A stretch of DNA of 64,000 nt from Ruminiclostridium josui JCM 17888 (GTDB lineage Bacteria > Bacillota > Clostridia > Acetivibrionales > DSM-1351). Shown one piece after another: positions 1 to 64,000 of the stretch. Location: the NCBI RefSeq assembly GCF_000526495.1, contig NZ_JAGE01000001.1, positions 1,238,001 through 1,302,000 on the forward strand, in the 5' to 3' direction. The notes beneath the pieces are model-generated. The model was not told where the DNA came from and did no database searches. It saw only the letters and a program-made list of their open reading frames with translations. The number at the start of each line of letters is the position of its first letter. Within the stretch, counting starts at the first letter, position 1. A program made the translations under genes and the position numbers.

Positions 1-270
1 CAAGCTTCGTTTGACTTGTGCATATTTGTCCCGATCAGTATCATTAGTCCGCAACCAATCACGGAAGCGTAACATTCTATCAATCTCTGATGTGCCCAAA
101 CTGAACACATGCAGATTAATATCGGTATCCGGTCCTTTAAACAAACGATGCTCAAACCAGTCAGGTTCTCGAATCTGTAGCACATATCCGGCCGCTTCCA
201 ACACTGGAACGTAGGATGACTCATCAGCAGAATCCTTAACAACCAACCGTATTCTTTTGCAACTCATCAT
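1..270 (-). pseudogene. GrpB family protein (UPF0157), 5'-truncated and cut by the window edge
   Basis: The minus strand from 270 reads into the left edge and gives about 90 residues that match my memory of the GrpB/UPF0157 nucleotidyltransferase-like family: a VVKDSADESSYV stretch, then REPDWFEHRLFKGPDTD and INLHVFS. Family members normally begin with a GSTSVPG-type motif roughly 50 residues earlier. Here that part is absent: the open frame starts at two adjacent ATGs just before the conserved block, with no good ribosome binding site. It therefore looks like a remnant that lost its 5' end. The 3' end lies outside the window. Function of the family is poorly defined. Confidence 0.6.
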
Positions 271-398
271 CCGTTGTAGGCATGGAGGTATTATTAGATA
301 TCATCTTATCGCACTCCTTTGCTGCTTATTATCTAGGGTTAAACTTAACTACTATTTTTTCTTTGCGATATAAAATACATAACTGTAATAATCTACTA

Positions 399-893
399 CT
401 AATCTAAAATAAAGCGATTATAAGCTATCCTTTTTCCTGTGTTTGTTTTAAAGTTTTCATCTATACACTTTTTTATCTTTTCCTGTTCTTTTTCTTTATC
501 CATAACCGTTAAATTTTCAAGCAAATCAGCTTCCCATTGTATTTGAAAATCAAGTCCATCAATTTTAGATGGAGTATGATGGTTGCCTATTATAAAGCAT
601 ATTCTATCAATATTTTTGTTATAGCCTACCTTTTTTAATATTTCTTTCGCTACTTCTGGTCCTTCCTTTTCTTGATAGACACCATCAATAGAACCGTATT
701 TTTTTTGTGCTTCAACCGCACCAATATCATGTAGTATAGCAATAATACTGATGAATTCTTTTTCTTCCTCTCCGATATTTTCTCCTTTCATTATATCTTC
801 TGCATTTTTCAAAACTTTGAGAGTATGCTCTATGCCAAAAGGAATTTCTTTGAATACTTCTTTCATCTCTATAATAATTTTTTCTTTAAACAT
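399..893 (-). CDS. HD-domain phosphohydrolase-like protein
   Basis: A 164-residue protein with the HD superfamily metal-binding pattern: an early His in GIEHTLKV (about residue 22), the HD doublet in ILHDIGAV (about 54-55) and a His pair in GNHHTP (about 105). Known HD proteins of this size hydrolyse phosphoesters such as nucleotides; no substrate can be assigned here. It starts 37 bp downstream of the methyltransferase gene on the same strand, so it may be the last gene of the mef-led operon. A GGAGGT-like site precedes the ATG. It is a complete single-domain protein with no partner domain. Confidence 0.7.
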   Translation of the reverse strand: MFKEKIIIEMKEVFKEIPFGIEHTLKVLKNAEDIMKGENIGEEEKEFISIIAILHDIGAVEAQKKYGSIDGVYQEKEGPEVAKEILKKVGYNKNIDRICFIIGNHHTPSKIDGLDFQIQWEADLLENLTVMDKEKEQEKIKKCIDENFKTNTGKRIAYNRFILD

Positions 894-930
894 AAATTAC
901 CTCCATTTATACCTTATAGGTGTTTTAGTT

Positions 931-1671
931 CTATCTATCCACTTTTTTGTTGGCCGATACAATCAGCATCATGGGACGGCGCATTTCATCCTGCATCCCC
1001 GGAATATCCATCATGTTTTCCGGCGGCTGCGGCTCCACAATATGATTTATTATAAAACCATTTGAAAGCAGTGTATTTAGATATGTGGTCAGTGTTCTAT
1101 GATATTTTGTAACCTTTTCTCCCAAAAACACAGCTGTCCGTTTGCCCTCATAATAATAATTATCCACCGGAAAATGCAGTATTTCTCCTTTTTCGTTATA
1201 ATGCCAGTCTTGTGTTCCATAGGCAGTAAAAACAGGATGTTCAACCGTAAAAACTAGCTTACCACCAGACTTCAGTATTCTATATATCTTTTTTACTAAA
1301 ATCTCATAATCTGCTACATAGTGAAACGCAAGTGAACTTAATATTACATCAAAACTCTCCTCTGGGAATTCCACATCTTCTATAGCACAGCATTTATATT
1401 CAACCTGTGGAAAATGTGTTTTTTCTTTGGCTACCTCGAGCATTTTATGAGAAATATCAACACCTACAACAGAAGACGCTCCGTGTTCCATCGCATAAAT
1501 ACAGTGCCATCCATAGCCGCATCCTAAATCAAGCACACGCTTATCTTTAAAATCCGGCAGCAGCTTTCTCAATGTTTCCCATTCTCCTGCACCGGCTAGT
1601 CCCTGCTGTGAGCGACTCATTTGACTGTATTTTTGAAAAAATATATTATCATCATATTTGTTTTCTTTCAT
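931..1671 (-). CDS. SAM-dependent class I methyltransferase
   Basis: A 246-residue Rossmann-fold methyltransferase. Motif I is VLDLGCGYGWHC (about residue 46-57), followed by GVDIS (motif II) and the post-II segment DVILSSLAFHYV, as in the Methyltransf_11/25 group that acts on small molecules. Substrate unknown. Its start overlaps the stop of the nucleotidyltransferase gene by 4 bp (ATGA), implying translational coupling in the mef operon. The context of efflux pump, nucleotidyltransferase and methyltransferase is suggestive of drug modification, but that is inference only; the sequence is not an Erm-type rRNA methylase. Confidence 0.75.
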   Translation of the reverse strand: MKENKYDDNIFFQKYSQMSRSQQGLAGAGEWETLRKLLPDFKDKRVLDLGCGYGWHCIYAMEHGASSVVGVDISHKMLEVAKEKTHFPQVEYKCCAIEDVEFPEESFDVILSSLAFHYVADYEILVKKIYRILKSGGKLVFTVEHPVFTAYGTQDWHYNEKGEILHFPVDNYYYEGKRTAVFLGEKVTKYHRTLTTYLNTLLSNGFIINHIVEPQPPENMMDIPGMQDEMRRPMMLIVSANKKVDR

Positions 1672-2522
1672 CTGAATTCCCCCTCGTTTAAAAAGTTATT
1701 TATCTCCGTTGCAATTTTTTTCACTTCTTTATAAAGCTTCTCGGTCATATCGTAGCATTCAAAAAGTGAAAGACCGAGTACTTCAAAAATATGATTTACC
1801 CTTTCGGCATATTTTTTAGGTTTATATTCAAAAGTTTCAAGCAGTTTTATAGCTTTCTTTTCGTTAATGCAATAAGCATTATTGCATGCAAATAGTACTT
1901 GATTTAAGCATGAAATAATACGAAAAACATGGCCTGCAATATAATATTTATCCTCTGCTCCCGCATTTGCTTTTACAAACATTAAAGAGAACTCTGCTTC
2001 AAATAAAAAAAAGTTTATCAAGCTCTTCTTTAGAGCACCAGGGTAAATTTCCGCCTGATTTTTTAATTCGCATAAGCTTTCATTTTTAGCATATTGTATC
2101 TTGCTGATAGCCAATTCTCCACGATACATAGCACTTATATAACCATGGGGATGCCTGGTCTGATAATTTGCAGTAACAATTCCTTGCTCCGTATCCTTGA
2201 TTATTTGTTCCACCCGTTTTATATCACGTAAAATCAAATCAACATGATACCCGTTCATAACTAACCATCCGCCGCCATTGATCCAATCCCCCCACGCTCC
2301 GGGAGGTACAACAAGGTTGTTTCTATTCTCATCATCCAACTCTGTAGCAATTTGGTTAATCGCTGTCAGGTCAAATGATTCTTGATTGTAATAAATTCCG
2401 ATATCTATATCAGAATCCTCTGTATGGGTACCTCTTGCACGGGATCCCCCTAATACGATGCCTTCTATATAAGGCAAAGAGGATAATTTTTCTGTCACTG
2501 ATTGAATAATATTATATATCAT
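1668..2522 (-). CDS. Pol-beta superfamily nucleotidyltransferase (possible drug-modifying enzyme)
   Basis: A 284-residue protein with an N-terminal minimal nucleotidyltransferase domain: GGSRARGTHTEDSDIDIGIY (about residues 24-43) contains the G-S-x-x-R-G and D-x-D catalytic signature, and a later Asp in YHVDLILRD can be the third carboxylate. The C-terminal half is helical and resembles the substrate-binding part of aminoglycoside nucleotidyltransferase-like proteins. I chose the ATG at 2522 because AAGGAG lies 9 bp upstream; an upstream in-frame ATG at 2552 would overlap mef and lacks a site. It sits between mef and a methyltransferase gene. Substrate unknown. Confidence 0.72.
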   Translation of the reverse strand: MIYNIIQSVTEKLSSLPYIEGIVLGGSRARGTHTEDSDIDIGIYYNQESFDLTAINQIATELDDENRNNLVVPPGAWGDWINGGGWLVMNGYHVDLILRDIKRVEQIIKDTEQGIVTANYQTRHPHGYISAMYRGELAISKIQYAKNESLCELKNQAEIYPGALKKSLINFFLFEAEFSLMFVKANAGAEDKYYIAGHVFRIISCLNQVLFACNNAYCINEKKAIKLLETFEYKPKKYAERVNHIFEVLGLSLFECYDMTEKLYKEVKKIATEINNFLNEGEFR

Positions 2523-2541
2523 ACGAACACACTCCTTTATT

Positions 2542-3756
2542 TTATTTTGCATCTAATTTTCTAATCTCAGTTATCATTGGGCAAACTATTGCAATGCAAA
2601 TAATTAAAATACCTGATAGTAAAAACCAATGATTTACACCGATTCTATCAGCAAAGAATCCAGAAAGAATTAACCCAATTGGCATAGCAAGAGACATGAT
2701 ACTTCCAGTTAAAGAAAATACCCGTCCTAAATATTCAGGCTTAATTTTCTCCTGAAAAAGAGCCGTTTGTACACCACTGTAAAAGGGTACCGAAAGCCCC
2801 ATTATCGCACAGCAAACTACAAATATTAAAAATCCACTTGGAGGAAGTAAGCCTGAAATGGTTAAACTTATCCCCATCATAAAAATGGATGCTGTAATTA
2901 ATAGGATTCGCTTTTTGTAGTTCCCAAATAACCCCAATATCAAACCACCTGCCATCATACCAGATGCATAAGCAATCTCCGTAATAGAAATATGCATCGG
3001 TGTACCATTAAAATATTCCATGGTGATTAAAGGATATAGTGCATTGATAGGCATATAAACAAACATATATAGTGTTCCTATGAGTAATAAAGCAAACAAT
3101 CCTTTATTATCCTTTAAGACCAAAAACCCTTCTTTCATCTCTCCGATGAAATTTTGTTTCAAACTTTTTTCTTCTACTTTAAGCTTTGGAATATTCACCA
3201 ATGCTACTGTGAGACTAGCAATTACGGCGCCTAGTACATCGATGGTTATAATGGCATTTAATTCCCAAACAGAGTATAACAATGCCGCAACTGCTGGACT
3301 TAATATATAACTGATAGACTGCAAGGACTGGCTATAGCCAGCACATTTGGTCAGCTGTTCTTCTGGTACTAGAAGAGGTGTAACTGCATTTAACGCAGGG
3401 GTATGAAAAGCTGTTCCTAGGCTACGGATAAATAATACCACCATAACCATCCAAACAGATAATTCCATATATAAGTCAACAATAGCTAGTGCTGCTCCAG
3501 CTGCTGCGATAATTAAATCAGCACCAATCATTATCTTTTTTCTATCATAGCGATCCACTAGCACACCAATAGCTGGTCCAAAGACCGCATAGGGTAGAAA
3601 ACCAACCAGCGAGGCCATAGACAAAACCATCGCAGATCCTGTTTTTTCTGTAAGATAAAAAATTATCGCCATTTGCAAGATGGCACTAGTGATTAAAGAT
3701 ACTGCCTGTCCCGCCCATATTGTAAAAAACTTAAGTTTCCAATTGTATTTTTCCAT
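2542..3756 (-). CDS. mef: Mef(A)-type macrolide efflux MFS transporter
   Basis: A 404-residue, 12-helix MFS protein. It is colinear with streptococcal Mef(A)/Mef(E) as I remember them: TIWAGQAVSLITSAILQMAI near the N-terminus, LVDRYDRKKIM (the loop 2-3 motif), TAFHTPALNAVTPLLVPEEQ, LSVPFYSGVQTALFQEKI and the ending region NHWFLLSGILI. Mef proteins pump 14- and 15-membered macrolides by proton antiport, often together with the ABC-F protein Msr(D). No msr(D) follows here; a nucleotidyltransferase and a methyltransferase do. Expression is probably controlled by the leader peptide and attenuator upstream (3820-4048). Length matches the family (405). Confidence 0.88.
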   Translation of the reverse strand: MEKYNWKLKFFTIWAGQAVSLITSAILQMAIIFYLTEKTGSAMVLSMASLVGFLPYAVFGPAIGVLVDRYDRKKIMIGADLIIAAAGAALAIVDLYMELSVWMVMVVLFIRSLGTAFHTPALNAVTPLLVPEEQLTKCAGYSQSLQSISYILSPAVAALLYSVWELNAIITIDVLGAVIASLTVALVNIPKLKVEEKSLKQNFIGEMKEGFLVLKDNKGLFALLLIGTLYMFVYMPINALYPLITMEYFNGTPMHISITEIAYASGMMAGGLILGLFGNYKKRILLITASIFMMGISLTISGLLPPSGFLIFVVCCAIMGLSVPFYSGVQTALFQEKIKPEYLGRVFSLTGSIMSLAMPIGLILSGFFADRIGVNHWFLLSGILIICIAIVCPMITEIRKLDAK

Positions 3757-3819
3757 TTTTTATCATCTCCTACATTCATTATTTTGATTAAATTTTATTT
3801 AAACAATATTCGAGGCAAT

Positions 3820-3861
3820 AAAAAATGCAGGCCAAAATCCACAATGTGGCTTAGTCTGCAT
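3820..3861 (-). terminator. Hairpin with U-tract directly upstream of mef
   Basis: On the minus strand GCAG...AAGCCACA, a tight turn, then TTGTGG...GGCCTGC is followed by six T. This is a good intrinsic terminator placed between the leader peptide and mef, about 65 bp before the mef ATG. It is expected to stop transcription unless an antiterminator fold forms. Confidence 0.7.
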
Positions 3862-3974
3862 ACATACAATATGGAAACATTCTTTAAAAAGACATAGTCA
3901 AATAAAGGCACAGCTAAAGAAATTATAGCTTACCGTAACTAATGAATGCTCAATATCGTATAAATAAGCACAAC

Positions 3975-4012
3975 AAAAAAGCCTATCATCGAGGATAGAT
4001 TCTGCCTTTTTT
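3975..4012 (-). terminator. First attenuator hairpin, just after the leader ORF
   Basis: About 10 bases downstream of the leader stop codon. AAAAAAG pairs with CTTTTTT and CTATC with GATAG, with an internal bulge. The T-run lies in the distal arm. Its position immediately after the leader peptide fits the attenuator seen in streptococcal mef leaders; the pairing was judged by eye. Confidence 0.5.
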
Positions 4013-4021
4013 ATTGCCAGC

Positions 4022-4048
4022 TTATCTTAAACGTATTGAGGCTGTCAT
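4022..4048 (-). CDS. Leader peptide MTASIRLR of the mef attenuator
   Basis: An ATG with a perfect AGGAGG 10 bp upstream opens an 8-codon ORF, ATG ACA GCC TCA ATA CGT TTA AGA TAA. From memory, the leader peptide controlling mef(E)/mel in streptococcal mega elements is MTASMRLR, so this differs at one residue. In that system a macrolide-bound ribosome stalls at the RLR end and lets transcription pass the downstream terminator. The RLR motif is a known macrolide-arrest motif. Position, Shine-Dalgarno and two following hairpins all agree with the same role here. Confidence 0.85.
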   Translation of the reverse strand: MTASIRLR

Positions 4049-4088
4049 CCTTTCGATTCCTCCTAAATTCTTATTTTTATCAACGTAT

Positions 4089-4117
4089 ATTTTAACACAA
4101 TAGTTTGATGGATTCAA
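4089..4117 (-). promoter_or_regulatory. Sigma-A-type promoter for the leader-mef operon
   Basis: TTGAAT and TAAAAT with exactly 17 bp between them on the minus strand, about 40 bp upstream of the leader ATG. This gives a short untranslated leader before the leader peptide, as expected for attenuation control. Confidence 0.6.
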
Positions 4118-4137
4118 TATTTAAAATATAGAAGCCA

Positions 4138-4170
4138 CTATCAATTTACATTTTGAAAATAAATTGATAG
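4138..4170 (-). terminator. Inverted repeat after the alpha/beta hydrolase gene
   Basis: CTATCAATTTA and TAAATTGATAG form an 11-bp stem with an 11-base loop, about 100 bp downstream of the hydrolase stop codon. The stem is AT-rich and no long T-run follows, so terminator function is only possible. Confidence 0.35.
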
Positions 4171-4273
4171 TTCCCCATATCTAATTGATTATAAGTTCCT
4201 AACCTTCTTTAAAAATTCATTAATCGTTGATTTCATTACTCTTTTATCCAATCTTTGTATTCTTTCTATATCA

Positions 4274-5335
4274 TTATTGAACTTCATCTAAGAACTCAAT
4301 CATAATCTCAATAAATTCTTCGGGTTTATCGTAGTGTATATCGTGTCCAGGGGAATCCACATTAATCCGTTTTCCATTTTCCAACAACTCAATCACATGA
4401 TCAGCATCTTCATCCGATAAGGCTGCTACTAGTAAATCTCCATCGTAACTTGTTGCAGCTTTTATGAATACTGTAGGGCTTTTAATTTTTGATAACACTT
4501 CGGATTGATTATAGTCCTCAAACCAGGTATTATCATAAAATGTTTCTCCAAACTTGCGATCATATGGATAAGTCGCGGTTTCAAATATCCTATTTATCTG
4601 TGGTGGTAAATACTTTATGTGTACAGGCTCATTAGGGTGCTTTTTATGATATGCTACTGCATCTTTAGAAAATTTATTCCAAAGAAAATCCCCAAACATA
4701 TTTCTCCAATAACTTCTTTCTAAACTATACTTGAAGTAATCCTTCTCTTCATCTTGATTTTTAAAGTCTTCATATAATTGAAAACCATATACCCATACAT
4801 ATGTTTTTTCTCGTCTACCTGGTTCCGTTGAAAAGAAGGGGGAATCTTCAATAACTGTACCCAGTATACGATCTGGTGCATATGCAGCCAACCATGCAGC
4901 AATCATTCCACCTGAGGAATGACCGGAAACTACTGTTTTTTGCCCTATTTCTACATCAATAAATTCTATAAAATCTTCCGCCATTTCTTTAGCCGAATAT
5001 TTCTCAGGATTCATATCAGATTCTCCATGCCCGTGGCAATCCACAGCGTATACATGGTAATGCTTTGATAATTCAGGCAATACTTTTGCATAATCCTCCC
5101 AAGACATACCTTGACCATGAATGAGTAGAAGCGGTGTTTTTCCATTGTTTGGACCTTCTCCATAATTTAATATGGTGCCATCCTTTAGCTCTATTTGTTT
5201 TTCAACAAATCCAGCTCTATACATTTTTTTAAGGGGGTTCTCAATATAAGTAATATTATTATAGAAGTAACTTCCCACCATAAATAGTATAAATACTAAA
5301 ATTCCGCTTAATATTATTTTCTTTTTCTTTTTCAT
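4274..5335 (-). CDS. Membrane-anchored alpha/beta hydrolase
   Basis: A 353-residue protein with one N-terminal membrane segment after a lysine-rich start (about residues 6-24), so the catalytic part is probably outside the membrane. The alpha/beta hydrolase core shows LLIHGQGMSW (oxyanion region), the nucleophile elbow GHSSGG (Ser about 142) and a late His in SPGHDIHY. An Asp in the region before it can complete the triad. Substrate unknown; lipase, esterase or epoxide-hydrolase-like activities are all possible. It is a monocistronic gene between the mef leader and the XRE-AbrB regulator. Confidence 0.72.
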   Translation of the reverse strand: MKKKKKIILSGILVFILFMVGSYFYNNITYIENPLKKMYRAGFVEKQIELKDGTILNYGEGPNNGKTPLLLIHGQGMSWEDYAKVLPELSKHYHVYAVDCHGHGESDMNPEKYSAKEMAEDFIEFIDVEIGQKTVVSGHSSGGMIAAWLAAYAPDRILGTVIEDSPFFSTEPGRREKTYVWVYGFQLYEDFKNQDEEKDYFKYSLERSYWRNMFGDFLWNKFSKDAVAYHKKHPNEPVHIKYLPPQINRIFETATYPYDRKFGETFYDNTWFEDYNQSEVLSKIKSPTVFIKAATSYDGDLLVAALSDEDADHVIELLENGKRINVDSPGHDIHYDKPEEFIEIMIEFLDEVQ

Positions 5336-5413
5336 CTTTATATCGTGTCCTTCCTTAATTAGATAACTACATTTATGGATCCCTTAAAATTCATTCTGCA
5401 TTAAAGGTATCTA

Positions 5414-5842
5414 CTACTCCTTGCATTCTTTCGCTTTATAAGCAGCTTCTACAAAATGCATAAATTTATCTTGTTTCACCAAGGCAATTCCCTGTGCCTC
5501 ATCGCCTAAAACCAACAAACTGTCTTGAGGACAAATGTTAAATATTTCTCTGGCTTTTTTAGGAATTACAATTTGTCCCCTTTCTCCAACCTTTACCGTT
5601 CCAAATACGTGTTTCCCTTCAGGCTGAATACCTATTCCGTTTTTTTGTTTCGAATGATTTACTAAGTCGTCCAAGGTAACTCCATACAATTCTGCCAACG
5701 CAATACAATTATTGATATCAGGTACAGTTTCACCATTTTCCCACTTTGCAACCGCTTGTCTTGAAACACTTATCTTTTCAGCAACCTCTTCTTGTGTGTA
5801 TCTATGGGCTTTTCGCAATTCTTTCAGATTCATATTTATCAT
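5414..5842 (-). CDS. XRE-family regulator with C-terminal AbrB/SpoVT domain
   Basis: About 142 residues. The N-terminal part is a Cro/C1 helix-turn-helix (QEEVAEKISVSRQAVAKWEN, about residues 18-37). The C-terminal part is a swapped-hairpin AbrB-like DNA-binding domain (GTVKVGERGQIVIPKKAREI). This fused architecture is a known clostridial regulator type. The ATG at 5842 is favoured because AGGA lies 10 bp upstream; the in-frame GTG at 5851 overlaps that site. It may regulate the hydrolase gene about 80 bp downstream, but no operator was identified. Confidence 0.78.
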   Translation of the reverse strand: MINMNLKELRKAHRYTQEEVAEKISVSRQAVAKWENGETVPDINNCIALAELYGVTLDDLVNHSKQKNGIGIQPEGKHVFGTVKVGERGQIVIPKKAREIFNICPQDSLLVLGDEAQGIALVKQDKFMHFVEAAYKAKECKE

Positions 5843-6010
5843 ACTTTTCACATCCTTTATACTTATTATATTATAACCTTTCTATTAATCAATCAATTAA
5901 ACATAACATATCCTGTTATGTTCAGTTTACATTATTCTTCATTTTTTTATTTGAAATATTACTCATCCATATCCTTATTTAGTAGCTGACATCATCTCCC
6001 AAACAATAAA

Positions 6011-6085
6011 AATAAGGGTTTCCTGACATTGTCACCTCAGGCTAAACAGCCGAAAGAAAAGTTCAATGTCTGGAAACCCTTTATT
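6011..6085. repeat. Long inverted repeat flanking the first rlmD-type remnant
   Basis: AATAAGGGTTTCC.GACATTG on the left pairs with CAATGTC.GGAAACCCTTTATT on the right, around a 33-base centre. It sits just outside the rlmD 3' remnant at 6105, in the place where the other two junctions carry a CCCTCGATAT hairpin. It may be the right end of the accessory segment to its left, or simply a terminator. Confidence 0.45.
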
Positions 6086-6104
6086 TGCAGGCACTTTCAG
6101 CCAT

Positions 6105-6146
6105 CTATTTATCCACCCTTGACATCAATGTGACGCACTCAACATG
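6105..6146 (-). pseudogene. 3'-terminal fragment of an RlmD/TrmA-type methyltransferase gene (junction A)
   Basis: The minus strand encodes HVECVTLMSRVDK and a stop. This is the typical carboxy-terminus of RlmD/RumA-type uracil methyltransferases; the intact gene at 30938 ends HVETICLMSKK. Nothing of the rest of such a gene precedes it. It is interpreted as a duplicated attachment-site half left by integration. Its sequence differs from the local rlmD end, so it may come from another rlmD allele or paralogue. Confidence 0.6.
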
Positions 6147-6275
6147 GGTCGAGTTGATGGAATTGATGTCTGCGGGCCACTTTAGAAACCATCTGTACGT
6201 GGGAATATGTCAATGTGTTTTTGGCTGTTTTTTGAAAAACCGTCGTTCAAGGAAACATATCAACCTAGTCCGAAT
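6147..6275. repeat. Left-end repeat of the integrated element, copy at junction A
   Basis: Starts GGTCGAGTTGATGGAATTG directly after the rlmD-type remnant and runs to GAAAAACCGTCGTTCAAGG. The same block follows the second remnant at 27458-27573, with roughly 80 percent identity by eye. Both contain GTACGTGGGAACATGTC-like motifs. It is read as the left end of the larger element. Confidence 0.6.
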
Positions 6276-6289
6276 AGGGCGAAAGATAT

Positions 6290-7651
6290 TTACTTGAATA
6301 CAACAATATACTTTTCTGCATATTCTCTAAAAGTTGTATCGACTTCTTCGCAAATCACACTTAATTCTTTGAAAACAGTGCCTCTCACGTAAGCATCTCT
6401 TAATTCTGGCTTTTTTAATAGTGCCCACTTTAATTGCTTGTATGAATATTTTGCAAATAAGATCCATTGTGTATAATTTATCGCCATCGGATTTTTTGTA
6501 AAGAGTATTTTACCGGCATTTATTGCAGTAATCGCTGAATGTCCTATAAACAGCATCGTGCTTAGTTTCGGATGTTTTTCTCGATTCAATGAAAACGGGA
6601 TAGATTCCTTTACTGGATAGCCTTCCTTTATTCTTTTGAATGCATATCCTATTCTAATCACTACTTCTATAATCATTGTCGGAATTGACATCGAACAGAA
6701 ATGAATGAAATCATAGCCTTCATAATACATTCCTTGTACTATTTCTGCTATCGTCTGTTCTTCTTCACCTATGTTGCCAAATTGAAGCAGATTAAATAGT
6801 CCCATCAACGGAACAGGTAATCCCATTGAAGTAGTAATGTCTGACTTGAAATGGATTATTTGCTTAGCAATTGCCGCAAATATATTGCTTTCTTTTCTAT
6901 CCGCATAATTTTCCATTACCTGAGTTACGATTTTTCCCGTTTTATCAATGGTTGTCATTCTGCCTGTCATAATATCAAACACACCGAATATCAGACCAAG
7001 CAAAGGATCATGTCCCAGAGATAACAGTCTGTGATAATACGCAGAAAGTCCGTTAACAAATTCTGTCGTGTTTCTATTATCCTGAGCATCATATGGAACC
7101 TTGCTAATTCTTGAATTTGCGAGCTTTTCCATTTCTTCTTCAGGAAACTTTTTATCAAACCACTCCCGTATATAATTCGACAAAGCACCTGCTTTAAGTC
7201 CATCAGAGGTTTTCTGTGGAATACCCACTAAGAGAATATCTACTGCTGCCCCTAATATTCCCGCCGCAGCACTTATTGTAATATCGAATTTATCAAGTCG
7301 ATGTACCGCATTGAACTCTTCATTTAACAGTTTGATTGCCTGCTCATTAGCTCGCAATTCTTCCTTGGTAAAAAGAGTTTCCAAATCTGTACTGTTACCA
7401 ACAGACTTCTCAGCCTCAGTGCACATTTCTTCCCAAGTAGGTACAATATGCTTTCTTCTCTCTGATAATGGTATAATCTTTGGAATATCAGTCAGGGAAT
7501 AACCAAGTGATTTTAGCAGTTCTTCACTCTCTGATATTCGTTTGTCCACTCCAGACATATCAGGACGTTGAATGCTCTTGAACTCTTGAGCCTGATAATT
7601 CAGAACATTATTTATTTGCTGTTCCCCATTAGAGTATTTGAACTTACTCAT
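6290..7651 (-). CDS. Predicted multi-pass membrane protein of a two-gene module, function unknown
   Basis: A 453-residue protein I do not recognise. The first 120 residues are soluble and charged; after that come several hydrophobic stretches, around ITISAAAGILGAAVDILLVG (about 124-143), LLGLIFGVFDIMTG, VPLMGLFNLLQFG, FCSMSIPTMIIEVVIRIGYA and TMLFIGHSAITAINAGKILF. Its ATG overlaps the stop of the upstream 182-residue gene by 4 bp, so the two are translated together. It is the first cargo gene inside the left end of the defence element. A membrane effector is a reasonable guess, without proof. Confidence 0.6.
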   Translation of the reverse strand: MSKFKYSNGEQQINNVLNYQAQEFKSIQRPDMSGVDKRISESEELLKSLGYSLTDIPKIIPLSERRKHIVPTWEEMCTEAEKSVGNSTDLETLFTKEELRANEQAIKLLNEEFNAVHRLDKFDITISAAAGILGAAVDILLVGIPQKTSDGLKAGALSNYIREWFDKKFPEEEMEKLANSRISKVPYDAQDNRNTTEFVNGLSAYYHRLLSLGHDPLLGLIFGVFDIMTGRMTTIDKTGKIVTQVMENYADRKESNIFAAIAKQIIHFKSDITTSMGLPVPLMGLFNLLQFGNIGEEEQTIAEIVQGMYYEGYDFIHFCSMSIPTMIIEVVIRIGYAFKRIKEGYPVKESIPFSLNREKHPKLSTMLFIGHSAITAINAGKILFTKNPMAINYTQWILFAKYSYKQLKWALLKKPELRDAYVRGTVFKELSVICEEVDTTFREYAEKYIVVFK

Positions 7652-8196
7652 GCGGTTTCACCTAAATCCTTCTTTAAATCTTTTATAGCTTGTGTCAACA
7701 GGATATTAAGACTCTGTAAATAATCCAGGCGCTCCTTATCTGCATTTGCTTCATCCTTCAACGCCAAAATAATGGCTTGATGCTTTTTAAGTGCTTCTTT
7801 ATATAAACGCTCTTTCTCCTGTCTAAGCTGTTTATGTTTTAAGTGAGATGCAAGACCAACACCACCTGCTGCCAATAAAGCAACCGGAGCAGCAAGTACG
7901 AAAACTCCGGCAACCATTCCACCACCAACAATACCGCCTGCCGCTGCAAGTCCCGATGTGATTCCTGCAGCAGATAAACCGACTGAGCCCAAACCATATA
8001 ATGCGGCAAATGAACCTACTCCGCCAATACCAGCACCAATAGCTCCTGCTAAAATTTCAGGAATAGCACTCTCTCTTACAGTTCGTGTCTTATCATTAAC
8101 AGCTACTGCTGCTTCGTTGATAACATTAACAACCTGCTGTAATGATTCTACACTTTGGAATACCATATCCTTCTTCTTTTTTATGTATTCACCCAT
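7648..8196 (-). CDS. Gly/Ala-rich membrane protein with flanking coiled coils, partner of the 453-residue protein
   Basis: A 182-residue protein. Residues 1-45 and 115-180 are polar and helical, and the C-terminal part is Lys/Glu/Leu-rich, consistent with coiled coil. The centre (about 48-112) is a long Gly/Ala hydrophobic region (GAIGAGIGGVGSFAALYGLG and similar), which could form a membrane hairpin or a pore. GGAAAGGTGG precedes the ATG. It is coupled to the downstream membrane-protein gene. I do not recognise a named family; the glycine-rich hairpin recalls bacteriocin or effector membrane segments, but this is inference. Confidence 0.58.
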   Translation of the reverse strand: MGEYIKKKKDMVFQSVESLQQVVNVINEAAVAVNDKTRTVRESAIPEILAGAIGAGIGGVGSFAALYGLGSVGLSAAGITSGLAAAGGIVGGGMVAGVFVLAAPVALLAAGGVGLASHLKHKQLRQEKERLYKEALKKHQAIILALKDEANADKERLDYLQSLNILLTQAIKDLKKDLGETA

Positions 8197-8271
8197 ACAT
8201 ATACCACCTTTCCTGTTTTACATACAGACACATTTCATATCATTATCATCATTGCAATTATAGTGAACCTC

Positions 8272-8301
8272 AACTGAACAAACATACATATTTGTTCAGT
8301 T
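8272..8301. promoter_or_regulatory. Perfect 11-bp inverted repeat between two cassettes
   Basis: AACTGAACAAA and TTTGTTCAGTT are separated by 8 bases. It lies between the stop of the nuclease gene and the start of the 182-residue gene on the same strand. It is AT-rich with no T-run, so an operator for the downstream module is at least as likely as a terminator. Confidence 0.45.
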
Positions 8302-8307
8302 CAGCAA

Positions 8308-9315
8308 CTAACCCCACGTCTTATATTTAAGTAACTCTGCGATCTCCTCAGTTCCAGGTAGTTTTTCTGTTTCAAGAATTTGTGTTAAATCAAACACTCG
8401 TGAGCCCATCGGTGCTCTGGGAGTTATCTTCTTGAAATCAGTATCGTAGAATTTTTCTACGAAAAAATATCTTGTAGCATCCATTACATAGCCATAGTTT
8501 TTACCATCTTCTCTTGCACGATCAATTTGCTGCTTTCTTTCTTCGGTCAATTCTCCAAGTTCGGCTTTATACTCAAGGCCATTTTCTGTAGTAACTGCAG
8601 TGATGATGGCATTGATTTTCCCGATTGCTCTTACACTTTTTTCTTTATATAGACCGAGATAATCATGTGCACTAAATCCACGCTCAATATCATCATAATA
8701 AAGGTTCTCACTAACATTAAAATTAAATGTAGTACCTGCCAGTTGTACTCTCATACGTTTCCATGAATCTGAAACAATTATGAGTTTATCGTTATAACAG
8801 TAATTCAAAAAGTCTTCTAAAACCTCTTGCATTTCATAATCCCTATCATCAATAACATCTCGTATCGCATCAATAATACCCTCGAAAGTGGTATTAACGT
8901 GCATGACAGGATATCTCTGTGTGGCATTATATTTCTTTAATTGGTCATCGAATTCTTTTTTCTTTTCTGGAGCCATCAACTCCGGTGCTAAAGTAATTAT
9001 TACTTTATACTTTTCATCACCAAAAGATTTTAAATGTCGTAGTAACTGATCTGAATAAAACCAGTCAGACATTTTTGTCTCAACAACAATTTTAAAGCTT
9101 TCTTGTGTAATGGTAGCATCTGGGATACTTTTAGTACTCTTTTCCTGAAGGTTAAAAACAATCTCTGGTTCAAAGGAATCTGAAAAGAATTCTGATTTCA
9201 GGAAACGAAAGAACTTATCTGAAGAGTATGAATATAGCCGAGATAATAGTAGCATCGTATTTGCTGTTGCGACATTCTCTTTCGCATGATATCTTTGGAA
9301 ATAATGAATCTTCAT
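8308..9315 (-). CDS. PD-(D/E)XK nuclease-like protein, last gene of a four-gene cassette
   Basis: A 335-residue protein. Near residues 64-83 the pattern PDATITQESFKIVVETK has the D-x(n)-E-x-K spacing of the PD-(D/E)XK nuclease fold, following an EPEIVF segment. The rest is mixed alpha/beta with no membrane segment. Homologues that I recall are annotated only as hypothetical. It begins 2 bp after the OGG-like gene and closes an operon read from the promoter at 11099-11127. A DNA-cleaving effector of a defence cassette is plausible but not demonstrated. Confidence 0.6.
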   Translation of the reverse strand: MKIHYFQRYHAKENVATANTMLLLSRLYSYSSDKFFRFLKSEFFSDSFEPEIVFNLQEKSTKSIPDATITQESFKIVVETKMSDWFYSDQLLRHLKSFGDEKYKVIITLAPELMAPEKKKEFDDQLKKYNATQRYPVMHVNTTFEGIIDAIRDVIDDRDYEMQEVLEDFLNYCYNDKLIIVSDSWKRMRVQLAGTTFNFNVSENLYYDDIERGFSAHDYLGLYKEKSVRAIGKINAIITAVTTENGLEYKAELGELTEERKQQIDRAREDGKNYGYVMDATRYFFVEKFYDTDFKKITPRAPMGSRVFDLTQILETEKLPGTEEIAELLKYKTWG

Positions 9316-9317
9316 AA

Positions 9318-10346
9318 CTATTTGTCCCCCCTAATTTTCTTTCCATAGGTTTTAGGGAAGTAATCCTTCCCAAGTAACCAAAGATACTGATCAATTTGCT
9401 TCAGGTTATATTTATCCAAGCCATAGAAAGCACGAAAATTTATCAGTATACGTTTAAATTTAATATATTCTTTCAAATCACCATCTGGGAAATCTGAGAA
9501 TCCATCACGATTTCTAAAATATCGAAGCACCTCATCGACGTAGCTGTCATAAATCGGATAATCGAGTGGATTGTGATGGCTGCAATACTTTGTGGCAAAA
9601 GAGTAAAAATTCTTCTCTGTATCGCCGATATTTACATACTGGATGTCTCCAACAAGAGTAACATCTCCAGCCTTAAGCCTCGTATCAATATTCAAAGTAC
9701 ATATGTGCTTGGCCACTGGATAGATAGAGAAAATATTTGTACTATAAAAGTCGTTAAGCGCTGATGCTTTCAAAAGGACATCAATAATGTCCGTATTATT
9801 TGGACATAGCTCAAAGAACAGCTTATTAAGTGCATTCTCCTGCAGGCGATAGTTCTCAAGTGTATTCCACTTAGCAAGATATAACTCAACCTGTTCAGTT
9901 GATGGTTGAGGAACATTAATCTCAGTTTTTTTCTTACGTCTATATGTACGATTAGCAGTATTATCCTGCTTAGGCGTTGATGTTTCAGCAGTTCCGTCAG
10001 AAGCTAAGAATAAACGGAATCTTCTTAAATGAGACAAATAACTATTAACTAGTGAATTGACATTACCTGTCGAGTTCTCAGAAAGAGCCTTAATTAATGC
10101 CTCTTTCGCATCATTCTCAAAAGCAGGCGAAGTTACCGTATTCCAAAACAGGTCTTTACTCCCTTTCCTCCAGAGGTAGAAGGTATCAACATAAGATGTG
10201 TTTATAGTTGCCTTTGCAATACTCTGACTATGTAGGAATTCTCTATATAAGGCACGTAACTCATCATACGATAGCGTTTTTATTTTGCTTATATCCAATT
10301 TCGGTGTCCCCTTTATAATATTGTTTAAACTCTTATTCCTCTTCAC
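9318..10346 (-). CDS. Uncharacterised protein with OGG-like C-terminal segment
   Basis: A 342-residue protein. The N-terminal 115 residues are helical, followed by a low-complexity, basic linker (RTYRRKKKTE, about 133-142). The C-terminal half has FATKYCSHHNPLDYPIYDSY (about 245-264), a pattern I associate with proteins labelled 8-oxoguanine DNA glycosylase OGG-like; that link is weak. No tyrosine-recombinase R...HxxR...Y set is present, so it is not an integrase. It overlaps the upstream 107-residue gene by 14 bp and is followed at 2 bp by the nuclease gene. Confidence 0.5.
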   Translation of the reverse strand: MKRNKSLNNIIKGTPKLDISKIKTLSYDELRALYREFLHSQSIAKATINTSYVDTFYLWRKGSKDLFWNTVTSPAFENDAKEALIKALSENSTGNVNSLVNSYLSHLRRFRLFLASDGTAETSTPKQDNTANRTYRRKKKTEINVPQPSTEQVELYLAKWNTLENYRLQENALNKLFFELCPNNTDIIDVLLKASALNDFYSTNIFSIYPVAKHICTLNIDTRLKAGDVTLVGDIQYVNIGDTEKNFYSFATKYCSHHNPLDYPIYDSYVDEVLRYFRNRDGFSDFPDGDLKEYIKFKRILINFRAFYGLDKYNLKQIDQYLWLLGKDYFPKTYGKKIRGDK

Positions 10347-10656
10347 TATTTGAATATTTTTCTATCAAAGCGAAAATATAAGCAGTATTTCTTGATTTTC
10401 TGCTGACCTCATGCCTAACACCCGTTTCTCCATTAACCCAGCGATCATAATATGAATGTATAAATAAAAAATCTTTCTTTGATATTGCTCTTTTCATTGA
10501 TAGCTCGCTGGAAGGCGAATTGTAAATAGCCCTATCAACATACAACCTTCCATCACGGGACGATGCAGTAAACCAAAGACCTGTTGTAGTTTGTATTTCT
10601 ACTCCCGATGATGATAAAACCGAAGTTACGTGATTCCATAGTGTTTCACCATTCAT
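10333..10656 (-). CDS. Small protein of unknown function in the nuclease cassette
   Basis: A 107-residue, soluble, mixed-composition protein that I cannot place in a family. Its ATG overlaps the TAA of the upstream Phd/HARE-HTH-like gene by one base (TAATG), and its own 3' end overlaps the next gene by 14 bp. This tight packing argues that it is real and made in fixed ratio with its neighbours. Confidence 0.55.
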   Translation of the reverse strand: MNGETLWNHVTSVLSSSGVEIQTTTGLWFTASSRDGRLYVDRAIYNSPSSELSMKRAISKKDFLFIHSYYDRWVNGETGVRHEVSRKSRNTAYIFALIEKYSNSEEE

Positions 10657-11063
10657 TACTCTACACCATCCTTTAATTTGATATAGTTACCGGGGAGGGC
10701 CTCAAATAATTCCGGGTAATGCCCACACCTCGCCCTAATCTGTGTATATTGCGCTTTCTTCCCGTTTTTCTGCAAATACAACCTACGTTTGTATATTTCA
10801 TCTGCCAGCTCAGATGCATGCATAGTTTTGTTTTCAACCTCTGATAGCACTATCTTCATAGCTTCCTGAAGTGTATAGTTAGCATGCTTGTCTGCGACAT
10901 TATCAGCAATTATGTCCTTTTCATCGTATTTCAGCACAATATAAGCAGGCTTATTATCTTTAAGAAGAACGACTTTTCCGTTCTTTTCTACCACTGAAAA
11001 AACATGTTCCAGATCAGTTCGTAATAAATCAAAGGGTATTAAACTATCTATTTTTACGTCCAT
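10656..11063 (-). CDS. Phd-like N-terminus with HARE-HTH-like winged helix
   Basis: About 135 residues. The first half resembles Phd/YefM antitoxins (FDLLRTDLEHVF, then KNGKVVLLKDNKPAYIVLKY), which bind DNA and often autoregulate. The second half (TLQEAMKIVLSEV through IRARCGHYPELFE) looks like a HARE-HTH winged helix, found in restriction and chromatin-associated proteins. The ATG at 11063 has GAGGTG 6 bp upstream; the GTG at 11072 lies inside that site. It is the first gene of the cassette and probably its regulator or DNA-binding subunit. Confidence 0.62.
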   Translation of the reverse strand: MDVKIDSLIPFDLLRTDLEHVFSVVEKNGKVVLLKDNKPAYIVLKYDEKDIIADNVADKHANYTLQEAMKIVLSEVENKTMHASELADEIYKRRLYLQKNGKKAQYTQIRARCGHYPELFEALPGNYIKLKDGVE

Positions 11064-11098
11064 ACTTTTCACCTCGACCGACTAGGTTTGTTACCATG

Positions 11099-11127
11099 AT
11101 TATACATCTGATTAACCACTTTGTCTA
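11099..11127 (-). promoter_or_regulatory. Sigma-A-type promoter of the four-gene cassette
   Basis: TAGACA and TATAAT on the minus strand with a 17-bp spacer, about 36 bp upstream of the first ATG of the cassette. This is one of the best promoter matches in the window. Confidence 0.65.
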
Positions 11128-11159
11128 TATAATTGTTCATATATTTGTATAAATAAGAA

Positions 11160-11196
11160 GACCGCCAATTGAGGTGTAACCCTTTGATTGGCGGTC
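11160..11196 (-). terminator. Hairpin ending the recombinase remnant
   Basis: GACCGCCAAT and ATTGGCGGTC form a perfect 10-bp stem around a 17-base loop, 10 bp after the recombinase stop codon. The following minus-strand sequence is T-rich (TTCTTATTT). Confidence 0.6.
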
Positions 11197-11206
11197 AATC
11201 ATAACT

Positions 11207-11785
11207 TTACATCTTAACGTCGAGTTCAACTCCTGACCTAAATTCGACAGTTAGTTTTTCATCAAATACTGTTATCTTTTCAATAAGCCTTCTTACTAAC
11301 TGCTCATCATATTCTTGTAATTCAACAGACTGGTCATGTATAAACTTCATCATTTCTTCTATACGTTCCCGCTTGCCTTCACGCTCAGCATTCTCGGCCA
11401 GTATGTTCTGCTTGAGTTCACGCAGATGGTAAATTTCATCCGCCACTTTTTGATAGTCTGCTTTTGTATTGACCAGTTGAAGAAGCTCTTGCTGCAGCTC
11501 ATTTAGCCTGCTTTCTATCTCTTGAATGGTCTGGTCGTTATCCTCATTTAAAACTGCCGCTATGTTCTCCTGCAGAACAGTAAGGAAGGTATTTTTACTT
11601 TCTAACACCTCATTGATTGCCTTTACTACAGCATCTTGCAGCGTAGCTTCACTAATAGTCCTAGAGGAGCAATCAGAACCCTTCTCTTCCAAGCGGCTGA
11701 CACACCGCCAGACGATGGATTTGCATCCTCTGTTGTTCCAATGCACTCTGCGGTAAATATCTCCGCAGTTTGAAACCGCGAATTT
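11207..11785 (-). pseudogene. C-terminal remnant of a large serine recombinase
   Basis: The open frame on the minus strand reads NCGDIYRRVHWNNRG, then WRCVSRLE and DCSSRTI. This is the zinc-ribbon domain of large serine integrases, followed by the coiled-coil C-terminus rich in Glu/Leu. About 190 residues remain of a normal 500 or more. The resolvase catalytic domain with its Ser nucleophile is missing, and the frame is closed by a TGA upstream of the zinc ribbon. It cannot be an active recombinase. It shows that an integrated element once occupied this spot. Confidence 0.8.
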
Positions 11786-11988
11786 TCACGCGTTACCCCA
11801 CGCCCGTTTCCGGGGCAAAAAGTGGTAGAGATTTAGACCCCCCTACCCCAGAAACTGCAGAAAATCTCAAAAGTTAAGCTAATCTTAGGATTTCGTGAGA
11901 TTTTTTGCATCTATTTAAAGCCGTTAATCGGCATTGTTTTCAAATTTAAGTATTAACCTTTTTTTAGAAAAGAGGCGAGTGTTTTAAT
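11786..11988. other. Gap between recombinase remnant and IS21 genes, with a GC-rich phage-like block
   Basis: No gene is seen. Positions 11798-11860 are unusually GC-rich for this window (a GGGGTAGGGGGGTCTAAAT run on the minus strand, then CCGGAAACGGGCG). From memory this resembles the sequence ahead of terminase small-subunit genes in many Firmicutes phages. The rest (11870-11988) is AT-rich and probably contains the 3' end of the IS21 element; I could not define its terminal repeat. Confidence 0.35.
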
Positions 11989-12675
11989 TTATCTGTCAGT
12001 CAAGCGAATGATCTGACAATTTGCTGTTATTCTATCTAACAGAGTCTGACAAAGATGTTTGTCTTCCACTACATATAACCATGTAGATATTTCTCGATTG
12101 GTAATAAAAATGATACTTCTTGTTTCATTAAGAAAGGTAACTGCTCGATAAAAAGCCTGCAACTCTGACCTGGTTGGTTCTAGATAAAATACATCATCAA
12201 TAATAATCAAGTCGCATTCCCGCATATAGGAGAAGGTTGCGCCTGCTTTTGGGTTTATATCTTTGTTCTCTACAATATATATAAAAACATCAATGGATGC
12301 ATAGTAAGTTTTATGTCCATTGTCGATCGCTGTTTCTCCAAGATGAACTGCAAGACTAGTTTTGCCTGTCCCGCATTTACCAAGCAGAATAATGTTTTGT
12401 TCTTCATTGAGCCACGTCAGATGGGATAATTGTTTTATCTGCCATTCCAAACCTTTGTTTAAATTCGATGCATCAAATACTTTGTTGGGAAGTTTGCTTG
12501 CCCTTCTTAGCTTGATCTGTTTTTGTCTGGCTCGTATCTCTAGTTCTTTTTGTAATATCATTTGAAGATAATCTAGGTTGGACAGTTTCTCATCATTCAA
12601 ATCAATATATCCCCTGGCAATATTCCATAGATTTAGCTTCTTAGCCAACTCGCGGATTTCAGTTATATCAGCCAT
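11989..12675 (-). CDS. istB: IS21 helper ATPase IstB
   Basis: A 228-residue AAA+ protein related to DnaC. Walker A is LLGKCGTGKTSLAVHL (about residues 97-112) and Walker B is DLIIIDDVFYLEP. The N-terminal region carries the IstB helical domain. IstB assembles on DNA and selects target sites for IstA. Its ATG overlaps the end of istA by 8 bp, the usual coupling in IS21 elements. Length is slightly short of the common 240-260 but no key motif is missing. Confidence 0.88.
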   Translation of the reverse strand: MADITEIRELAKKLNLWNIARGYIDLNDEKLSNLDYLQMILQKELEIRARQKQIKLRRASKLPNKVFDASNLNKGLEWQIKQLSHLTWLNEEQNIILLGKCGTGKTSLAVHLGETAIDNGHKTYYASIDVFIYIVENKDINPKAGATFSYMRECDLIIIDDVFYLEPTRSELQAFYRAVTFLNETRSIIFITNREISTWLYVVEDKHLCQTLLDRITANCQIIRLTDR

Positions 12676-14140
12676 CGATTTCCCTCCTTATCTCCTTGCT
12701 ACGTGTCAGATGGTTGAAATACTGTTGATTTGGTAAGAACTTCTTTGCTATCTGCTCACCATGCTTATACATTATGTAAGCCAAAAGTTCATAGGCATTG
12801 CAGCGTTCAGTCTCAATACAGTATCTTATCCCATCAAGCATTTGCTCCATCGAATAAAACTTCGTCATGCGATTTAAGCGAATGCAATGGCTATTAAAAT
12901 ATTTTGTTTGTTCTTGTTCCATCCGCCGTATAAATTCCTGAGCGATTTCATGCTCTGCAAAATATTGTTTTATAAGAGCATGAGAAACCCTGTTTCTGTT
13001 GTTTTTTTCCTCAGCTTTGAATATCTGTCCAGTATCTTCTGTTACTGGATACTTAGCTAATAATTCATTAGTATCGGTATCATAAAATAGAAGTATTTTA
13101 CCATCATCCTCTATACGTATGCGTTGATGTGCATCCATCACACCGACATCAATCTGATAACGATTCCCTTTATAGCTGACCACTCCATTGGAATCAAAGG
13201 ATGCTACAGTACTTGATACCTCTGAATATGGTTTAACATGAAAAAGCTGTTTTTGTTCTTCAATAAACATTTCTCGTGGCACTTTTCTAGTCACAGTATG
13301 AACTCTCCCGTTGCCTTCTCTATCCAACCATGCAAGAGCTGCACTGTTAAGACTGTCAATTCCGGTATATACCCTCCCCTCCAGAAAACTTTGCTTAACA
13401 TATCCAATGACCTCTTCTACCTTGCCTTTACTCTGAGGATCTCTTGGCCTGCATAATGAAACACTGTAGCCGATACGCTTTACATATTCTTCAAAGGCCG
13501 GTACAAATATAATATTACCTAGATTTTCGCTAACCACATAGACCCGATCAAGATCATATAGAATTGTCTGTGGTCTTCCTCCAAAATATTGAAATGCATA
13601 GTTATGAGCTTTTATGGCTGTTTCGGTCGTGAAGGGATCCGGTGAAAAGCAAACAAATTTCATTCTGCTATAACTCAGAACCATGCAAAAGGAATATACC
13701 CGCACAATTCGTCCATACATATCTTTAAGTTTATATTGACCAAAATCAGCCTGAGCTTCATATCCTGGTGGCGAGACTTCACGTGGCGAGATTTTCTGCT
13801 TACTGGTATGCTGATACCCATGCTGTTCCCTTAGGGCTTTCATATAGCGATAGAAAGTAGCTCGTTTAACTTGTAAATCAGGAAAAGCTTCCATTAATTT
13901 GAGATAGATATTCGTATCCCGGATTTGTGGGCATATTTTCAATTGCTCTAATATGTACTGTCGATAATTATCCATATGATACTTTTCCTGCTCAGCTTCC
14001 CTGGCATAATCTTCTTTGCTCATATTCCAGTATTTACTGACAGAAGTATAGGTGAGCCCCAGCGCTTTAGCAGTTTTGGTCTGGGCAAGTCCAAGTGCTT
14101 TGTATTCCTGGATTTTTTGATATTGCTCGATACCGATCAT
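12668..14140 (-). CDS. istA: IS21 transposase IstA
   Basis: A 490-residue transposase. An N-terminal helix-turn-helix (QTKTAKALGLTYTSVSKYWN) is followed by a DDE integrase core: first Asp in AQADFGQYK (about 132), second in ILYDLDRVY and Glu in KGKVEEVIGYVK. A Mu-like C-terminal beta domain and basic tail follow. IstA catalyses cut-and-paste or replicative transposition with IstB. An AGGAGG-like site precedes the ATG. The frame is intact. It lies just downstream of the drmB gene, read in the same direction. Confidence 0.9.
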   Translation of the reverse strand: MIGIEQYQKIQEYKALGLAQTKTAKALGLTYTSVSKYWNMSKEDYAREAEQEKYHMDNYRQYILEQLKICPQIRDTNIYLKLMEAFPDLQVKRATFYRYMKALREQHGYQHTSKQKISPREVSPPGYEAQADFGQYKLKDMYGRIVRVYSFCMVLSYSRMKFVCFSPDPFTTETAIKAHNYAFQYFGGRPQTILYDLDRVYVVSENLGNIIFVPAFEEYVKRIGYSVSLCRPRDPQSKGKVEEVIGYVKQSFLEGRVYTGIDSLNSAALAWLDREGNGRVHTVTRKVPREMFIEEQKQLFHVKPYSEVSSTVASFDSNGVVSYKGNRYQIDVGVMDAHQRIRIEDDGKILLFYDTDTNELLAKYPVTEDTGQIFKAEEKNNRNRVSHALIKQYFAEHEIAQEFIRRMEQEQTKYFNSHCIRLNRMTKFYSMEQMLDGIRYCIETERCNAYELLAYIMYKHGEQIAKKFLPNQQYFNHLTRSKEIRREIDG

Positions 14141-14223
14141 TTTTAATTCCTCCTTTTGTTGTGTTATCCAAGTAATAATGTGTATATCAGTGCAAGCATA
14201 AGCATCACCCCCTTAAAATAGCA

Positions 14224-14275
14224 CGCTAAATAAGCTACTTAAATATCCTGTAGGATTTAAGTAGCTTATTTAGCG
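14224..14275. repeat. Perfect 21-bp inverted repeat between drmB and the IS21 element
   Basis: CGCTAAATAAGCTACTTAAAT and its exact complement ATTTAAGTAGCTTATTTAGCG flank a 10-base centre (ATCCTGTAGG) that itself contains TCC/GGA. It could terminate the drm operon, although no T-run follows. Such a long, perfect AT-rich palindrome could also be an IS end structure. The rest of 14141-14434 holds no gene that I can see, and no trace of a phospholipase D-like drmC. Confidence 0.55.
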
Positions 14276-14434
14276 TATATAGCCCATACATTAATTTATA
14301 TACCCTCTAGTACAGAAGTTTTCGTCAACAGCATTATGTGTATATTTTTCCTATCAATAATTATTGTCAAGTTATCCAAATAACATATCTTGTAAAGACA
14401 GGTTTGTATTCTTTTGCCTTACAAAGATATAATT

Positions 14435-16288
14435 TTATTTTTGCAGTAACTCGCTATAAAATCCTATGCCTCTATCTTCAAATGTTCCAATAAGCATACC
14501 TCGATCAAGAAATCCGTTGCGTTCTTCACAACAAGTTTCTGGTAAAAGTACACAAGTATGGCAAGCAGCAAGATTTAGGGATTCAAGTCCTTGGCCTTGA
14601 CTTAGAATACATACAGGATCATTTGAACATGCTTTTGCTCCAGCAATCGCTTTTCTAAAAATACGCGGAAATGCATCCGATTTCCCTTGTCTGACTAGTC
14701 CGCCTAATGTGCCTTCAGAATCGCCGCTAGCTGTATAAATAAATATCCCCGCCATTTGTTTCCCTTCAGATTCCTCAGCGCAGTAAATACGTTCGCTTAG
14801 ATTCGCTATACTATAACCACACTCAAAACTAAGTTGCCTGATCAGCAAATGGGATATTGTGTGAAGCAAAATAAACTTCGGGGATATGGTTCGAGGGTTG
14901 CCCTGTCCAATAAACGACATAGCATAATTTTCATTAATTCGGTGCACGCGCTCAATTACCGAAGGATTATTCAAAATCCATTCATCAATATCATTTTGTG
15001 CAAACTCAATGAATATTCCTTCCCCTCGAACCTCATAAGCAGGATACCATCGAGTATCTGGTTCTTTTACATGGACAAAACCCGCATCATTCTTCCCAAC
15101 AACAGGATTGATTCGTGAAAATCCGATTAGAGCATTTACGACTTTAACTTTATCGATAAGTGAAATAGACTTGATGTGAGGAAGATGATACTCATCTATT
15201 GGCATTTCTTCTCTTGAAAAATCACCAAATAACCCGGATGAAGAGGACACTTTTCCGCTTAATGCTGCATATTCATCAGCACGATACTTTACGCTCGTTA
15301 CATCAATTTCAGATTCATAACAATCAAGCCATTTTCTAATTAGAATACTCTCTATTTCAGATTCTGCAGCACCTATTTCCAATGCAATTTTTTTCGTCCA
15401 TCTTGGCAATCGACTTTTTATAGTATTAATTTTATCCCCAGGTTCTTCGTCCTCAATAATGGTCAAACAATCTGCAAAAGCTTTACTTTTTTCTATTTGA
15501 GCATTTAGCTTATCCGCATATGGAGGAATCACAAGAGAGCTATATACCACAGGAAAATACACCGATGATGAGCCTCGTTGTACAGTTCGCGGATAGCAAT
15601 CACATTTTTCTTTGATATGTTTGTGAGGGTGATTACCTTCACAACGGAAATCATTCGATCCTGATGCTTTATCAAATTTTTCAAAACAGTCCTTATCAAA
15701 GGCACCCCTAAGAGTCGTTGAGGCGCCGCAAGAACAAGCTATATTCAATCCTTCCAGACCTTCACTTCCTGAAGCACCTGTTTTAAACTTTAGGGTAGGG
15801 TTGGCACATATCGGTTTTTTGCTTTGTATATGCACCCATTTAATCCAAGGAAAATCATTAATATGACCGTGTTCGCAAACAGTAACGATTCTAGCTACAA
15901 CCAAATCTTGACGGCATTCCAAACATTGCATGTGCCTTACCATATGCTCATCATTTTCAAGTGTTCTAGCCTTTGATCGTTTCTTATATTCATTAACCCA
16001 CTGAGTTATAGGCTGAAACTTTCGGCACTTCGGGCAAAAATACCATTCAGGAAATCTCATATATGATATATCTACAGGCATCGCAAAATAGTCTACGCCA
16101 AGTGCCTTTGCAAACCGTTCGTCATCGATTCTCAATTTTCCACTCCAGTATTCCGGCGCCGCCGTAATAAGAGTCTGATCAGGAAAGTCAACCATAGCAC
16201 CAACCCCATATTGCAGAACGGCTTGGGTAGCGCGCACCGAATGTGTAACTTTATTAAGATCGACTTTTTCTTTGATTTTATTTACCAT
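14435..16288 (-). CDS. drmB: DISARM protein DrmB (DUF1998)
   Basis: A 617-residue protein. Zinc-binding cysteine groups occur at CPKCRKF with CLEC (about residues 84-120), CSCGAS (about 182) and a C-terminal CHTC...CC set. The C-terminal third (GTLGGLVRQGKSDAFP and CSNDPVCILSQG) is the DUF1998 signature of DrmB. DrmB pairs with the DrmA helicase in DISARM, a system that restricts phage DNA entering without the host methylation mark. It starts 4 bp after drmA and is the last gene of the operon here; no drmC follows. Confidence 0.82.
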   Translation of the reverse strand: MVNKIKEKVDLNKVTHSVRATQAVLQYGVGAMVDFPDQTLITAAPEYWSGKLRIDDERFAKALGVDYFAMPVDISYMRFPEWYFCPKCRKFQPITQWVNEYKKRSKARTLENDEHMVRHMQCLECRQDLVVARIVTVCEHGHINDFPWIKWVHIQSKKPICANPTLKFKTGASGSEGLEGLNIACSCGASTTLRGAFDKDCFEKFDKASGSNDFRCEGNHPHKHIKEKCDCYPRTVQRGSSSVYFPVVYSSLVIPPYADKLNAQIEKSKAFADCLTIIEDEEPGDKINTIKSRLPRWTKKIALEIGAAESEIESILIRKWLDCYESEIDVTSVKYRADEYAALSGKVSSSSGLFGDFSREEMPIDEYHLPHIKSISLIDKVKVVNALIGFSRINPVVGKNDAGFVHVKEPDTRWYPAYEVRGEGIFIEFAQNDIDEWILNNPSVIERVHRINENYAMSFIGQGNPRTISPKFILLHTISHLLIRQLSFECGYSIANLSERIYCAEESEGKQMAGIFIYTASGDSEGTLGGLVRQGKSDAFPRIFRKAIAGAKACSNDPVCILSQGQGLESLNLAACHTCVLLPETCCEERNGFLDRGMLIGTFEDRGIGFYSELLQK

Positions 16289-16292
16289 TGAC

Positions 16293-19200
16293 TTATCCCT
16301 CCCAAATAATAACCTTACCTTTAACTGGAGTATCTACATTTCTCATAGAGGTAAGAGTTTCAATCGAATTGTCTTCTCCAATAGTATTATACGGTTTAAG
16401 TAAGCGTTTCATATCTGTGCCAGGAGGATTGACCATGAATCTACGTCCAAAAAATAATGGTACATTCGCTTCCAGACACAAATCAACTTTCGTTTGCCAT
16501 TCAGTAATGAAGGAGCTCATTTCGCATTTCACTTCATCAGCATCATAATTCACTCCGCTATCGACACGTTTATTGATATTTTTAATTCTATCAAGTATAA
16601 ACTGCTCTGCACCTGAAACAATATCTGAGAAGTATTCACTGTCAAAGTTCACCGCGTCCTTATCCTCGTTCAACCCAGCTTGTTGCCGTATAATCGAAAC
16701 AAGCAAGGCGTGTAGAGCTCTTTCTCGAGCGGGTTTTGAAAACGGTGTCGCTCCAGTCGGCTCTACAAAGCGATAAAACGACTCATGGTATGCTCTGAAT
16801 TGTTCATAATGAGAACGATCTCGATTCTTAGTAGCATCGTATTGCACGAATACCACACCCGGAAATGAGCGTCCGACACGGCTGGATGCCTGAATATATT
16901 CACTTGTCAGCTTTGGTTGCCCAATCATCAACATAACATTTAGTCTAGCAACATCTATGCCGACAGAAATCATATTAGTAGCCAGGAGAATATTAGAAGC
17001 ATAACGTTTATCGTCAATATTTTTCCTCGAATATTCCACTTTTTCTAGTTTGTCTAATGTTTCGTTAAGCTCAGTTGTTGTTACACGACTTGTCAATTCA
17101 TCAGCACTAATAATCAACCTACGCGATGTGAACATACGATTTGCTGTTCGAATAATAAAATCCTTGACGTCATCTTCTACAAGTGTAGATGCTTTACCAA
17201 GATCTTTAAGGCTGTTAAAATACGCTGTTAAAGTCCACATTTTATCCTTTACTTCATCTGGTAGGTTCATCATATAAATTCTTTGTAAAAGAGCAGCCAT
17301 AACTCGTATTTCAGTCATAGCCTTTGTTTTTCCAGACGGCATAATCCCAACATATTTCCGACCGAACACGCCTTCTTTATATGATATTTTAGCTTCCCGG
17401 GCGAAAAATGAGTCATCTGAATTTAAGCCAGGAGCAGGGAATTGAACAACTTCACGATTATACAGAACAGAACATTGCTCCTTAGCTCGGCGTATTGTTG
17501 CAGTTGAAGCTATTATTTTGGGACGTATACCTTTACTGCTGCATAAAGCATCAACAGCAGTTTCATACAGACCTACTATAGTTCCGAGTGCACCTGAAAT
17601 CAGGTGAAGTTCATCTTGAATAATCAATTCAGGCGTACGATTACTAGTGTCTGTTGCAAAGAATGATCCAATGCGTCCGTCCCAAGGTAGCATTGCAAAT
17701 TTGTCCACTGTTCCGAAAAGCAATGTTGGGGGATCTTCGTATAGTTCTTCATCAATTATTTGAATAGGCAATCGCGTAGTAAAATCGCATTCATCTTGCG
17801 GACAAAACATATAGAAATGCTTATTGTCCCTCATACTGTAGCCCCACTTACCGACAAGTTTTTTGTCCTTCTCATCTTTGACAAGTTTTGTGCCGCACCA
17901 AGGACATTTTAATACCTGGAATTTATTATGTCTGTCTTTCTCACTCCGGACATAGTAATGCTCTTTTACATTCAACAACTTTTCTAAATGAAACTTTGCA
18001 TCTTCATTTCTGTTTGGAATATGAGTTCCACCTATCCACAAGCCAATAGTAACTGGCTCTTTACCTAACATATAAGAAGGATACCTGTGGCGTTTTGCTT
18101 CACAATCTCTGCGGATATATTCGCAAGCACATATCAATGTAGAGGCACGAGTGAATTGTTGAGCTGCAAGCAAACGAAGTGTATAACGCATCATCACTGC
18201 AGTACCACCTGATTGTTTAGGGTGTTTTAACCGACGATAGAAAATCGTAAATGCAGTTAACCCGAGATATGCCTCTGTCTTACCCCCGCCAGTAGGAAAC
18301 CAAATAAGGTCTACAATGTCACGTTCAGGCGATGCATCATCAACTATTGAGTTAATATCCATCAGTAAAAATGCAATCTGAAAAGGTCGCCATTTGCAAT
18401 CTCCATCGTCAGCTTTTCTATAATCCATATTACTCAAAATTGAAGCAATTTGCATATCATCAGGATAACGGTCTTTGTCGGCTGTTTCTGCTTGCATTTT
18501 AAGGTGTATTCTTTGCATAAACATTGCTCTGTTTGCCAGCATAAAAGCATTATATGCAATATCATTATCTCGCAATGTTTTAATTCCTGAATACATTCGA
18601 TTACAAGCGCGTTCGCATTCTGCAATATTTTTAGCTGCTGCCGATTTATATCGTATATCAAGTGTTTCAGCAATATTTTTAAGATCTTCAACCCATTTTT
18701 TATATAAGTCAACCATACTTTTTAAATCGAAGAGTTTATGCGATTTATCCGTTGGATCTAAATCTGACAAATACTTCATTGACAGTTTTTCCGAACTAAT
18801 TTTATCATTTACTGGTAGGTTGAAATCCATCGGCGCAACCTCTGCTATCGGGAAGAATTCACTCCAAATACTGCCTTTACCTTCATCATTGATATTCCAA
18901 TCAACTGAAACACCAAGACCTGTACCATACACTTTTTTGTGTCGATATTGCAACTCAAGTGAATGTTCTTCATCATCCATTGTTTCCGGATCATCATTAA
19001 GTTCCGTTTCTACAAATACAAATTCATTCTTTTCAGATGAAACGTTAATAAAAGGTTGAAAAATACAATTGTTGGGCTTTGCTGGTGTTTCCCTAAGATC
19101 GTTAACCAGCATAACAGTTATTGACCATAGATTGTCTGAGATTCTTGTACGCAACGCCGTGATTTTAGCAGTTGTACCATCTAGTTCTCTATTATTATCT

Positions 19201-19955
19201 ATATAATCGCTTTGCGAAAAATCCAGTGTAAACTCAACCATATGGGGGACACGAACATAACCGTTTCTACAAAAATCAACAAAACGATAAGCTATTCTTT
19301 TTAATACAAAAGACTCATTCTCAGGTATTGTGTCCCTTTCAAAGATGTCTCTGACTTCTTTTGCATTAATTGAAGAAATAAGTTTAATTATCTTCAATTC
19401 TTTATCATAAACCATTTTATGCTCAAGCTCAGGTGGTATGGAGTAGCTTTCGGAATTATCTGGAACATAAGGGATTATGCAGTCGGAAACTTTTGCTTTT
19501 CTATATGTAGCAAAATCAGCACTGCCATGTACTAAATCTGTTTTTCCCCTTACAATAAAAGTTATCCCCATAGACGAAGGCATATACTGAGAAGAAAGGC
19601 TTATTTCTTCATCTAAGTTTTCTTGAGCAGTTTCGTCGTATTCACAGTTTCGTATCGCTTTTGTTATTGTCTCATTCGGTTCATCATTCTGCGTAAAAGA
19701 ATCCTCAAATTCGTATGCGATTCCTTCACCGTTTTCTTCCTTTGGTATGGTTTCATCGTTATCCTGACTGATTTCGTTCCCTTGCGGATATAATATACCT
19801 ACTGAGTAACGGCTTGTCGGGCTGCTTGAAATAAGCTCGTGTTCAGCATCAGGTATGCTGAATTCCGAACCAGGCCCTAGAAGCTCAGACTTAGTTAATT
19901 GAATATATTCTTCTCTAGCTGCAATCATCTGCTCTCGAATTTCATTATTTGTCAT
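16293..19955 (-). CDS. drmA: DISARM helicase DrmA
   Basis: A SF2-type helicase of about 1,220 residues. Motifs seen: Walker A WFPTGGGKTEAYLGL (about 560-574), Walker B-like IIQDELHLISG, motif III ASTATIRRA, and C-terminal motifs LLATNMISVGID and ASSRVGRSFPG. A zinc-like CPWCGTKL group lies between the two halves. The long acidic N-terminus has no recognised domain. The start at 19955 (GGGAGG just upstream) overlaps the drmE stop by 4 bp (ATGA). With DrmB it forms the core of DISARM; DrmA is thought to bind and move on DNA. Confidence 0.85.
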   Translation of the reverse strand: MTNNEIREQMIAAREEYIQLTKSELLGPGSEFSIPDAEHELISSSPTSRYSVGILYPQGNEISQDNDETIPKEENGEGIAYEFEDSFTQNDEPNETITKAIRNCEYDETAQENLDEEISLSSQYMPSSMGITFIVRGKTDLVHGSADFATYRKAKVSDCIIPYVPDNSESYSIPPELEHKMVYDKELKIIKLISSINAKEVRDIFERDTIPENESFVLKRIAYRFVDFCRNGYVRVPHMVEFTLDFSQSDYIDNNRELDGTTAKITALRTRISDNLWSITVMLVNDLRETPAKPNNCIFQPFINVSSEKNEFVFVETELNDDPETMDDEEHSLELQYRHKKVYGTGLGVSVDWNINDEGKGSIWSEFFPIAEVAPMDFNLPVNDKISSEKLSMKYLSDLDPTDKSHKLFDLKSMVDLYKKWVEDLKNIAETLDIRYKSAAAKNIAECERACNRMYSGIKTLRDNDIAYNAFMLANRAMFMQRIHLKMQAETADKDRYPDDMQIASILSNMDYRKADDGDCKWRPFQIAFLLMDINSIVDDASPERDIVDLIWFPTGGGKTEAYLGLTAFTIFYRRLKHPKQSGGTAVMMRYTLRLLAAQQFTRASTLICACEYIRRDCEAKRHRYPSYMLGKEPVTIGLWIGGTHIPNRNEDAKFHLEKLLNVKEHYYVRSEKDRHNKFQVLKCPWCGTKLVKDEKDKKLVGKWGYSMRDNKHFYMFCPQDECDFTTRLPIQIIDEELYEDPPTLLFGTVDKFAMLPWDGRIGSFFATDTSNRTPELIIQDELHLISGALGTIVGLYETAVDALCSSKGIRPKIIASTATIRRAKEQCSVLYNREVVQFPAPGLNSDDSFFAREAKISYKEGVFGRKYVGIMPSGKTKAMTEIRVMAALLQRIYMMNLPDEVKDKMWTLTAYFNSLKDLGKASTLVEDDVKDFIIRTANRMFTSRRLIISADELTSRVTTTELNETLDKLEKVEYSRKNIDDKRYASNILLATNMISVGIDVARLNVMLMIGQPKLTSEYIQASSRVGRSFPGVVFVQYDATKNRDRSHYEQFRAYHESFYRFVEPTGATPFSKPARERALHALLVSIIRQQAGLNEDKDAVNFDSEYFSDIVSGAEQFILDRIKNINKRVDSGVNYDADEVKCEMSSFITEWQTKVDLCLEANVPLFFGRRFMVNPPGTDMKRLLKPYNTIGEDNSIETLTSMRNVDTPVKGKVIIWEG

Positions 19956-22579
19956 ATTGTAACCTCCCAATCCGTAATCGGTTTATTGATTAAGTTAGCA
20001 GAAACAGTAACTGGTTCTTCAAGCAAATTTAGTGTGGCCAACTCTAAAATCTCAGACAAATTTTCCACATTATCGTATACTATTTCAAGAATACTTCCTA
20101 TAGGTGGTTTGTGTCCGCGTAGCTTGTCTAAAATAGCTTTTCCGATTAATTCTAGTATTTCTTTTCTTTGCCGCCGTACAATGCGGCATGCTTCGAAATA
20201 ACTGTGCGTGTCATTAAGAAGGTATGGATCCTGAGTAAGTTGGGCTATATGTCTTAACGTAATTTCATCTCGAGGCCCCACTATATGACTTTCTTCGATA
20301 AGCCACTGACGAATGGAAGCCTCTTGTAATGAGCTTCCGAGTTTTTGAAGCCTTGTTGCAATATCCCTATATGAAAGGTCATAAATTACTTTGTATTCGC
20401 GCAAAATATCTTTCCAATAAGATGCCTTTTCAGTCGCATCCAAAACATCTGAACTTAAGCGACCGCTTATCTGTAAATTCTCATATATATAATCAACCAT
20501 ATTTCTGGCATATCCGTCTCGTTTTAGAAATACAAGCTGATCCCCTGCAGAAAGACTTTCCGCAGCAATTTCAGATACTGTTCCAGTTACAGAATCAAAA
20601 ACAACTGCTTTGTAGTACTTGGAAAATAATACTTGTTCATCGCTTACAAATCGCCCTATAGCGCATACTTCGGATGTTAATGTGTCTCCAGCATTGCCAG
20701 AAACGTTAGAAGTATACTTATTGATATCAAGTATACTTATATTATTTATATACTTTTCCAAACCCACTTCCTCATCAATAAATGAGATTAAGTCATTGTT
20801 CTTATCTTCATTGTTTTCCAGGTCATCATCAAATAGATCATCTTGAATAACACCGATTCTGGAATTCAATTTATTCTCAAAAGTTTCCGCTTTGTATTTT
20901 TTGTACTTGAACCAGTGCGTTTCGCATTCATAAAGCAATACAATAACATTTTCAGCCGCTCTACATTTTACCGGATCAAACCGTTTTCCGCAGAAATCAC
21001 CTATAGCTATGATCTCGTCATAGCATACAGAGTTATCAAAACGGTTGGCGGTTACTATAGTTATTCCTCTTCTGTAAAATATTTCGTCCTCACAGAGGAT
21101 ATTGACATAATATGCTTTTGGTACAACAAGAGCAATTTTTTCTGCGTTCGAAGACTCGAGGTATCGCTTTAAAGCATTATATTTAGAACAATCTGCGAAG
21201 CAAGATTTGTACAACTGTTCTAAAGCATCGATAACATATATACAATGATATTCTACAGATTCTGCATTTTCTGCTAAATCCCTAAGTTCACGGATCCGGA
21301 TAGCAGGAGAAGTCACACTGGCCTTCAACATGCCGTTTTCTATAGCTTTTTCGAGTTTTTCAATAGGAAATACAGCTGTGATTAAGAGGTTAAGGAGGGA
21401 ATATGCTTTAATTAGAAAAGAGTTCTTATTATCGTCATTCCATTCAGAGTTCTTTATTGCATATAACGCTTCTTTGATTTTACGAAAATTTTCCCATGAG
21501 CATCCGCCATCAACAATCTCTGTCTTAACTGTATTATTAACAATATTCTCAATTTGTCTGTCAAGTTCAAGGGTTAGGTTATTTATCTCTTGTGGAGGAA
21601 GAGAATTTTGCAACAGAGATTCCCTTGTACACGCAAATACTGCAGCTCCCCCCTGCGATTCAATAATATCTTTCGCACATTCTGAATCAATTTCTACCGC
21701 AATATGAGAAAATTTAAGAGTTTTTCTTCCCAAGAGGTCAATCAGTTCGGAAGCACCATTTGATACTGCATCTGCACCGATAACCATCAACCCGACTGTT
21801 GTATTTCCATGTTTCTCTAACACCAACTCACGAGCGGTCGATATTTTCCTCGTTATCTTCAATACTGGTTCTGTTTTTGCTGGATTGTTACCTAGTTGAT
21901 ATTCTTCACCGCTGTCCGCATAATACGATGCTGTAACTATATCCAGCAATCCTACGCTCATGTTATCTCCATAAGAAATGCGTAAACCTTTAGATAAACG
22001 GGCAAAAGTGTCACGTTCGGTAACAATAACCACAGAAGCACCAGTAACACTTGGCACCTCTGTTACTGGAACTCCTAATATATGCGAAATGAAATCAGCT
22101 CTTTTGTTATCTTGTCGCCTTATTCCTCTTCCGTCGGTCAAGCTTGAAGTCCCATAGTAGGGTTTTATTAAGTTTTTATTATCCTCAAACGGAATCCAAG
22201 AAATTGTTTTTCCGTTTTTCCCTCTGCCATCCTGCTCTAGAGTAATGTATTGGGTTCCATCTCTGAAATCCAATCCACGCCAACGATACCGACCATTTCT
22301 GAACAGAACAATATCACCTTCATTTAAAGAATCAATAATCGATTCGGAGTTAGTCCTATCAAACGATACAGATGCTAATGCAACCATAATAAACGATACA
22401 ATATCAAAGCAAATGGAACCCGTATGCAACGCTACGCTGACTGAATGGCCATTACCAGACAAAACGGACATGAAAAATTCGGCATACTTTTTGACAATTA
22501 GCTCTTTAGATATAAGCGAGTTTTCAAAGTATATGTCGCACTTATCAGTTAAGCAAAAGCGCTTCTTATCATTTGTCAT
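19952..22579 (-). CDS. drmE: DrmE-like protein of class 2 DISARM
   Basis: An 875-residue protein without obvious catalytic motifs. It occupies the drmE position between the cytosine methyltransferase and drmA, and its size and C-terminal helical region (LSYRDIATRLQKL, SIRQWLIEESHIVGPRDE) agree with DrmE as I remember it. A helicase-like domain without an intact Walker A may sit in the middle (IALVVPKAYYVNIL, IAIGDFCGKRFDP). DrmE defines class 2 DISARM and has no established activity. A strong GGAGGT precedes the ATG. Identification rests mainly on context. Confidence 0.65.
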   Translation of the reverse strand: MTNDKKRFCLTDKCDIYFENSLISKELIVKKYAEFFMSVLSGNGHSVSVALHTGSICFDIVSFIMVALASVSFDRTNSESIIDSLNEGDIVLFRNGRYRWRGLDFRDGTQYITLEQDGRGKNGKTISWIPFEDNKNLIKPYYGTSSLTDGRGIRRQDNKRADFISHILGVPVTEVPSVTGASVVIVTERDTFARLSKGLRISYGDNMSVGLLDIVTASYYADSGEEYQLGNNPAKTEPVLKITRKISTARELVLEKHGNTTVGLMVIGADAVSNGASELIDLLGRKTLKFSHIAVEIDSECAKDIIESQGGAAVFACTRESLLQNSLPPQEINNLTLELDRQIENIVNNTVKTEIVDGGCSWENFRKIKEALYAIKNSEWNDDNKNSFLIKAYSLLNLLITAVFPIEKLEKAIENGMLKASVTSPAIRIRELRDLAENAESVEYHCIYVIDALEQLYKSCFADCSKYNALKRYLESSNAEKIALVVPKAYYVNILCEDEIFYRRGITIVTANRFDNSVCYDEIIAIGDFCGKRFDPVKCRAAENVIVLLYECETHWFKYKKYKAETFENKLNSRIGVIQDDLFDDDLENNEDKNNDLISFIDEEVGLEKYINNISILDINKYTSNVSGNAGDTLTSEVCAIGRFVSDEQVLFSKYYKAVVFDSVTGTVSEIAAESLSAGDQLVFLKRDGYARNMVDYIYENLQISGRLSSDVLDATEKASYWKDILREYKVIYDLSYRDIATRLQKLGSSLQEASIRQWLIEESHIVGPRDEITLRHIAQLTQDPYLLNDTHSYFEACRIVRRQRKEILELIGKAILDKLRGHKPPIGSILEIVYDNVENLSEILELATLNLLEEPVTVSANLINKPITDWEVTI

Positions 22580-22660
22580 GGTACAGCTACCTCCGTAACA
22601 AAATCACTTCCTGTTGAACCCCTCAGCTTGTTTAGCCCCTTCCTCCAATACCTCAAAAAA

Positions 22661-23818
22661 TCAGCTGCGTTTTTTTTTAATTCTTTTCTCTTTTACTATA
22701 TACATTGCTTGTTTCAGTACTATAGCACTCGCCTTTACAAGGTCTATCGGTACAGCATTGCCAATTTGCAGAGCAGCCGCTGTAAGCGAGTTACTGAATA
22801 TGAAATTGTCTGGAAATGTTTGCAAACGAGCCGCTTCACGAATTGAAATTGCCCTATCCTGTTCGTAGTGTCCATAGCGCCCCTTTGAATAGCTTAGGCA
22901 TCCTCCTGTCATTGTAGGTGCTGGTTTGTTAGCATCCATAATACCGTAAACATCCTTATGTCCTGAAAAGACATTGCCATTAGCATCCTTTTTTTTATGG
23001 CACTCCAAGACCAAATCTTCTGGTAATCCGTCACGCGAACCACCGTTGGCCCGGATTGCCCGTATGCGCTGAAGGTTGATATCGCTCAAATTAGCGCACT
23101 TATGATTGTGAATTTCCCCTTCGGGATCCACGTAGGTTTCACCCGCTCTAATGGGCGGTAGATCACCGATGGCTTCTTGTACCGTTTTCCACGGGAGTAA
23201 ACCGTCAGTTTCTTTCTCTGAGTGAGTTGGCTTCGGAAGCTCGAATTGAAACCCGCTATCATTCAATTCCTTGTGAATGTCTTCTCGCACGGCATGTAGC
23301 ACAAATCGCTTACGTATCTGCGGAACTCCGTAGTCAGCAGAGTTAAGAATGCCTTCTACCACCAAATATCTCTTTCTCAGACGAGTTAGAAATTCGTCGA
23401 GGATTTCCTTGTTGGATTTGGTCTTAAGGCCTGGCACATTCTCCATCAGTATGAACGGTGGTTCCAATTCCTCGATTATTCGCAAAAACTCAAATAAAAG
23501 TTTTTTGCGTTCAGCAAGGGTTTTCTTTATGTTTTTTGGGTTTTTACGTGAGAAGTTTTGGCATGGAGGACAGCCAGCGAACAAATATATGTCATCCTTT
23601 TTTATATCAGCGGCTTTAAGTATTTCCCAACCGCTCAAATTGCAAATGTCATCATGCAATACTTTTACCATGCTAAGCGGTTGATAGCTTTGATAGGTTT
23701 CTACTGCGCTACGATCAATTTCAACCGCAGCTTTTACTTTAAAACCAGCCAAAGTAAGTCCACAGGATACACCTCCGCAGCCTGAAAATATGTCTACTGC
23801 TTCAAATTCAAATCTCAT
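22661..23818 (-). CDS. drmMII: C5-cytosine DNA methyltransferase DrmMII
   Basis: A 385-residue DNA (cytosine-5) methyltransferase with all key motifs in order: I DIFSGCGGVSCGL (about 9-21), IV GCPPCQNFSRKN with the catalytic Cys, VI MENVPG, VIII QIRKRFV, IX RLQTFPDNF and X QIGNAVP. In class 2 DISARM this enzyme marks host DNA so that the system spares it. Its ATG overlaps the stop of the helicase-nuclease gene by one base (TAATG). The target recognition region is short, so the recognition site cannot be inferred. Confidence 0.88.
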   Translation of the reverse strand: MRFEFEAVDIFSGCGGVSCGLTLAGFKVKAAVEIDRSAVETYQSYQPLSMVKVLHDDICNLSGWEILKAADIKKDDIYLFAGCPPCQNFSRKNPKNIKKTLAERKKLLFEFLRIIEELEPPFILMENVPGLKTKSNKEILDEFLTRLRKRYLVVEGILNSADYGVPQIRKRFVLHAVREDIHKELNDSGFQFELPKPTHSEKETDGLLPWKTVQEAIGDLPPIRAGETYVDPEGEIHNHKCANLSDINLQRIRAIRANGGSRDGLPEDLVLECHKKKDANGNVFSGHKDVYGIMDANKPAPTMTGGCLSYSKGRYGHYEQDRAISIREAARLQTFPDNFIFSNSLTAAALQIGNAVPIDLVKASAIVLKQAMYIVKEKRIKKKRS

Positions 23819-26715
23819 TAATAACCTCCCTCACTTTCAATGTCCAACGCGGCGATAGTTTTCAAACCCGCTGGAGTGTTGATTTGCGGAGGGGTTTCCG
23901 TGTTTTTGAAGGCTTGGAGCTTTTGAGCGCACATTGCCTTAAAGTCGCAACTAACACAGTTCTGTGGACAAGCTCTCATAGGAAAGTCACCAATGAGTAT
24001 CCCTTTGACAGCCCATTCAATAACACCGATGGCGTTGTTTACGGATTGGTTGTCCACTGGCACAGCAGTACGCTGATTGTCTTTTAATGTATGTATATAA
24101 CCTGTTTCCACATTTTCGCCTAAAACCTCTTTTGCCGCCTTTGAGTATAATTGCACCTGAACAGACATATCCCGCCAATCATAAGATGCAACGTCCTCAG
24201 GTGTTTCCATCGACTTAAAGTCGATAACATCCGCTGTAATAATACCTCTTTTTGGATCTTCCAGCAGAAGCAAATCAATGGCTCCTGTTATCAATGCATC
24301 CTTAACTGAAATTTCAAAACGCGCCTCGTCTTGCCGCAAGCGTCCAAAGTCGGATGCATATCTATACGAATATTCAGTCATTATGCGCTGTACAAGTTGC
24401 TTTGCACGTTCATATGAACCTGGACGGTTGACGGGATCGTTGCTTGGGAAAACATGCTTCAACATGAAAGTTGATTCCACGATTTCCTCTACTTCATCCG
24501 CTGTGGGTGTCCTGTCTTTGAATTTCTGATGCAACCGTTCTAAAATAGTGTGACTCGTTTTCCCAAACCCGAATAATTCTGGTACTGCTGCATTGTAACC
24601 GTATATGGTAGAGAGCTTGTAAGAATACGGACATTTCAAATATTTTTTTACAGATGAATAGTCTGTCGGTAATTCGCTATCAGCAAAACGTGGAGTAGGC
24701 TCCATCTTTTCAGCTAACTCGTCAAATGTCAAATCTTCTCGCATATTCGGATGGTTTAAATTTATGATAAATTGCGACCGTCGTTTTCCACGTTTCAACC
24801 CTGGATGTGATGTACTACCGCTCATGTACAAAATGCGTTCAGCACGAGTAATAGCAGTGTAAAAAAGACGAGCTTCATCTTGGACACGACAACCATAAGC
24901 GCCACGGCTAATTGCATTCATCATGAGTGGTTGTGGTATCAATCCATTATATGTTTCATTTCTGCCTGGGAAACGTTGCGACACCAAATCAGCCACGAAC
25001 ACAACAGGAAATTCTAAGCCCTTGACCTTATGTATAGTGGAAATGTTAACAGCATCGTCCTTTGTAATGTAGTCAATTGGTTCCAATTCATAACTGTTCT
25101 GTGCAATGTTAGAAAGAAAATTTAACATTTCGCGATAACGTCTGGGAGAGTCAATGCTGACATAGGTTTGCTCAACATCCAATATGATTTTGCTAAACAG
25201 TCCCAAATCACGCAATGCTATTTCATTGTTTTCAATAGCACGAAGCATAAGTGCATCCAACAAGTCATGTAAAAACTGCTGTGGGTACACCTTGCGCCTT
25301 ACACTCTCGCACGGGGCATGTATCTCTTGCTGCCAGTGCTGTAGCACCTGAAGATATTTGACCTTATCCGCTTGTGGAAAATTGGGCAACACTTGCTCAT
25401 TAAATATCCTTTCTGCCGCTGTTCTATCATTTGTACTATCACGTAATAATTCCATTATTGACAAAATACACTGTGCGTATGGGCGATCAAAGATCCCACC
25501 TTCTCCTGTAGTTTTGCATGGAATACTCAAGGCTTGCAAAGCATTTACAAATTGAACATCACGGTTTTCACCATAGGAATTATGTATGCTGCGAAGCAAG
25601 ATGGCAAAATCACTATAAGTTAACCCGCGTCGGCTTTTCTCGGTTCCGTCTGGATTGTATTCAATATAAGTAGTTCCAATAAGAGATTTAATCCGATTTG
25701 CTATCCATTGTGCCTCTTCATCACGAGTAGTAAACCAGAGTTTACGAAGGTCTTGTATATTTCTATCAGAATTGGAGCTTATATCTTTTGGCAATCGTTC
25801 GTAATTAAGATTTGCCTGCACAAAACTATTTGCCGTTTCAACAATCGCCTTGGTGCTTCTAAAATTGATAAGCAATTTATGTATAGAAACATCGTTATAT
25901 CTGTCTTTAAATGTCAATATATTCTGGACATTTGCACCACGCCAGCCGTAGATGGCTTGGTCATCATCTCCAACCACAAACAACATGTCCAGATGATTGG
26001 CGAATGTTTTGATGAATTCCTCCTGAATGGGATTAATGTCTTGATATTCATCGACAAAAAGATATTTGTATTTTTCGATATATGATCCACCTTTGAGAGA
26101 GATTTTCTTTAATTCATCAACCGCTAACCTAATAGCATATGAAAAATCCATATAGCCATCGTTGAGCAGCTTTGAGGCTAGATTCGAAAGCTGCGTATAC
26201 AATACTGTGTCATGTTTTGCAATATCACTCAATGGAATATTCTCATTATTAAGTGTTTGCCATGCTTTTGTGAGTTCATTTATCGTTTTGAAATATCCTC
26301 CATTACTCTGAATTTCTAATTGGTAGAAGCGCGACATTACAAACAGAATCAACCCGTTCTGATCAAGGATATCAAACTGGCGATACCTCGCATCAATATT
26401 GCCAATCAGTTTTTGGCAGAAAGAATCCAATGTTCCTATGAACATAGCACCTATATAGTTTTCTGGCAATCCGAATTTATGTAGTGCCTCTGCCACTCTG
26501 CGTTTTATTGATTCGGCGGCCTTCTCCGTAAACGTAAAAGCGACAATGCTTTCGGGAGACTCCCCCTTAGAAACCAAATACGCAATTTTATAAGCAAGCG
26601 TTCGAGATTTTCCCGAGCCAGCGCAAGCCAAACAAAGGATATGCTTTGATTCGTCTACAACTGCGTTGTACTGTTCATCTGTTAAGTTAGTCCGCAGGAT
26701 TTCTTCAGTAGTCAT
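23818..26715 (-). CDS. UvrD/PcrA-type helicase fused to a PD-(D/E)XK nuclease with Fe-S cysteines
   Basis: About 965 residues. SF1A helicase motifs: CAGSGKSRTLAYK (I), TFTEKAAESIK (Ia), FVDEYQDINP (II), GDDDQAIYGWRGA (III), LLINFRST (IV), ISTIHKVKGLEF (V) and YTAITRAERI (VI). The C-terminal 250 residues are an AddB/Cas4-like nuclease: GAIDLLLLED and VIDFKSME (D...D-x-K), with one Cys in LKCPYSYK and three in CPQNCVSCDFKAMC that would hold a 4Fe-4S cluster. GGAGG lies 5 bp before the ATG at 26715. It heads the DISARM operon, coupled to drmMII; such a gene is not a named DISARM core component. Confidence 0.82.
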   Translation of the reverse strand: MTTEEILRTNLTDEQYNAVVDESKHILCLACAGSGKSRTLAYKIAYLVSKGESPESIVAFTFTEKAAESIKRRVAEALHKFGLPENYIGAMFIGTLDSFCQKLIGNIDARYRQFDILDQNGLILFVMSRFYQLEIQSNGGYFKTINELTKAWQTLNNENIPLSDIAKHDTVLYTQLSNLASKLLNDGYMDFSYAIRLAVDELKKISLKGGSYIEKYKYLFVDEYQDINPIQEEFIKTFANHLDMLFVVGDDDQAIYGWRGANVQNILTFKDRYNDVSIHKLLINFRSTKAIVETANSFVQANLNYERLPKDISSNSDRNIQDLRKLWFTTRDEEAQWIANRIKSLIGTTYIEYNPDGTEKSRRGLTYSDFAILLRSIHNSYGENRDVQFVNALQALSIPCKTTGEGGIFDRPYAQCILSIMELLRDSTNDRTAAERIFNEQVLPNFPQADKVKYLQVLQHWQQEIHAPCESVRRKVYPQQFLHDLLDALMLRAIENNEIALRDLGLFSKIILDVEQTYVSIDSPRRYREMLNFLSNIAQNSYELEPIDYITKDDAVNISTIHKVKGLEFPVVFVADLVSQRFPGRNETYNGLIPQPLMMNAISRGAYGCRVQDEARLFYTAITRAERILYMSGSTSHPGLKRGKRRSQFIINLNHPNMREDLTFDELAEKMEPTPRFADSELPTDYSSVKKYLKCPYSYKLSTIYGYNAAVPELFGFGKTSHTILERLHQKFKDRTPTADEVEEIVESTFMLKHVFPSNDPVNRPGSYERAKQLVQRIMTEYSYRYASDFGRLRQDEARFEISVKDALITGAIDLLLLEDPKRGIITADVIDFKSMETPEDVASYDWRDMSVQVQLYSKAAKEVLGENVETGYIHTLKDNQRTAVPVDNQSVNNAIGVIEWAVKGILIGDFPMRACPQNCVSCDFKAMCAQKLQAFKNTETPPQINTPAGLKTIAALDIESEGGY

Positions 26716-26858
26716 GATAACCTCCATATCAATTTGTATTTTTTCAGTTAAGTCGCTATTTTTCTTTTCCAGCTAAAACTCCAAAGAATTCTGATTCTAA
26801 TTTACCTATATCAATTATGAAATAACCTCAAATGGGTCTGAACATTGTGATACAAGCA

Positions 26859-27071
26859 TTAACTCCGTTTGGTATCATCCATTTCCATGATATCACAGAC
26901 GTCACACTCCAACGCTATACAGATTTTTTGTATTATTTCTGTACTAACATTTTCGTTTTTACCAAGCTTTGTGATCGTAGCAGAACTAATGCCTGCAAGT
27001 TTCTGTAAGTCTTTCTTTTTCATATCTCTATCAATAAGAAGCTTCCAAAGTTTTTTATAACTAATTGCCAT
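26859..27071 (-). CDS. Cro/C1-type helix-turn-helix regulator
   Basis: About 70 residues, almost entirely one HTH domain: KKKDLQKLAGISSATITKLG, then VSTEIIQKICIALECDVCDI. This compact type is common beside restriction and defence operons. The start at 27071 or 27074 follows GAGGTG; the upstream frame is unlikely to be translated. It lies about 140 bp ahead of the helicase-nuclease gene on the same strand and probably regulates the DISARM operon. Confidence 0.72.
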   Translation of the reverse strand: MAISYKKLWKLLIDRDMKKKDLQKLAGISSATITKLGKNENVSTEIIQKICIALECDVCDIMEMDDTKRS

Positions 27072-27320
27072 CATAATCACCTCTATGTATGTATAATTAC
27101 ATAATATCATTAGCATCATCATATTGCAAACATTTTATTTACGTTCGCATGATTTTTGATTTGTATTCAATAATTCTTACTCCAAATCCTTCTAAATCCT
27201 ATGCTATAATCTCAGGTGTATAGAATGTTACATCTATCCTGTCTCCTCAACCCTACTAATTTATCTATTCTGTCCACTCACCCCTACCTAATTTCAGACT
27301 CATTTTTACTACAAAAAAAC

Positions 27321-27366
27321 ACCCTCGATATGTTTCCATGTACCAATATCGAGGGTTTAAGTCGAG
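27321..27366. repeat. Right-end repeat of the larger element (junction B)
   Basis: ACCCTCGATAT and ATATCGAGGGT form a perfect 11-bp inverted repeat around GTTTCCATGTACCA, followed by AAGTCGAGTTGACAG. Nearly the same block occurs at 30837-30882. Just outside it (27238-27292) are CTGTCTCCTCAACCC and CTGTCCACTCACCCC motifs, inverted relatives of GTCGAGTTGACAG. Read as the right end of the element that starts at 6147. Confidence 0.62.
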
Positions 27367-27457
27367 TTGACAGATTTACTTTTATTTTATGAAACCCAGT
27401 ATTTTCAATGGTTACCGAGCTTTATTTCTTAGACATCAAGCAAATGGTCTCAACGTG
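27367..27457 (-). pseudogene. Duplicated 3' end of rlmD (junction B)
   Basis: About 90 bp repeat the rlmD 3' region at 30883-30973 with around nine differences by eye, including the coding end HVETICLMSKK and its stop (27422-27457) plus about 55 bp of downstream flank. The copy breaks off at the HVE codons, where element left-end sequence begins. This is the classical signature of site-specific integration into a gene's 3' end. Confidence 0.75.
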
Positions 27458-27573
27458 GGTCGAGTTGATGCAATTGATGTCTGGGGGTTATTTTTTATAG
27501 TATCTGTACGTGGGAACATGTCAATCGGTTTTCGGTTATTTTTGAAAAACCGTCGTTCGAGGGAACATGTCTA
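27458..27573. repeat. Left-end repeat of the Thoeris element (junction B)
   Basis: Begins GGTCGAGTTGATGCAATTG right after the rlmD remnant and continues through GTACGTGGGAACATGTCAA and GAAAAACCGTCGTTCGAGGG, matching junction A at 6147-6275. Together with the preceding CTCAACGTG, the first bases form an imperfect palindrome, as in a recombinase core site. No gene is present before the stop of the first TIR gene at 27643. Confidence 0.62.
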
Positions 27574-27642
27574 CGGCACTATTCTTCTTTAATACGTTCT
27601 TGGAAACAAGTCAATGGTAATATTGAGTTCTCATTGTCTGCA

Positions 27643-28158
27643 CTATAACCCCATTGCATTCTTAACAGATTGATAATCCCAATAATGCTTGCCATCTTTC
27701 ATTTTTTGCATTGGAGCGTGCGTACCATACTCTTTAATGACATCGGGGCACTTGCTTTTATTAACAGTTGCCGCATTATATAGTATTACAATTTTGATAT
27801 TTTCTCTATCTCGAACCGCCTTTTTGCACTCATATTCGATGAAACTGTCATTACTTACTGTATGCCCCGTTTTGCACTTACCGTTGTCGAAGTTCGAACA
27901 ATATGTGCATTCACCTGATCTGCGGCTTTTGGTGTTACTCCCAACAATCAAGACAAATGTTTTAGAGGCATCCATTCTCATAGCAAGGGATGCCTTGATG
28001 CTACAGTTCAAGCTATCATCCCGTGCCTGAGTGAGATCATGAGCATCAGTAAATGATAAACTCCATTTCTCACCATCATTCCATTCACGCAGTTTATCAA
28101 CAGCGTTTTTGTCGCCGTCCCAGTCTGCCGCAATATACGTCTTTGTTCTGTAAGCCAT
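27643..28158 (-). CDS. thsB: Thoeris TIR-domain protein ThsB (first copy)
   Basis: A 171-residue TIR-like (MTH538/DUF1863) protein. It opens with YRTKTYIAADWDGD, the strand A and BB region of ThsB proteins, and has a SFIEYECKKAV helix whose Glu is the likely NAD-cleaving residue. A cysteine-rich insert (CTYCSNFDNGKC) precedes it and could bind zinc. In Thoeris, ThsB senses phage and makes an NAD-derived signal. It starts 2 bp after thsA with its Shine-Dalgarno inside the thsA 3' end. Two TIR genes around one effector suggest recognition of different phages. Confidence 0.78.
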   Translation of the reverse strand: MAYRTKTYIAADWDGDKNAVDKLREWNDGEKWSLSFTDAHDLTQARDDSLNCSIKASLAMRMDASKTFVLIVGSNTKSRRSGECTYCSNFDNGKCKTGHTVSNDSFIEYECKKAVRDRENIKIVILYNAATVNKSKCPDVIKEYGTHAPMQKMKDGKHYWDYQSVKNAMGL

Positions 28159-28160
28159 GA

Positions 28161-29000
28161 TTATTTTTCTCCTTTCAGTTCATAAAGATTTATAGTTTCT
28201 AACGCCTTTTTCGTAAGAATTATGGATATCTGAACATTTTCATCAAAAGTGACGTTACTCGTCCGAAGAGTACAGAGAATACATCTAAGCAGTTGCTCAT
28301 TTGGCTTATCCGTCATATCGTCGAGTCGAGTAAGTCCACCGCCGATAAGCGGAATGTTTATCGGTTTGCCTTGATATGTACGATTAATTTCTTTCCACAT
28401 CTTTCGCAGAGTATTTTCATATTCGGCACGGTTTGTGTGTGCCTCGTTTTGCTCATTAAAATGTGTTAAAGCCAACATCATAACATCTTGAAAAACCTTG
28501 ATTGTACCCAGCTCATATCTTGTCTTTGCACCATCGGTTGACTCATATCTCTGCAAAGGACTTCTGTTATCTGTAGCAATAGCTAGTTTAAGCGCTTCCT
28601 TTTCATCATCGGAAAGAGAGTCTATATATTTCCCGTTAAGAGAATTATGCGCAACAATTATATCGTCAACCTGAGTGTCGAAGTACTCATTGAATGGGAT
28701 AAGCTTCCAGCCATTAGCAGAGAATATATCTCCCTGTTTCACAATAACTTTCATACCACGAATATTCAACGTAACCTGATTTTTTGTAAGTTTACGCTTT
28801 ATATATATCGTTCCGATAACAAGTACAACATACACAAGTGTAACTACTCCAATCTGGGCAGGCAGTTTGCCTATACAGTTGAGCGAGAACGACGTGAAAC
28901 CTACTACAATTCCTATTCCACCAAGTATCGTAAATGCGAGTTTGAGGCTGTCTGTCAGGATTTTTGGAAGCAGTGATATTATCTGCTTTATTCCTTTCAT
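28161..29000 (-). CDS. thsA: Type II Thoeris effector ThsA (two TM segments and macro-like domain)
   Basis: A 279-residue protein with two N-terminal membrane helices (about residues 19-42 and 50-67) and a C-terminal macro-like domain (about 80-270): VKQGDIFSANGWKLIPFNEY, DDIIVAHNSLNGKY and the phosphate-loop-like IPLIGGGLTRL. This is the arrangement of type II Thoeris effectors, where the macro domain binds the TIR product (histidine-ADPR) and the membrane part then kills the cell. Its ATG overlaps the stop of a 45-codon ORF by 4 bp. It is flanked by TIR genes on both sides. Confidence 0.8.
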   Translation of the reverse strand: MKGIKQIISLLPKILTDSLKLAFTILGGIGIVVGFTSFSLNCIGKLPAQIGVVTLVYVVLVIGTIYIKRKLTKNQVTLNIRGMKVIVKQGDIFSANGWKLIPFNEYFDTQVDDIIVAHNSLNGKYIDSLSDDEKEALKLAIATDNRSPLQRYESTDGAKTRYELGTIKVFQDVMMLALTHFNEQNEAHTNRAEYENTLRKMWKEINRTYQGKPINIPLIGGGLTRLDDMTDKPNEQLLRCILCTLRTSNVTFDENVQISIILTKKALETINLYELKGEK

Positions 29001-29134
29001 AACATTAACACCCCTTTATTCAACAACCTCATCTTTTTCATCTCCCTATACATAATATCAACTTTGAAGTCAAGTTCTGACGTATTGAGAAACAGTTTTG
29101 CCACGAAAATATGGTTTTTATCACTATATGTCAT
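28997..29134 (-). CDS. Overlooked 45-residue ORF coupled to thsA
   Basis: ATG at 29134 preceded by GAGGAG at 5 bp spacing opens a 45-codon ORF that ends in a TGA overlapping the thsA ATG (ATGA). It begins 9 bp after the upstream TIR gene stop, so the whole space between the two genes is coding. The product (start MTYSDKNHIF, centre VDIMYREMKKMR) is charged and probably helical, without a membrane segment. I do not recognise it. The signals for translation are as good as those of its neighbours; it may be a regulator of ThsA or only a coupling ORF. Confidence 0.6.
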   Translation of the reverse strand: MTYSDKNHIFVAKLFLNTSELDFKVDIMYREMKKMRLLNKGVLML

Positions 29135-29143
29135 TTTTACTCC

Positions 29144-29698
29144 TCACTTTATCAACCCCCATTGTATATAAGCATCTCTGCAGTAATAATTTTTACCGTT
29201 GCTTAAGTGTTTTCCATTGACATGAAACTGTGTGATTGCGTCCAAAATACAATCCTTTATGAAAGCAATATGTATTGCTTCTGTCCCAGATTTATTTATT
29301 CGGTCGGCGAGAGCCTTCGGCCATAGATTACTTAAAGCGTCAACATTGAGAATTGCTGAGTACCCAGGATACGCTATTATCAGTGGAATTTTGTAATTGT
29401 CAATTGCTTGCTCGATTTCGTAAGAAAGCACACTTCCAGTATAACGTGTATCCTCTGTGAGAATAACAAGCATATTTTTTGACGCCCTTAACCTTTCCTG
29501 AATTCGAGCATATAGTGTAGCTTTTAAACTTGAATCACGGACGGCATATGTTTTTTCGTGGCTATTCGTAATGTTAAACTCGATGTTACTGTTTGCACAC
29601 CATGCCAGAATAGTAGCATAGTATCTGAAGTCAGACTTGGTAGGGTCGGTTTCACCTAATCCATCAAAAGCGATATATGTTCCAGTTCTGTTTGCCAT
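29144..29698 (-). CDS. thsB: Thoeris TIR-domain protein ThsB (second copy)
   Basis: A 184-residue TIR-like protein. It starts NRTGTYIAFDGLG, parallel to the opening of the other copy, and has SVLSYEIEQAIDN with the candidate catalytic Glu. NMLVILTEDTRYTGS is the strand and loop before it. The two TIR proteins clearly share a fold but differ along most of their length, so they did not arise by recent duplication. GGAGGG lies upstream of the ATG. It is the first TIR gene of the Thoeris operon and is followed at 9 bp by the 45-codon ORF. Confidence 0.78.
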   Translation of the reverse strand: MANRTGTYIAFDGLGETDPTKSDFRYYATILAWCANSNIEFNITNSHEKTYAVRDSSLKATLYARIQERLRASKNMLVILTEDTRYTGSVLSYEIEQAIDNYKIPLIIAYPGYSAILNVDALSNLWPKALADRINKSGTEAIHIAFIKDCILDAITQFHVNGKHLSNGKNYYCRDAYIQWGLIK

Positions 29699-29745
29699 TA
29701 TCGATTTCCCTCCTTATTCCACACCCAGAGCGTTATTTATATTTA

Positions 29746-30603
29746 CTAAAATTCATCACATATAAAACCGCATTTAGGACAAACATTCTCGTAACGAGAA
29801 TAACCGGAATACTTACACCTTGGGCAATTACAGTAATGTAACTGTGTATTGGCTTCATTAAGCTGCTTTTGAAGTTCTGGTAACACTTTCTTTATAAAGT
29901 CAATATACTCGTTACTCACTATTTCACCATGGATACCTCTGTTTGCGATTTTTATGATTTGATTTATTAAATCTACTGTTTTGCAATTTAATAATTCACA
30001 ACGATAGAGATGCCTCACCATTTCATGTGTAGATTTATTACTGTTATAATTTGTTTTTTCACATAAATCAGCCAACATTTTCTCAAGCATTAACCTAACT
30101 TTGAATAAATAGATTGATTCTTCAGTAACTTCAAAATCAATTTCACTTGTCACACCTTTTGATTCTTCAATATTCGATATAGTGCTAGTTTCATTATAAT
30201 TATCAGATTTGGTATTTGCTTTAGTTATAAACTCTTCAATCAATTTTTTAAGTTTATGTTCATTAGGAAGAAAATCACTTCCAAAATTTATTGTATTAGC
30301 ATTTGAATTAGAAATTCTTAATTCCATAATTTGCATACGAATGTCATTTAGATTTTCTTTAACTTCGGCTTTTACTTTATCTATTTCTCTTTTTAGCTTT
30401 AATCCAAATAACTCCATTTCGGAAAACAAAGGAAGTAATAGTAAAATTAGCCAAACGATGAAGATTAGATTTTTCGCATTTAGTTTTTCTAGTTGGTAAA
30501 TATCGTCTCTGTAATATAAAATATATATAGTACTTAGAGATAAAAGGATCAAATACCACCAATTATTTATTAAATAAGAAACTATCTTTCCCTTGAATTT
30601 CAT
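29746..30603 (-). CDS. Membrane protein with coiled coil and C-terminal zinc ribbon, upstream of Thoeris
   Basis: A 285-residue protein. Two hydrophobic helices lie at the N-terminus (about 13-29 and 44-60), followed by a charged coiled-coil region (LKREIDKVKAEVKENLNDI), a helical domain with a DUF4145-like feel (MLEKMLADLC, IANRGIHGEIV) and a zinc ribbon at the end (CPRCKYSG...CPKCGF). No named family is certain. It ends 47 bp before the first TIR gene on the same strand and lies inside the same element, so it is either an added component of this Thoeris locus or separate cargo. Confidence 0.6.
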   Translation of the reverse strand: MKFKGKIVSYLINNWWYLILLSLSTIYILYYRDDIYQLEKLNAKNLIFIVWLILLLLPLFSEMELFGLKLKREIDKVKAEVKENLNDIRMQIMELRISNSNANTINFGSDFLPNEHKLKKLIEEFITKANTKSDNYNETSTISNIEESKGVTSEIDFEVTEESIYLFKVRLMLEKMLADLCEKTNYNSNKSTHEMVRHLYRCELLNCKTVDLINQIIKIANRGIHGEIVSNEYIDFIKKVLPELQKQLNEANTQLHYCNCPRCKYSGYSRYENVCPKCGFICDEF

Positions 30604-30836
30604 ATCATAACCTCAACTAACAACATATTTTATTAATGTCCTAGTAGAGCTTGTATATAGTCCATTAATTCAAAATTATTATATAAAAAAATGGAAATGA
30701 TTTCAATCAAAATGAACCAATTTTGTCTTCCTTTTACATCCATTCTGTCTCCTCAACCCCTATAAAAAATGCCCGTTATCTAATCTGTCAACTCAACCCT
30801 ACCCATTTTTGAGCTCAAAATTCACCCCATAAATAC

Positions 30837-30882
30837 ACCCTCGATATGTTTCCACGTACCCATATCGAGGGCTTAGGTCGAG
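30837..30882. repeat. Right-end repeat of the Thoeris element (junction C)
   Basis: ACCCTCGATAT and ATATCGAGGG flank GTTTCCACGTACCC, then TTAGGTCGAGTAGACAG. It matches 27321-27366 almost base for base. CTGTCAACTCAACCC at about 30785 is the inverse of the GTCGAGT-GACAG motif. Region 30604-30836 between the membrane-protein gene and this repeat contains no gene. Confidence 0.62.
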
Positions 30883-30973
30883 TAGACAGATTTACTTTCA
30901 TTTTATGAAACCCAGTATTTTAAATACTTCACGAGCTTTATTTCTTAGACATCAAGCAAATGGTCTCAACATG
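30883..30973. repeat. Chromosomal attachment region: 3' end of intact rlmD (junction C)
   Basis: This segment is the original of the 91-bp direct repeat found at 27367-27457. It covers the last codons of rlmD and about 55 bp downstream. After CTCAACATG the intact gene continues with its own sequence, while the copy at 27457 switches to element DNA. Confidence 0.7.
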
Positions 30974-32314
30974 CCCCGTCCACGGAAACATATCCACCGG
31001 CTGTACTTCCATCACCTCAAAACCTTGTTCCGTCAGGTACTTCAAATCTCTTGCCAGAGTGGACGGGTTACAGCTTACGTAAACAATCCGCTGTGGCTGC
31101 ATTTCCACCAAAGTATTAAGCAACACCTGGTCACAGCCTTTCCTTGGTGGGTCTACAACCACCACATCCGCTTTTACTCCCTGTGCATACAAATCAGGTA
31201 TAACCTTTTCTGCCTCTCCCACCAGGAACTCCACATTTGAAACACCATTTAACTCGGCATTTCTTTTAGCATCACTGATAGCATCCGCAACAACCTCGAC
31301 CCCTACAACACGTTTTGCCTTCTGGGAAAGGAAAAGTGAAATAGTTCCTATACCGCAATACAAATCAAAAACCGTTTCATTCCCTGAAAGGCCTGCATAT
31401 TCAAGAGCTTTTTCATACAACACTTCCGTCTGGATAGGATTAACCTGAAAAAAAGACAAAGGAGATATCTCAAATCTGAAGCTTCCAATATAGTCAGATA
31501 TGTACTTCTGTCCATAAATACATACATTTTTATCTCCAAGAATAATATTGGTGTTCCTGGTATTTATATTTAAAATAATACTCATTATATCTGGAAATTC
31601 CTCAAGTAGCTTTTTAACCAGTTCATCGGATTTTATCAATTTGTCGCCGTTAATAACCAGCACCACCATAATTTCACCGGTTTTAAAGCCTTTCCTCACC
31701 ATTACATGACGAAGAAGTCCCTTGCCGGTTTTTTCATCATAAATGGTTACACCCGCTTCCTTGCAGAAATTTCTTACAACATCCCTTATTTTATTGCTCT
31801 CATCAGGCTGGATATCACACAAATTGCTGTCAATAATATTGTGAGACCTTGTCTCATAGAAACCTATTTTTATTTCACCGTTATCACAACCCACCGGATA
31901 TTGGACCTTGTTCCTGTATTTATATGGGTTTTCCATTCCAATTGTATCATTTACCTTAACATCTTGAAGACCGCCTATTCTTGTAATATTTTGAAGAACA
32001 GTATCTTTTTTGAAATTAAGTTGTGCCTGATACGTCATGTGCTGAACTGCACAACCTCCGCATTTGTCATATACAGGACAGAAAGGCTTTACTCTGTCCT
32101 TAGAAGACCTGTTTATTTTAACAAGCCGTCCTACAGCATAGCTCTTGGTTTGTTTTACTATTTTGATATCAACATTTTCTCCGGGAAGAACTCCATCAAC
32201 AAAAACCACAAATCCCTGAATTTTTCCTACACCCTGTCCTTCATGAGTTAAACCTGTAATATCAATTTTATATGTTTTATTCTGTGATAATATATTTTGA
32301 GAAGGCTGTTTCAT
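30938..32314 (-). CDS. rlmD: 23S rRNA (uracil-C5)-methyltransferase RlmD/RumA family
   Basis: A 458-residue protein. A TRAM domain (about 10-68, LTHEGQGVGKIQGFVVFVDG) is followed by the 4Fe-4S cysteine set CPVYDKCGGC (about 79-88) and a SAM-binding methyltransferase domain: FDLYCGIGTISLFL, VVVDPPRKGCD and the nucleophile region VYVSCNPSTLARDL. It methylates a uridine of 23S rRNA at C5; the exact position cannot be told because Firmicutes often carry RlmCD-type enzymes. The last codons form the integration site of the neighbouring elements, and the reading frame is intact. Confidence 0.88.
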   Translation of the reverse strand: MKQPSQNILSQNKTYKIDITGLTHEGQGVGKIQGFVVFVDGVLPGENVDIKIVKQTKSYAVGRLVKINRSSKDRVKPFCPVYDKCGGCAVQHMTYQAQLNFKKDTVLQNITRIGGLQDVKVNDTIGMENPYKYRNKVQYPVGCDNGEIKIGFYETRSHNIIDSNLCDIQPDESNKIRDVVRNFCKEAGVTIYDEKTGKGLLRHVMVRKGFKTGEIMVVLVINGDKLIKSDELVKKLLEEFPDIMSIILNINTRNTNIILGDKNVCIYGQKYISDYIGSFRFEISPLSFFQVNPIQTEVLYEKALEYAGLSGNETVFDLYCGIGTISLFLSQKAKRVVGVEVVADAISDAKRNAELNGVSNVEFLVGEAEKVIPDLYAQGVKADVVVVDPPRKGCDQVLLNTLVEMQPQRIVYVSCNPSTLARDLKYLTEQGFEVMEVQPVDMFPWTGHVETICLMSKK

Positions 32315-32405
32315 TGGTCAACCACCGTTTCCTAAATTTATAACCAATATAATACCATATTTAGAGGATTTGATAAACAAGGGTAGATTCCACAAAAAAT
32401 AAAAT

Positions 32406-32447
32406 CTTTGGCATGGCAAAAATAGATACTAATTAACCACGCCAAAG
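32406..32447 (-). terminator. Hairpin after the ferritin-like gene
   Basis: CTTTGGCATGG and CCACGCCAAAG form an 11-bp stem with mismatches near the loop; the minus strand then runs ATTTTATTTTTTG. It would end transcription from the mug and ferritin-like pair before rlmD. Confidence 0.55.
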
Positions 32448-32492
32448 TTTCAAATGATTTTGTCTATCTTACAATAATGAATAAATCCGATT

Positions 32493-32699
32493 TTACTGTT
32501 TTTTGTAATCCAACAGGATGTCACGAAGCTTACTGGCATGCATTCCTTCGTCTTGCGCAAAATCCTTGAACACCTGCTTAATCTTTTCATCTTCAATCCT
32601 TTTTGAGTACATTTCGTAGTCTCTTACCAGCTCCATGGAGTTCTCCCATGCTCTCAAAAGTCTGTCATACGTGGTAAGTTCAATTTCATTTTCGTTCAT
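32493..32699 (-). CDS. Small ferritin-like/rubrerythrin-like helical protein
   Basis: A 68-residue, fully helical, acidic protein. It has a rubrerythrin-like pattern (ENSMELVRDYEMY, then FAQDEGMHASKLRDIL), with an E-x-x-H pair reminiscent of half of a diiron site. It is far shorter than rubrerythrin (about 140), so it would need to dimerise or has no metal. The start at 32699 is chosen for GGAGGAG 6 bp upstream. The gene follows mug by 13 bp. Confidence 0.6.
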   Translation of the reverse strand: MNENEIELTTYDRLLRAWENSMELVRDYEMYSKRIEDEKIKQVFKDFAQDEGMHASKLRDILLDYKKQ

Positions 32700-32712
32700 A
32701 AAATCTCCTCCA

Positions 32713-33267
32713 TTACCCAATAGAATCCAAAAGTTTTTTCAAATCAGCAAAGCACTTACGTTGTTCCTCAAAAGGAACTGAATTCAGCCCACTTGTACTG
32801 TAGCAAACAAAATCCAAGGTATCTTCAAGTATACTTCTAGATTGTAGACCTGGCTTAACATTAACACCGGATGCAGGTACCTTCAAAATACTTGAAGCAT
32901 ACGCACGGTACACTCCTATTCCCACATAGCAGGCAATTCGAGGTTTTAAAGTATCCAAAACCCTGTATAGGTTTGCCGAACCTTCAATAACTTCATCAGT
33001 ACTAATTTCGTTGGCAGCTTTGGTCTGCCTGTCAACAATATTTGTAGAGCCATAACCTAGCTCAAGGATTTTTCTGTCATCCTCCGGTTGGAATCTGACA
33101 GGTGTCAGACCTGATTCATACAAAAATCTCCAAAATCTGTTGCTTTTATGTGAATAGTGGTGCCTGTTTTTTGCTGACAGCAAGCCCGGATTATAACCTA
33201 TAAAGACAACTTTAAGTCCAGGTGCAAGAATATCCGGCAGCGGCTTTTCGTAATAAAAATTATCCAT
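32713..33267 (-). CDS. mug: Mug/TDG-family G:U mismatch DNA glycosylase
   Basis: A 184-residue uracil-DNA glycosylase superfamily protein. The active-site motif VFIGYNPGLLSA (about residues 21-32) with its Asn, followed by HHYSHKSNRFWRFLYESGL, is typical of Mug/TDG enzymes. Family members remove uracil or thymine from G:U and G:T mismatches after deamination. GGAGG precedes the ATG. It forms a short unit with the ferritin-like gene. Confidence 0.82.
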   Translation of the reverse strand: MDNFYYEKPLPDILAPGLKVVFIGYNPGLLSAKNRHHYSHKSNRFWRFLYESGLTPVRFQPEDDRKILELGYGSTNIVDRQTKAANEISTDEVIEGSANLYRVLDTLKPRIACYVGIGVYRAYASSILKVPASGVNVKPGLQSRSILEDTLDFVCYSTSGLNSVPFEEQRKCFADLKKLLDSIG

Positions 33268-33416
33268 AGTATTCCTCCAAAAGGTAAAAACTACGGAGTG
33301 CCTTTCTTTATATTTAGCATTTTGTAGTTTTTTTATGTAAATATTGATTGAATAAAACTTTTTATCAAGGTAAATCTATAAAATTGTAATCAAACTTTAT
33401 ATGGAGGTCAATATAA

Positions 33417-33959
33417 TTGGTATTAATTTTAACTTCTTTAATAGTATCAGCGATTATTGCAATATTGGCAATTTTAATTATATTACTGTTTGTTGTACCG
33501 TTAAAGACTGATTTTGTACTTGATACGAATAATTCAATATTACAAGGGACAGCGTTATGGCTCCACCCGTTTATTATGGCTCGGTTTACATTGGAAAAGG
33601 GTAATCCGATTTTAAATATCCATGTTTTCGGGAAGCATTTATTAAAAAGGACAATAAAGAAAAAATTCGGTAAAGGTTACAGTATTGATTATCTGAGAGC
33701 TATAGCCCCTGAAGATATAAAGGTCACTACACATTATGGCTTTACTAATCCTTTTGATACAGGTATTACTTGCGGAGCTGTGAATATGGTTTCGCAATTA
33801 ATCAATATAAGTACTTTTGAAAACCAGCCGGACTTTCTTGCAGAAAATGATTATATATATTTAAATGCTTCTGCCAAAATATATATTGGTCCGGCTATTA
33901 TGAAAATACTAAAAATTATTAGACTTAACAGGAGGGACTTACAATGGATACAAACATGA
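33417..33959 (+). CDS. DUF2953 protein (YtfI-like), partner of GerW
   Basis: A 180-residue protein with one N-terminal membrane helix (about 5-28) and a DUF2953-type body (VPLKTDFVLDTNN, then the repeated beta pattern and HYGFTNPFDTGITCG). The initiation codon is TTG, with GGAGGT 8 bp upstream. It overlaps gerW by 16 bp. In Bacillus the equivalent ytfI-ytfJ pair is expressed in the forespore, and ytfJ (gerW) is needed for germination. Function of the DUF2953 partner is unknown. Confidence 0.75.
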   Translation: MVLILTSLIVSAIIAILAILIILLFVVPLKTDFVLDTNNSILQGTALWLHPFIMARFTLEKGNPILNIHVFGKHLLKRTIKKKFGKGYSIDYLRAIAPEDIKVTTHYGFTNPFDTGITCGAVNMVSQLINISTFENQPDFLAENDYIYLNASAKIYIGPAIMKILKIIRLNRRDLQWIQT

Positions 33960-34363
33960 ATCAGAATGTAACCACATTATTTTCAAATCTTGAAGACTTT
34001 ACTCAGAATGAGGGGCTAATAGGAAAACCGGTTACACATGGGGATAAAACCTTTATTCCTGTAGTCTCAGTTACTCTTGGATATGGAACAGGTAATACAG
34101 CAAGCAAAAACCAAGGTTCTAGTACCAAAGAACAAGCTGGCGGTACTACCTCGGGTATAGCCAACAACATGGCAGGAGGCGCTTTAGGGCTTGGTGCAAA
34201 ACTTTGTACAGATGCAGTAATAATTGTAGACAAGGACAACGTTTCAATGCTTCAGGTTGGCCCTACTGCTACAAGCCAAATTATGGACAAAATACCTCAG
34301 ATAATCTCAGGTATTGGCTCTAAACAAGGACAGCAAACACAAAGCAGTCAAGGGCAGCAATAA
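33944..34363 (+). CDS. gerW: Spore protein GerW/YtfJ
   Basis: A 139-residue protein. The GerW core is IGKPVTHGDKTFIPVVSVTLGYG (shown here only by its ends IGKPV and GYG, about residues 27-49), then a Gly/Ser-rich loop and the block GALGLGAKLCTDAVIIVD. The tail is Gln/Ser-rich and disordered. GerW contributes to germination, probably through spore cortex or inner membrane functions. GGAGGG precedes the ATG, inside the DUF2953 gene. The overlap of the two genes matches their known pairing. Confidence 0.85.
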   Translation: MDTNMNQNVTTLFSNLEDFTQNEGLIGKPVTHGDKTFIPVVSVTLGYGTGNTASKNQGSSTKEQAGGTTSGIANNMAGGALGLGAKLCTDAVIIVDKDNVSMLQVGPTATSQIMDKIPQIISGIGSKQGQQTQSSQGQQ

Positions 34364-34455
34364 TTTAAGACCATTATTTTACTGAATATGAACCGAATAA
34401 ACGTGTAACACTATTATAGCAAGTAATATCTTTTAACATGAAAGGACAAAATACC

Positions 34456-34815
34456 ATGGATAAAGTAGAAAACAGACAAGGTTTTGGCCTAGGACACCTC
34501 TTATTGCGTGTAGTAATCGGAGCTGTCATTCTGGCAATCACAGCATTTTTAACACCAGGTTTTTCGATTTCATCATGGTTTTCATTATTGCTTGCAGCAG
34601 TAGTACTGGCAGTATTGGACTGGGCAGTAAACAAGATAACAGGTGTAAATGCAACTCCATTCGGCCGTGGAATTTCCGGCTTCATTATTGCAGCCGCTAT
34701 CATCTATGTTGTCAAGTTTATAGTACCAGGATATAATATCTCTCTCCTTTCTGCTGTTATTGCTGCACTGGTATATGGTGTAGTCGATGCAATTATTCCT
34801 GGACGTGGTATGTAG
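34456..34815 (+). CDS. Phage holin family 4-like membrane protein
   Basis: A 119-residue protein with four hydrophobic helices separated by short loops (LLLRVVIGAVILAITAFLTP, then WFSLLLAAVVLAVLDWAV and two more). It belongs to the superfamily of small chromosomal membrane proteins annotated as phage holin family; a role in lysis is not implied. AAAGGA at proper spacing favours the ATG at 34456 over the one at 34438. It stands alone between gerW and a strong terminator. Confidence 0.65.
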   Translation: MDKVENRQGFGLGHLLLRVVIGAVILAITAFLTPGFSISSWFSLLLAAVVLAVLDWAVNKITGVNATPFGRGISGFIIAAAIIYVVKFIVPGYNISLLSAVIAALVYGVVDAIIPGRGM

Positions 34816-34845
34816 ATACCATAAAGGAATACTGTAAAAATGTTT

Positions 34846-34880
34846 AGGAGCGGCTTTTATTAAAGCCGCTCCTAATAAAA
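34846..34880 (+). terminator. Strong intrinsic terminator after the holin-like gene
   Basis: AGGAGCGGCTTT and AAAGCCGCTCCT form a 12-bp stem with a 4-base loop. A further small hairpin (TCCCTTTCACAAGGGA) follows at 34889-34904, ahead of the convergent chemoreceptor gene. Confidence 0.8.
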
Positions 34881-34988
34881 AAAAATCCCTTTCACAAGGG
34901 AAAGATAAGATTATTATTGAATCAGTATGCCGTTATATAAATTATTCCATATTATATACTGTTTATACCTTTATTTTCCATACATTTC

Positions 34989-37301
34989 CTATATCTTAAC
35001 CCTTTCAGAAATCCTAAAAAGGTCTGAAGATGCATCTTGTAGCAGCATAGAGATTTCATCCAGATCACTTAGGGTTTTTGCTTGTATCTGAATAATTGAA
35101 TCAAAATCATTAGATTCAGAGGATTTAATAGAAACTCCGCATGCAATTTTGTCTACGGCATCAACAAACTCTCTGGCTGTCTGATAATGAGTATACGCTT
35201 TTTCAGCAGATGCCTTAACAGTATCTGAAACATTATTAATAGATTGGATTATTTCACCAATCCCTTTCTTTACATCATTTATTCTGGCTGCTCCATCCTC
35301 AACTCCCAGCAAACCTAAATTCATTTTAGTAACCGCCGCATTAATACTTGACTGTATTTCTTTGATTTGCTCTTTTATTTCAGCTGCTGAATTATTACTC
35401 AGGTTGGAAAGCTTTCTTATTTCATCTGCAACAACCGCAAAACCTTTTCCATGTTCACCTGCCCTATTGGCTTCAATTGCAGCATTCAACGCCAGAAGAT
35501 TTGTCTGTGAAGCAATTTGAGTAATAGTATTGGTAATCTCTCCAATTCTTTCTGATGAGGATTCAAGATTTTCTATAGATGTTGCAATGGATTGAACTGT
35601 TTCATTAACAGAGCTTATAAACATTTCTGCCTCTTCAACAGTCTTTTCCTTCAATTTAGCCGTTTCTACTGCCCTGACACTATCTCCTACTGCCTTTTGC
35701 GCCTGTTCACTTACTGTTTTTACACCGGAAATTATGCTTTCCGTATCCAGTACAACCTCTTCCCTGTCAGCAGTCTTTGATGCAGAAATTTTCTCCATAG
35801 TTGTTCTGTTTTGGTCAACAAGTGACTTAACTCTCTGCTTTAACGTACTTATTTCACTGCCGGTATCCTTAAACTGTTCAATCATTTTCTGTTGTCCGTC
35901 AATCACATTGTTAACCTGCTCACCCAATTTACCTATATCATCGGAAGCAGCAATTTCAGCTCTGACTGTCAAATCACCCTTTTCAACCTTTGAAAGAATA
36001 TTTGACAGATAATGAATAGGCTTAACAATTCTATTATATAAAAGTAATGCAATCAACATACCAATAACAATGGAAAACAGTGTAATAGCAATTATTATCC
36101 AGAATATAGCATGCTTTATTTTTTCAGAAGATTTTATATCATTATCAAAATAATTATTAAAAGAAATTCTGAGCTTATCTGAATTATCAAGAAAAGATTT
36201 ACTAAGTTCAGACATACTTTTATATCCCTCTGAAATAGCCTCATTGTTTAGAATTGCAGTTCTCTTAAATATCTCTTGAGCAGCACCATCTATTGAATTA
36301 TCCAAAGAATTAAGCCTTTTGATTTTTTCTGAATCAACACCATTTTTTAAAAGGTCTGCCAGTTTCATTTCAATATCTGCTCTATTCTTTTTAAACTCCG
36401 CAGATGAATCTTTACCTCCGGCGGCAGAATACAACAAAATTGCATTGTTTCTATTTAATAATAAAGCTACATTAGAAATCTCATTATAGATATTTAAATC
36501 ACTGGCAACTTTTTTCATATACCAGACCCTGTCAATGCCCTGGGTTGACCTTGTATTATCAAGAATATTCTGGCTGGCAGCAGCTGCCGCCGAAATTCTT
36601 TGTTCAAGATCTTCAATTTTCGCATTAAAGTCATTATTCTGAAGGGCTGAACCATCACTTCCTGCCTCGCTGAAATAAGTCAGAATATCAGCCAAAAGCT
36701 TTTTTATTTCAGTGAACTGGTTATCAATATATTCGGAGTCTGAATCAACCAGCCCAATTATTCTGTTTAACTCCGTAATATCGTCCTTAAGTCTTAACGA
36801 CCTGTCGTCAATAGGTTTTATCATTGTCTCTCGGAGCTCACTTATAATGATTTCCATTTCATTATAATCATCCTGAACGCCCTTTAAGAAAGCCTCAATA
36901 CTCTTATTTTCAAAAGTTTTAATATTAGGACTGATTTTATCATTATATAAACTTACATATTCTTTGTTAATGCTGACCAGTTTCTCTACAGTCTTTTTGT
37001 CCTCAGAGCTTATTTTAGCTTCCTTCAAGGTCTTTAGCTCTGCCTCCATCTTTTTCCCTATGTCTGCAAAAGCTTTATCGTCATCACTAAATGAATTTAC
37101 AATGTCGGTTAAAACCTGCTGCCTTTGAGCAGACAATTTGCTGAGTTCCTGTACTGAATCTTGATTTGACTTATTAACTTCTATATTATTAACAGAATTA
37201 ATTACCTTTCTATATCCGAAAAAAGAAATTGCAGATGAAATTAACGAGATTGCAATAACAATACAAAATGCTCCAATAATTGTACTTTTTATGTTTTTCA
37301 T
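34989..37301 (-). CDS. Methyl-accepting chemotaxis protein
   Basis: A 770-residue chemoreceptor. One membrane helix near the N-terminus (about 9-30) and a second at about 395-420 enclose a large helical extracellular sensor domain of around 365 residues. A HAMP domain ([20 protein letters not shown]) and the signalling hairpin follow; its tip reads [20 protein letters not shown] and [15 protein letters not shown]. Ligand unknown. It transmits to CheA/CheW. The gene is monocistronic, convergent with the holin-like gene. Confidence 0.9.
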
Positions 37302-37528
37302 ATATTACAACCTCCCGCTTTACAATGAAAATAGCCGAATATAAAATAGTTCTACATTTTAGTATAAAACTCCTTCACCCCATCTACCTTTTTCGCCATT
37401 TTTTTCTTGTAAATAAAGATAATTATACATTAAAATGTATCACTACTCTATACAAGTAATGTCCACAGGTTATTTTAATAGCAAATTTGGAAATAATTCT
37501 AGTATATTTTTATGAAATGGTGATTTAA

Positions 37529-38377
37529 ATGAAAAAATATTTTAAACCTACATGGTGTTTGGTAATTTTATTACTTTTAATGTTACCAATAATTTACCTC
37601 CTTAATGCCAAATCTGCCCGTTTGGAAAAAGCCAATGATGTTTTGGGTGAACAAGTTCGGAATATGTCAAGAACACTTATACAACAAAAGAAGTTACATG
37701 AAGCAAACTTGGAGTTGATAAGAATTCTCAAATCCGACCAGACCAACTTTAAAACAAGACTTGAAGAATTTGCAAAAGCCTATTCCAAAATATCAGGCAG
37801 CTATGTTAAAAAAACCAGCAGAGGCACATCTGTTAAAAGTACAAATAGCACAATTGAAGATATGATAAAGCTCAACAACCTTGTTAAAAATCTGAACAAA
37901 GATTTTAACATTAATAGTGCCCTTACAGTGTCACTTGAAAAATCCAACACAGAGTTGGAGGAATTTGTTGATGCATTGCCTACTTTCATTCCGGCAAAAG
38001 GTAAAATAACTTCCCCTTTTGGAATGAGAAACCATCCAATTACACATATAAAAACTCTTCATAAGGGTGTAGATATTGATGCAAAAACAGGTGATCCAAT
38101 AATGGCCGCCGCTTCCGGAAAAGTAATATATGCAGGCCTTTCCGACGGCTACGGGAAACATGTAATAATTGACCACGGTAATGGTTTTAAAACAATATAC
38201 GGTCATTCATCAAAACTACTTGTCAAAGCCGGTGAACTTGTAAAAAAGGGACAAAAAATAGCTTTAGTGGGCAGTACAGGTAAAAGTACAGGACCTCACC
38301 TGCATTTTGAAATAAGAATAGCCGATACCGCAGTAAATCCTATCAAATATATTGAATTCAAACCCTCAACACAGTGA
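37529..38377 (+). CDS. M23 family metallopeptidase (cell wall endopeptidase)
   Basis: A 282-residue protein. An N-terminal membrane anchor (about 8-26) is followed by a coiled-coil segment (about 30-150) and a C-terminal LytM/M23 domain. Zinc-binding and catalytic residues are visible in HKGVDIDA, the DHGNGF strand, YGHSSK and GPHLHFEIR. Such enzymes cut peptide cross-links in peptidoglycan. The coiled coil and single anchor are typical of EnvC/SpoIIQ-like regulators or vegetative hydrolases. It lies in an own unit ahead of the PBP gene, 229 bp away. Confidence 0.85.
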   Translation: MKKYFKPTWCLVILLLLMLPIIYLLNAKSARLEKANDVLGEQVRNMSRTLIQQKKLHEANLELIRILKSDQTNFKTRLEEFAKAYSKISGSYVKKTSRGTSVKSTNSTIEDMIKLNNLVKNLNKDFNINSALTVSLEKSNTELEEFVDALPTFIPAKGKITSPFGMRNHPITHIKTLHKGVDIDAKTGDPIMAAASGKVIYAGLSDGYGKHVIIDHGNGFKTIYGHSSKLLVKAGELVKKGQKIALVGSTGKSTGPHLHFEIRIADTAVNPIKYIEFKPSTQ

Positions 38378-38606
38378 CACAAGAATGTGAATCCGGGAAA
38401 TATTGTAGTTGTCCCTATAAAACCAAATTTCTTATAAAAGGAAACTTATCATTAAACCGAGGACATCTATATATATGGGAAAGCCAAGCCATTAGTGTAG
38501 TTTTGCTCTTTTGCCCCGGCGTATCTTAACATTTAAATAATATGTACTAAAAATTGTTTTATGATATAATATTGTGAGCAAAATGTATTAATTTTAGGAG
38601 GATATT

Positions 38607-41168
38607 ATGAAAGCTAATGAAAAGGCTGCATCAGGGCCGGATAGGCAAAAAAAGAAGAAAAAGACCACTTCGTCTACAGCTTCTAAATTTACTCTTGCAG
38701 TTATAAAAACAGTATTTGCTATCCTCATATCTTTAGGGTGTGTTGTTGCTGGCGTTTTAGGCGGGGCCGTTCTCGGATACATAAAGACTGCAGTGCCGAT
38801 TACACCGGATCAGCTTGAAATGTCGAAAGTAACTTTCATATATGACAAGGATGGTAAGGAAATCGCGCAGGTCAAAGGTGGTGAAAACCGAATTCTTGCC
38901 GAACATTCTGAAATACCCGATAATATGAGACACGCATTCATTGCAATAGAAGATTCAAGGTTCAGAAGCCATGATGGTGTTGACAAAAAACGTTTTATAG
39001 GTGCTGCACTAAGTTATATCATTAAGTTCGGTAATGCTGACTACGGCGGAAGTACCATTACTCAGCAGCTGGTTAAAAATATAACCGGAAACACGGACTC
39101 CACAGTTAAAAGAAAAGTACAGGAAGCCTGGCAGGCAATGGATTTAGAAAAAAAGATGTCAAAGGATCAGATTCTTGACAACTATATGAACAGAATAAAC
39201 ACTGGGCTAGGCTGTTGGGGTGTACAAGCAGCAGCAAAAAAATTCTTCAATAAGGATGTAAAAGATCTTTCTCTTGCTGAATGTGCCAGCATCGCAGGTG
39301 TTACTAAATCTCCTGGAACATATGATCCAACATTAAGTGAAAAAACAAAGGCTGCAAACAAAGACCGACAGAAAATAATTCTTGCTGAAATGCTTAGGCA
39401 AGGATATATTACTCAAAATGAGTATAACGAAGCAGTTGCAGAGCCATTGAAAATATATAAAGGCACAAGTGAAGGCGACAAAAAAGATAGTAACATACAG
39501 AGCTATTTTGTAGACTATGTACTGACACAGGTTAAAAACGACTTGATGAAGAAATACAATTTGTCTAGCAATAATGCTACTATAAAGCTCTATAACGGCG
39601 GTTTGAAGATTTATACAACACAAGACAGTAATATTCAGAAAATAATGACTGAAGAATTTACAAACCCCAAAAACTTCGCTGCCAATGAAAAAATCAGTAA
39701 TCCTGACATGCAGGCACAGGCAGCAATGCTCGTTTTGGACCCTGCTACAGGACAAATACGAGGTATGTACGGTGCATATGGCGAGAAAAAAGCTAATTTC
39801 ACTCTAAACAGAGCTACGGATATGAAAAGACAACCGGGTTCAAGTTTCAAGCCTATAGCCGTTTACGGGCCTGCAATAGACCTTGGTATAATAACACCCG
39901 CTACTGTAATAGATGACGTGCCTGTATATCTTGATAAAGAACATCCTAATACTCCATATCCTAAGAATGCGGAAACAGGTGTATATGAAGGACTTCTAAC
40001 AATCAGAAGGGCTATTCAAAAATCACAGAACGTTGTAGCGGCTCAAGTATGGATGAATTTATTGGGTGCTCAAAATTCTATAAACTACCTGAAAAAGGTT
40101 AATATAGACAGGCCGAAAGAAGGCTATGTATCAATGGCCCTGGGTGGTTTGAACGAAGGAGTTAACCCTTTGATTATGGCTGCCGCATATGTCCCATTTG
40201 ACAACAAAGGAGTTTATCTGGAACCGATATCATACACAAAGGTAACTGATGATAAAGGTAACGTTATATTGGATAAGAAAACAGATCAAAAGAGAAACAT
40301 AGCATACAAGGAAACAACTGCATTCCTTATGACAAGTATGATGAGAGACGTTGTAACAAGCGGTACCGCTGCTATTGGCGGAGGCCTTGGAACAGTAAAG
40401 AATTCCTCTGGTAAAGTTATTCCTACTGCAGGTAAAACCGGTACTACCAATGATACCTATGATAAATGGTTCGTGGGATATTCCCCATACTATGTAGGGG
40501 CTACTTGGTACGGATACAATTACAACAAAACTCTCAAAGGTCAAGAAGTTTATCAGGCATTGAAACTCTGGAATAAAGTAATGAACAGGGTACATGCAAA
40601 GCTTGAACCAAAAGACTTCCCGCAACCTCAGGGATTGGTGAAGAAGAGTATATGTATTTATTCTGGCAAGCTTGTAGGTCCACATTGCAGTGGTGATCCT
40701 CGTGGCAATGCCATAAGGACTGAGTATTTTGAAAAAGGAACAGAGCCAACTGATACATGTGATGTACACGTTCTTGCAAAAGTGGATACAAGCTCAAAAG
40801 ATATTTACGGACGTCCGTTGTTGGCAAATCCATTCTGTCCGCCAAGTTTGGTAAAGGAAAAGGTATTTATAAAGAGGCCTGTTCCATATTTACCGAAAAG
40901 CCCGCTAAAAGGCTCACTGTCAGCAACGATAAAGGACTGGATTTATCAGTTATCTGAAGAAGAATATTGTACAAAGCATGGAAGTGGAACCTCAAACGCA
41001 GCTCCACCGAGCAATCCAGCAGCTCCTTCTTCTAATACTGGCAATAGTGGTTCTGATTATGTTATACCAGGAGGCAATACATCTCCAAGCAAACCAAGTA
41101 ATAATATCGGTGGTAATCCTTCAGACAACTTAAATGACACAGAAAACATTGATAATATAATCCCATAG
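38607..41168 (+). CDS. ponA: Class A penicillin-binding protein (PBP1A-type)
   Basis: An 853-residue bifunctional wall synthase. A Lys/Ser-rich cytoplasmic start and one membrane helix (about 30-55) precede the GT51 glycosyltransferase (FIAIEDSRFRSHDGVD with the catalytic Glu; GGSTITQQLVKN). The transpeptidase domain has SSFK in RQPGSSFKPIAVYG, SQN in IQKSQNVVA and KTG in AGKTGTT. The tail is Ser/Asn/Pro-rich and ends in an acidic stretch. AGGAGG lies 7 bp before the ATG. A TATAAT with weak -35 is present about 45 bp upstream. Confidence 0.92.
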   Translation: MKANEKAASGPDRQKKKKKTTSSTASKFTLAVIKTVFAILISLGCVVAGVLGGAVLGYIKTAVPITPDQLEMSKVTFIYDKDGKEIAQVKGGENRILAEHSEIPDNMRHAFIAIEDSRFRSHDGVDKKRFIGAALSYIIKFGNADYGGSTITQQLVKNITGNTDSTVKRKVQEAWQAMDLEKKMSKDQILDNYMNRINTGLGCWGVQAAAKKFFNKDVKDLSLAECASIAGVTKSPGTYDPTLSEKTKAANKDRQKIILAEMLRQGYITQNEYNEAVAEPLKIYKGTSEGDKKDSNIQSYFVDYVLTQVKNDLMKKYNLSSNNATIKLYNGGLKIYTTQDSNIQKIMTEEFTNPKNFAANEKISNPDMQAQAAMLVLDPATGQIRGMYGAYGEKKANFTLNRATDMKRQPGSSFKPIAVYGPAIDLGIITPATVIDDVPVYLDKEHPNTPYPKNAETGVYEGLLTIRRAIQKSQNVVAAQVWMNLLGAQNSINYLKKVNIDRPKEGYVSMALGGLNEGVNPLIMAAAYVPFDNKGVYLEPISYTKVTDDKGNVILDKKTDQKRNIAYKETTAFLMTSMMRDVVTSGTAAIGGGLGTVKNSSGKVIPTAGKTGTTNDTYDKWFVGYSPYYVGATWYGYNYNKTLKGQEVYQALKLWNKVMNRVHAKLEPKDFPQPQGLVKKSICIYSGKLVGPHCSGDPRGNAIRTEYFEKGTEPTDTCDVHVLAKVDTSSKDIYGRPLLANPFCPPSLVKEKVFIKRPVPYLPKSPLKGSLSATIKDWIYQLSEEEYCTKHGSGTSNAAPPSNPAAPSSNTGNSGSDYVIPGGNTSPSKPSNNIGGNPSDNLNDTENIDNIIP

Positions 41169-41169
41169 A

Positions 41170-41214
41170 TAAAAAAACGGCTTTTGCACATTTTAATGCA
41201 AAAGCCGTTTTTTT
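41170..41214. terminator. Bidirectional terminator between the PBP and proB genes
   Basis: AAAAAACGGCTTTTGCA and TGCAAAAGCCGTTTTTT form a long stem with A- and T-runs on either side, serving the convergent PBP and proB genes. Confidence 0.88.
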
Positions 41215-41226
41215 ATAAATAAAATT

Positions 41227-42045
41227 CTATTTTGCTCCAATAAACAATGTTCCAACCTGTTCCCCGCCTAATATGTCAAGAATTGCTTCGGGGTGACTGC
41301 CATTGGTCAGTACCACATTTACCCCTGAACCTGTAGCTATCTTTGCAGCACTAAGCTTTGTTACCATTCCTCCGGTGCCTCGTTTGGTTCCCGCACCTTC
41401 GGCACACTCCTCAATCTCAGGAGTAATTTTTTCTATTACAGATAACATTTTAGAGTCAGGATTTTTTCTGGGATCAGAATCATAAAAACCGTCTATATCC
41501 GATAAAATTATTAGTAAATCAGCCTCAATAAGCTTTGCTACAATAGCAGACAGTGTATCGTTTTCGCTAAAAGTATCCTTTTGTCCTACTTTAAGTTCAA
41601 CTGTAGATACGGAGTCATTCTCATTTACTATAGGAACAATACCCTTTTCTAAAAGAGTTTCAAAAGTATTAACAACATTTTTACAACATTTATCATCGCC
41701 CATTATGTCTCTTGTCAATAGAATCTGAGCAACAATGTGTCCGTATTCTGAAAAGAATTTGCTGTACATATGCATGAGTTCACATTGTCCTACTGCTGCA
41801 ACAGCCTGCTTTTCTCTAATGGTTTTAGGTCTTTCGGACATTTTAAGTTTATCAACACCTACACCGATAGCTCCTGAAGTAACTAGTACTACCTCTTTAC
41901 CCTGATTGGATAAATCTGAAATAATTCTTGCCAGCTTATCTATGCAAGTAAAATTAATTTTCCCGGTATCATATGTCAAAGTAGAAGTTCCTACCTTAAT
42001 GACAATCCTTTGTGCATCCTGAAGATTCTGTCTTTTGAAACACAT
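41227..42045 (-). CDS. proB: Glutamate 5-kinase without PUA domain
   Basis: A 272-residue amino-acid kinase. VIKVGTSTLTYD (phosphate loop), VTSGAIGVG, IVPIVNENDSV and LIILSDIDGFY are the glutamate 5-kinase motifs; the enzyme makes glutamyl-5-phosphate for proline synthesis. It stops right after the kinase domain and lacks the C-terminal PUA domain (about 100 residues) of E. coli ProB; this short form is known in many clostridia. proA is not adjacent in this window. The gene ends at the shared terminator with the PBP gene. Confidence 0.88.
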   Translation of the reverse strand: MCFKRQNLQDAQRIVIKVGTSTLTYDTGKINFTCIDKLARIISDLSNQGKEVVLVTSGAIGVGVDKLKMSERPKTIREKQAVAAVGQCELMHMYSKFFSEYGHIVAQILLTRDIMGDDKCCKNVVNTFETLLEKGIVPIVNENDSVSTVELKVGQKDTFSENDTLSAIVAKLIEADLLIILSDIDGFYDSDPRKNPDSKMLSVIEKITPEIEECAEGAGTKRGTGGMVTKLSAAKIATGSGVNVVLTNGSHPEAILDILGGEQVGTLFIGAK

Positions 42046-42115
42046 TTTATCAATACCCCTTATACCAAAATCAAAACATCTTTTAAATTATATCTTAAAT
42101 CCTTGATTTTTTCCA

Positions 42116-42808
42116 CTACACATCTTCCTGATATGATGGACTTTTGTCTTTTGTAAAATAATAATTTACAAAATTTCCCACTTTATTTAGCAAATAACCC
42201 TTCTCAAAAACCAAAAACAATGCTATTCCCAGAACTGTAGAAGCAAGGGCATCCAAAATACTATGCTGCTTAACGAACCATGTAGACATGTATATGATAA
42301 TACATATTGCTATTGACGAAAACTTCATAAGCAGCCCTTTACCATATTTTAATGTAAATAGTGTAAGCAAAATAGTGTCTAGCATATGGATGCTAGGGAA
42401 ACAATTATATGGCTTGTCATTGCCGTAAATAATCAGTACTGCCTTTTTTAACAAGTTGTCAGGTAGAACCTCAGGGCGTGGAACCGTCGTTGGGTAAACA
42501 TAGTATATTGCAAAACAAATGAACATACCAATCAATATACTGAACAAAAGTTTGTAGTAAAATTTTTCATTAAAGTATGCCATAATCAGCAGAATACCAA
42601 AAATATAAAAATACCAAAAAACATATGGTATGATAAACCATTCGTTGAAGGGTATCAAATTATCAAGAAATATAGTTACATCATGTGCTTTCTTAGTAGT
42701 AACATTCAGTAAAAAGTATATTCCTTGTGCCATTGGTATCAATAACATAAGCAGTATCCTGCGAAAATATCCACGCAAGTTCTCTTGATTTAAAAAATTG
42801 TTAGTCAT
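42116..42808 (-). CDS. PAP2-family membrane phosphatase
   Basis: A 230-residue membrane protein with about six helices. The PAP2 active-site elements are FPSIHML (motif 2, His) and KQHSILDALAS (motif 3, His and Asp), with an arginine-containing motif 1 less clear. PAP2 enzymes dephosphorylate lipid phosphates such as phosphatidic acid or undecaprenyl pyrophosphate; the lipid here is unknown. GGAGAAAA precedes the ATG. Confidence 0.75.
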   Translation of the reverse strand: MTNNFLNQENLRGYFRRILLMLLIPMAQGIYFLLNVTTKKAHDVTIFLDNLIPFNEWFIIPYVFWYFYIFGILLIMAYFNEKFYYKLLFSILIGMFICFAIYYVYPTTVPRPEVLPDNLLKKAVLIIYGNDKPYNCFPSIHMLDTILLTLFTLKYGKGLLMKFSSIAICIIIYMSTWFVKQHSILDALASTVLGIALFLVFEKGYLLNKVGNFVNYYFTKDKSPSYQEDV

Positions 42809-42890
42809 ATTTTTTCTCCATCAGAATATTATATTTGACAAATAATTATACTCAGATTTCGAAAAATTGTTTAATATTTCTACATAAAAA

Positions 42891-43757
42891 TTAAAGAAAT
42901 TCATATTCCCTTGTCCATGTTTGTTTTCTACCCGGCTCAATATTGATATTAATGAATGACTCAGGGCTTGCAACGTGTTTAGCCCCCCACAAGGCAAATT
43001 TATGTGGAATAAAATCATTTGTTTCCTTAACACTAACCCCTGACTTACTGTCAAATAATTCCCATGTATAGCCGCCCCTGCAATCAAAATCCTTAAACTG
43101 GCTGTAGAATTCCTCACTGAAACTGTCAGGCCATGTCAGCACTCTGCCATTACAAATAATCTCGCCGCTGGTGCCTTCTGGATGAATATCACAAGGAAGC
43201 TTTAATGAATAACTGCTTCCTATGCTATTGTTATCTATTCCAATAAAATTGTGACAGTACTCCGTGGTACTTATTTTTTTCTCTCCAGTGTTCTCCAATT
43301 GGTAGGTTATTTTTAATCTGTTTTGGCATAAGCTTATACTTTTTTTATATATGTAAGCATAACCATTGTGAATAGGCATCACAGCAGAAAATTCAGCTAA
43401 AGTCTTATTGTTAGTCACATTAAAATCTAAGGGCTTAACCTCATATTTTCTGAAAAAGTCATAATCCTCCATATCCGGCCTCTTCAAAAGGCCTACGCCA
43501 ATCTTTGGAAAGTACTCTCCCACAGGCGTTTCATCAAAACCCACAGGCTCACGTATTCCAAATTCTCCGCAAAGTCCGCACCCGCCTGAACCCTTTCTTG
43601 AATCCAAAGATTCCTTTACGCAAAAAGTATGTTTTCCGTCTAAAGTAACTTGAGTAATAAATCCACACCAATCAAATCTGGAGCCATTGTATTTTTCTCC
43701 AGGGTATGAGATTTCAACAGAAAGTCTCTCATTACTCAAAACAATATCTTTACACAT
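42891..43757 (-). CDS. Galactose mutarotase-like protein, substrate unknown
   Basis: A 288-residue, nearly all-beta protein. The pattern FDWCGFITQVTLDGKHTFCV near the start and PIHNGYAYIYKKSISL, then LENTGEKKISTTEYCHNFIG in the middle, resembles the aldose-1-epimerase/galactose mutarotase superfamily. The usual catalytic His/Glu arrangement is not clear by eye, so it could be a non-catalytic or differently acting member. Several cysteines cluster at GSGGCGLCGEF. AGGAGG precedes the ATG. It stands alone between the EF-G-like and PAP2 genes. Confidence 0.55.
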   Translation of the reverse strand: MCKDIVLSNERLSVEISYPGEKYNGSRFDWCGFITQVTLDGKHTFCVKESLDSRKGSGGCGLCGEFGIREPVGFDETPVGEYFPKIGVGLLKRPDMEDYDFFRKYEVKPLDFNVTNNKTLAEFSAVMPIHNGYAYIYKKSISLCQNRLKITYQLENTGEKKISTTEYCHNFIGIDNNSIGSSYSLKLPCDIHPEGTSGEIICNGRVLTWPDSFSEEFYSQFKDFDCRGGYTWELFDSKSGVSVKETNDFIPHKFALWGAKHVASPESFININIEPGRKQTWTREYEFL

Positions 43758-43840
43758 AGTATCCTCCTTATAAATTGGGTTTAACCAACATAAATACCTT
43801 ATATTACAAGTGGATGTGAGTCAATAGTTTTCAAAGCAAA

Positions 43841-43882
43841 AGGGCCGATGTTTTTGGAGAATCTCCATAACAATCAGCCCTA
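43841..43882 (-). terminator. Terminator of the EF-G-like gene
   Basis: GGGCCGATGTT...TGGAG pairs with CTCCA...AACAATCAGCCC; TTTTG follows on the minus strand. It lies about 25 bp after the stop codon. Confidence 0.6.
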
Positions 43883-43907
43883 CAAAAATTCAGTTACATA
43901 AATTTAG

Positions 43908-45992
43908 TTACTCATCATCATCTTCACTCATGTGCTTTTTGGCCTCTTCAATAACTTTGTTTGCAACCATAGCCGGTGCTTCTTCATATCTTTCAAACCA
44001 TAGCTTGAAGTGTCCCCTTCCATGTGTCATGGATCTCAAATCTGTGGCATACTTGAACATTTCAGCCTGAGGAACCTCAGCCTCAACCTGCTGCTCCCCG
44101 TTATCCATTGGATTCATACCAAGAATTCTTCCACGTCTTTTATTCATATCACCGATTATATCTCCCATATACTTTTCAGGCACATAAATCTCAACATGCA
44201 CAATGGGTTCCAGTAACACTGGTGAGGCCATGGGCAGACCTTTCTTATAAGCAAGTTTCGCAGCTATTTTAAAGGCCATTTCAGAAGAATCTACATCGTG
44301 ATATGAGCCATCAACCAATGTCGCTTTAAGGTTTACCACCGGATACCCAGCAAGAACACCGTGTACAATGGCTTCTCGTAAACCCTTTTCTACGGCTGGA
44401 TGATATGATTTGGGTACAGAACCTCCAAATATCTTTTCTTGGAAAACAAGATCCTCTGTATCGCCATGCTCAAACTCAATCCATACATGACCGTACTGAC
44501 CATGTCCTCCCGACTGTTTCTTATGTTTTCCTTCTGCCTTGACTTTTTTCTTGATTGTTTCTCTATAAGGTATTTTAGGATTAACAAGATTTACTGATAC
44601 TCCGAACTTAGCTTTAAGCTTGCTGACAATAACATCCAGATGTTGTTCTCCTACACCTGAAATAAGTGTTTGATGAGTTTCTGTATTATTTGAGACTTTA
44701 AATGTGGGATCTTCATCCTGAAGTTTATGTAAACCAGAGTTGATTTTTTCCTCATCCCCTTTTGCTTTGGGTTCTACAGCCATTGAAATAGCCGGGTCTG
44801 GAAAAGCTATTTTATCCAATATAACTTTATTTGCCTGGTCACAAAGTGTGTCGTTGGTATTAGTTCCGGCCAGCTTTGCAACTCCACCTATGTCACCTGC
44901 AATAAGCTTATCTGTGGGAATCTGCTTCTTACCTCTCATAACGAAAATTTGACCGATTTTTTCTGCCCTCTCTGTTGTAGAATTAAAAACAGAAGAGTCT
45001 GCCTTCAAAGTTCCTGAATAAACTCTGAACATGGATATCTTACCTACAAACGGGTCAGCAATAGTCTTGAACACCAATGCAGAAAGAGGTGCAGTTGCAT
45101 CGGGATTTATTTCAATATATTCGTCCTTTCCTACTTTTTGAGCCTTGACTTTTACGGTTTCGGGAGATGGCATAAAAGACACAATAGCATCCATCAACTC
45201 CTTAACCCCCATATTATAGTAAGCAGAGCCGCAAAATACAGGTGTTATTGTTCCATCGGCTATACCGACCTTTATGCCCTTTTGCAGTTCTTCCGTCGTA
45301 TACTCTTCACCACTGAAAAACTTTTCCATAAGAGCTTCATCAGTTTCAGCTATTAATTCATTAAGTGAGTTTTTTATTTGAGAAATTCTATCTGTTAAAT
45401 CCGAAGGAATATCCGATTTTATTACTTTATCCTTTTGGAATTTTTTCGCAGTCATATTGATTATGTCTACATAACCAACATATTTATCAGCCTCGTAGAT
45501 GGGAATCTGGAATGGTATAACACTGTTGCCGAAAATGTCCAGCATTTTATCATAGGCAGCATTGAAATTGGCATTTTCTTCGTCCATTTTATTAATAAAG
45601 AACATCCTGGCTGCACCACGCTCTTTGGCGTAAGCCCATGATTTTTCTGTTCCTACAGAAACTCCGCTTTTTGCAGAAACAACTATTACCGCACCTTCTG
45701 CAACACGAATGCCCTGCATTACTTCTCCTACAAAGTCAAAATAACCGGGAGTATCAATTACATTGATTTTATGGTCCAGCCATTCACAAGGTGCCATAGA
45801 GGTACTAATAGATATTTTTCTTTTAATTTCCTCGGGATCATAGTCAGACGTTGTAGTCCCGTCAGCTACTTTCCCAAATCTGTCCAGTACGCCAGTATTG
45901 AACATCATAGCCTCTGCTAGAGTAGTTTTTCCTCCCCCTCCATGTGCCAAGAGGCATATGTTCCGTAGTTTTTGCACGGAATAGTCCTTCAT
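43908..45992 (-). CDS. EF-G-like translational GTPase (second EF-G type)
   Basis: A 694-residue GTPase with EF-G domain order I-V. G1 is LAHGGGGKTTLAEAM, G3 DTPGYFDFVGEV and G4 NKMDEEN; domain IV contains QSGGHGQYGHVWIEFE and domain V VHVEIYVPEKYMGDIIGDMN. The G1 loop (AHGGGGKTT instead of AHVDAGKTT) marks it as the EF-G-2/EF-G-like paralogue found in many Firmicutes, not the str-operon fusA. Its exact role is unsettled. I use the ATG at 45992, since GGGGG is too close to the one at 45998. Confidence 0.85.
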   Translation of the reverse strand: MKDYSVQKLRNICLLAHGGGGKTTLAEAMMFNTGVLDRFGKVADGTTTSDYDPEEIKRKISISTSMAPCEWLDHKINVIDTPGYFDFVGEVMQGIRVAEGAVIVVSAKSGVSVGTEKSWAYAKERGAARMFFINKMDEENANFNAAYDKMLDIFGNSVIPFQIPIYEADKYVGYVDIINMTAKKFQKDKVIKSDIPSDLTDRISQIKNSLNELIAETDEALMEKFFSGEEYTTEELQKGIKVGIADGTITPVFCGSAYYNMGVKELMDAIVSFMPSPETVKVKAQKVGKDEYIEINPDATAPLSALVFKTIADPFVGKISMFRVYSGTLKADSSVFNSTTERAEKIGQIFVMRGKKQIPTDKLIAGDIGGVAKLAGTNTNDTLCDQANKVILDKIAFPDPAISMAVEPKAKGDEEKINSGLHKLQDEDPTFKVSNNTETHQTLISGVGEQHLDVIVSKLKAKFGVSVNLVNPKIPYRETIKKKVKAEGKHKKQSGGHGQYGHVWIEFEHGDTEDLVFQEKIFGGSVPKSYHPAVEKGLREAIVHGVLAGYPVVNLKATLVDGSYHDVDSSEMAFKIAAKLAYKKGLPMASPVLLEPIVHVEIYVPEKYMGDIIGDMNKRRGRILGMNPMDNGEQQVEAEVPQAEMFKYATDLRSMTHGRGHFKLWFERYEEAPAMVANKVIEEAKKHMSEDDDE

Positions 45993-46447
45993 AATCATTC
46001 CCCCTTATTTTTTCAATTATTTCACACCTGTATAATAAACCGACTTCCCTTACAGAAATCGTTATTCGGGTCATACATTCCAGCTTTATAGCCTGTTCTC
46101 ATTTGTATAAAACCTCAATACAATAAGTAAAGTGAAACAGAATAAAAGGGTAAAAATATCTAGTGCATATTTAATATTAAGTTTTTAAGAATAACAAATA
46201 TAAATTATATCTATTATTCTTAATTCTATATCAGTACAAAATTACCTTTTTTATATAGTAAATTTTTTAAAATCTTGTAGCTTATAGCTGTTTATAATTT
46301 TTATATGATGCTATATAATATAGTGTAATATATCAATCAAACTAAATGATTGGATATATTAACAGGGCTTAGAGTCCTTGTGTAATATGGTAGAACGGTG
46401 TTTTTCGGATTTAAAAATGTAAAACGGTAGAAAGGTGTTGAATTTTA
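45993..46447. other. 455-bp AT-rich intergenic region between divergent EF-G-like and aroF genes
   Basis: No coding frame of note. TATAAT-like hexamers occur at about 46290 and 46313, but no good -35 partner. Just upstream of aroF the sequence GGTAGAACGGTGTT is repeated as GGTAGAAAGGTGTT. I looked for a T-box (AGGGTGG-type antiterminator) because aroF-tyrA makes aromatic precursors and found none. Confidence 0.4.
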
Positions 46448-47473
46448 ATGATTATTGTAATGAATCCAAAATCAAATCAAATGCAGATTGATGATGTCAT
46501 CAATGTCCTAAAAAATTCAGGATTGGGAGTACATGTATCACAGGGTACCGAAAGAACTATTATCGGTATAATCGGTGATAAAGCAGTTCTTCGTGACATT
46601 CCTCTTGAAATTATGCCAGGGGTTGAAAAACTTGTTCCAATCGTAGAATCCTTCAAATTGGCAGGAAAAACATTTCAGCCTGAACCCAGTGTTGTGGATG
46701 TAAATGGAGTAAAAATAGGCGGTAAGGAACTTGTTCTCATGGCTGGTCCATGTGCTGTAGAAAATCGGGAACAGATACTAGAAGCTGCCAAAGCAGTAAA
46801 AAAATCAGGTGCTCAGTTTTTAAGAGGAGGAGCTTTCAAGCCAAGAACTTCCCCGTATGCTTTTCAGGGTCTTGAAGAACAAGGACTTAAGCTGCTCAAA
46901 GAAGCAAAGGATGCAACAGGTTTGCAGATAATCACAGAAGTAACTAGTGAGAAAGCAGTAGAACTGTCAATGCCATATGTAGATATGTTTCAGGTAGGGG
47001 CACGTAATGTACAAAACTTCCAACTTTTGAGAGAAATAGGAAAATCCATGAAACCAGTACTTCTAAAGAGGGGTTCTGCAACCACTATTGACGAGTGGCT
47101 CAACGCTGCTGAGTATGTAATGAGTGAAGGCAATTACAATGTTGTATTATGCGAAAGAGGTATCAGAACCTTTGAAACAGCTACTAGAAATACGCTGGAT
47201 TTAAGTGCCGTTCCCGTAGTTAAAAATATGAGTCATCTGCCAATAATCGTTGACCCCAGTCACGCTGCTGGGAAGTCTAAATATGTAATTCCGCTATCCA
47301 GAGCCGCCATAGCAGCGGGTGCCGACGGCCTTATAGTTGAAGTACACCCGAACCCAATATGCGCTTTATCTGATGCAGCACAGCAGTTAAAGCCATCGGA
47401 GTTTGATTCACTTTGTAAAGACATAAGTAAGCTTGCACCAATCTTAGAGAGAGAGTTCAACTATGGATGTTAA
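46448..47473 (+). CDS. aroF: 3-deoxy-7-phosphoheptulonate (DAHP) synthase
   Basis: A 341-residue type I DAHP synthase of the AroA-beta class. An N-terminal ferredoxin-like regulatory domain (about 1-70) precedes the barrel: LMAGPCAVENREQI (about 97-110), GGAFKPRTSPYAFQG, QVGARNVQNF, LLKRG and IIVDPSHAAGKS. It joins phosphoenolpyruvate and erythrose 4-phosphate as the first step of aromatic synthesis. The N-terminal domain is the usual site for feedback control. It overlaps tyrA by 11 bp. Confidence 0.93.
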   Translation: MIIVMNPKSNQMQIDDVINVLKNSGLGVHVSQGTERTIIGIIGDKAVLRDIPLEIMPGVEKLVPIVESFKLAGKTFQPEPSVVDVNGVKIGGKELVLMAGPCAVENREQILEAAKAVKKSGAQFLRGGAFKPRTSPYAFQGLEEQGLKLLKEAKDATGLQIITEVTSEKAVELSMPYVDMFQVGARNVQNFQLLREIGKSMKPVLLKRGSATTIDEWLNAAEYVMSEGNYNVVLCERGIRTFETATRNTLDLSAVPVVKNMSHLPIIVDPSHAAGKSKYVIPLSRAAIAAGADGLIVEVHPNPICALSDAAQQLKPSEFDSLCKDISKLAPILEREFNYGC

Positions 47474-48563
47474 AAGTATATCGATTATCGGCCTGGGTCT
47501 TATTGGCGGTTCATTAGCCAAGGCCTTCAGGCATGAGTTTAGAGACATAAAAATATATGCAGTTGATAATTGTACCGAGTCTCTTATATTTGCTGAAAAA
47601 GAAGGGGTTTTAAACAAGGGCTTTAATAATTGCTGTGATGAGATATGGAATTCCGATATCATTTTCATTTGTACTCCAGTCAGCAAAACCATTAAATATG
47701 TAAATGAATTATCACATAAAATAAAAAAAGGTAGTATATTGACAGATGTAGCCAGTACCAAAGGAGAATTGCACAATTACATTGATGGCCTTGCAAACCC
47801 TCCCCTATTTGTAGGAGGACACCCTATGGCCGGAACAGAAAAATCAGGCTATACAAATTCACTAGCTCATATGTTTGAAAATGCTTATTATGTTTTGACC
47901 CCCACAAAGGGCTCTAATGACGATGCAATAAATACTTTACAAGAATTGTTAAGGAAAATAGGCGCCATACCTATTGTGGTTTCCTCCCCTGAACACGATA
48001 CAGTCACAGGATGCATAAGCCATGTCCCTCATATCATAGCTTCCGCACTGGTGTCCCTTGCAAAAAATAACGAAAACAGTCAAGGCCTTATAAAGCTCCT
48101 TGCAGCAGGAGGATTCAAGGATATTACCAGAATTGCATCTTCAAATCCTTCTATGTGGGAAGACGTTGTTATAAGTAACGGGCCTGTAGTTGTAAAGCTT
48201 TTAGAGGATTTTAAACTTATAGTTGACGGTATGATAGACAATATCAAATTGGGCAAAAATAAAGAAATATATAGCTTTTTTGATAATGCGAAAGCCTTTA
48301 GAGACGGTTTTTCCAATACTGCTACCGGTCTGCTTCCAAAGCAATTTGAGCTTATCGTAGATGTTACCGATGAGCCCGGAATTATAGGAAAAATAGCAAC
48401 TCTACTGGGCAATAACGGAATAAACATTAAAAATATAAATGTATCCAACAGCCGAGAGTATGAACAGGGATGCCTTAAAATTACCCTATCTGATCAGGAA
48501 AACACAGATAAAGCCTTTGAAATTCTAGAAGCTTCTTCATACATGGTATTCAGAAAAGACTAG
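47463..48563 (+). CDS. tyrA: Prephenate dehydrogenase with C-terminal ACT domain
   Basis: A 366-residue protein. The NAD-binding site is IIGLGLIGGSLAKAF (about residues 7-21); GGHPMAGTEKSGY and the His in CISHVPHIIASAL belong to the prephenate dehydrogenase active site. The C-terminal ACT domain (about 292-360, VTDEPGIIGKIATLLGNNGI) suggests tyrosine feedback. It converts prephenate to 4-hydroxyphenylpyruvate. The start lies inside aroF, so the two aromatic genes are co-translated. Confidence 0.92.
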   Translation: MDVKSISIIGLGLIGGSLAKAFRHEFRDIKIYAVDNCTESLIFAEKEGVLNKGFNNCCDEIWNSDIIFICTPVSKTIKYVNELSHKIKKGSILTDVASTKGELHNYIDGLANPPLFVGGHPMAGTEKSGYTNSLAHMFENAYYVLTPTKGSNDDAINTLQELLRKIGAIPIVVSSPEHDTVTGCISHVPHIIASALVSLAKNNENSQGLIKLLAAGGFKDITRIASSNPSMWEDVVISNGPVVVKLLEDFKLIVDGMIDNIKLGKNKEIYSFFDNAKAFRDGFSNTATGLLPKQFELIVDVTDEPGIIGKIATLLGNNGINIKNINVSNSREYEQGCLKITLSDQENTDKAFEILEASSYMVFRKD

Positions 48564-48581
48564 CTTATTTTCGACACACAA

Positions 48582-48609
48582 AAGCCGACATATAATCAAA
48601 TGTCGGCTT
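48582..48609. terminator. Terminator shared by tyrA and rex
   Basis: AAGCCGACAT and ATGTCGGCTT form a 10-bp stem with an 8-base loop between the convergent genes; T-rich flank on the plus side and A-run on the other. Confidence 0.78.
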
Positions 48610-48613
48610 ATTA

Positions 48614-49264
48614 TTATTCTCTTTCAAACTTGTCATTTAATTTATATCCAAGAACCATAAGGCTGTCACTCAGATGTACGTTTTCCACTATTACATCATA
48701 TGGAATTTTTAAATCCATAGGTGAGAAATTCCATAATCCCTTTACTCCCAATCTGGCAACTCTGTCAGCAACAGTAGCTGTCTCTTTGTATGGAACACAA
48801 AGCATGGCAATATCAACGGGGTTATGTAGTATAAACTCCTCAAGCAAATCAAGACTCATAACCTCAAGATTTTTGAGTTTTTTACCTATTACTTCAGGAT
48901 TGACATCAAAAATTCCAATTACTTTGAATCCTCTTTTCATAAAATTCTCATAATTGGATAATGCCTGTCCCATATTTCCTGCACCAATTATAATACAATA
49001 AAAGGTTTTGTTAATACCTAGTATATTACCTATTTCATTATATAAAGACTCTACATTGTATCCATATCCCTGCTGTCCAAAACCGCCAAAACAATTTAAG
49101 TCTTGTCTTATCTGAGAAGCAGTTATTCCCATACGGCTACTTAGCTCTTTAGAAGACACTCTCTTAATACCAAGTTCAAGTAAGTAATTCAAGTATCTAT
49201 GATAACGGGGAAGTCTTTTTATTACAGCCATGGAAATTTTCTTTGAAGCCATTAAAATCTTCAC
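48614..49264 (-). CDS. rex: Redox-sensing transcriptional repressor Rex
   Basis: A 216-residue protein. The N-terminal winged helix (VSSKELSSRMGITASQIRQD, about 36-55, then LNCFGGFGQQGYGY) is followed by the Rossmann NADH-binding domain (IIIGAGNMGQALSNY). Rex senses the NADH/NAD ratio and represses fermentation genes in Clostridia. Length is standard. No GTTAANNNNTTAAC-type Rex operator was found in the promoter regions checked in this window. Confidence 0.93.
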   Translation of the reverse strand: MKILMASKKISMAVIKRLPRYHRYLNYLLELGIKRVSSKELSSRMGITASQIRQDLNCFGGFGQQGYGYNVESLYNEIGNILGINKTFYCIIIGAGNMGQALSNYENFMKRGFKVIGIFDVNPEVIGKKLKNLEVMSLDLLEEFILHNPVDIAMLCVPYKETATVADRVARLGVKGLWNFSPMDLKIPYDVIVENVHLSDSLMVLGYKLNDKFERE

Positions 49265-49486
49265 CTCATAATTATTAGTGTTGGTATTATATCATCTTCG
49301 TTATTTTATTGTCAATATCAGTCTGCCTCTATAACAACATTTCCTCTTATTTATATTAACATGTTAATGGGGTTTTATACTTATTTATATACTTGTTTAA
49401 TGTATAAAATAGGTTAGTGTACCACTGCTAATTGTGATAAAATAGTACTTGTGTCATTTACAAAAGATTTTAAAGGAGAAATTTTA

Positions 49487-51724
49487 ATGAAAGTTTTGCA
49501 CTTAATCGGTGGAGGGGATGTTGGAGGAGCTAAAGTGCACGTTCTGTCACTTGTAAAGGAACTTACTTCTAATATAGATGTTACTCTTCTTAGCCTCAGA
49601 CCGGGAGCCTTTGCAGATGAAGCCCGTGAAATGGGGATAAATGTAAAAGTAATAAAGTCCTCAAATATTATTGCAGATATACGCAACGCAATACAATTTG
49701 TTAAAAATAACAACTTTGATATTATTCATTCGCATGGTGCCAAGGCAAATATTTTTGCCTATGCTATAAAAAAAGCTTGTCATATACCAGTAATTACAAC
49801 AATGCACAGCGACTATAAACTTGATTACCTCCAAAGTCTGCCTAAAAGACTTTCTATAGGGTTATTTAATTCATTGGTACTTCGCAGTCTGGATTATTAT
49901 ATTGTGGTTACTTCTGCTTTTAGAAAAATGCTTGTAGACAGAGGATTTGACACAAATTCAATATATACAATTCTTAACGGAATAGATTTTGATAAAAAAC
50001 TCAATGACTATTCAAGGGAAGAATTTGCCTCAAAATACAAAATACAATTAAATGAAAAGGATATACTTGTAGGAATAGCAGCAAGATTGACTCCCGTTAA
50101 AGGTATTAATACCCTGTTAGATGCAGCAAAACTGGTTGTTGAGAAAAATCCCAATGTAAAATTTCTTATAGGCGGAGACGGAGAAGATTATAAGTCCCTT
50201 ACCACTAGATGTCATCAACTAGGGTTGGATAATAATGTATTCTTTCTCGGTTGGCTTAATGACCCTTACGAGTTAATGAGCATCATTGACATTAGCGTAT
50301 TAACCTCTATAAGCGAGGGTTTTCCATATTCCATTTTAGAAGGTGCCCGCTTTTCAAAGGCTACTGTCAGCAGCAGAGTAGGAGGAATACCTGACCTTAT
50401 AGATTCCTCGGTAAATGGTTACCTTTTTGAACCCCTTGACTATAATACTCTTGCCGATTACCTTCTGGAGCTGTCATTGGACCATGAAAAGCGAATAGAA
50501 TTCGGTAAAAGAATTTATGAAAAAGCCTATAAGAACTTCTCTCTGGATGCCATGTGCAAAACTCAGTTGGAGATATATACAAAGATACAAAATGATGTTT
50601 TAAATAAATCTAAGGGCAAAAAATATGATGTAATAGTATCCGGTTACTATGGTTTTGGTAATATCGGGGATGATGCAATGCTCAGATCCATTGTTGACAA
50701 TCTCAAGGAGCAAAAACCTGACATATCTATCCTTGCACTTTCCAGAAATCCCCTGGAAACTACTCGCAACTATGGAGTAAGTGCCATAAACAGGAAGAAT
50801 ATGTTCAAGGTTTATTCATCAATGAAAAAGTCCAAGCTTTTTGTATACGGCGGAGGCAATATTATCCAGGATAGTACAAGCTCACGTTCCCTATTGTTTT
50901 ATCTGGGAACCGCATGGCTTGCCAAAAAGCTAAAACTGAAAATAATGTTTTATGCAAATGGGATTGGCCCAATAAATAAATCAAGTAATACAGAGCGTTC
51001 TCGTAGAATATTGAATATGGCCGATGTAATTACCGTCAGAGAAAAATTCTCCCTAAACGAACTTAAAAAAATGGGCATTATAGGACCCAAAATTATGTTG
51101 ACTGCCGATGCTGCCTTTGCTGTCAATATTAATTCGGATGAGCTAAATGACAGCCGCAATTTTTCTGGGTTGTCCCCTGATAAAAAATATGCAGGTTTTT
51201 CGGTACGAAGATGTCCCGGTTTTGAAGAACAGCAGCATGTGAAATATGAGCAAGCTATTGCAGAAGCCGCAGATTATGTTTTTATCAAATACGGACTAGA
51301 ACCTGTATTTATACCAATGGAATACAATGTTGATATATTTACTATTAAAAACATTATTTCAAAAATGAAAACTAAAAACTATATTATAAGCAATAATCAC
51401 ACTGTTATAGAAACCTTTTCGGTTATAAATAAAATGGACATCATAGTGTCCATGAGGCTTCATGCTTTAATTTTTGCGGCTTATTTGAAAGTTCCTTTTA
51501 TTGGAATCAGTTATCAGCCAAAGGTTGACGGTTTTTTGGAATATATTAATCAACCGACTGCCGGAAATGTTAAAGAAATCAATTTTGAACGTTTACGCTC
51601 TAAAATTGATAATGTTTTGCAAAATCGTGAACCCATTAAGGCAGTTTTGGAAAGTTCCGTAGAAGAGCTTATATGTAAAGCCCGTGAAAACTCTCTCTAT
51701 GCAATTGAATTAATTTCCGATTAA
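49487..51724 (+). CDS. GT4 glycosyltransferase fused to CsaB-type pyruvyl transferase
   Basis: A 745-residue, two-domain protein. Residues 1-375 are a GT4 glycosyltransferase: HLIGGGDVGGAKVHVLSL, IHSHGAKANI, IAARLTPVKGINTLLDA and SEGFPYSILEGA (E-x7-E motif). Residues 385-745 are a polysaccharide pyruvyl transferase (SGYYGFGNIGDDAMLRSI, FVYGGGNIIQD, SMRLHALIFA), as in CsaB, which pyruvylates the wall polymer that anchors SLH-domain proteins. The two activities are usually separate genes. The ATG at 49487 follows AAAGGAG; an upstream GTG frame start is rejected. It probably builds and then modifies the same polymer. Confidence 0.85.
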   Translation: MKVLHLIGGGDVGGAKVHVLSLVKELTSNIDVTLLSLRPGAFADEAREMGINVKVIKSSNIIADIRNAIQFVKNNNFDIIHSHGAKANIFAYAIKKACHIPVITTMHSDYKLDYLQSLPKRLSIGLFNSLVLRSLDYYIVVTSAFRKMLVDRGFDTNSIYTILNGIDFDKKLNDYSREEFASKYKIQLNEKDILVGIAARLTPVKGINTLLDAAKLVVEKNPNVKFLIGGDGEDYKSLTTRCHQLGLDNNVFFLGWLNDPYELMSIIDISVLTSISEGFPYSILEGARFSKATVSSRVGGIPDLIDSSVNGYLFEPLDYNTLADYLLELSLDHEKRIEFGKRIYEKAYKNFSLDAMCKTQLEIYTKIQNDVLNKSKGKKYDVIVSGYYGFGNIGDDAMLRSIVDNLKEQKPDISILALSRNPLETTRNYGVSAINRKNMFKVYSSMKKSKLFVYGGGNIIQDSTSSRSLLFYLGTAWLAKKLKLKIMFYANGIGPINKSSNTERSRRILNMADVITVREKFSLNELKKMGIIGPKIMLTADAAFAVNINSDELNDSRNFSGLSPDKKYAGFSVRRCPGFEEQQHVKYEQAIAEAADYVFIKYGLEPVFIPMEYNVDIFTIKNIISKMKTKNYIISNNHTVIETFSVINKMDIIVSMRLHALIFAAYLKVPFIGISYQPKVDGFLEYINQPTAGNVKEINFERLRSKIDNVLQNREPIKAVLESSVEELICKARENSLYAIELISD

Positions 51725-51742
51725 AATGATAATTTAAAACAT

Positions 51743-51774
51743 AAAACACGCAGTTGAAATTGACTGCGTGTTTT
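51743..51774. terminator. Terminator after the GT4-CsaB gene
   Basis: AAAACACGCAGT and ACTGCGTGTTTT with an 8-base loop and flanking T-run; serves the convergent ABC-F gene as well. Confidence 0.82.
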
Positions 51775-51785
51775 TTAATGTTTTT

Positions 51786-53690
51786 TTATGCCTCCAACTG
51801 CTCTGTAACCTCAGACCATACCTCATACAATTCCTCAAGCTTATGTTGTACCTGCTGCTGTTCCTCATTCAATTCCAGAAGTTTCTCATGGTCGGTAGCA
51901 AACCTGACCATCTCCTCCTCCAGTTCCTTCAGACGGGTTTCTGCTTTCTCTATAGCCTTTTCAGTGTCGGAGAGCTGTTTTTCAAGTTTTCGTATCCTGC
52001 TGCGTTCTTCCTTTGTAGCAATGTGGCTCTGTTTCGCCTCTGAAATTACAGGTTGCTCTTTTTGTGCTGAAACAACATTCTTTTTGCAATGTTCGGTAAA
52101 ATAAGTATAGTTACCAAAACAGTCTACAACAGGAGTTGTTCCAATATCAACTATTCTGGTAGCCAGTTTGTCTATAAAGTATCGGTCATGGGAAACAACC
52201 AAAAGTGTTCCCTCATAGCTACTTAGAGCATCCTCAAGAATTTCTCTTGAATTTATATCCAAGTGGTTTGTAGGCTCATCCAGGATTATAAAATTGGAAT
52301 CCGAAAAAATCAACTTGAGCATTGCAACCCTACTCTTTTCACCACCGCTTAGAACAGATATTTTTTTAAATACGTCTTCCCCTGTAAACAGGAATGCTCC
52401 CAGTGCAGTTCTGACCTCTGATTGTATAAGCTTCTGGTCAACACTCCATACCTCATCGAGAACAGTATTGTTTTCGTTCAAATCAGCCATTTCCTGATCA
52501 TAATAGCCAAGGTTAACCTTCGCTCCATAGCTGTATGTGCCAGAGGATGCCTCTAACCTTCCTGCCAATATCTTTAAAAGTGTTGATTTTCCACATCCGT
52601 TAGGTCCCAGCAAAAATACCCTTTCACCTTTTTTTACTTTAAAGCTTATATTTTTAAAGAGCTCCTTATTGTCAAATGACTTTGAAATATTTTCTACATC
52701 CAGAACATCATTTCCACTTGCAATTGTTTTCCTGAATTTTATCTTTATCGTAGCCGGTAAATCGCTTGGCTTTTCAACTTTTTCCATCCTGTCCAGTGCC
52801 TTCTGACGGCTTTCTGCAGCAATAATATTTCTTTCCCTGTTCCACCTTCTCTGCTGCTCTATATAGGCTTCTTGTCGGGCTATTTCCTTTTGCTGCTGTA
52901 TATAGTGCTTTTCTTGAATTTCACGGTTTACTGCCTTTTGCTTAACGTAGTTTGAATAATTACAATTGTAAACTGTGCTTGTATGGTTTTCTATCTCAAT
53001 GGTTCGACTGGTTACAGAATCCAAGAAATAACGGTCATGGGATATTATAAGAAGGCACTTTTTATAACTTTTGAGGTAATCCTCCAGCCACTCTACCGCT
53101 GCTATATCCAGATGGTTTGTAGGCTCATCCAACATAAGTATGTCTGGTTCCTCCAAAAGCACCTTTGCCAAAGCAAGCCTTGTTTTCTGCCCTCCGCTTA
53201 ATATGCTTATTTTACATTCAAATTCGTGTTCTTCAAAGCCTAGTCCTCGCAGCACACCCCTTATACGGCTGTTATACTCAAAGCCTCCCAAATATGAAAA
53301 CCTTTCAGTAAGACGGCTGTATTCCTTCATAAGGGATTCCAGCTTTCCCTGCTCAGTTGTAGAACTTATTTCCTTCTCCAATCTTGCAATTGACTTTTCC
53401 ATTTCAACTAAATCTCTGAAAACATCACGAAGTTCATCCCATAGCGTGTTTTCAGAATTTAATGCAGAGTTTTGCTTTAAATAGCCAACATTAATGTCTT
53501 TTGAAATAAATATTTCGCCGTTTTCCTGCTGAAGTTCACCAATTATAAGCTTAAACAACGTAGACTTTCCAGCACCGTTAACACCAACCAGTCCTACCTT
53601 GTCATTTTCCTTAAGACTAAAGGAAACATTATTTAAAATGGTCTCTACACCATATGAAAAATCAACATTATTACAATTTAGTACTATCAC
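51786..53690 (-). CDS. ABC-F family ATPase (YdiF/Uup-like)
   Basis: A 634-residue protein with two ABC domains and no membrane part. Walker A: GVNGAGKST and GPNGCGKST; signatures LSGGQKTRLALA and LSGGEKSRVAML; Walker B followed by LDEPTNHLD in both. A charged linker lies between them, and the C-terminus is a coiled coil (LEKQLSDTEKAIEKAETRLK). ABC-F proteins act at the ribosome E site; this one has the layout of the housekeeping YdiF/Uup class and is not of the Msr(D) resistance type, though that cannot be ruled out by eye. Confidence 0.88.
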   Translation of the reverse strand: MIVLNCNNVDFSYGVETILNNVSFSLKENDKVGLVGVNGAGKSTLFKLIIGELQQENGEIFISKDINVGYLKQNSALNSENTLWDELRDVFRDLVEMEKSIARLEKEISSTTEQGKLESLMKEYSRLTERFSYLGGFEYNSRIRGVLRGLGFEEHEFECKISILSGGQKTRLALAKVLLEEPDILMLDEPTNHLDIAAVEWLEDYLKSYKKCLLIISHDRYFLDSVTSRTIEIENHTSTVYNCNYSNYVKQKAVNREIQEKHYIQQQKEIARQEAYIEQQRRWNRERNIIAAESRQKALDRMEKVEKPSDLPATIKIKFRKTIASGNDVLDVENISKSFDNKELFKNISFKVKKGERVFLLGPNGCGKSTLLKILAGRLEASSGTYSYGAKVNLGYYDQEMADLNENNTVLDEVWSVDQKLIQSEVRTALGAFLFTGEDVFKKISVLSGGEKSRVAMLKLIFSDSNFIILDEPTNHLDINSREILEDALSSYEGTLLVVSHDRYFIDKLATRIVDIGTTPVVDCFGNYTYFTEHCKKNVVSAQKEQPVISEAKQSHIATKEERSRIRKLEKQLSDTEKAIEKAETRLKELEEEMVRFATDHEKLLELNEEQQQVQHKLEELYEVWSEVTEQLEA

Positions 53691-53795
53691 TGTAGTTCTC
53701 CATTTTGTAAATATTTTGACTTACTGAGTTTTTATCTATTATAACAAACTATTCCCCTATAAGCATAGTCCTTTTAGTATTATCCTTTACAGCAA

Positions 53796-53832
53796 AAAAG
53801 CCGGGGGTATGTTATTAACAACACAATCCCGG
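53796..53832 (-). terminator. Terminator of the ketosynthase-III-like gene
   Basis: GCCGGG...TGTT pairs with AACA...CCCGGC and is followed on the minus strand by TTTTTT, 20 bp after the stop codon. Confidence 0.75.
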
Positions 53833-53851
53833 CATATATCGGGGTAAATAT

Positions 53852-54853
53852 TTAGAATTTATAAAGAAGCGCACCCATTGTATATCCGGAACCCACGGAA
53901 CAGAGTATGGCATATGAGCCTTCTACTATTTTGTTGGTCTTTTTTGCTTCGTTAAGTGCCAATATTGGACTTGTCGGCCCCGTATAGCCATATTTATTTC
54001 CTACATATATTATTCTCTCTTCCATTACATTAAGTTTTTCTATAGTAGCCAAAATATCGGCCTTGGAAAATTGAGAGAATAAATAAAGTGATACGTCTTC
54101 CGGTGTGAGACTATTCTTATCTAACAGATTATATATTAGTTTACACCAATTATCCGACAAAAAACTAAAATCAAATTGATTCCATTCCATCATTTTCATT
54201 TTTGCATCCACAGAATTGTCAGTAATTCTCGAAAAACCGCAAGCCGGATTTTTTATAGTCCAGTTATAGCTGCAATCGGTATAAAACCCTGAATCAATTA
54301 CACCACTTCTTTTCTTCTCCGGTATTTTTTGAAGTATCACTGCAGCTGCTGCATCGGCTGTTGTAGGATATACGACTATATCGTCTTCCCTTGCAAATGG
54401 GGTTATCATACAGCTGGAAACCAATAACACATTATTTATATCTTTGTTCTTAATATATGAGTCTATTATATCTAATGCTGAAATCATACTTATACAGTTT
54501 GAATTCATATCAAATACAATATTTGCACGTGAGTTAAGTTTACTACTTATCATCAGCGCATTTGACGGAGATACATATTCCGGAAAATCAGATGCAAATA
54601 CTATCATATCAATATCATCAACATCAATATTTGCATCAGCAATAGCTTTTTTTGACGCTTCCAACGCCATTGTTAAAGAATTCTCATTTCCAAATTTTTT
54701 AACTTTAAACCTTCTTTCTCTACCTAAATGTTTTAATAAGGGTCTTGGATCCTTATTCATTTTTTTAAAGTGTTCGACAAAATATTTATTGTCGATTTCA
54801 TTTTTGGGGTGATAAATACCCACTCCCATAATCTTAAGATTGCAAAACATCAT
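53852..54853 (-). CDS. Ketoacyl-ACP synthase III-like protein with altered active site
   Basis: A 333-residue thiolase-fold protein similar in layout to FabH. The nucleophile Cys is present in DMNSNCISM (about 118). The usual His of HQAN is replaced: the segment reads LFSQFSKAD. The usual Asn of the YGNTS motif also seems replaced in NKYGYTGPTSP. Without the His and Asn, normal decarboxylative condensation is unlikely, so it may do a non-decarboxylating acyl transfer or be a specialised relative. It is not next to other fatty-acid genes, so it is probably not the housekeeping FabH. Confidence 0.72.
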   Translation of the reverse strand: MMFCNLKIMGVGIYHPKNEIDNKYFVEHFKKMNKDPRPLLKHLGRERRFKVKKFGNENSLTMALEASKKAIADANIDVDDIDMIVFASDFPEYVSPSNALMISSKLNSRANIVFDMNSNCISMISALDIIDSYIKNKDINNVLLVSSCMITPFAREDDIVVYPTTADAAAAVILQKIPEKKRSGVIDSGFYTDCSYNWTIKNPACGFSRITDNSVDAKMKMMEWNQFDFSFLSDNWCKLIYNLLDKNSLTPEDVSLYLFSQFSKADILATIEKLNVMEERIIYVGNKYGYTGPTSPILALNEAKKTNKIVEGSYAILCSVGSGYTMGALLYKF

Positions 54854-54987
54854 AATTCCTCCTATTTTTGGATTTTTTTATTTTTTTTTGGATTTTGTGT
54901 CATTTATTTACTATTTTATATAATAATAGACATTTTTCCAAAAATCAATATGTTTTAACAAATTTTACAGAAAATGTAACGATTATG

Positions 54988-55016
54988 TTGAACAATGTTA
55001 ACTTAAAGGATATAAT
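54988..55016 (+). promoter_or_regulatory. Sigma-A-type promoter of the second chemoreceptor gene
   Basis: TTGAAC and TATAAT separated by exactly 17 bp, about 90 bp before the ATG at 55107. Confidence 0.62.
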
Positions 55017-55106
55017 ATTAACTATAAAATTTTTATAGCCTTACCGCACTAAATCTTTATGCTCTTTGTTTTTCAACTTTGTAAACATTGGTTTGGGGGT
55101 AGATTA

Positions 55107-56591
55107 ATGAACATGCTTAGTCGTTTGGTAGAAGAACAGTTGCACCAGAAAAATAAGATTGTGCTGCTGTGTTTGCTCGCTTCAATTTCATTAAGAGTGG
55201 TAGTGGATTATATTTTTAACACGCCTCTTGATGATATCTTGATTTTAGCAATTGTGGGATATGCCTTATGCGCTATCGGAGCTGTATTCTCATTTAAGAA
55301 GTTATTCCCGAAAGCAATTATGTATTACTTTACAATTACTATGGGAGTAATCAGTTTCATCATGATAAGCAATAATCCTAGTCTTACTACATACCTTACA
55401 GTTTTTCTAGCCATTGTCATTGTCAGTATTTACAGCGATATCAGACCTGTTCTGGTTTGCTCTGTAATAGGTTGTTTTCTTACTACTTATTCATTTTATA
55501 ACTATAAGTCAGAAATTTTTCCAAATAACACATTTATTGATATGATCTTTTTTATTTTATATATATTTGTGTCAGCTTTTGTTCTATTTTTCCTTAGTTA
55601 TCTTACAAAAAAATTATATATTCAACTTGAGAATACTGCCGTAAATGCTATTTCTTCTAAAGAGAAGGCCGAAGGATTGTATAACGAGATAAAAGCAACT
55701 AGTAAAAGCCTAGCCAAGATAAGTGCAGACATAAAGGACAGTATAATTTCCGCACAGGAAATATCTGACGGCATAGGCCAGGCTATCACCATTGTAGCAG
55801 AAGAAGCTCAAATGGAAGTAACAAGTATTCATAAAATTAAAGAATTATTTGAAAATGGTAAAAGCAAAATGGTTGTCTCTATGGAAGCATCCAATGACAT
55901 GGATTCTGCAGTGAAAAGTGCTGTATCAAATATTGAGAGCGGCAGTGATTATGTAGATAATTTATCAAAAGAAATGAAAGAAGCTTTAAGTACTATGACT
56001 TTGGTGGAAAAGCTTGCTACAGACTTAATTGGAAAAAATAAAATAATAAATAATATATTAACTTCTGTTAATAATATATCAAAGCAAACAAACCTGCTTT
56101 CCCTTAATGCCTCTATAGAAGCGGCCAGAGCCGGTGATGCAGGAAAAGGTTTTTCAATTGTAGCTCAGGATGTTAGGAAACTGGCTGAAGAATCAAATAT
56201 CCTCACACAGAGAATAGAAAGTATATTAAAGGAAATGGAAGAAAATGCACTTAATGTTTCAAAAGAAATTAGTAAAGAAAAGAATTATATAAGTAATAGT
56301 AACTCTTATACTGAGGCAACAAAAGACATCTTTAATAAAATTAAAGATGAAATCCACTGCATAGAGGAAAAAACCAGTCATATTAAAGCAACTTCATTAA
56401 ACTTGTACAATTCATTTGAATCAACTGATGATGAGGTTAATGCAATAAGTGATAATACCGAAAAAAATGCTGCTACAGCAGAAGAAGTTACAGCATGTAT
56501 CAGTGAACAGAATAGTCGTATGAATATTATTGAGGAAAACTATATAAAGCTCAATGCATTAATAGATGAACTTAATAATTTTAACGGTTAA
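55107..56591 (+). CDS. Chemoreceptor-like protein with multi-pass membrane sensor
   Basis: A 494-residue protein. The N-terminal 180 residues contain about six membrane helices (start [18 protein letters not shown]; later [12 protein letters not shown] and [13 protein letters not shown]) without an extracellular domain. The C-terminal half is an MCP signalling domain with the hairpin tip [20 protein letters not shown] and [18 protein letters not shown]. No HAMP domain is evident. The ATG at 55107 has GGGGG upstream. A decayed copy lies immediately downstream. Confidence 0.82.
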
Positions 56592-56610
56592 GAAATCAGC
56601 AAATTAAACT

Positions 56611-56650
56611 AAATGCCGGATTTATGATAAAACATAAAGTCCGGCATTTT
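56611..56650 (+). terminator. Terminator of the second chemoreceptor gene
   Basis: AAATGCCGGA and TCCGGCATTT form a 10-bp stem with a 20-base loop, then TTATTATG; 20 bp after the stop. Confidence 0.7.
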
Positions 56651-56702
56651 ATTATGTAATTAATTTTTCTCTCTTACCTGAAGTTTTGCAATAGTCTTTA
56701 AA

Positions 56703-57187
56703 ATGCCTTTAAACGGTATTCTTCTTTTGGGATTAATAGGATATCCCTTGTGTGCTGTAGGTGGTTTTCTTACATTAAAAAATTTATTTCCCAAAGCCAC
56801 TATTTATTACTTTACCTGTACAATGGGAATTATCAGTTCTATTATGATAACCAGTAATCCCAGTCTTACAACTTATCTCACCGTTTTCTTGACTATAGTT
56901 ATTGTCAGCATTTACAGTGATATCAGACCCGTCTTACTTTGTTCCATGGAAGAAATAGGAAAAGATTTAATATTGTAGCTGAAGAAGCTGAAAAGGAAGT
57001 AGAAAGTATCCATAAAATAAAAGATTTGTTCCAGTCGGGTAAAAGCAAAATGGAGTTAACAATATCTCTACTCAAACCAACCCTGAATGCCTCCATAGAA
57101 GCCGCAAGAGCAGGCGAAGCTGGTAAAGGATTTTTGGATTATTGTATTCCAGTTACGCCATATATATCAATAGAAATAACAGTGTAA
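56703..57187 (+). pseudogene. Decayed copy of the multi-pass chemoreceptor gene
   Basis: Two short frames together repeat parts of the upstream receptor. The first (56703-56978) matches its membrane region: [12 protein letters not shown] and [13 protein letters not shown] are the same in both. The second (from about 56960) matches the signalling domain: VAEEAEKEVESIHKIKDLF, then [17 protein letters not shown]. Segments between these blocks are missing and the frame shifts around 56945-56960. It is a tandem duplicate that suffered several internal deletions and can no longer be a receptor. Confidence 0.82.
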
Positions 57188-57511
57188 GCATCATTCTTTA
57201 TGCTCTATACATAATTTTCTGTTTACTAAATATATATACGATTTTATGTAAATTGCAAAAAGGAAAAAGTCTCATTCTAGATTAATTTAAGAGTATAAAT
57301 TATATCAACGGAAGCTCTGTTAAAGATATTTGCAGATGTTTGTCGGCGAATGATGGATATTTTACCGGAAAACCTATCGGATGTAGGTTTTAGCGGCACA
57401 TTGAATCATGGACGATGAATGTGAGCGACGGTAAAATACCTTATAATGAGCCGTTAAAAACTCTTGCAAATATCTTGGGAGCAATCGTTGATATAATTTT
57501 TATAATATATT
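57188..57511. other. 324-bp region without a recognisable gene
   Basis: AT-rich sequence between the decayed receptor and the 3' end of cwlD. A few short frames (for example at 57318-57390) show no similarity I can name. No hairpin stands out. It may be further debris of the duplication event. Confidence 0.3.
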
Positions 57512-58303
57512 TTAATCAGAGCTTTCGGCACTGCTCTGGTTTTTCTGGATATCGTCAGCACTTTTCTTGTAATAGCTGTCTATTCCCTGCTTTATTGCAG
57601 CCGCCAATTTGCTCTGATAATCCTCTGTAGCAAGTTTTTTTTCCTCATCTGCATTTGAAAGGAAGCCACATTCAACAACAACAGTAGTTGTTTTAAGGTT
57701 CTTTAGAATTATTATAGGGTCCTTTTTAACAAGAGCGACTCTGTCATTGGTATTATCTACATTAAGCCTAATTGCATTTTGAATTTCATCTGCCAGCTTT
57801 TTGCTTGATTCAGATTTTGGAGGGAAGAAAACCTGGGCTCCATGGTACTGTGTCTGAGGAAATTTATTAAGATGAACACTTACTACCAAATCAGCACCAG
57901 AATCATCCATTATTCCTTTTCTTCTTGTTAAATCCTCTTTTCTTTTCTGGATAATATTATTACTCTCGGTAGTATAAACAAGACGGTCTGAGTCTCTTGT
58001 CAGTATAACCTTGTAATTGTCCTTTTCCAACATGCTCTTTAAATTCATAACTATACTAAGGTTTACGTCCTTTTCTTTTAGTCCGGAGTAATCGCTTACT
58101 GCCCCCGGGTCCTCTCCTCCGTGTCCTGCATCCAGTATAACCGTTCTTACGGCAGGTGCCACACCTTCTCCCGGAGCCTGATTTCCTTCTGCTGTTACAG
58201 GTTTTGAGTAGTTAACTGTCAATCCGATGCTTAAAACCGTTATGGACATAAGTAATAGTAAAACAACGAATAATATATTCTTTTTGCTTATTAATACAAT
58301 CAT
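57512..58303 (-). CDS. cwlD: N-acetylmuramoyl-L-alanine amidase, CwlD-like
   Basis: A 263-residue protein with one N-terminal membrane or signal segment (about 8-27) and an Amidase_3 domain: ILDAGHGGEDPGAVS with the zinc His, Glu in GLKEKDVNLSIV, SVHLNKFPQ with the second His, and VVECGFLSNADEE with the catalytic Glu. CwlD makes muramic-lactam in the spore cortex; other Amidase_3 enzymes split daughter cells. Size and single-domain layout suit CwlD. The ATG at 58303 has GGAAGGA upstream. The tail is Ser/Gln-rich. Confidence 0.82.
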   Translation of the reverse strand: MIVLISKKNILFVVLLLLMSITVLSIGLTVNYSKPVTAEGNQAPGEGVAPAVRTVILDAGHGGEDPGAVSDYSGLKEKDVNLSIVMNLKSMLEKDNYKVILTRDSDRLVYTTESNNIIQKRKEDLTRRKGIMDDSGADLVVSVHLNKFPQTQYHGAQVFFPPKSESSKKLADEIQNAIRLNVDNTNDRVALVKKDPIIILKNLKTTTVVVECGFLSNADEEKKLATEDYQSKLAAAIKQGIDSYYKKSADDIQKNQSSAESSD

Positions 58304-58402
58304 GGGTATCCTTCCTTCAATCATTTTTAAGTATCTTATTATTATGGATATTCAGCTTAGTCCCACTTATGCATAAAAGCAAAACAAATTGCCCTAACAA
58401 CA

Positions 58403-58500
58403 ATAAGGGGTAGTTGCAAAACAGAAAGTTTTTTTCTCTAACACTTATACTCTCATACAAGCTAGAAAATATAAAAACTATATTTGCGACAACCCCTTAT
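58403..58500. repeat. 18-bp imperfect inverted repeat enclosing 62 bp
   Basis: ATAAGGGGTAGTTGCAAA at 58403 pairs with TTTGCGACAACCCCTTAT at 58483 (16 of 18 match). The arms are GC-richer than the inside. The whole 98-bp unit lies between cwlD and the HEAT-like gene. It could be a small MITE-like element or a structured 3' end of the upstream operon. Confidence 0.5.
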
Positions 58501-58517
58501 ATAATGCCTATATTAAA

Positions 58518-59384
58518 TTATTTATTAAGGTAAATTAAATCATCTATTTCTCCGCCCAATTTCTTAATTATAGCTCTCATATGATTAAAAGTAGCAGAAT
58601 CTATTTTATCAATATTTTTAAGGACATAACCCCTTAATAGCGGAATCGCCCTTCCATCCCCATAATCACCAAGTATCTCCACTATTAGATTGAGATTTGA
58701 GATTGTACGGAAGGCATTTTTCATGAAATAGAAAACCTCGTCAGATTTATACTTATTATCATTACAAATTTCCGCAACACATACCAGAAAATGTTCCTTT
58801 GCTGTCTGATCGTCTGTAGTGTCAAATGCATTTATCACATTATCCAGAATACTTACACCATATGCAACTATTGCAGCACAAATTGCCTCTGAAATCATTT
58901 CAACCTGTTTGTTTTCAATTAGTAATGTAATAAGCTTCTGCTTATACTCTTCTTCTTGGAGGCACCCAATTGCATATACTGCTTGAGAAACAGCAGGATA
59001 AATATCATCCTTATTCTTATCCTTAGATGAGAGCGAACTATTTACATAGTCAAACAACTTTTCAGAAGCAGCTTTCCCACCATAGCATTTAAACTTTTCA
59101 ATCAGAATATCAGGAACTCCAACATCTGAATCATTTGCAATAATCAAGAATAATTCAAGTAATTCATTTAAAGAAGACAGTGAATTTATAAATTCTCCCG
59201 GTGTCATTCCATCCATTTCCTGCAAACCAGTTGCAAGCCATTTTCTTTCTATATCTGTAATCAACAATTCTTCATCTATTTTTATCTCACTGTTTTCAAC
59301 AGCAGCTTTCTCATCAAGGTATTGATTAAACCCCTCTTCTATTGCCTTATTATAGCTATTTGTAATAATCCAATTTTTATCCAT
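58518..59384 (-). CDS. HEAT-repeat-like helical protein, function unknown
   Basis: A 288-residue soluble, acidic and almost entirely helical protein. Recurrent helix pairs (LISLL-type, e.g. YAIGCLQEEEYKQKLITLLI and VEILGDYGDGRAIPLLRGYV) suggest HEAT/PBS-lyase-type repeats. Such proteins usually serve as scaffolds. The gene begins directly after the stop of the 178-residue membrane protein, indicating a two-gene operon. Confidence 0.55.
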   Translation of the reverse strand: MDKNWIITNSYNKAIEEGFNQYLDEKAAVENSEIKIDEELLITDIERKWLATGLQEMDGMTPGEFINSLSSLNELLELFLIIANDSDVGVPDILIEKFKCYGGKAASEKLFDYVNSSLSSKDKNKDDIYPAVSQAVYAIGCLQEEEYKQKLITLLIENKQVEMISEAICAAIVAYGVSILDNVINAFDTTDDQTAKEHFLVCVAEICNDNKYKSDEVFYFMKNAFRTISNLNLIVEILGDYGDGRAIPLLRGYVLKNIDKIDSATFNHMRAIIKKLGGEIDDLIYLNK

Positions 59385-59921
59385 TTAAAAAAACCTTCTA
59401 TTCTTTTTTGGTTTAGGCTTTCTTGGTTGTAACCCCAAAAGCTTTCTTATATATTCAGTAATATCAAACTTCTTAAAACCGGCATAGTACCCTAAAAAGG
59501 AAATCAATATAACCGTGAACCATGCTATAATATATCCTACAACTGAATAATGCATTGATTTTGAAATAAATAGCATCGGTGCTGCAAGTCCTTTAATAAG
59601 GTTAGCCTTTAGTACCATGAAATTAATTCCTTCTATTGATAAATCAAGAAAAGATATTATTATCTGAATAATTACAAAAGGTACTACAGCAAGAATTCCG
59701 TATATTGCTCCGTCATAATATTTTACTGAACCGTACCGACGCTTGTCCACTCCTGTTAAATAATGAAGTTCTGCGTAAATAAATGCTATCATTATTATAA
59801 ATACAAAAACCGAAAACAAGCTCAGTCTTTTATAAAACCCCAGAAAAAATATGTAAAAAATAACCATAGAAATCAAATAAGATTTTATAACTGCCCAACT
59901 TCCGGATAAATACTTTTTCAT
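59385..59921 (-). CDS. Multi-pass membrane protein (Yip1-like layout), function unknown
   Basis: A 178-residue protein with about five hydrophobic helices (YLISMVIFYIFFLGFYKRL, then FSVFVFIIMIAFIYAEL and later ones) and a very basic C-terminus (RKPKPKKNRRF). The arrangement resembles Yip1-family bacterial proteins but I cannot assign it. It is coupled to the HEAT-like gene and lies downstream of the GH18-LRR gene on the same strand, 76 bp away. Confidence 0.5.
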   Translation of the reverse strand: MKKYLSGSWAVIKSYLISMVIFYIFFLGFYKRLSLFSVFVFIIMIAFIYAELHYLTGVDKRRYGSVKYYDGAIYGILAVVPFVIIQIIISFLDLSIEGINFMVLKANLIKGLAAPMLFISKSMHYSVVGYIIAWFTVILISFLGYYAGFKKFDITEYIRKLLGLQPRKPKPKKNRRFF

Positions 59922-59996
59922 AATTCTCCTTTCAAAACCACATTAAGTCAGCTTTAATATTATATCATTATGACAAAACAAAGTAACTATTTCAAG

Positions 59997-61760
59997 TTAA
60001 AAATCGCATTCAATCAAGCCTTTTTTTATTGTTTGAAGCTTAGTATAGTTTGTCAATTTATTACCTTTCAGATACAGTATATTTAAATTTTTAAGCTTTG
60101 AAATAGGTGAATAATCAGTTATGATATTTTCCCTTATATAAAGCTCTGTAAGATTAGTCAAGCATGCTAAAGCACTTATGTTGGAAACCTTATTCCCATT
60201 TATTGAAAGTATCTCCAGCTTTGTCAGCCCTTTAATGGGTGAAATATCTTTTATAGTGTTTCTATACAAATACAGTACTCTAAGGTTTTTTAGCGAAGCC
60301 AAGGAAGAAATATTTGAAAGCTTAGTATTGCTTAAATCCAGATACTCCAGATTTGTAAGCATCTTTAAATCATTTAAGGTTTTATAGCCTGCCGGAATTT
60401 TTAGTCTGTACACTTTGGCCAAGTCAGACTTGTATAAAGTCCCGGAAGGTTTGGATATTTTTCCTCTTACAGCTTTTTCAACAACTTTGTCGGTAAAGGT
60501 TACTTTTGTCTGTGATACCTGAGATGTCGCTGGAAGTGACTTAATAATTGTATCCCAAACATCAAGGCCAAAATTTTTTGCAGCTTTATCAGTATAGTCA
60601 GGAATATTTGAAAGGCTCCACAGTGATATACCTCCTATATCGTACTGTTTTGAAATATCTATCTTGGCCTTTACGCTTTTGCTGTTTTCGTAAAGACATA
60701 TATTCTGTGTATTATTGCTTGTATTGAAGTATTGCATAACAGGACTTTCAAGTTCATTATTATAGCTATATGTAATTGATTTACCATTACCGTCTTTATT
60801 TATAACCCTGTCATACAGCATCTTATAGGTGGGCGGAGGAAGAACTTCCAAACTCATAGCCTTTTTCCCCACCTTATTCCAGGTAGAGCCTTTTGGAATC
60901 TGAAATCTCCACTGTGCAGCATCAAAGCTTATTTGAAGCATTATTTTATTTAAATTATTCTTACTGACGTATTTCTTTACATCCTCCATCACACGCTGAA
61001 TTTCTCTTATAGGGGCAAGACTGTCTATGGGATTCAGACTATCATAGCCGGTATACTGCATCACCTGTTCTTTTGTGAGCTTTGTCAAAGGCTCGTAGTC
61101 ATGAGCCATTATTATCATTCTATCAGCTATTTGAGAAATTGTAGAATAGTCGTAGCCGGAATAATAACGCAACGTATTAACAGCAACATACATTTTTTTG
61201 TTTATTTCTGTGAGTTTAGGTTTAAGCTCTTTAAGGAATTGATTAAAGAAGCCGCTCATTTTCTGCCCGTTAAGCCCTTCTATGTCAATAACAACTCCGT
61301 CAAAATAAATATTGCTCCCCTTTGATACATCACTTTTCATTAAATCTATTATTGATTGAATAGCTTTATCCCTTTGCTTATTGTCAGAAAGAATTTTTTC
61401 AACGTTTGCACTATCTGAGAAAATCCCCAATTGAATAGACTTCTTCTTGCTTTTCGCGTATTTTAGAACCTCAATATAATCATTTGGATAATAAAAATCT
61501 TTATTACCATTTTTACCAAAAGTAGTATTAATACCATCTGTCAAATCAGCGTAAAATCGGCCCCATAAAAAGCTTACTGAATCAAGGGAGTCTATGTATT
61601 TTTTTAAATCATTTGAAAAAGTCGCATTTGCAGGATAAAAAGCATGTAGCTCCAACTTTTTTACAGACACAGCCTGTGCCTCAGGTGTTATAGGCGAAAT
61701 ATAAGCAAAAGCCATCGCCAGTATAAGTGTCACACAAATAAGTATTCTATATATTTTCAT
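59997..61760 (-). CDS. Secreted GH18-like glycosidase with C-terminal leucine-rich repeats
   Basis: A 587-residue protein. A signal peptide ends near residue 30 (EAQA-VS). Residues about 35-400 form a GH18-like barrel: FDGVVIDIEGL (about 155) has the D-x-x-D-x-E catalytic pattern, followed by YVAVNTLRYY and MIIMAHDYEPL, as in spore and wall-lytic YaaH/SleL-type enzymes. From about 455 there are five or six SDS22-like leucine-rich repeats of 21-22 residues (NLEYLDLSNTKLSNISSLAS and successors). The LRR tail probably binds a wall or protein partner. The combination is uncommon. Confidence 0.78.
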   Translation of the reverse strand: MKIYRILICVTLILAMAFAYISPITPEAQAVSVKKLELHAFYPANATFSNDLKKYIDSLDSVSFLWGRFYADLTDGINTTFGKNGNKDFYYPNDYIEVLKYAKSKKKSIQLGIFSDSANVEKILSDNKQRDKAIQSIIDLMKSDVSKGSNIYFDGVVIDIEGLNGQKMSGFFNQFLKELKPKLTEINKKMYVAVNTLRYYSGYDYSTISQIADRMIIMAHDYEPLTKLTKEQVMQYTGYDSLNPIDSLAPIREIQRVMEDVKKYVSKNNLNKIMLQISFDAAQWRFQIPKGSTWNKVGKKAMSLEVLPPPTYKMLYDRVINKDGNGKSITYSYNNELESPVMQYFNTSNNTQNICLYENSKSVKAKIDISKQYDIGGISLWSLSNIPDYTDKAAKNFGLDVWDTIIKSLPATSQVSQTKVTFTDKVVEKAVRGKISKPSGTLYKSDLAKVYRLKIPAGYKTLNDLKMLTNLEYLDLSNTKLSNISSLASLKNLRVLYLYRNTIKDISPIKGLTKLEILSINGNKVSNISALACLTNLTELYIRENIITDYSPISKLKNLNILYLKGNKLTNYTKLQTIKKGLIECDF

Positions 61761-61915
61761 TTTCCAGTTACCACCTCTTTAACTATATAATGATTCTATC
61801 ACATCAGGCTTCGTCCATATGTTAAAAATTAGTTACAGTTCAAAGAACAAATACATATATGTCATCATACAATACACTATGCAATCAAAAGCCGTTAATA
61901 AAAGGAGTGCTTGCA

Positions 61916-62248
61916 ATGAATATAGGTGATAAGGCAAAAGAACTATCAAAGGCAGTAATGGGTACAAAAGAATACATAGAACTTAAACAGGCTAAATCAG
62001 TTATTGATAAAAACAAAGAATTACGCTCAAAAATTGAGGATTTCAAGAAAAAAAAGGAGGCCTTATACAAAGGAAAGCTTTCTACAAGCGAAGCCCAAAA
62101 AAGGGCAGCAGAGTTGAACAAAATCTTTGAAAATCTGAATAGTATACCTGAGGTTAACAGGTTTGTTAATGCAGAGAAGTCCTTCAATGATATGCTTCAA
62201 AAAGTTTACAGACAAGTCAATGACGCTCTTGAAGCATCCTTAAAATAG
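61916..62248 (+). CDS. ylbF: YlbF/YmcA family regulator
   Basis: A 110-residue helical protein with the Com_YlbF pattern: LSKAVMGTKEYIELKQAKSV, a central basic helix (IEDFKKKKEALYKGK) and VNRFVNAEKSFNDML near the end. In Bacillus YlbF works with YmcA and YaaT to stimulate RNase Y processing and phosphorelay flux, affecting competence, biofilm and sporulation. AAAGGAG lies before the ATG at 61916, ruling out the upstream in-frame start. It could also be the paralogue YheA/YmcA. Confidence 0.75.
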   Translation: MNIGDKAKELSKAVMGTKEYIELKQAKSVIDKNKELRSKIEDFKKKKEALYKGKLSTSEAQKRAAELNKIFENLNSIPEVNRFVNAEKSFNDMLQKVYRQVNDALEASLK

Positions 62249-62266
62249 TTATTTTATTATTAATTC

Positions 62267-62303
62267 GCTAAAAAGCCGGATTGCATTTTCCGGCCTTTTT
62301 AGC
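62267..62303 (+). terminator. Terminator after ylbF
   Basis: GCTAAAAAGCCGGA and TCCGGCCTTTTTAGC form a long stem with an 8-base loop between the convergent genes. Confidence 0.8.
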
Positions 62304-62311
62304 GTTTAAAT

Positions 62312-62740
62312 TTAAACTGCATTATGAACAAAGGAAACTATTGATGCTACAGGTATATCAGTTACCGAGCCTACTGTATAAACAGGTAAGGAATCCCAAC
62401 CTCCTGCAGCTGCAGCTCCGTTTATACTTGCCGGCAAAACCGGTCCCATGCCATATCCCCCGGATGAACCACATCCGATGCCCATATCAGCACTACTGCC
62501 GTGTCCGTATTCCGAATTAAATCCGGTACATGCATTACCCAGTGAACATCCTGGTGATGGCCCTATTCTAGTTATCAATCTAACAAAAACATTGTTTACT
62601 GTTAATAAAACTCCGGTAAAGCCTGAGCCAGACTCTCCTCCGCTGCTTGTGAAAATAGTTACAGTCTGGCCTATATAATTTGCAAGCAGTGCGTCCCATT
62701 TACCTACTGATGCTCCTGTAAATCCGCATCCTTCTCCCAT
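62312..62740 (-). CDS. Gly-rich small protein, coat-like paralogue 1
   Basis: A 142-residue protein. The first half has YIGQTVTIFTSSGGESGSGF, then VLLTVNNVFVRLITRIG, a pattern like a small beta-barrel domain. The centre is Gly/Cys/Tyr-rich. The end, DSLPVYTVGSVTDIPVASIV then SFVHNAV, is nearly the same in the two neighbours. Strict family is unknown to me; the composition and clustering resemble spore coat or exosporium proteins. AAAGGAG favours the ATG at 62740. First of three tandem copies. Confidence 0.6.
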   Translation of the reverse strand: MGEGCGFTGASVGKWDALLANYIGQTVTIFTSSGGESGSGFTGVLLTVNNVFVRLITRIGPSPGCSLGNACTGFNSEYGHGSSADMGIGCGSSGGYGMGPVLPASINGAAAAGGWDSLPVYTVGSVTDIPVASIVSFVHNAV

Positions 62741-62852
62741 TTGAATAACTCCTTTCAAAATACATTTATCGAGCAATAACTCTAGTTCATATTATGTTGA
62801 CGATATACATATTGTTACTTTTATATAATTCAAGCCTTAAAAGACAAAAATA

Positions 62853-62875
62853 GAGACTGGTAAATAACCAGTCTC
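62853..62875 (-). terminator. Terminator of coat-like paralogue 2
   Basis: GAGACTGGT and ACCAGTCTC form a 9-bp stem with a 5-base loop; TATTTTTG follows on the minus strand. Confidence 0.75.
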
Positions 62876-62911
62876 ATAAAGCATTGCTATCTTTTCATAC
62901 TATTACATACT

Positions 62912-63358
62912 TTAAACTGCATTATGGACAAAGGATACTATTGATTTTATAGGTATATCTGTTACTGAACCCACCGTATATACCGGAATCGAATCCCAGC
63001 CTCCTGCAGTTACAGCGCCGCTTACGCCCCCTGGAACTATAGCACCCGACATTCCTGTACCTTTTCCGCCGAAACCGGAACCGCAGCCAGCTCCGTATCC
63101 TTCACCCGCTGAAAATTTTGAACAGGAATTTCCTAGAGCACATCCCGGAGGTGGACCTATTCTGGTAAGTAATCTTACAAATACAGAATTAACAGTCATT
63201 AGCACACCTGTAAAACCTGAGCCAGACTCTCCTCCACTGCTTGTAAAAACAGTTACAGTCTGACCTATATATTTTGCGAGCAGTGCTTCCCAGTTCACAG
63301 CCTGTGAACAAGATGGTGCTTTTGCTACTCCACGTTCAAATTCAAATTCTTCTGACAT
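62912..63358 (-). CDS. Gly-rich small protein, coat-like paralogue 2
   Basis: A 148-residue paralogue of the previous gene, sharing YIGQTVTVFTSSGGESGSGF, LLTRIGPPPGCALGNSC and the same C-terminal DSIPVYTVGSVTDIPIKSIV block. The middle differs in glycine-rich sequence (GAGCGSGFGGKGTGM). It has an acidic N-terminal extension (EEFEFERG). AAGGAGG precedes the ATG. It has its own terminator, so each copy is a separate transcription unit, as common for late sporulation genes. Confidence 0.6.
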   Translation of the reverse strand: MSEEFEFERGVAKAPSCSQAVNWEALLAKYIGQTVTVFTSSGGESGSGFTGVLMTVNSVFVRLLTRIGPPPGCALGNSCSKFSAGEGYGAGCGSGFGGKGTGMSGAIVPGGVSGAVTAGGWDSIPVYTVGSVTDIPIKSIVSFVHNAV

Positions 63359-63436
63359 TCCACGTCCTCCTTAATACTTAAATCTACTTCATCTTATGTG
63401 AACTTAAGAAGAAATGTGACTGATTGTAAATAAAAA

Positions 63437-63470
63437 CAACAACCTGACTGTATTCCGTCAGATTGTTGCT
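63437..63470 (-). terminator. Terminator after the broken Tyr-rich gene
   Basis: CAACAACCTGAC pairs with GTCAGATTGTTG around TGTATTCC; TTTTTATTTAC follows on the minus strand, about 20 bp after the stop. Confidence 0.7.
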
Positions 63471-63486
63471 TTTATTTATATTAGAT

Positions 63487-63749
63487 TCAATAATAGTTAT
63501 TGTCACTGCAGTCATTACCTCTTCCATAACCGGAGTTCCTATGATATTCCAAAGAAGCATCATAGTTATTTCCATAGTACTGCTTTAGTACTGCTTTTCA
63601 TTCCAACCATATAATCCGTATACACCGTAAACCATGTTTCCGTAGAATCCAAAGGGATATACGTAATTACACCAACTGTAAAGTAAATACAGATATGGCT
63701 GTATGAACCCTCCATAAAAAGGTAAATATCTTGTATCTGCAGTACTCAC
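63487..63749 (-). pseudogene. Tyr/Gly-rich coat-like gene frameshifted by an 11-bp duplication
   Basis: The minus strand first encodes RYLPFYGGFIQP ... FGFYGNMVYGVYGLYGWNEK and meets a TAA inside an exact 11-bp tandem repeat (63575-63596). If one repeat unit is removed, the frame continues as YYGNNYDASLEYHRNSG and ends NDCSDNNYY at 63487. The combined product would be about 84 residues, very rich in Tyr, Gly and Asn, as spore coat proteins are. The start is uncertain: a GTG at 63749 is possible but its GGGGGG is too close, and the frame is open further upstream to 63774. Confidence 0.65.
63575..63596. repeat. Exact 11-bp tandem duplication
   Basis: TAGTACTGCTT occurs twice in direct succession on the plus strand, 63575-63585 and 63586-63596. 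It adds 11 bp and shifts the frame of the Tyr-rich gene on the other strand. Confidence 0.9.
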
Positions 63750-63773
63750 CCCCCAGGCTAAAATTGCTTTTTA

Positions 63774-64000
63774 TTAAACTGCATTGTGTACAAAAGAAAC
63801 AATTGCTGTAATAGGTATATCTACTACAGAACCAACAGTATAAACAGGCATATTATCCCATCCACCTGCATTAACAGCTCCGACCTGTCCTGCCGGGCCA
63901 CCTGCTACATAACCTGAACCACATCCTGCTCCGTATCCTCCACCATAAGCACCTTGTGAAAATCCACTGCAGGAATTACCAAGAGAACATCCTGGAGGTG
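63774..64000 (-). CDS. Gly-rich small protein, coat-like paralogue 3 (cut by window edge)
   Basis: The minus strand from the right edge encodes PPGCSLGNSC, a Gly/Tyr-rich middle (GAYGGGYGAGCGSGYVAGG) and the C-terminal block VYTVGSVVDIPITAIVSFVH, then NAV and a stop at 63774. It is the third tandem relative of the genes at 62312 and 62912. The N-terminal beta-barrel-like half lies beyond the window. The Tyr-rich broken gene begins within 30 bp downstream. Confidence 0.62.
   Translation of the reverse strand, partial: PPGCSLGNSCSGFSQGAYGGGYGAGCGSGYVAGGPAGQVGAVNAGGWDNMPVYTVGSVVDIPITAIVSFVHNAV

Follow-up and report, generated by a model that had tools for sequence, protein, structure and literature searches.

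Putative prophage remnants and recombinase-free defence cassettes share common ends at the 3' end of rlmD in Ruminiclostridium josui

The 3' end of rlmD in Ruminiclostridium josui appears to be the integration site of a prophage family with shared ends, and remnants of such prophages, together with recombinase-free cassettes, seem to have been stacked there by way of the same ends. We put the probability of this reading at roughly 85%. The stretch of DNA analysed, called the window below, is 64,000 nucleotides long. The common ends, the site within rlmD, the replacement of the gene's tail, the tandem order and the prophage form can be read from the sequence itself; from these we infer the acting recombinase, present-day excision, mobilisation in trans and the order of insertion. 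The features are listed below, with LE and RE denoting the left-end and right-end blocks.

6008-6146, minus strand: left arm of junction 1, consisting of a displaced rlmD 3' end (tail HVECVTLMSRVDK) and its terminator
6147-27457, no strand: element 1, 21.3 kb, putative decayed prophage with Bunzi and DISARM
6138-6265, plus strand: LE of element 1, predicted crossover TG 6145-6146
6290-7651, minus strand: bnzB (Bunzi), PADLOC E 1e-66
7648-8196, minus strand: bnzA-like gene, partial match, PADLOC E 2e-10
8308-11072, minus strand: four genes with no clear match (8308-9315, 9318-10346, 10333-10656, 10656-11072)
11207-11746, minus strand: rec1, large serine recombinase of which only a C-terminal part remains (cut at residue 337); homology extends to 11767
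11768-14215, minus strand: IS21-family element (istB 11989-12675, istA 12668-14140), right limit approximate
14435-16288, minus strand: drmB
16293-19970, minus strand: drmA
19952-22579, minus strand: drmE (DrmE_C domain), by Pfam, no PADLOC match
22661-23818, minus strand: C5 cytosine methylase, DrmMII-like
23818-26727, minus strand: UvrD-type helicase with PD-(D/E)XK domain
27225-27377, plus strand: RE of element 1
27378-27457, minus strand: rlmD tail on element 1 (HVETICLMSKK)
27458-30973, no strand: element 2, 3.5 kb, Thoeris cassette without recombinase
27449-27575, plus strand: LE of element 2, predicted crossover TG 27456-27457
27643-28158, minus strand: thsB (TIR-like)
28161-29000, minus strand: thsA, macro-domain type
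29144-29698, minus strand: second thsB (TIR-like)
29746-30603, minus strand: 285-aa protein without assigned function
30731-30893, plus strand: RE of element 2
30894-30973, minus strand: element-borne 3' end completing the present rlmD (HVETICLMSKK), predicted crossover TG 30972-30973
30938-32314, minus strand: rlmD, the target gene, encoding an RlmD-type uracil methyltransferase

Along the window, an older rlmD 3' end (6008-6146), element 1 (6147-27457), element 2 (27458-30973) and rlmD follow one another with no gaps. The preliminary description had reported three rlmD-type 3' ends, and all three are found where it placed them, finishing in a common motif: CTCAACATG at 6138-6146; CTCAACGTG at 27449-27457; and CTCAACATG at 30965-30973, which forms the junction of rlmD with the Thoeris element. 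The first fragment, given as 6105-6146, is present, but its extent was drawn too short, as homology to the rlmD 3' flanks of two other genomes reaches further left (6009-6146, comprising tail and terminator hairpin, 80% match to G015; 5987-6147, 81% match to G020). The segment 27315-27457 is a second copy of 30831-30973 (91% identity, E 6e-52). Profiles recovered the left-end block after the first two sites (6138-6265 and 27449-27575) and the right-end block before the last two (27225-27377 and 30731-30893), in agreement with what had been described. The array extends beyond the window, since a further LE lies ~1 kb to its left and three others lie 155-217 kb to its left.

The crossover is predicted at the TG of CTCAAC(A/G)TG, within the CAY codon of the RlmD motif HVE, and both window elements have their junction at the HVE codons of rlmD. 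Dyad matches centred on this TG reached 13.4 of 24, against 4.9-8.6 at 16 other centres. When rlmD was compared pairwise across 11 genomes of the genus, mean identity fell from 0.90-0.93 just before HVE to ~0.3 from 30 bases past its start. HVE was followed by RlmD-like residues at every one of the 64 junctions that could be tested (above the 99th percentile of shuffles), although these junctions are not independent, the window's own two and many relatives being among them. Two further junctions were too short and were dropped, and the comparison drew on 28 tails, of which one was shortened and none came from the window; as the LE model includes the core, HVE is partly built in, and the test consists only of the six residues after it.

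Junctions with a common sharp crossover point and dyad symmetry argue against homologous recombination as the main route, by which the ends and rlmD tails would act as homology arms and cargo would be swapped between strains without a recombinase. Nor is stacking in one orientation explained by homology alone, and full-length relatives of the elements carry serine recombinases and phage genes. Two observations do fit such swapping: the tail and terminator are 99.65% identical between the window and the viral contig G101, yet the sequence to their left differs; and copies of the Thoeris unit match in ends and cargo and differ in the tail. On balance, we regard this route as improbable.

A profile search of 58 genomes of the order found LE in 29 and RE in 25, other families included (LE absent in 29, RE in 33); the window's own LE and RE copies had been used in building the profiles. 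Reversed decoys (1.6 Mb of sequence, not whole genomes) gave no match to either profile at E <= 1e-4, and this result, together with the recurrence in other families, indicates that the end blocks are more than chance. Searching the R. josui genome with a single motif gave three matches at the window's ends, four elsewhere and one control match. In the nine genomes with rlmD and the matches on one long contig (E <= 1e-6), 24 of 29 LE and 20 of 25 RE lay in the expected orientation within 350 kb downstream of rlmD, a bound picked after the matches were known, where 1.2 and 1.0 were expected; G036 and G047, with no LE or RE match, stand outside this count. In related bacteria, prophages, broken prophages and tiny gene cassettes are stacked at the same spot.

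The preliminary description had named end blocks in unrelated contexts as evidence against its reading. Such blocks do occur off-site (5/29 LE and 5/25 RE in the nine genomes) and are outweighed by those in place. Of the five off-site LE, one joins an RlmD-like tail, two lack core and tail, and two are partial internal matches; two of the five off-site RE join an RlmD-like tail and three have no complete one. A complete RlmD tail is thus present at 3 of the 10 off-site ends and missing at 7, and these ends look like displaced or decayed copies. In G007 and G009, LE is matched only in part, far from rlmD. The ACCCTCGATAT hairpin, which had been presented as a right-end feature, is not conserved and was dropped as an essential one: its right arm is absent in G006, L004 and L085, where the hairpin's left arm is retained together with two CTCAACCC-type motifs.

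The subterminal motifs repeated at both ends prompted us to consider insertion of a Tn7-like or other transposon beside rlmD. No Tns-type gene was found (Pfam) among 18 scanned element ORFs, the sole DDE domain being in the IS21-family pair, and the gene's 3' end is replaced, not flanked by a short target duplication; the Tn7-like candidate was rejected, and transposon insertion of any kind is hardly credible. A tyrosine recombinase was likewise not found among the same 18 ORFs.

Viral contig G101 is 99.65% identical to window positions 6008-11767 and continues beyond the shared part with a complete rec1 (Resolvase, Recombinase and Zn ribbon), genes for 143 aa and 519 aa, and then capsid and portal genes. 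The order in G002 is LE (3365130), three recombinases (523, 137 and 530 aa), a set of phage genes, MspI R-M, RE (3418969) and rlmD (3419174), while G045 has consecutive LE-RE spans of 52, 13.7 and 3.7 kb, the last adjoining rlmD. All three carry a complete large serine recombinase and phage structural genes between the ends; no phage structural gene was found among the 18 scanned ORFs of the window elements. The R. josui genome also holds an intact 519/150/521-aa recombinase module (C1:1057037-1060583), ~185-210 kb away. In G006 and in phage phi-SsuFJNP3_rum the recombinases are on the rlmD-proximal side, so that at least two arrangements use the rlmD site, a point against the main reading. 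In appearance, the element ends resemble the att sites of prophages that use serine recombinases and would integrate in the rlmD 3' end.

Tandem DISARM and Thoeris elements had been proposed at this locus; there are indeed two units at the rlmD 3' end, but the 21-kb one is not a simple DISARM element. It comprises the left end of a putative rlmD-site prophage (with Bunzi cargo and a recombinase fragment), followed by an IS21-family element and then by DISARM, which makes it a prophage in decay that carries two blocks of cargo. Its recombinase content is limited to the C-terminal fragment, with no complete large serine recombinase. DrmA, DrmB and a DNA methylase, which DISARM requires, are all present; DrmE is recognised by Pfam only, and no DrmC-type protein was recognised in this system. 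Elsewhere, no recombinase match was found beside one of the IS21-family copies (L142).

Element 2 contains both ThsA and a TIR-type ThsB, as Thoeris requires. Its sequence is 92.5% identical over window positions 27448-30888 to that of a congener (G006) whose rlmD is 71% identical, and the similarity starts at the crossover site; horizontal movement of the unit is evident from this DNA comparison. The rlmD tails of the two copies differ, the similarity stopping at 30888, ~85 bp short of the core. This difference is not predicted by plain conservative integration and counts against our main reading. In DNA searches, the whole unit was found in only 2 of 291 genomes, and no near-identical unit was found in phage records. 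Recombinase-free LE-RE spans of 2.0-3.8 kb with differing intact cargo number ten, the span sizes being biased as most loci examined were <20 kb. The transfer of the Thoeris unit with its ends between two species, and these ten spans, speak against the view that only dead remnants are present, i.e. old, decayed rlmD-site prophages with nothing mobile now, the Thoeris unit being a prophage reduced to ends and cargo. Element 1, clearly decayed and with the IS21-family element at rec1 codon 337, would suit that view, as would cassettes that hold fragments alone (L037, L141); we consider it rather unlikely.

The preferred reading, of a prophage family with shared ends, would work as follows: the rlmD 3' end would be the attB of tailed-phage prophages encoding a module of three serine recombinase genes (about 522, 140-160 and 525 aa); crossover would occur at the predicted TG; and every element would bring its own in-frame rlmD 3' end, keeping RlmD open after insertion. 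Because the element arm matches the host arm in the peptide motif it encodes, attR would again be an attB, and attL would resemble attP; the next element would therefore enter between the last one and rlmD, the newest adjoining rlmD. The same ends would be used by prophages, by IS21-interrupted remnants such as element 1, and by recombinase-free cassettes of 2-4 kb such as the Thoeris unit, the cassettes most likely having been mobilised in trans, or together with an adjacent prophage as one block. Neither a circular form nor a same-strain empty site was seen. A bolder version, to which we give less than even odds, is that a phage integration system has turned into an integron-like stack of defence cassettes that lack a recombinase and have full phage attachment ends, with prophages resident at the rlmD site acting in trans to insert and excise them. 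With attR a renewed attB and the inner junctions attP-like, only the segment from some junction to rlmD could leave. Defence systems would then be gained beside rlmD and lost last-in-first-out, or taken away with a prophage.

The claim that rlmD is an integration hotspot is upheld, and the same hotspot was already known in streptococci and Erysipelothrix. According to the accessible parts of the reports, the mapped 18-bp attB of Phi-m46.1 in streptococcal rum contains a CAYGTKGAG core (PMC4288039), identical to the core here, and phiEr670 and prophages of other Gram-positive bacteria adjoin rlmD (PMC12785378). Phi-m46.1, phi-SsuFJNP3_rum, phi1605 and phiEr670 share the target gene end with the present elements, and the recombinase of G045 shares 70% identity with one from phi-SsuFJNP3_rum and 60% with one from phi1605. 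As in the window elements, phi-SsuFJNP3_rum has an old RlmD-like tail close to its far end; the LE and RE profiles are unmatched in its two 10-kb end stretches, and its recombinases adjoin rlmD. The available portions of the reports on these phages make no mention of recombinase-free defence cassettes.

CIMEs, as characterised in the part of the source at hand, lack integration genes, keep both att sites and stack by integration into attR (PMC5704250). The window elements have likewise lost integration and transfer genes and kept attL and attR. They stand in tandem, and the intact recombinase module ~185-210 kb off in the same genome may be active. Unlike CIMEs, the parents here are serine-recombinase prophages, the cargo is often anti-phage and several of the units measure no more than 2-4 kb. 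Streptococcal ICEs in rumA, in the sections of the survey available, have a single serine integrase, whose gene contains the att site, and exchange the 3' part of rumA, triplets of serine integrases targeting other genes (PMC4701971). Serine recombinases and a replaced gene 3' part are shared with these ICEs, whereas the three-gene module is not. SCC elements of staphylococci also use serine recombinases (Ccr), sit at the 3' end of rlmH, which encodes a 23S rRNA methyltransferase, and form composite tandem islands, and their parents are not prophages. The target here is not rlmH but rlmD, an rRNA-methylation gene for an RlmD-type uracil methyltransferase.

The use of rlmD/rum by phages and ICEs, and tandem accretion as in CIMEs, are thus already known. 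Cassettes of 2-4 kb that have phage ends and no recombinase, roughly half of them with defence genes, look new; no description of such defence cassettes at rlmD was found in the open-access literature, which does not prove absence. They suggest a testable route by which small defence systems such as Thoeris, AbiE and an Argonaute/SIR2 pair could spread as separate units, using phage attachment sites and no recombinase of their own. Boundaries matter in this respect: the "21-kb DISARM element" would be two cargo blocks linked via a decayed prophage. The same reading would account for the sharp variation of the RlmD C-terminus among close relatives, and the end sequences may allow position-based discovery of unknown cassettes. 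For many Firmicutes, the rlmD 3' end may be one address for part of the defence repertoire.

Two elements are stacked downstream of rlmD, element 1 (6147-27457, the DISARM unit) and element 2 (27458-30973, the Thoeris unit), each lying between a conserved left-end block (LE) and right-end block (RE). The ends share the core CTCAAC(A/G)TG, with the predicted crossover at TG, inside the CAY codon of the RlmD motif HVE. The coordinates of the three crossover sites in the preliminary description proved exact in the sequence of the window. Leftward from rlmD, the array reads as follows.

Features of the rlmD array
30938-32314, minus strand: rlmD, the sole copy in the window
30894-30973: rlmD 3' tail, first feature leftward from rlmD
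30731-30893: RE of element 2, left of this tail
between the RE at 30731-30893 and the LE at 27449-27575: four Thoeris-unit genes
27449-27575: LE of element 2
27378-27457: second rlmD tail
27225-27377: RE of element 1
between the RE at 27225-27377 and the LE at 6138-6265: long gene block of element 1
6138-6265: LE of element 1
6008-6146: third rlmD tail with terminator, left end of the array

Directly left of the array (5414-5851) is a gene with XRE-type HTH and MazE/AbrB-like domains. Another LE occurs about 1 kb beyond the left edge of the window, suggesting that the 5414-5851 region may belong to a further element.

Sequence-only models of the ends, built after aligning nine LEs and five REs, matched 29 (LE) and 25 (RE) of the 58 genomes of the order, while the 1.6 Mb of collected sequence, reversed to serve as a decoy, yielded none at E <= 1e-4. 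In nine genomes, rlmD and the end matches share a long contig; there, 24 of 29 LE and 20 of 25 RE matches (E <= 1e-6) lay in the expected orientation within 350 kb downstream of rlmD, a bound picked after data inspection (expected, 1.2 and 1.0). The preliminary description had counted end blocks in unrelated contexts against integration at rlmD; the ten matches lying elsewhere speak in part against it, but are outweighed by those in place: three of the ten join a complete RlmD-like tail and the rest are partial or have lost the core or tail. Pattern scans returned five IMG/VR contigs and 26 stretches of GTDB genomes, 24 with Firmicutes-type titles and two from MAGs titled Fervidobacterium and Prevotella. 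Records of Streptococcus gallolyticus, Peptoniphilus faecalis and Metalysinibacillus jejuensis (loci L102, L113 and L121) have near-identical left ends and left flanks, a likeness that suggests one recently spread element.

The six residues after HVE are RlmD-like at all 64 testable junctions (above the 99th percentile of shuffles). Dyad symmetry at the crossover is expected of a large-serine-recombinase site, and this is what the ends display: 13.4 of 24 positions match when centred on TG, compared with 4.9-8.6 at 16 other centres. The rum/rlmD site is an established phage and ICE target (PMC4288039, PMC4701971, PMC12785378), and the attB of Phi-m46.1 mapped in rum agrees with the CAYGTKGAG core of these ends (PMC4288039).

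Element 1 is ordered LE, Bunzi (BnzB, E 1e-66; BnzA, a partial match, E 2e-10), four more genes, the C-terminal part of the large serine recombinase gene rec1 (from residue 337), an IS21-family pair, DISARM (DrmA, DrmB, DrmE, a C5 methylase and a UvrD/PD-(D/E)XK protein) and RE. This plan, with restriction-type genes, is repeated between LE and RE in four further spans (L085, L086, L138, L139; 13.7-18.0 kb). The IS21-family element (11768-14215 in the window) adjoins rec1 codon 336/337 in five loci (window, L085, L086, L138, L073), and the N-terminal part of rec1 is absent in all four that are readable on the other side (all except L073). The recombinase remnant of L139 comprises residues 493-522, and no recombinase match was found beside the IS21-family copy of L142. 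Approximately 215 kb left of the window DISARM, at L036 8068-13298 (C1:1036068-1041298), lies another drmB/drmA pair, divergent from that of the window (28% and 31% identity, respectively).

The autonomous form of these elements is a prophage. Beside rlmD in G002, a span of ~54 kb from LE to RE carries phage genes, one of them named major head protein by PHROGs, three serine recombinases (523, 137 and 530 aa) and, at its right end, an MspI-type R-M pair; corresponding genes in G045 and G042 are named integrase, endolysin, holin and tail. LE-RE spans of 52, 13.7 and 3.7 kb follow one another towards rlmD in G045. The clearest case is the IMG/VR contig G101, which matches window 6008-11767 at 99.65% identity along 5,760 bp; past the point at which the window's recombinase breaks off, the contig continues with a complete rec1, a 143-aa gene, a 519-aa gene, and then capsid and portal genes. 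Left of its LE are an RE and a type I R-M system, where the window differs. The bnzB homologue of this contig (L150 11246-12607) is split into two open frames of 280 and 163 aa; in the window it is a single frame of 453 aa.

Element 2 encodes ThsB, a macro-type ThsA, a second ThsB and a 285-aa protein, with no recombinase gene among these four. The unit is also present in the congener G006, 77-80 kb from its rlmD. As the two copies are 92.5% identical (27448 to 30888) and the rlmD genes 71%, the sequences indicate that the unit moved between species together with its ends; the differing rlmD tails of the copies point to some exchange between RE and core too. A DNA search with the unit matched four of 291 genomes of the class, with the whole query in these two species and fragments only, 66-71% identical, in the others.

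Counting L152 with L079, and two overlapping L037 spans as one, 15 distinct LE-RE spans close within one extracted locus (the 52- and 54-kb prophages, each spread over several loci, are outside this count): five of 13.7-21.2 kb have a recombinase fragment, and ten of 2.0-3.8 kb, varied in content, have no recombinase.

Content of the ten recombinase-free spans
L004: AbiEi/AbiEii
Window and L079: Thoeris
L116: pAgo with SIR2 partner
L117: protein kinase with defence-model matches
L085: radical-SAM/MazG/phosphoesterase set
L119 (Lutispora): 377-aa protein, no recognised function
L133: two-component pair
L141: GNAT protein
L037: ABC/TetR pieces

Recognised defence genes occur in about half of the ten and are clearly absent from some. 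The AbiE unit is adjoined by an LE and then a 1528-aa TmtA-type gene. At L128 2068-5070 (G012 C1:2977-2980 kb), three right ends lie ~1.4 kb apart, and in one of the intervals, where no left end was recognised, there is a MerR/Cass2-type regulator; very small cassettes may thus exist.

The window elements agree, in the features examined here, with CIMEs (cis-mobilizable elements without integration genes that keep both att sites), whose accretion stacks att-flanked remnants (PMC5704250). They differ from a full rlmD-site prophage, in which the recombinase is complete. SCC was rejected because its target gene differs (rlmH), and a Tn7-like element was also rejected, as the 18 scanned ORFs of the window elements include no Tns-type gene. 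Searches of the open-access literature returned no account of defence cassettes that have these ends and lack a recombinase.

We propose that the end of rlmD serves as attB; because the element's arm encodes the same motif, attR would again be an attB, and insertions would stack. When rlmD is compared pairwise among 11 genomes of the genus, mean identity is 0.90-0.93 over the 30 bases that precede HVE and drops to ~0.3 beginning 30 bases past the HVE start, as if the tail had been replaced in most lineages. RlmD tails after HVE (L005-L034) are highly variable among close relatives, yet recur across species, and the displaced G002 tail resembles the intact G009 tail. The region C1:1020690-1082954 of the window's own genome (L004, L091, L145) contains more LE and RE blocks with RlmD tails, along with an intact module of three recombinases, an AbiE cassette and a TmtA-type gene, and no rlmD adjoins them; the region is either a single island of very large size or a piece of the array that has been displaced. 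The intact 519/150/521-aa recombinase module of this genome (C1:1057037-1060583) is a candidate helper for element movement, and we infer present-day excision, helper use and trans-mobilisation of the elements.
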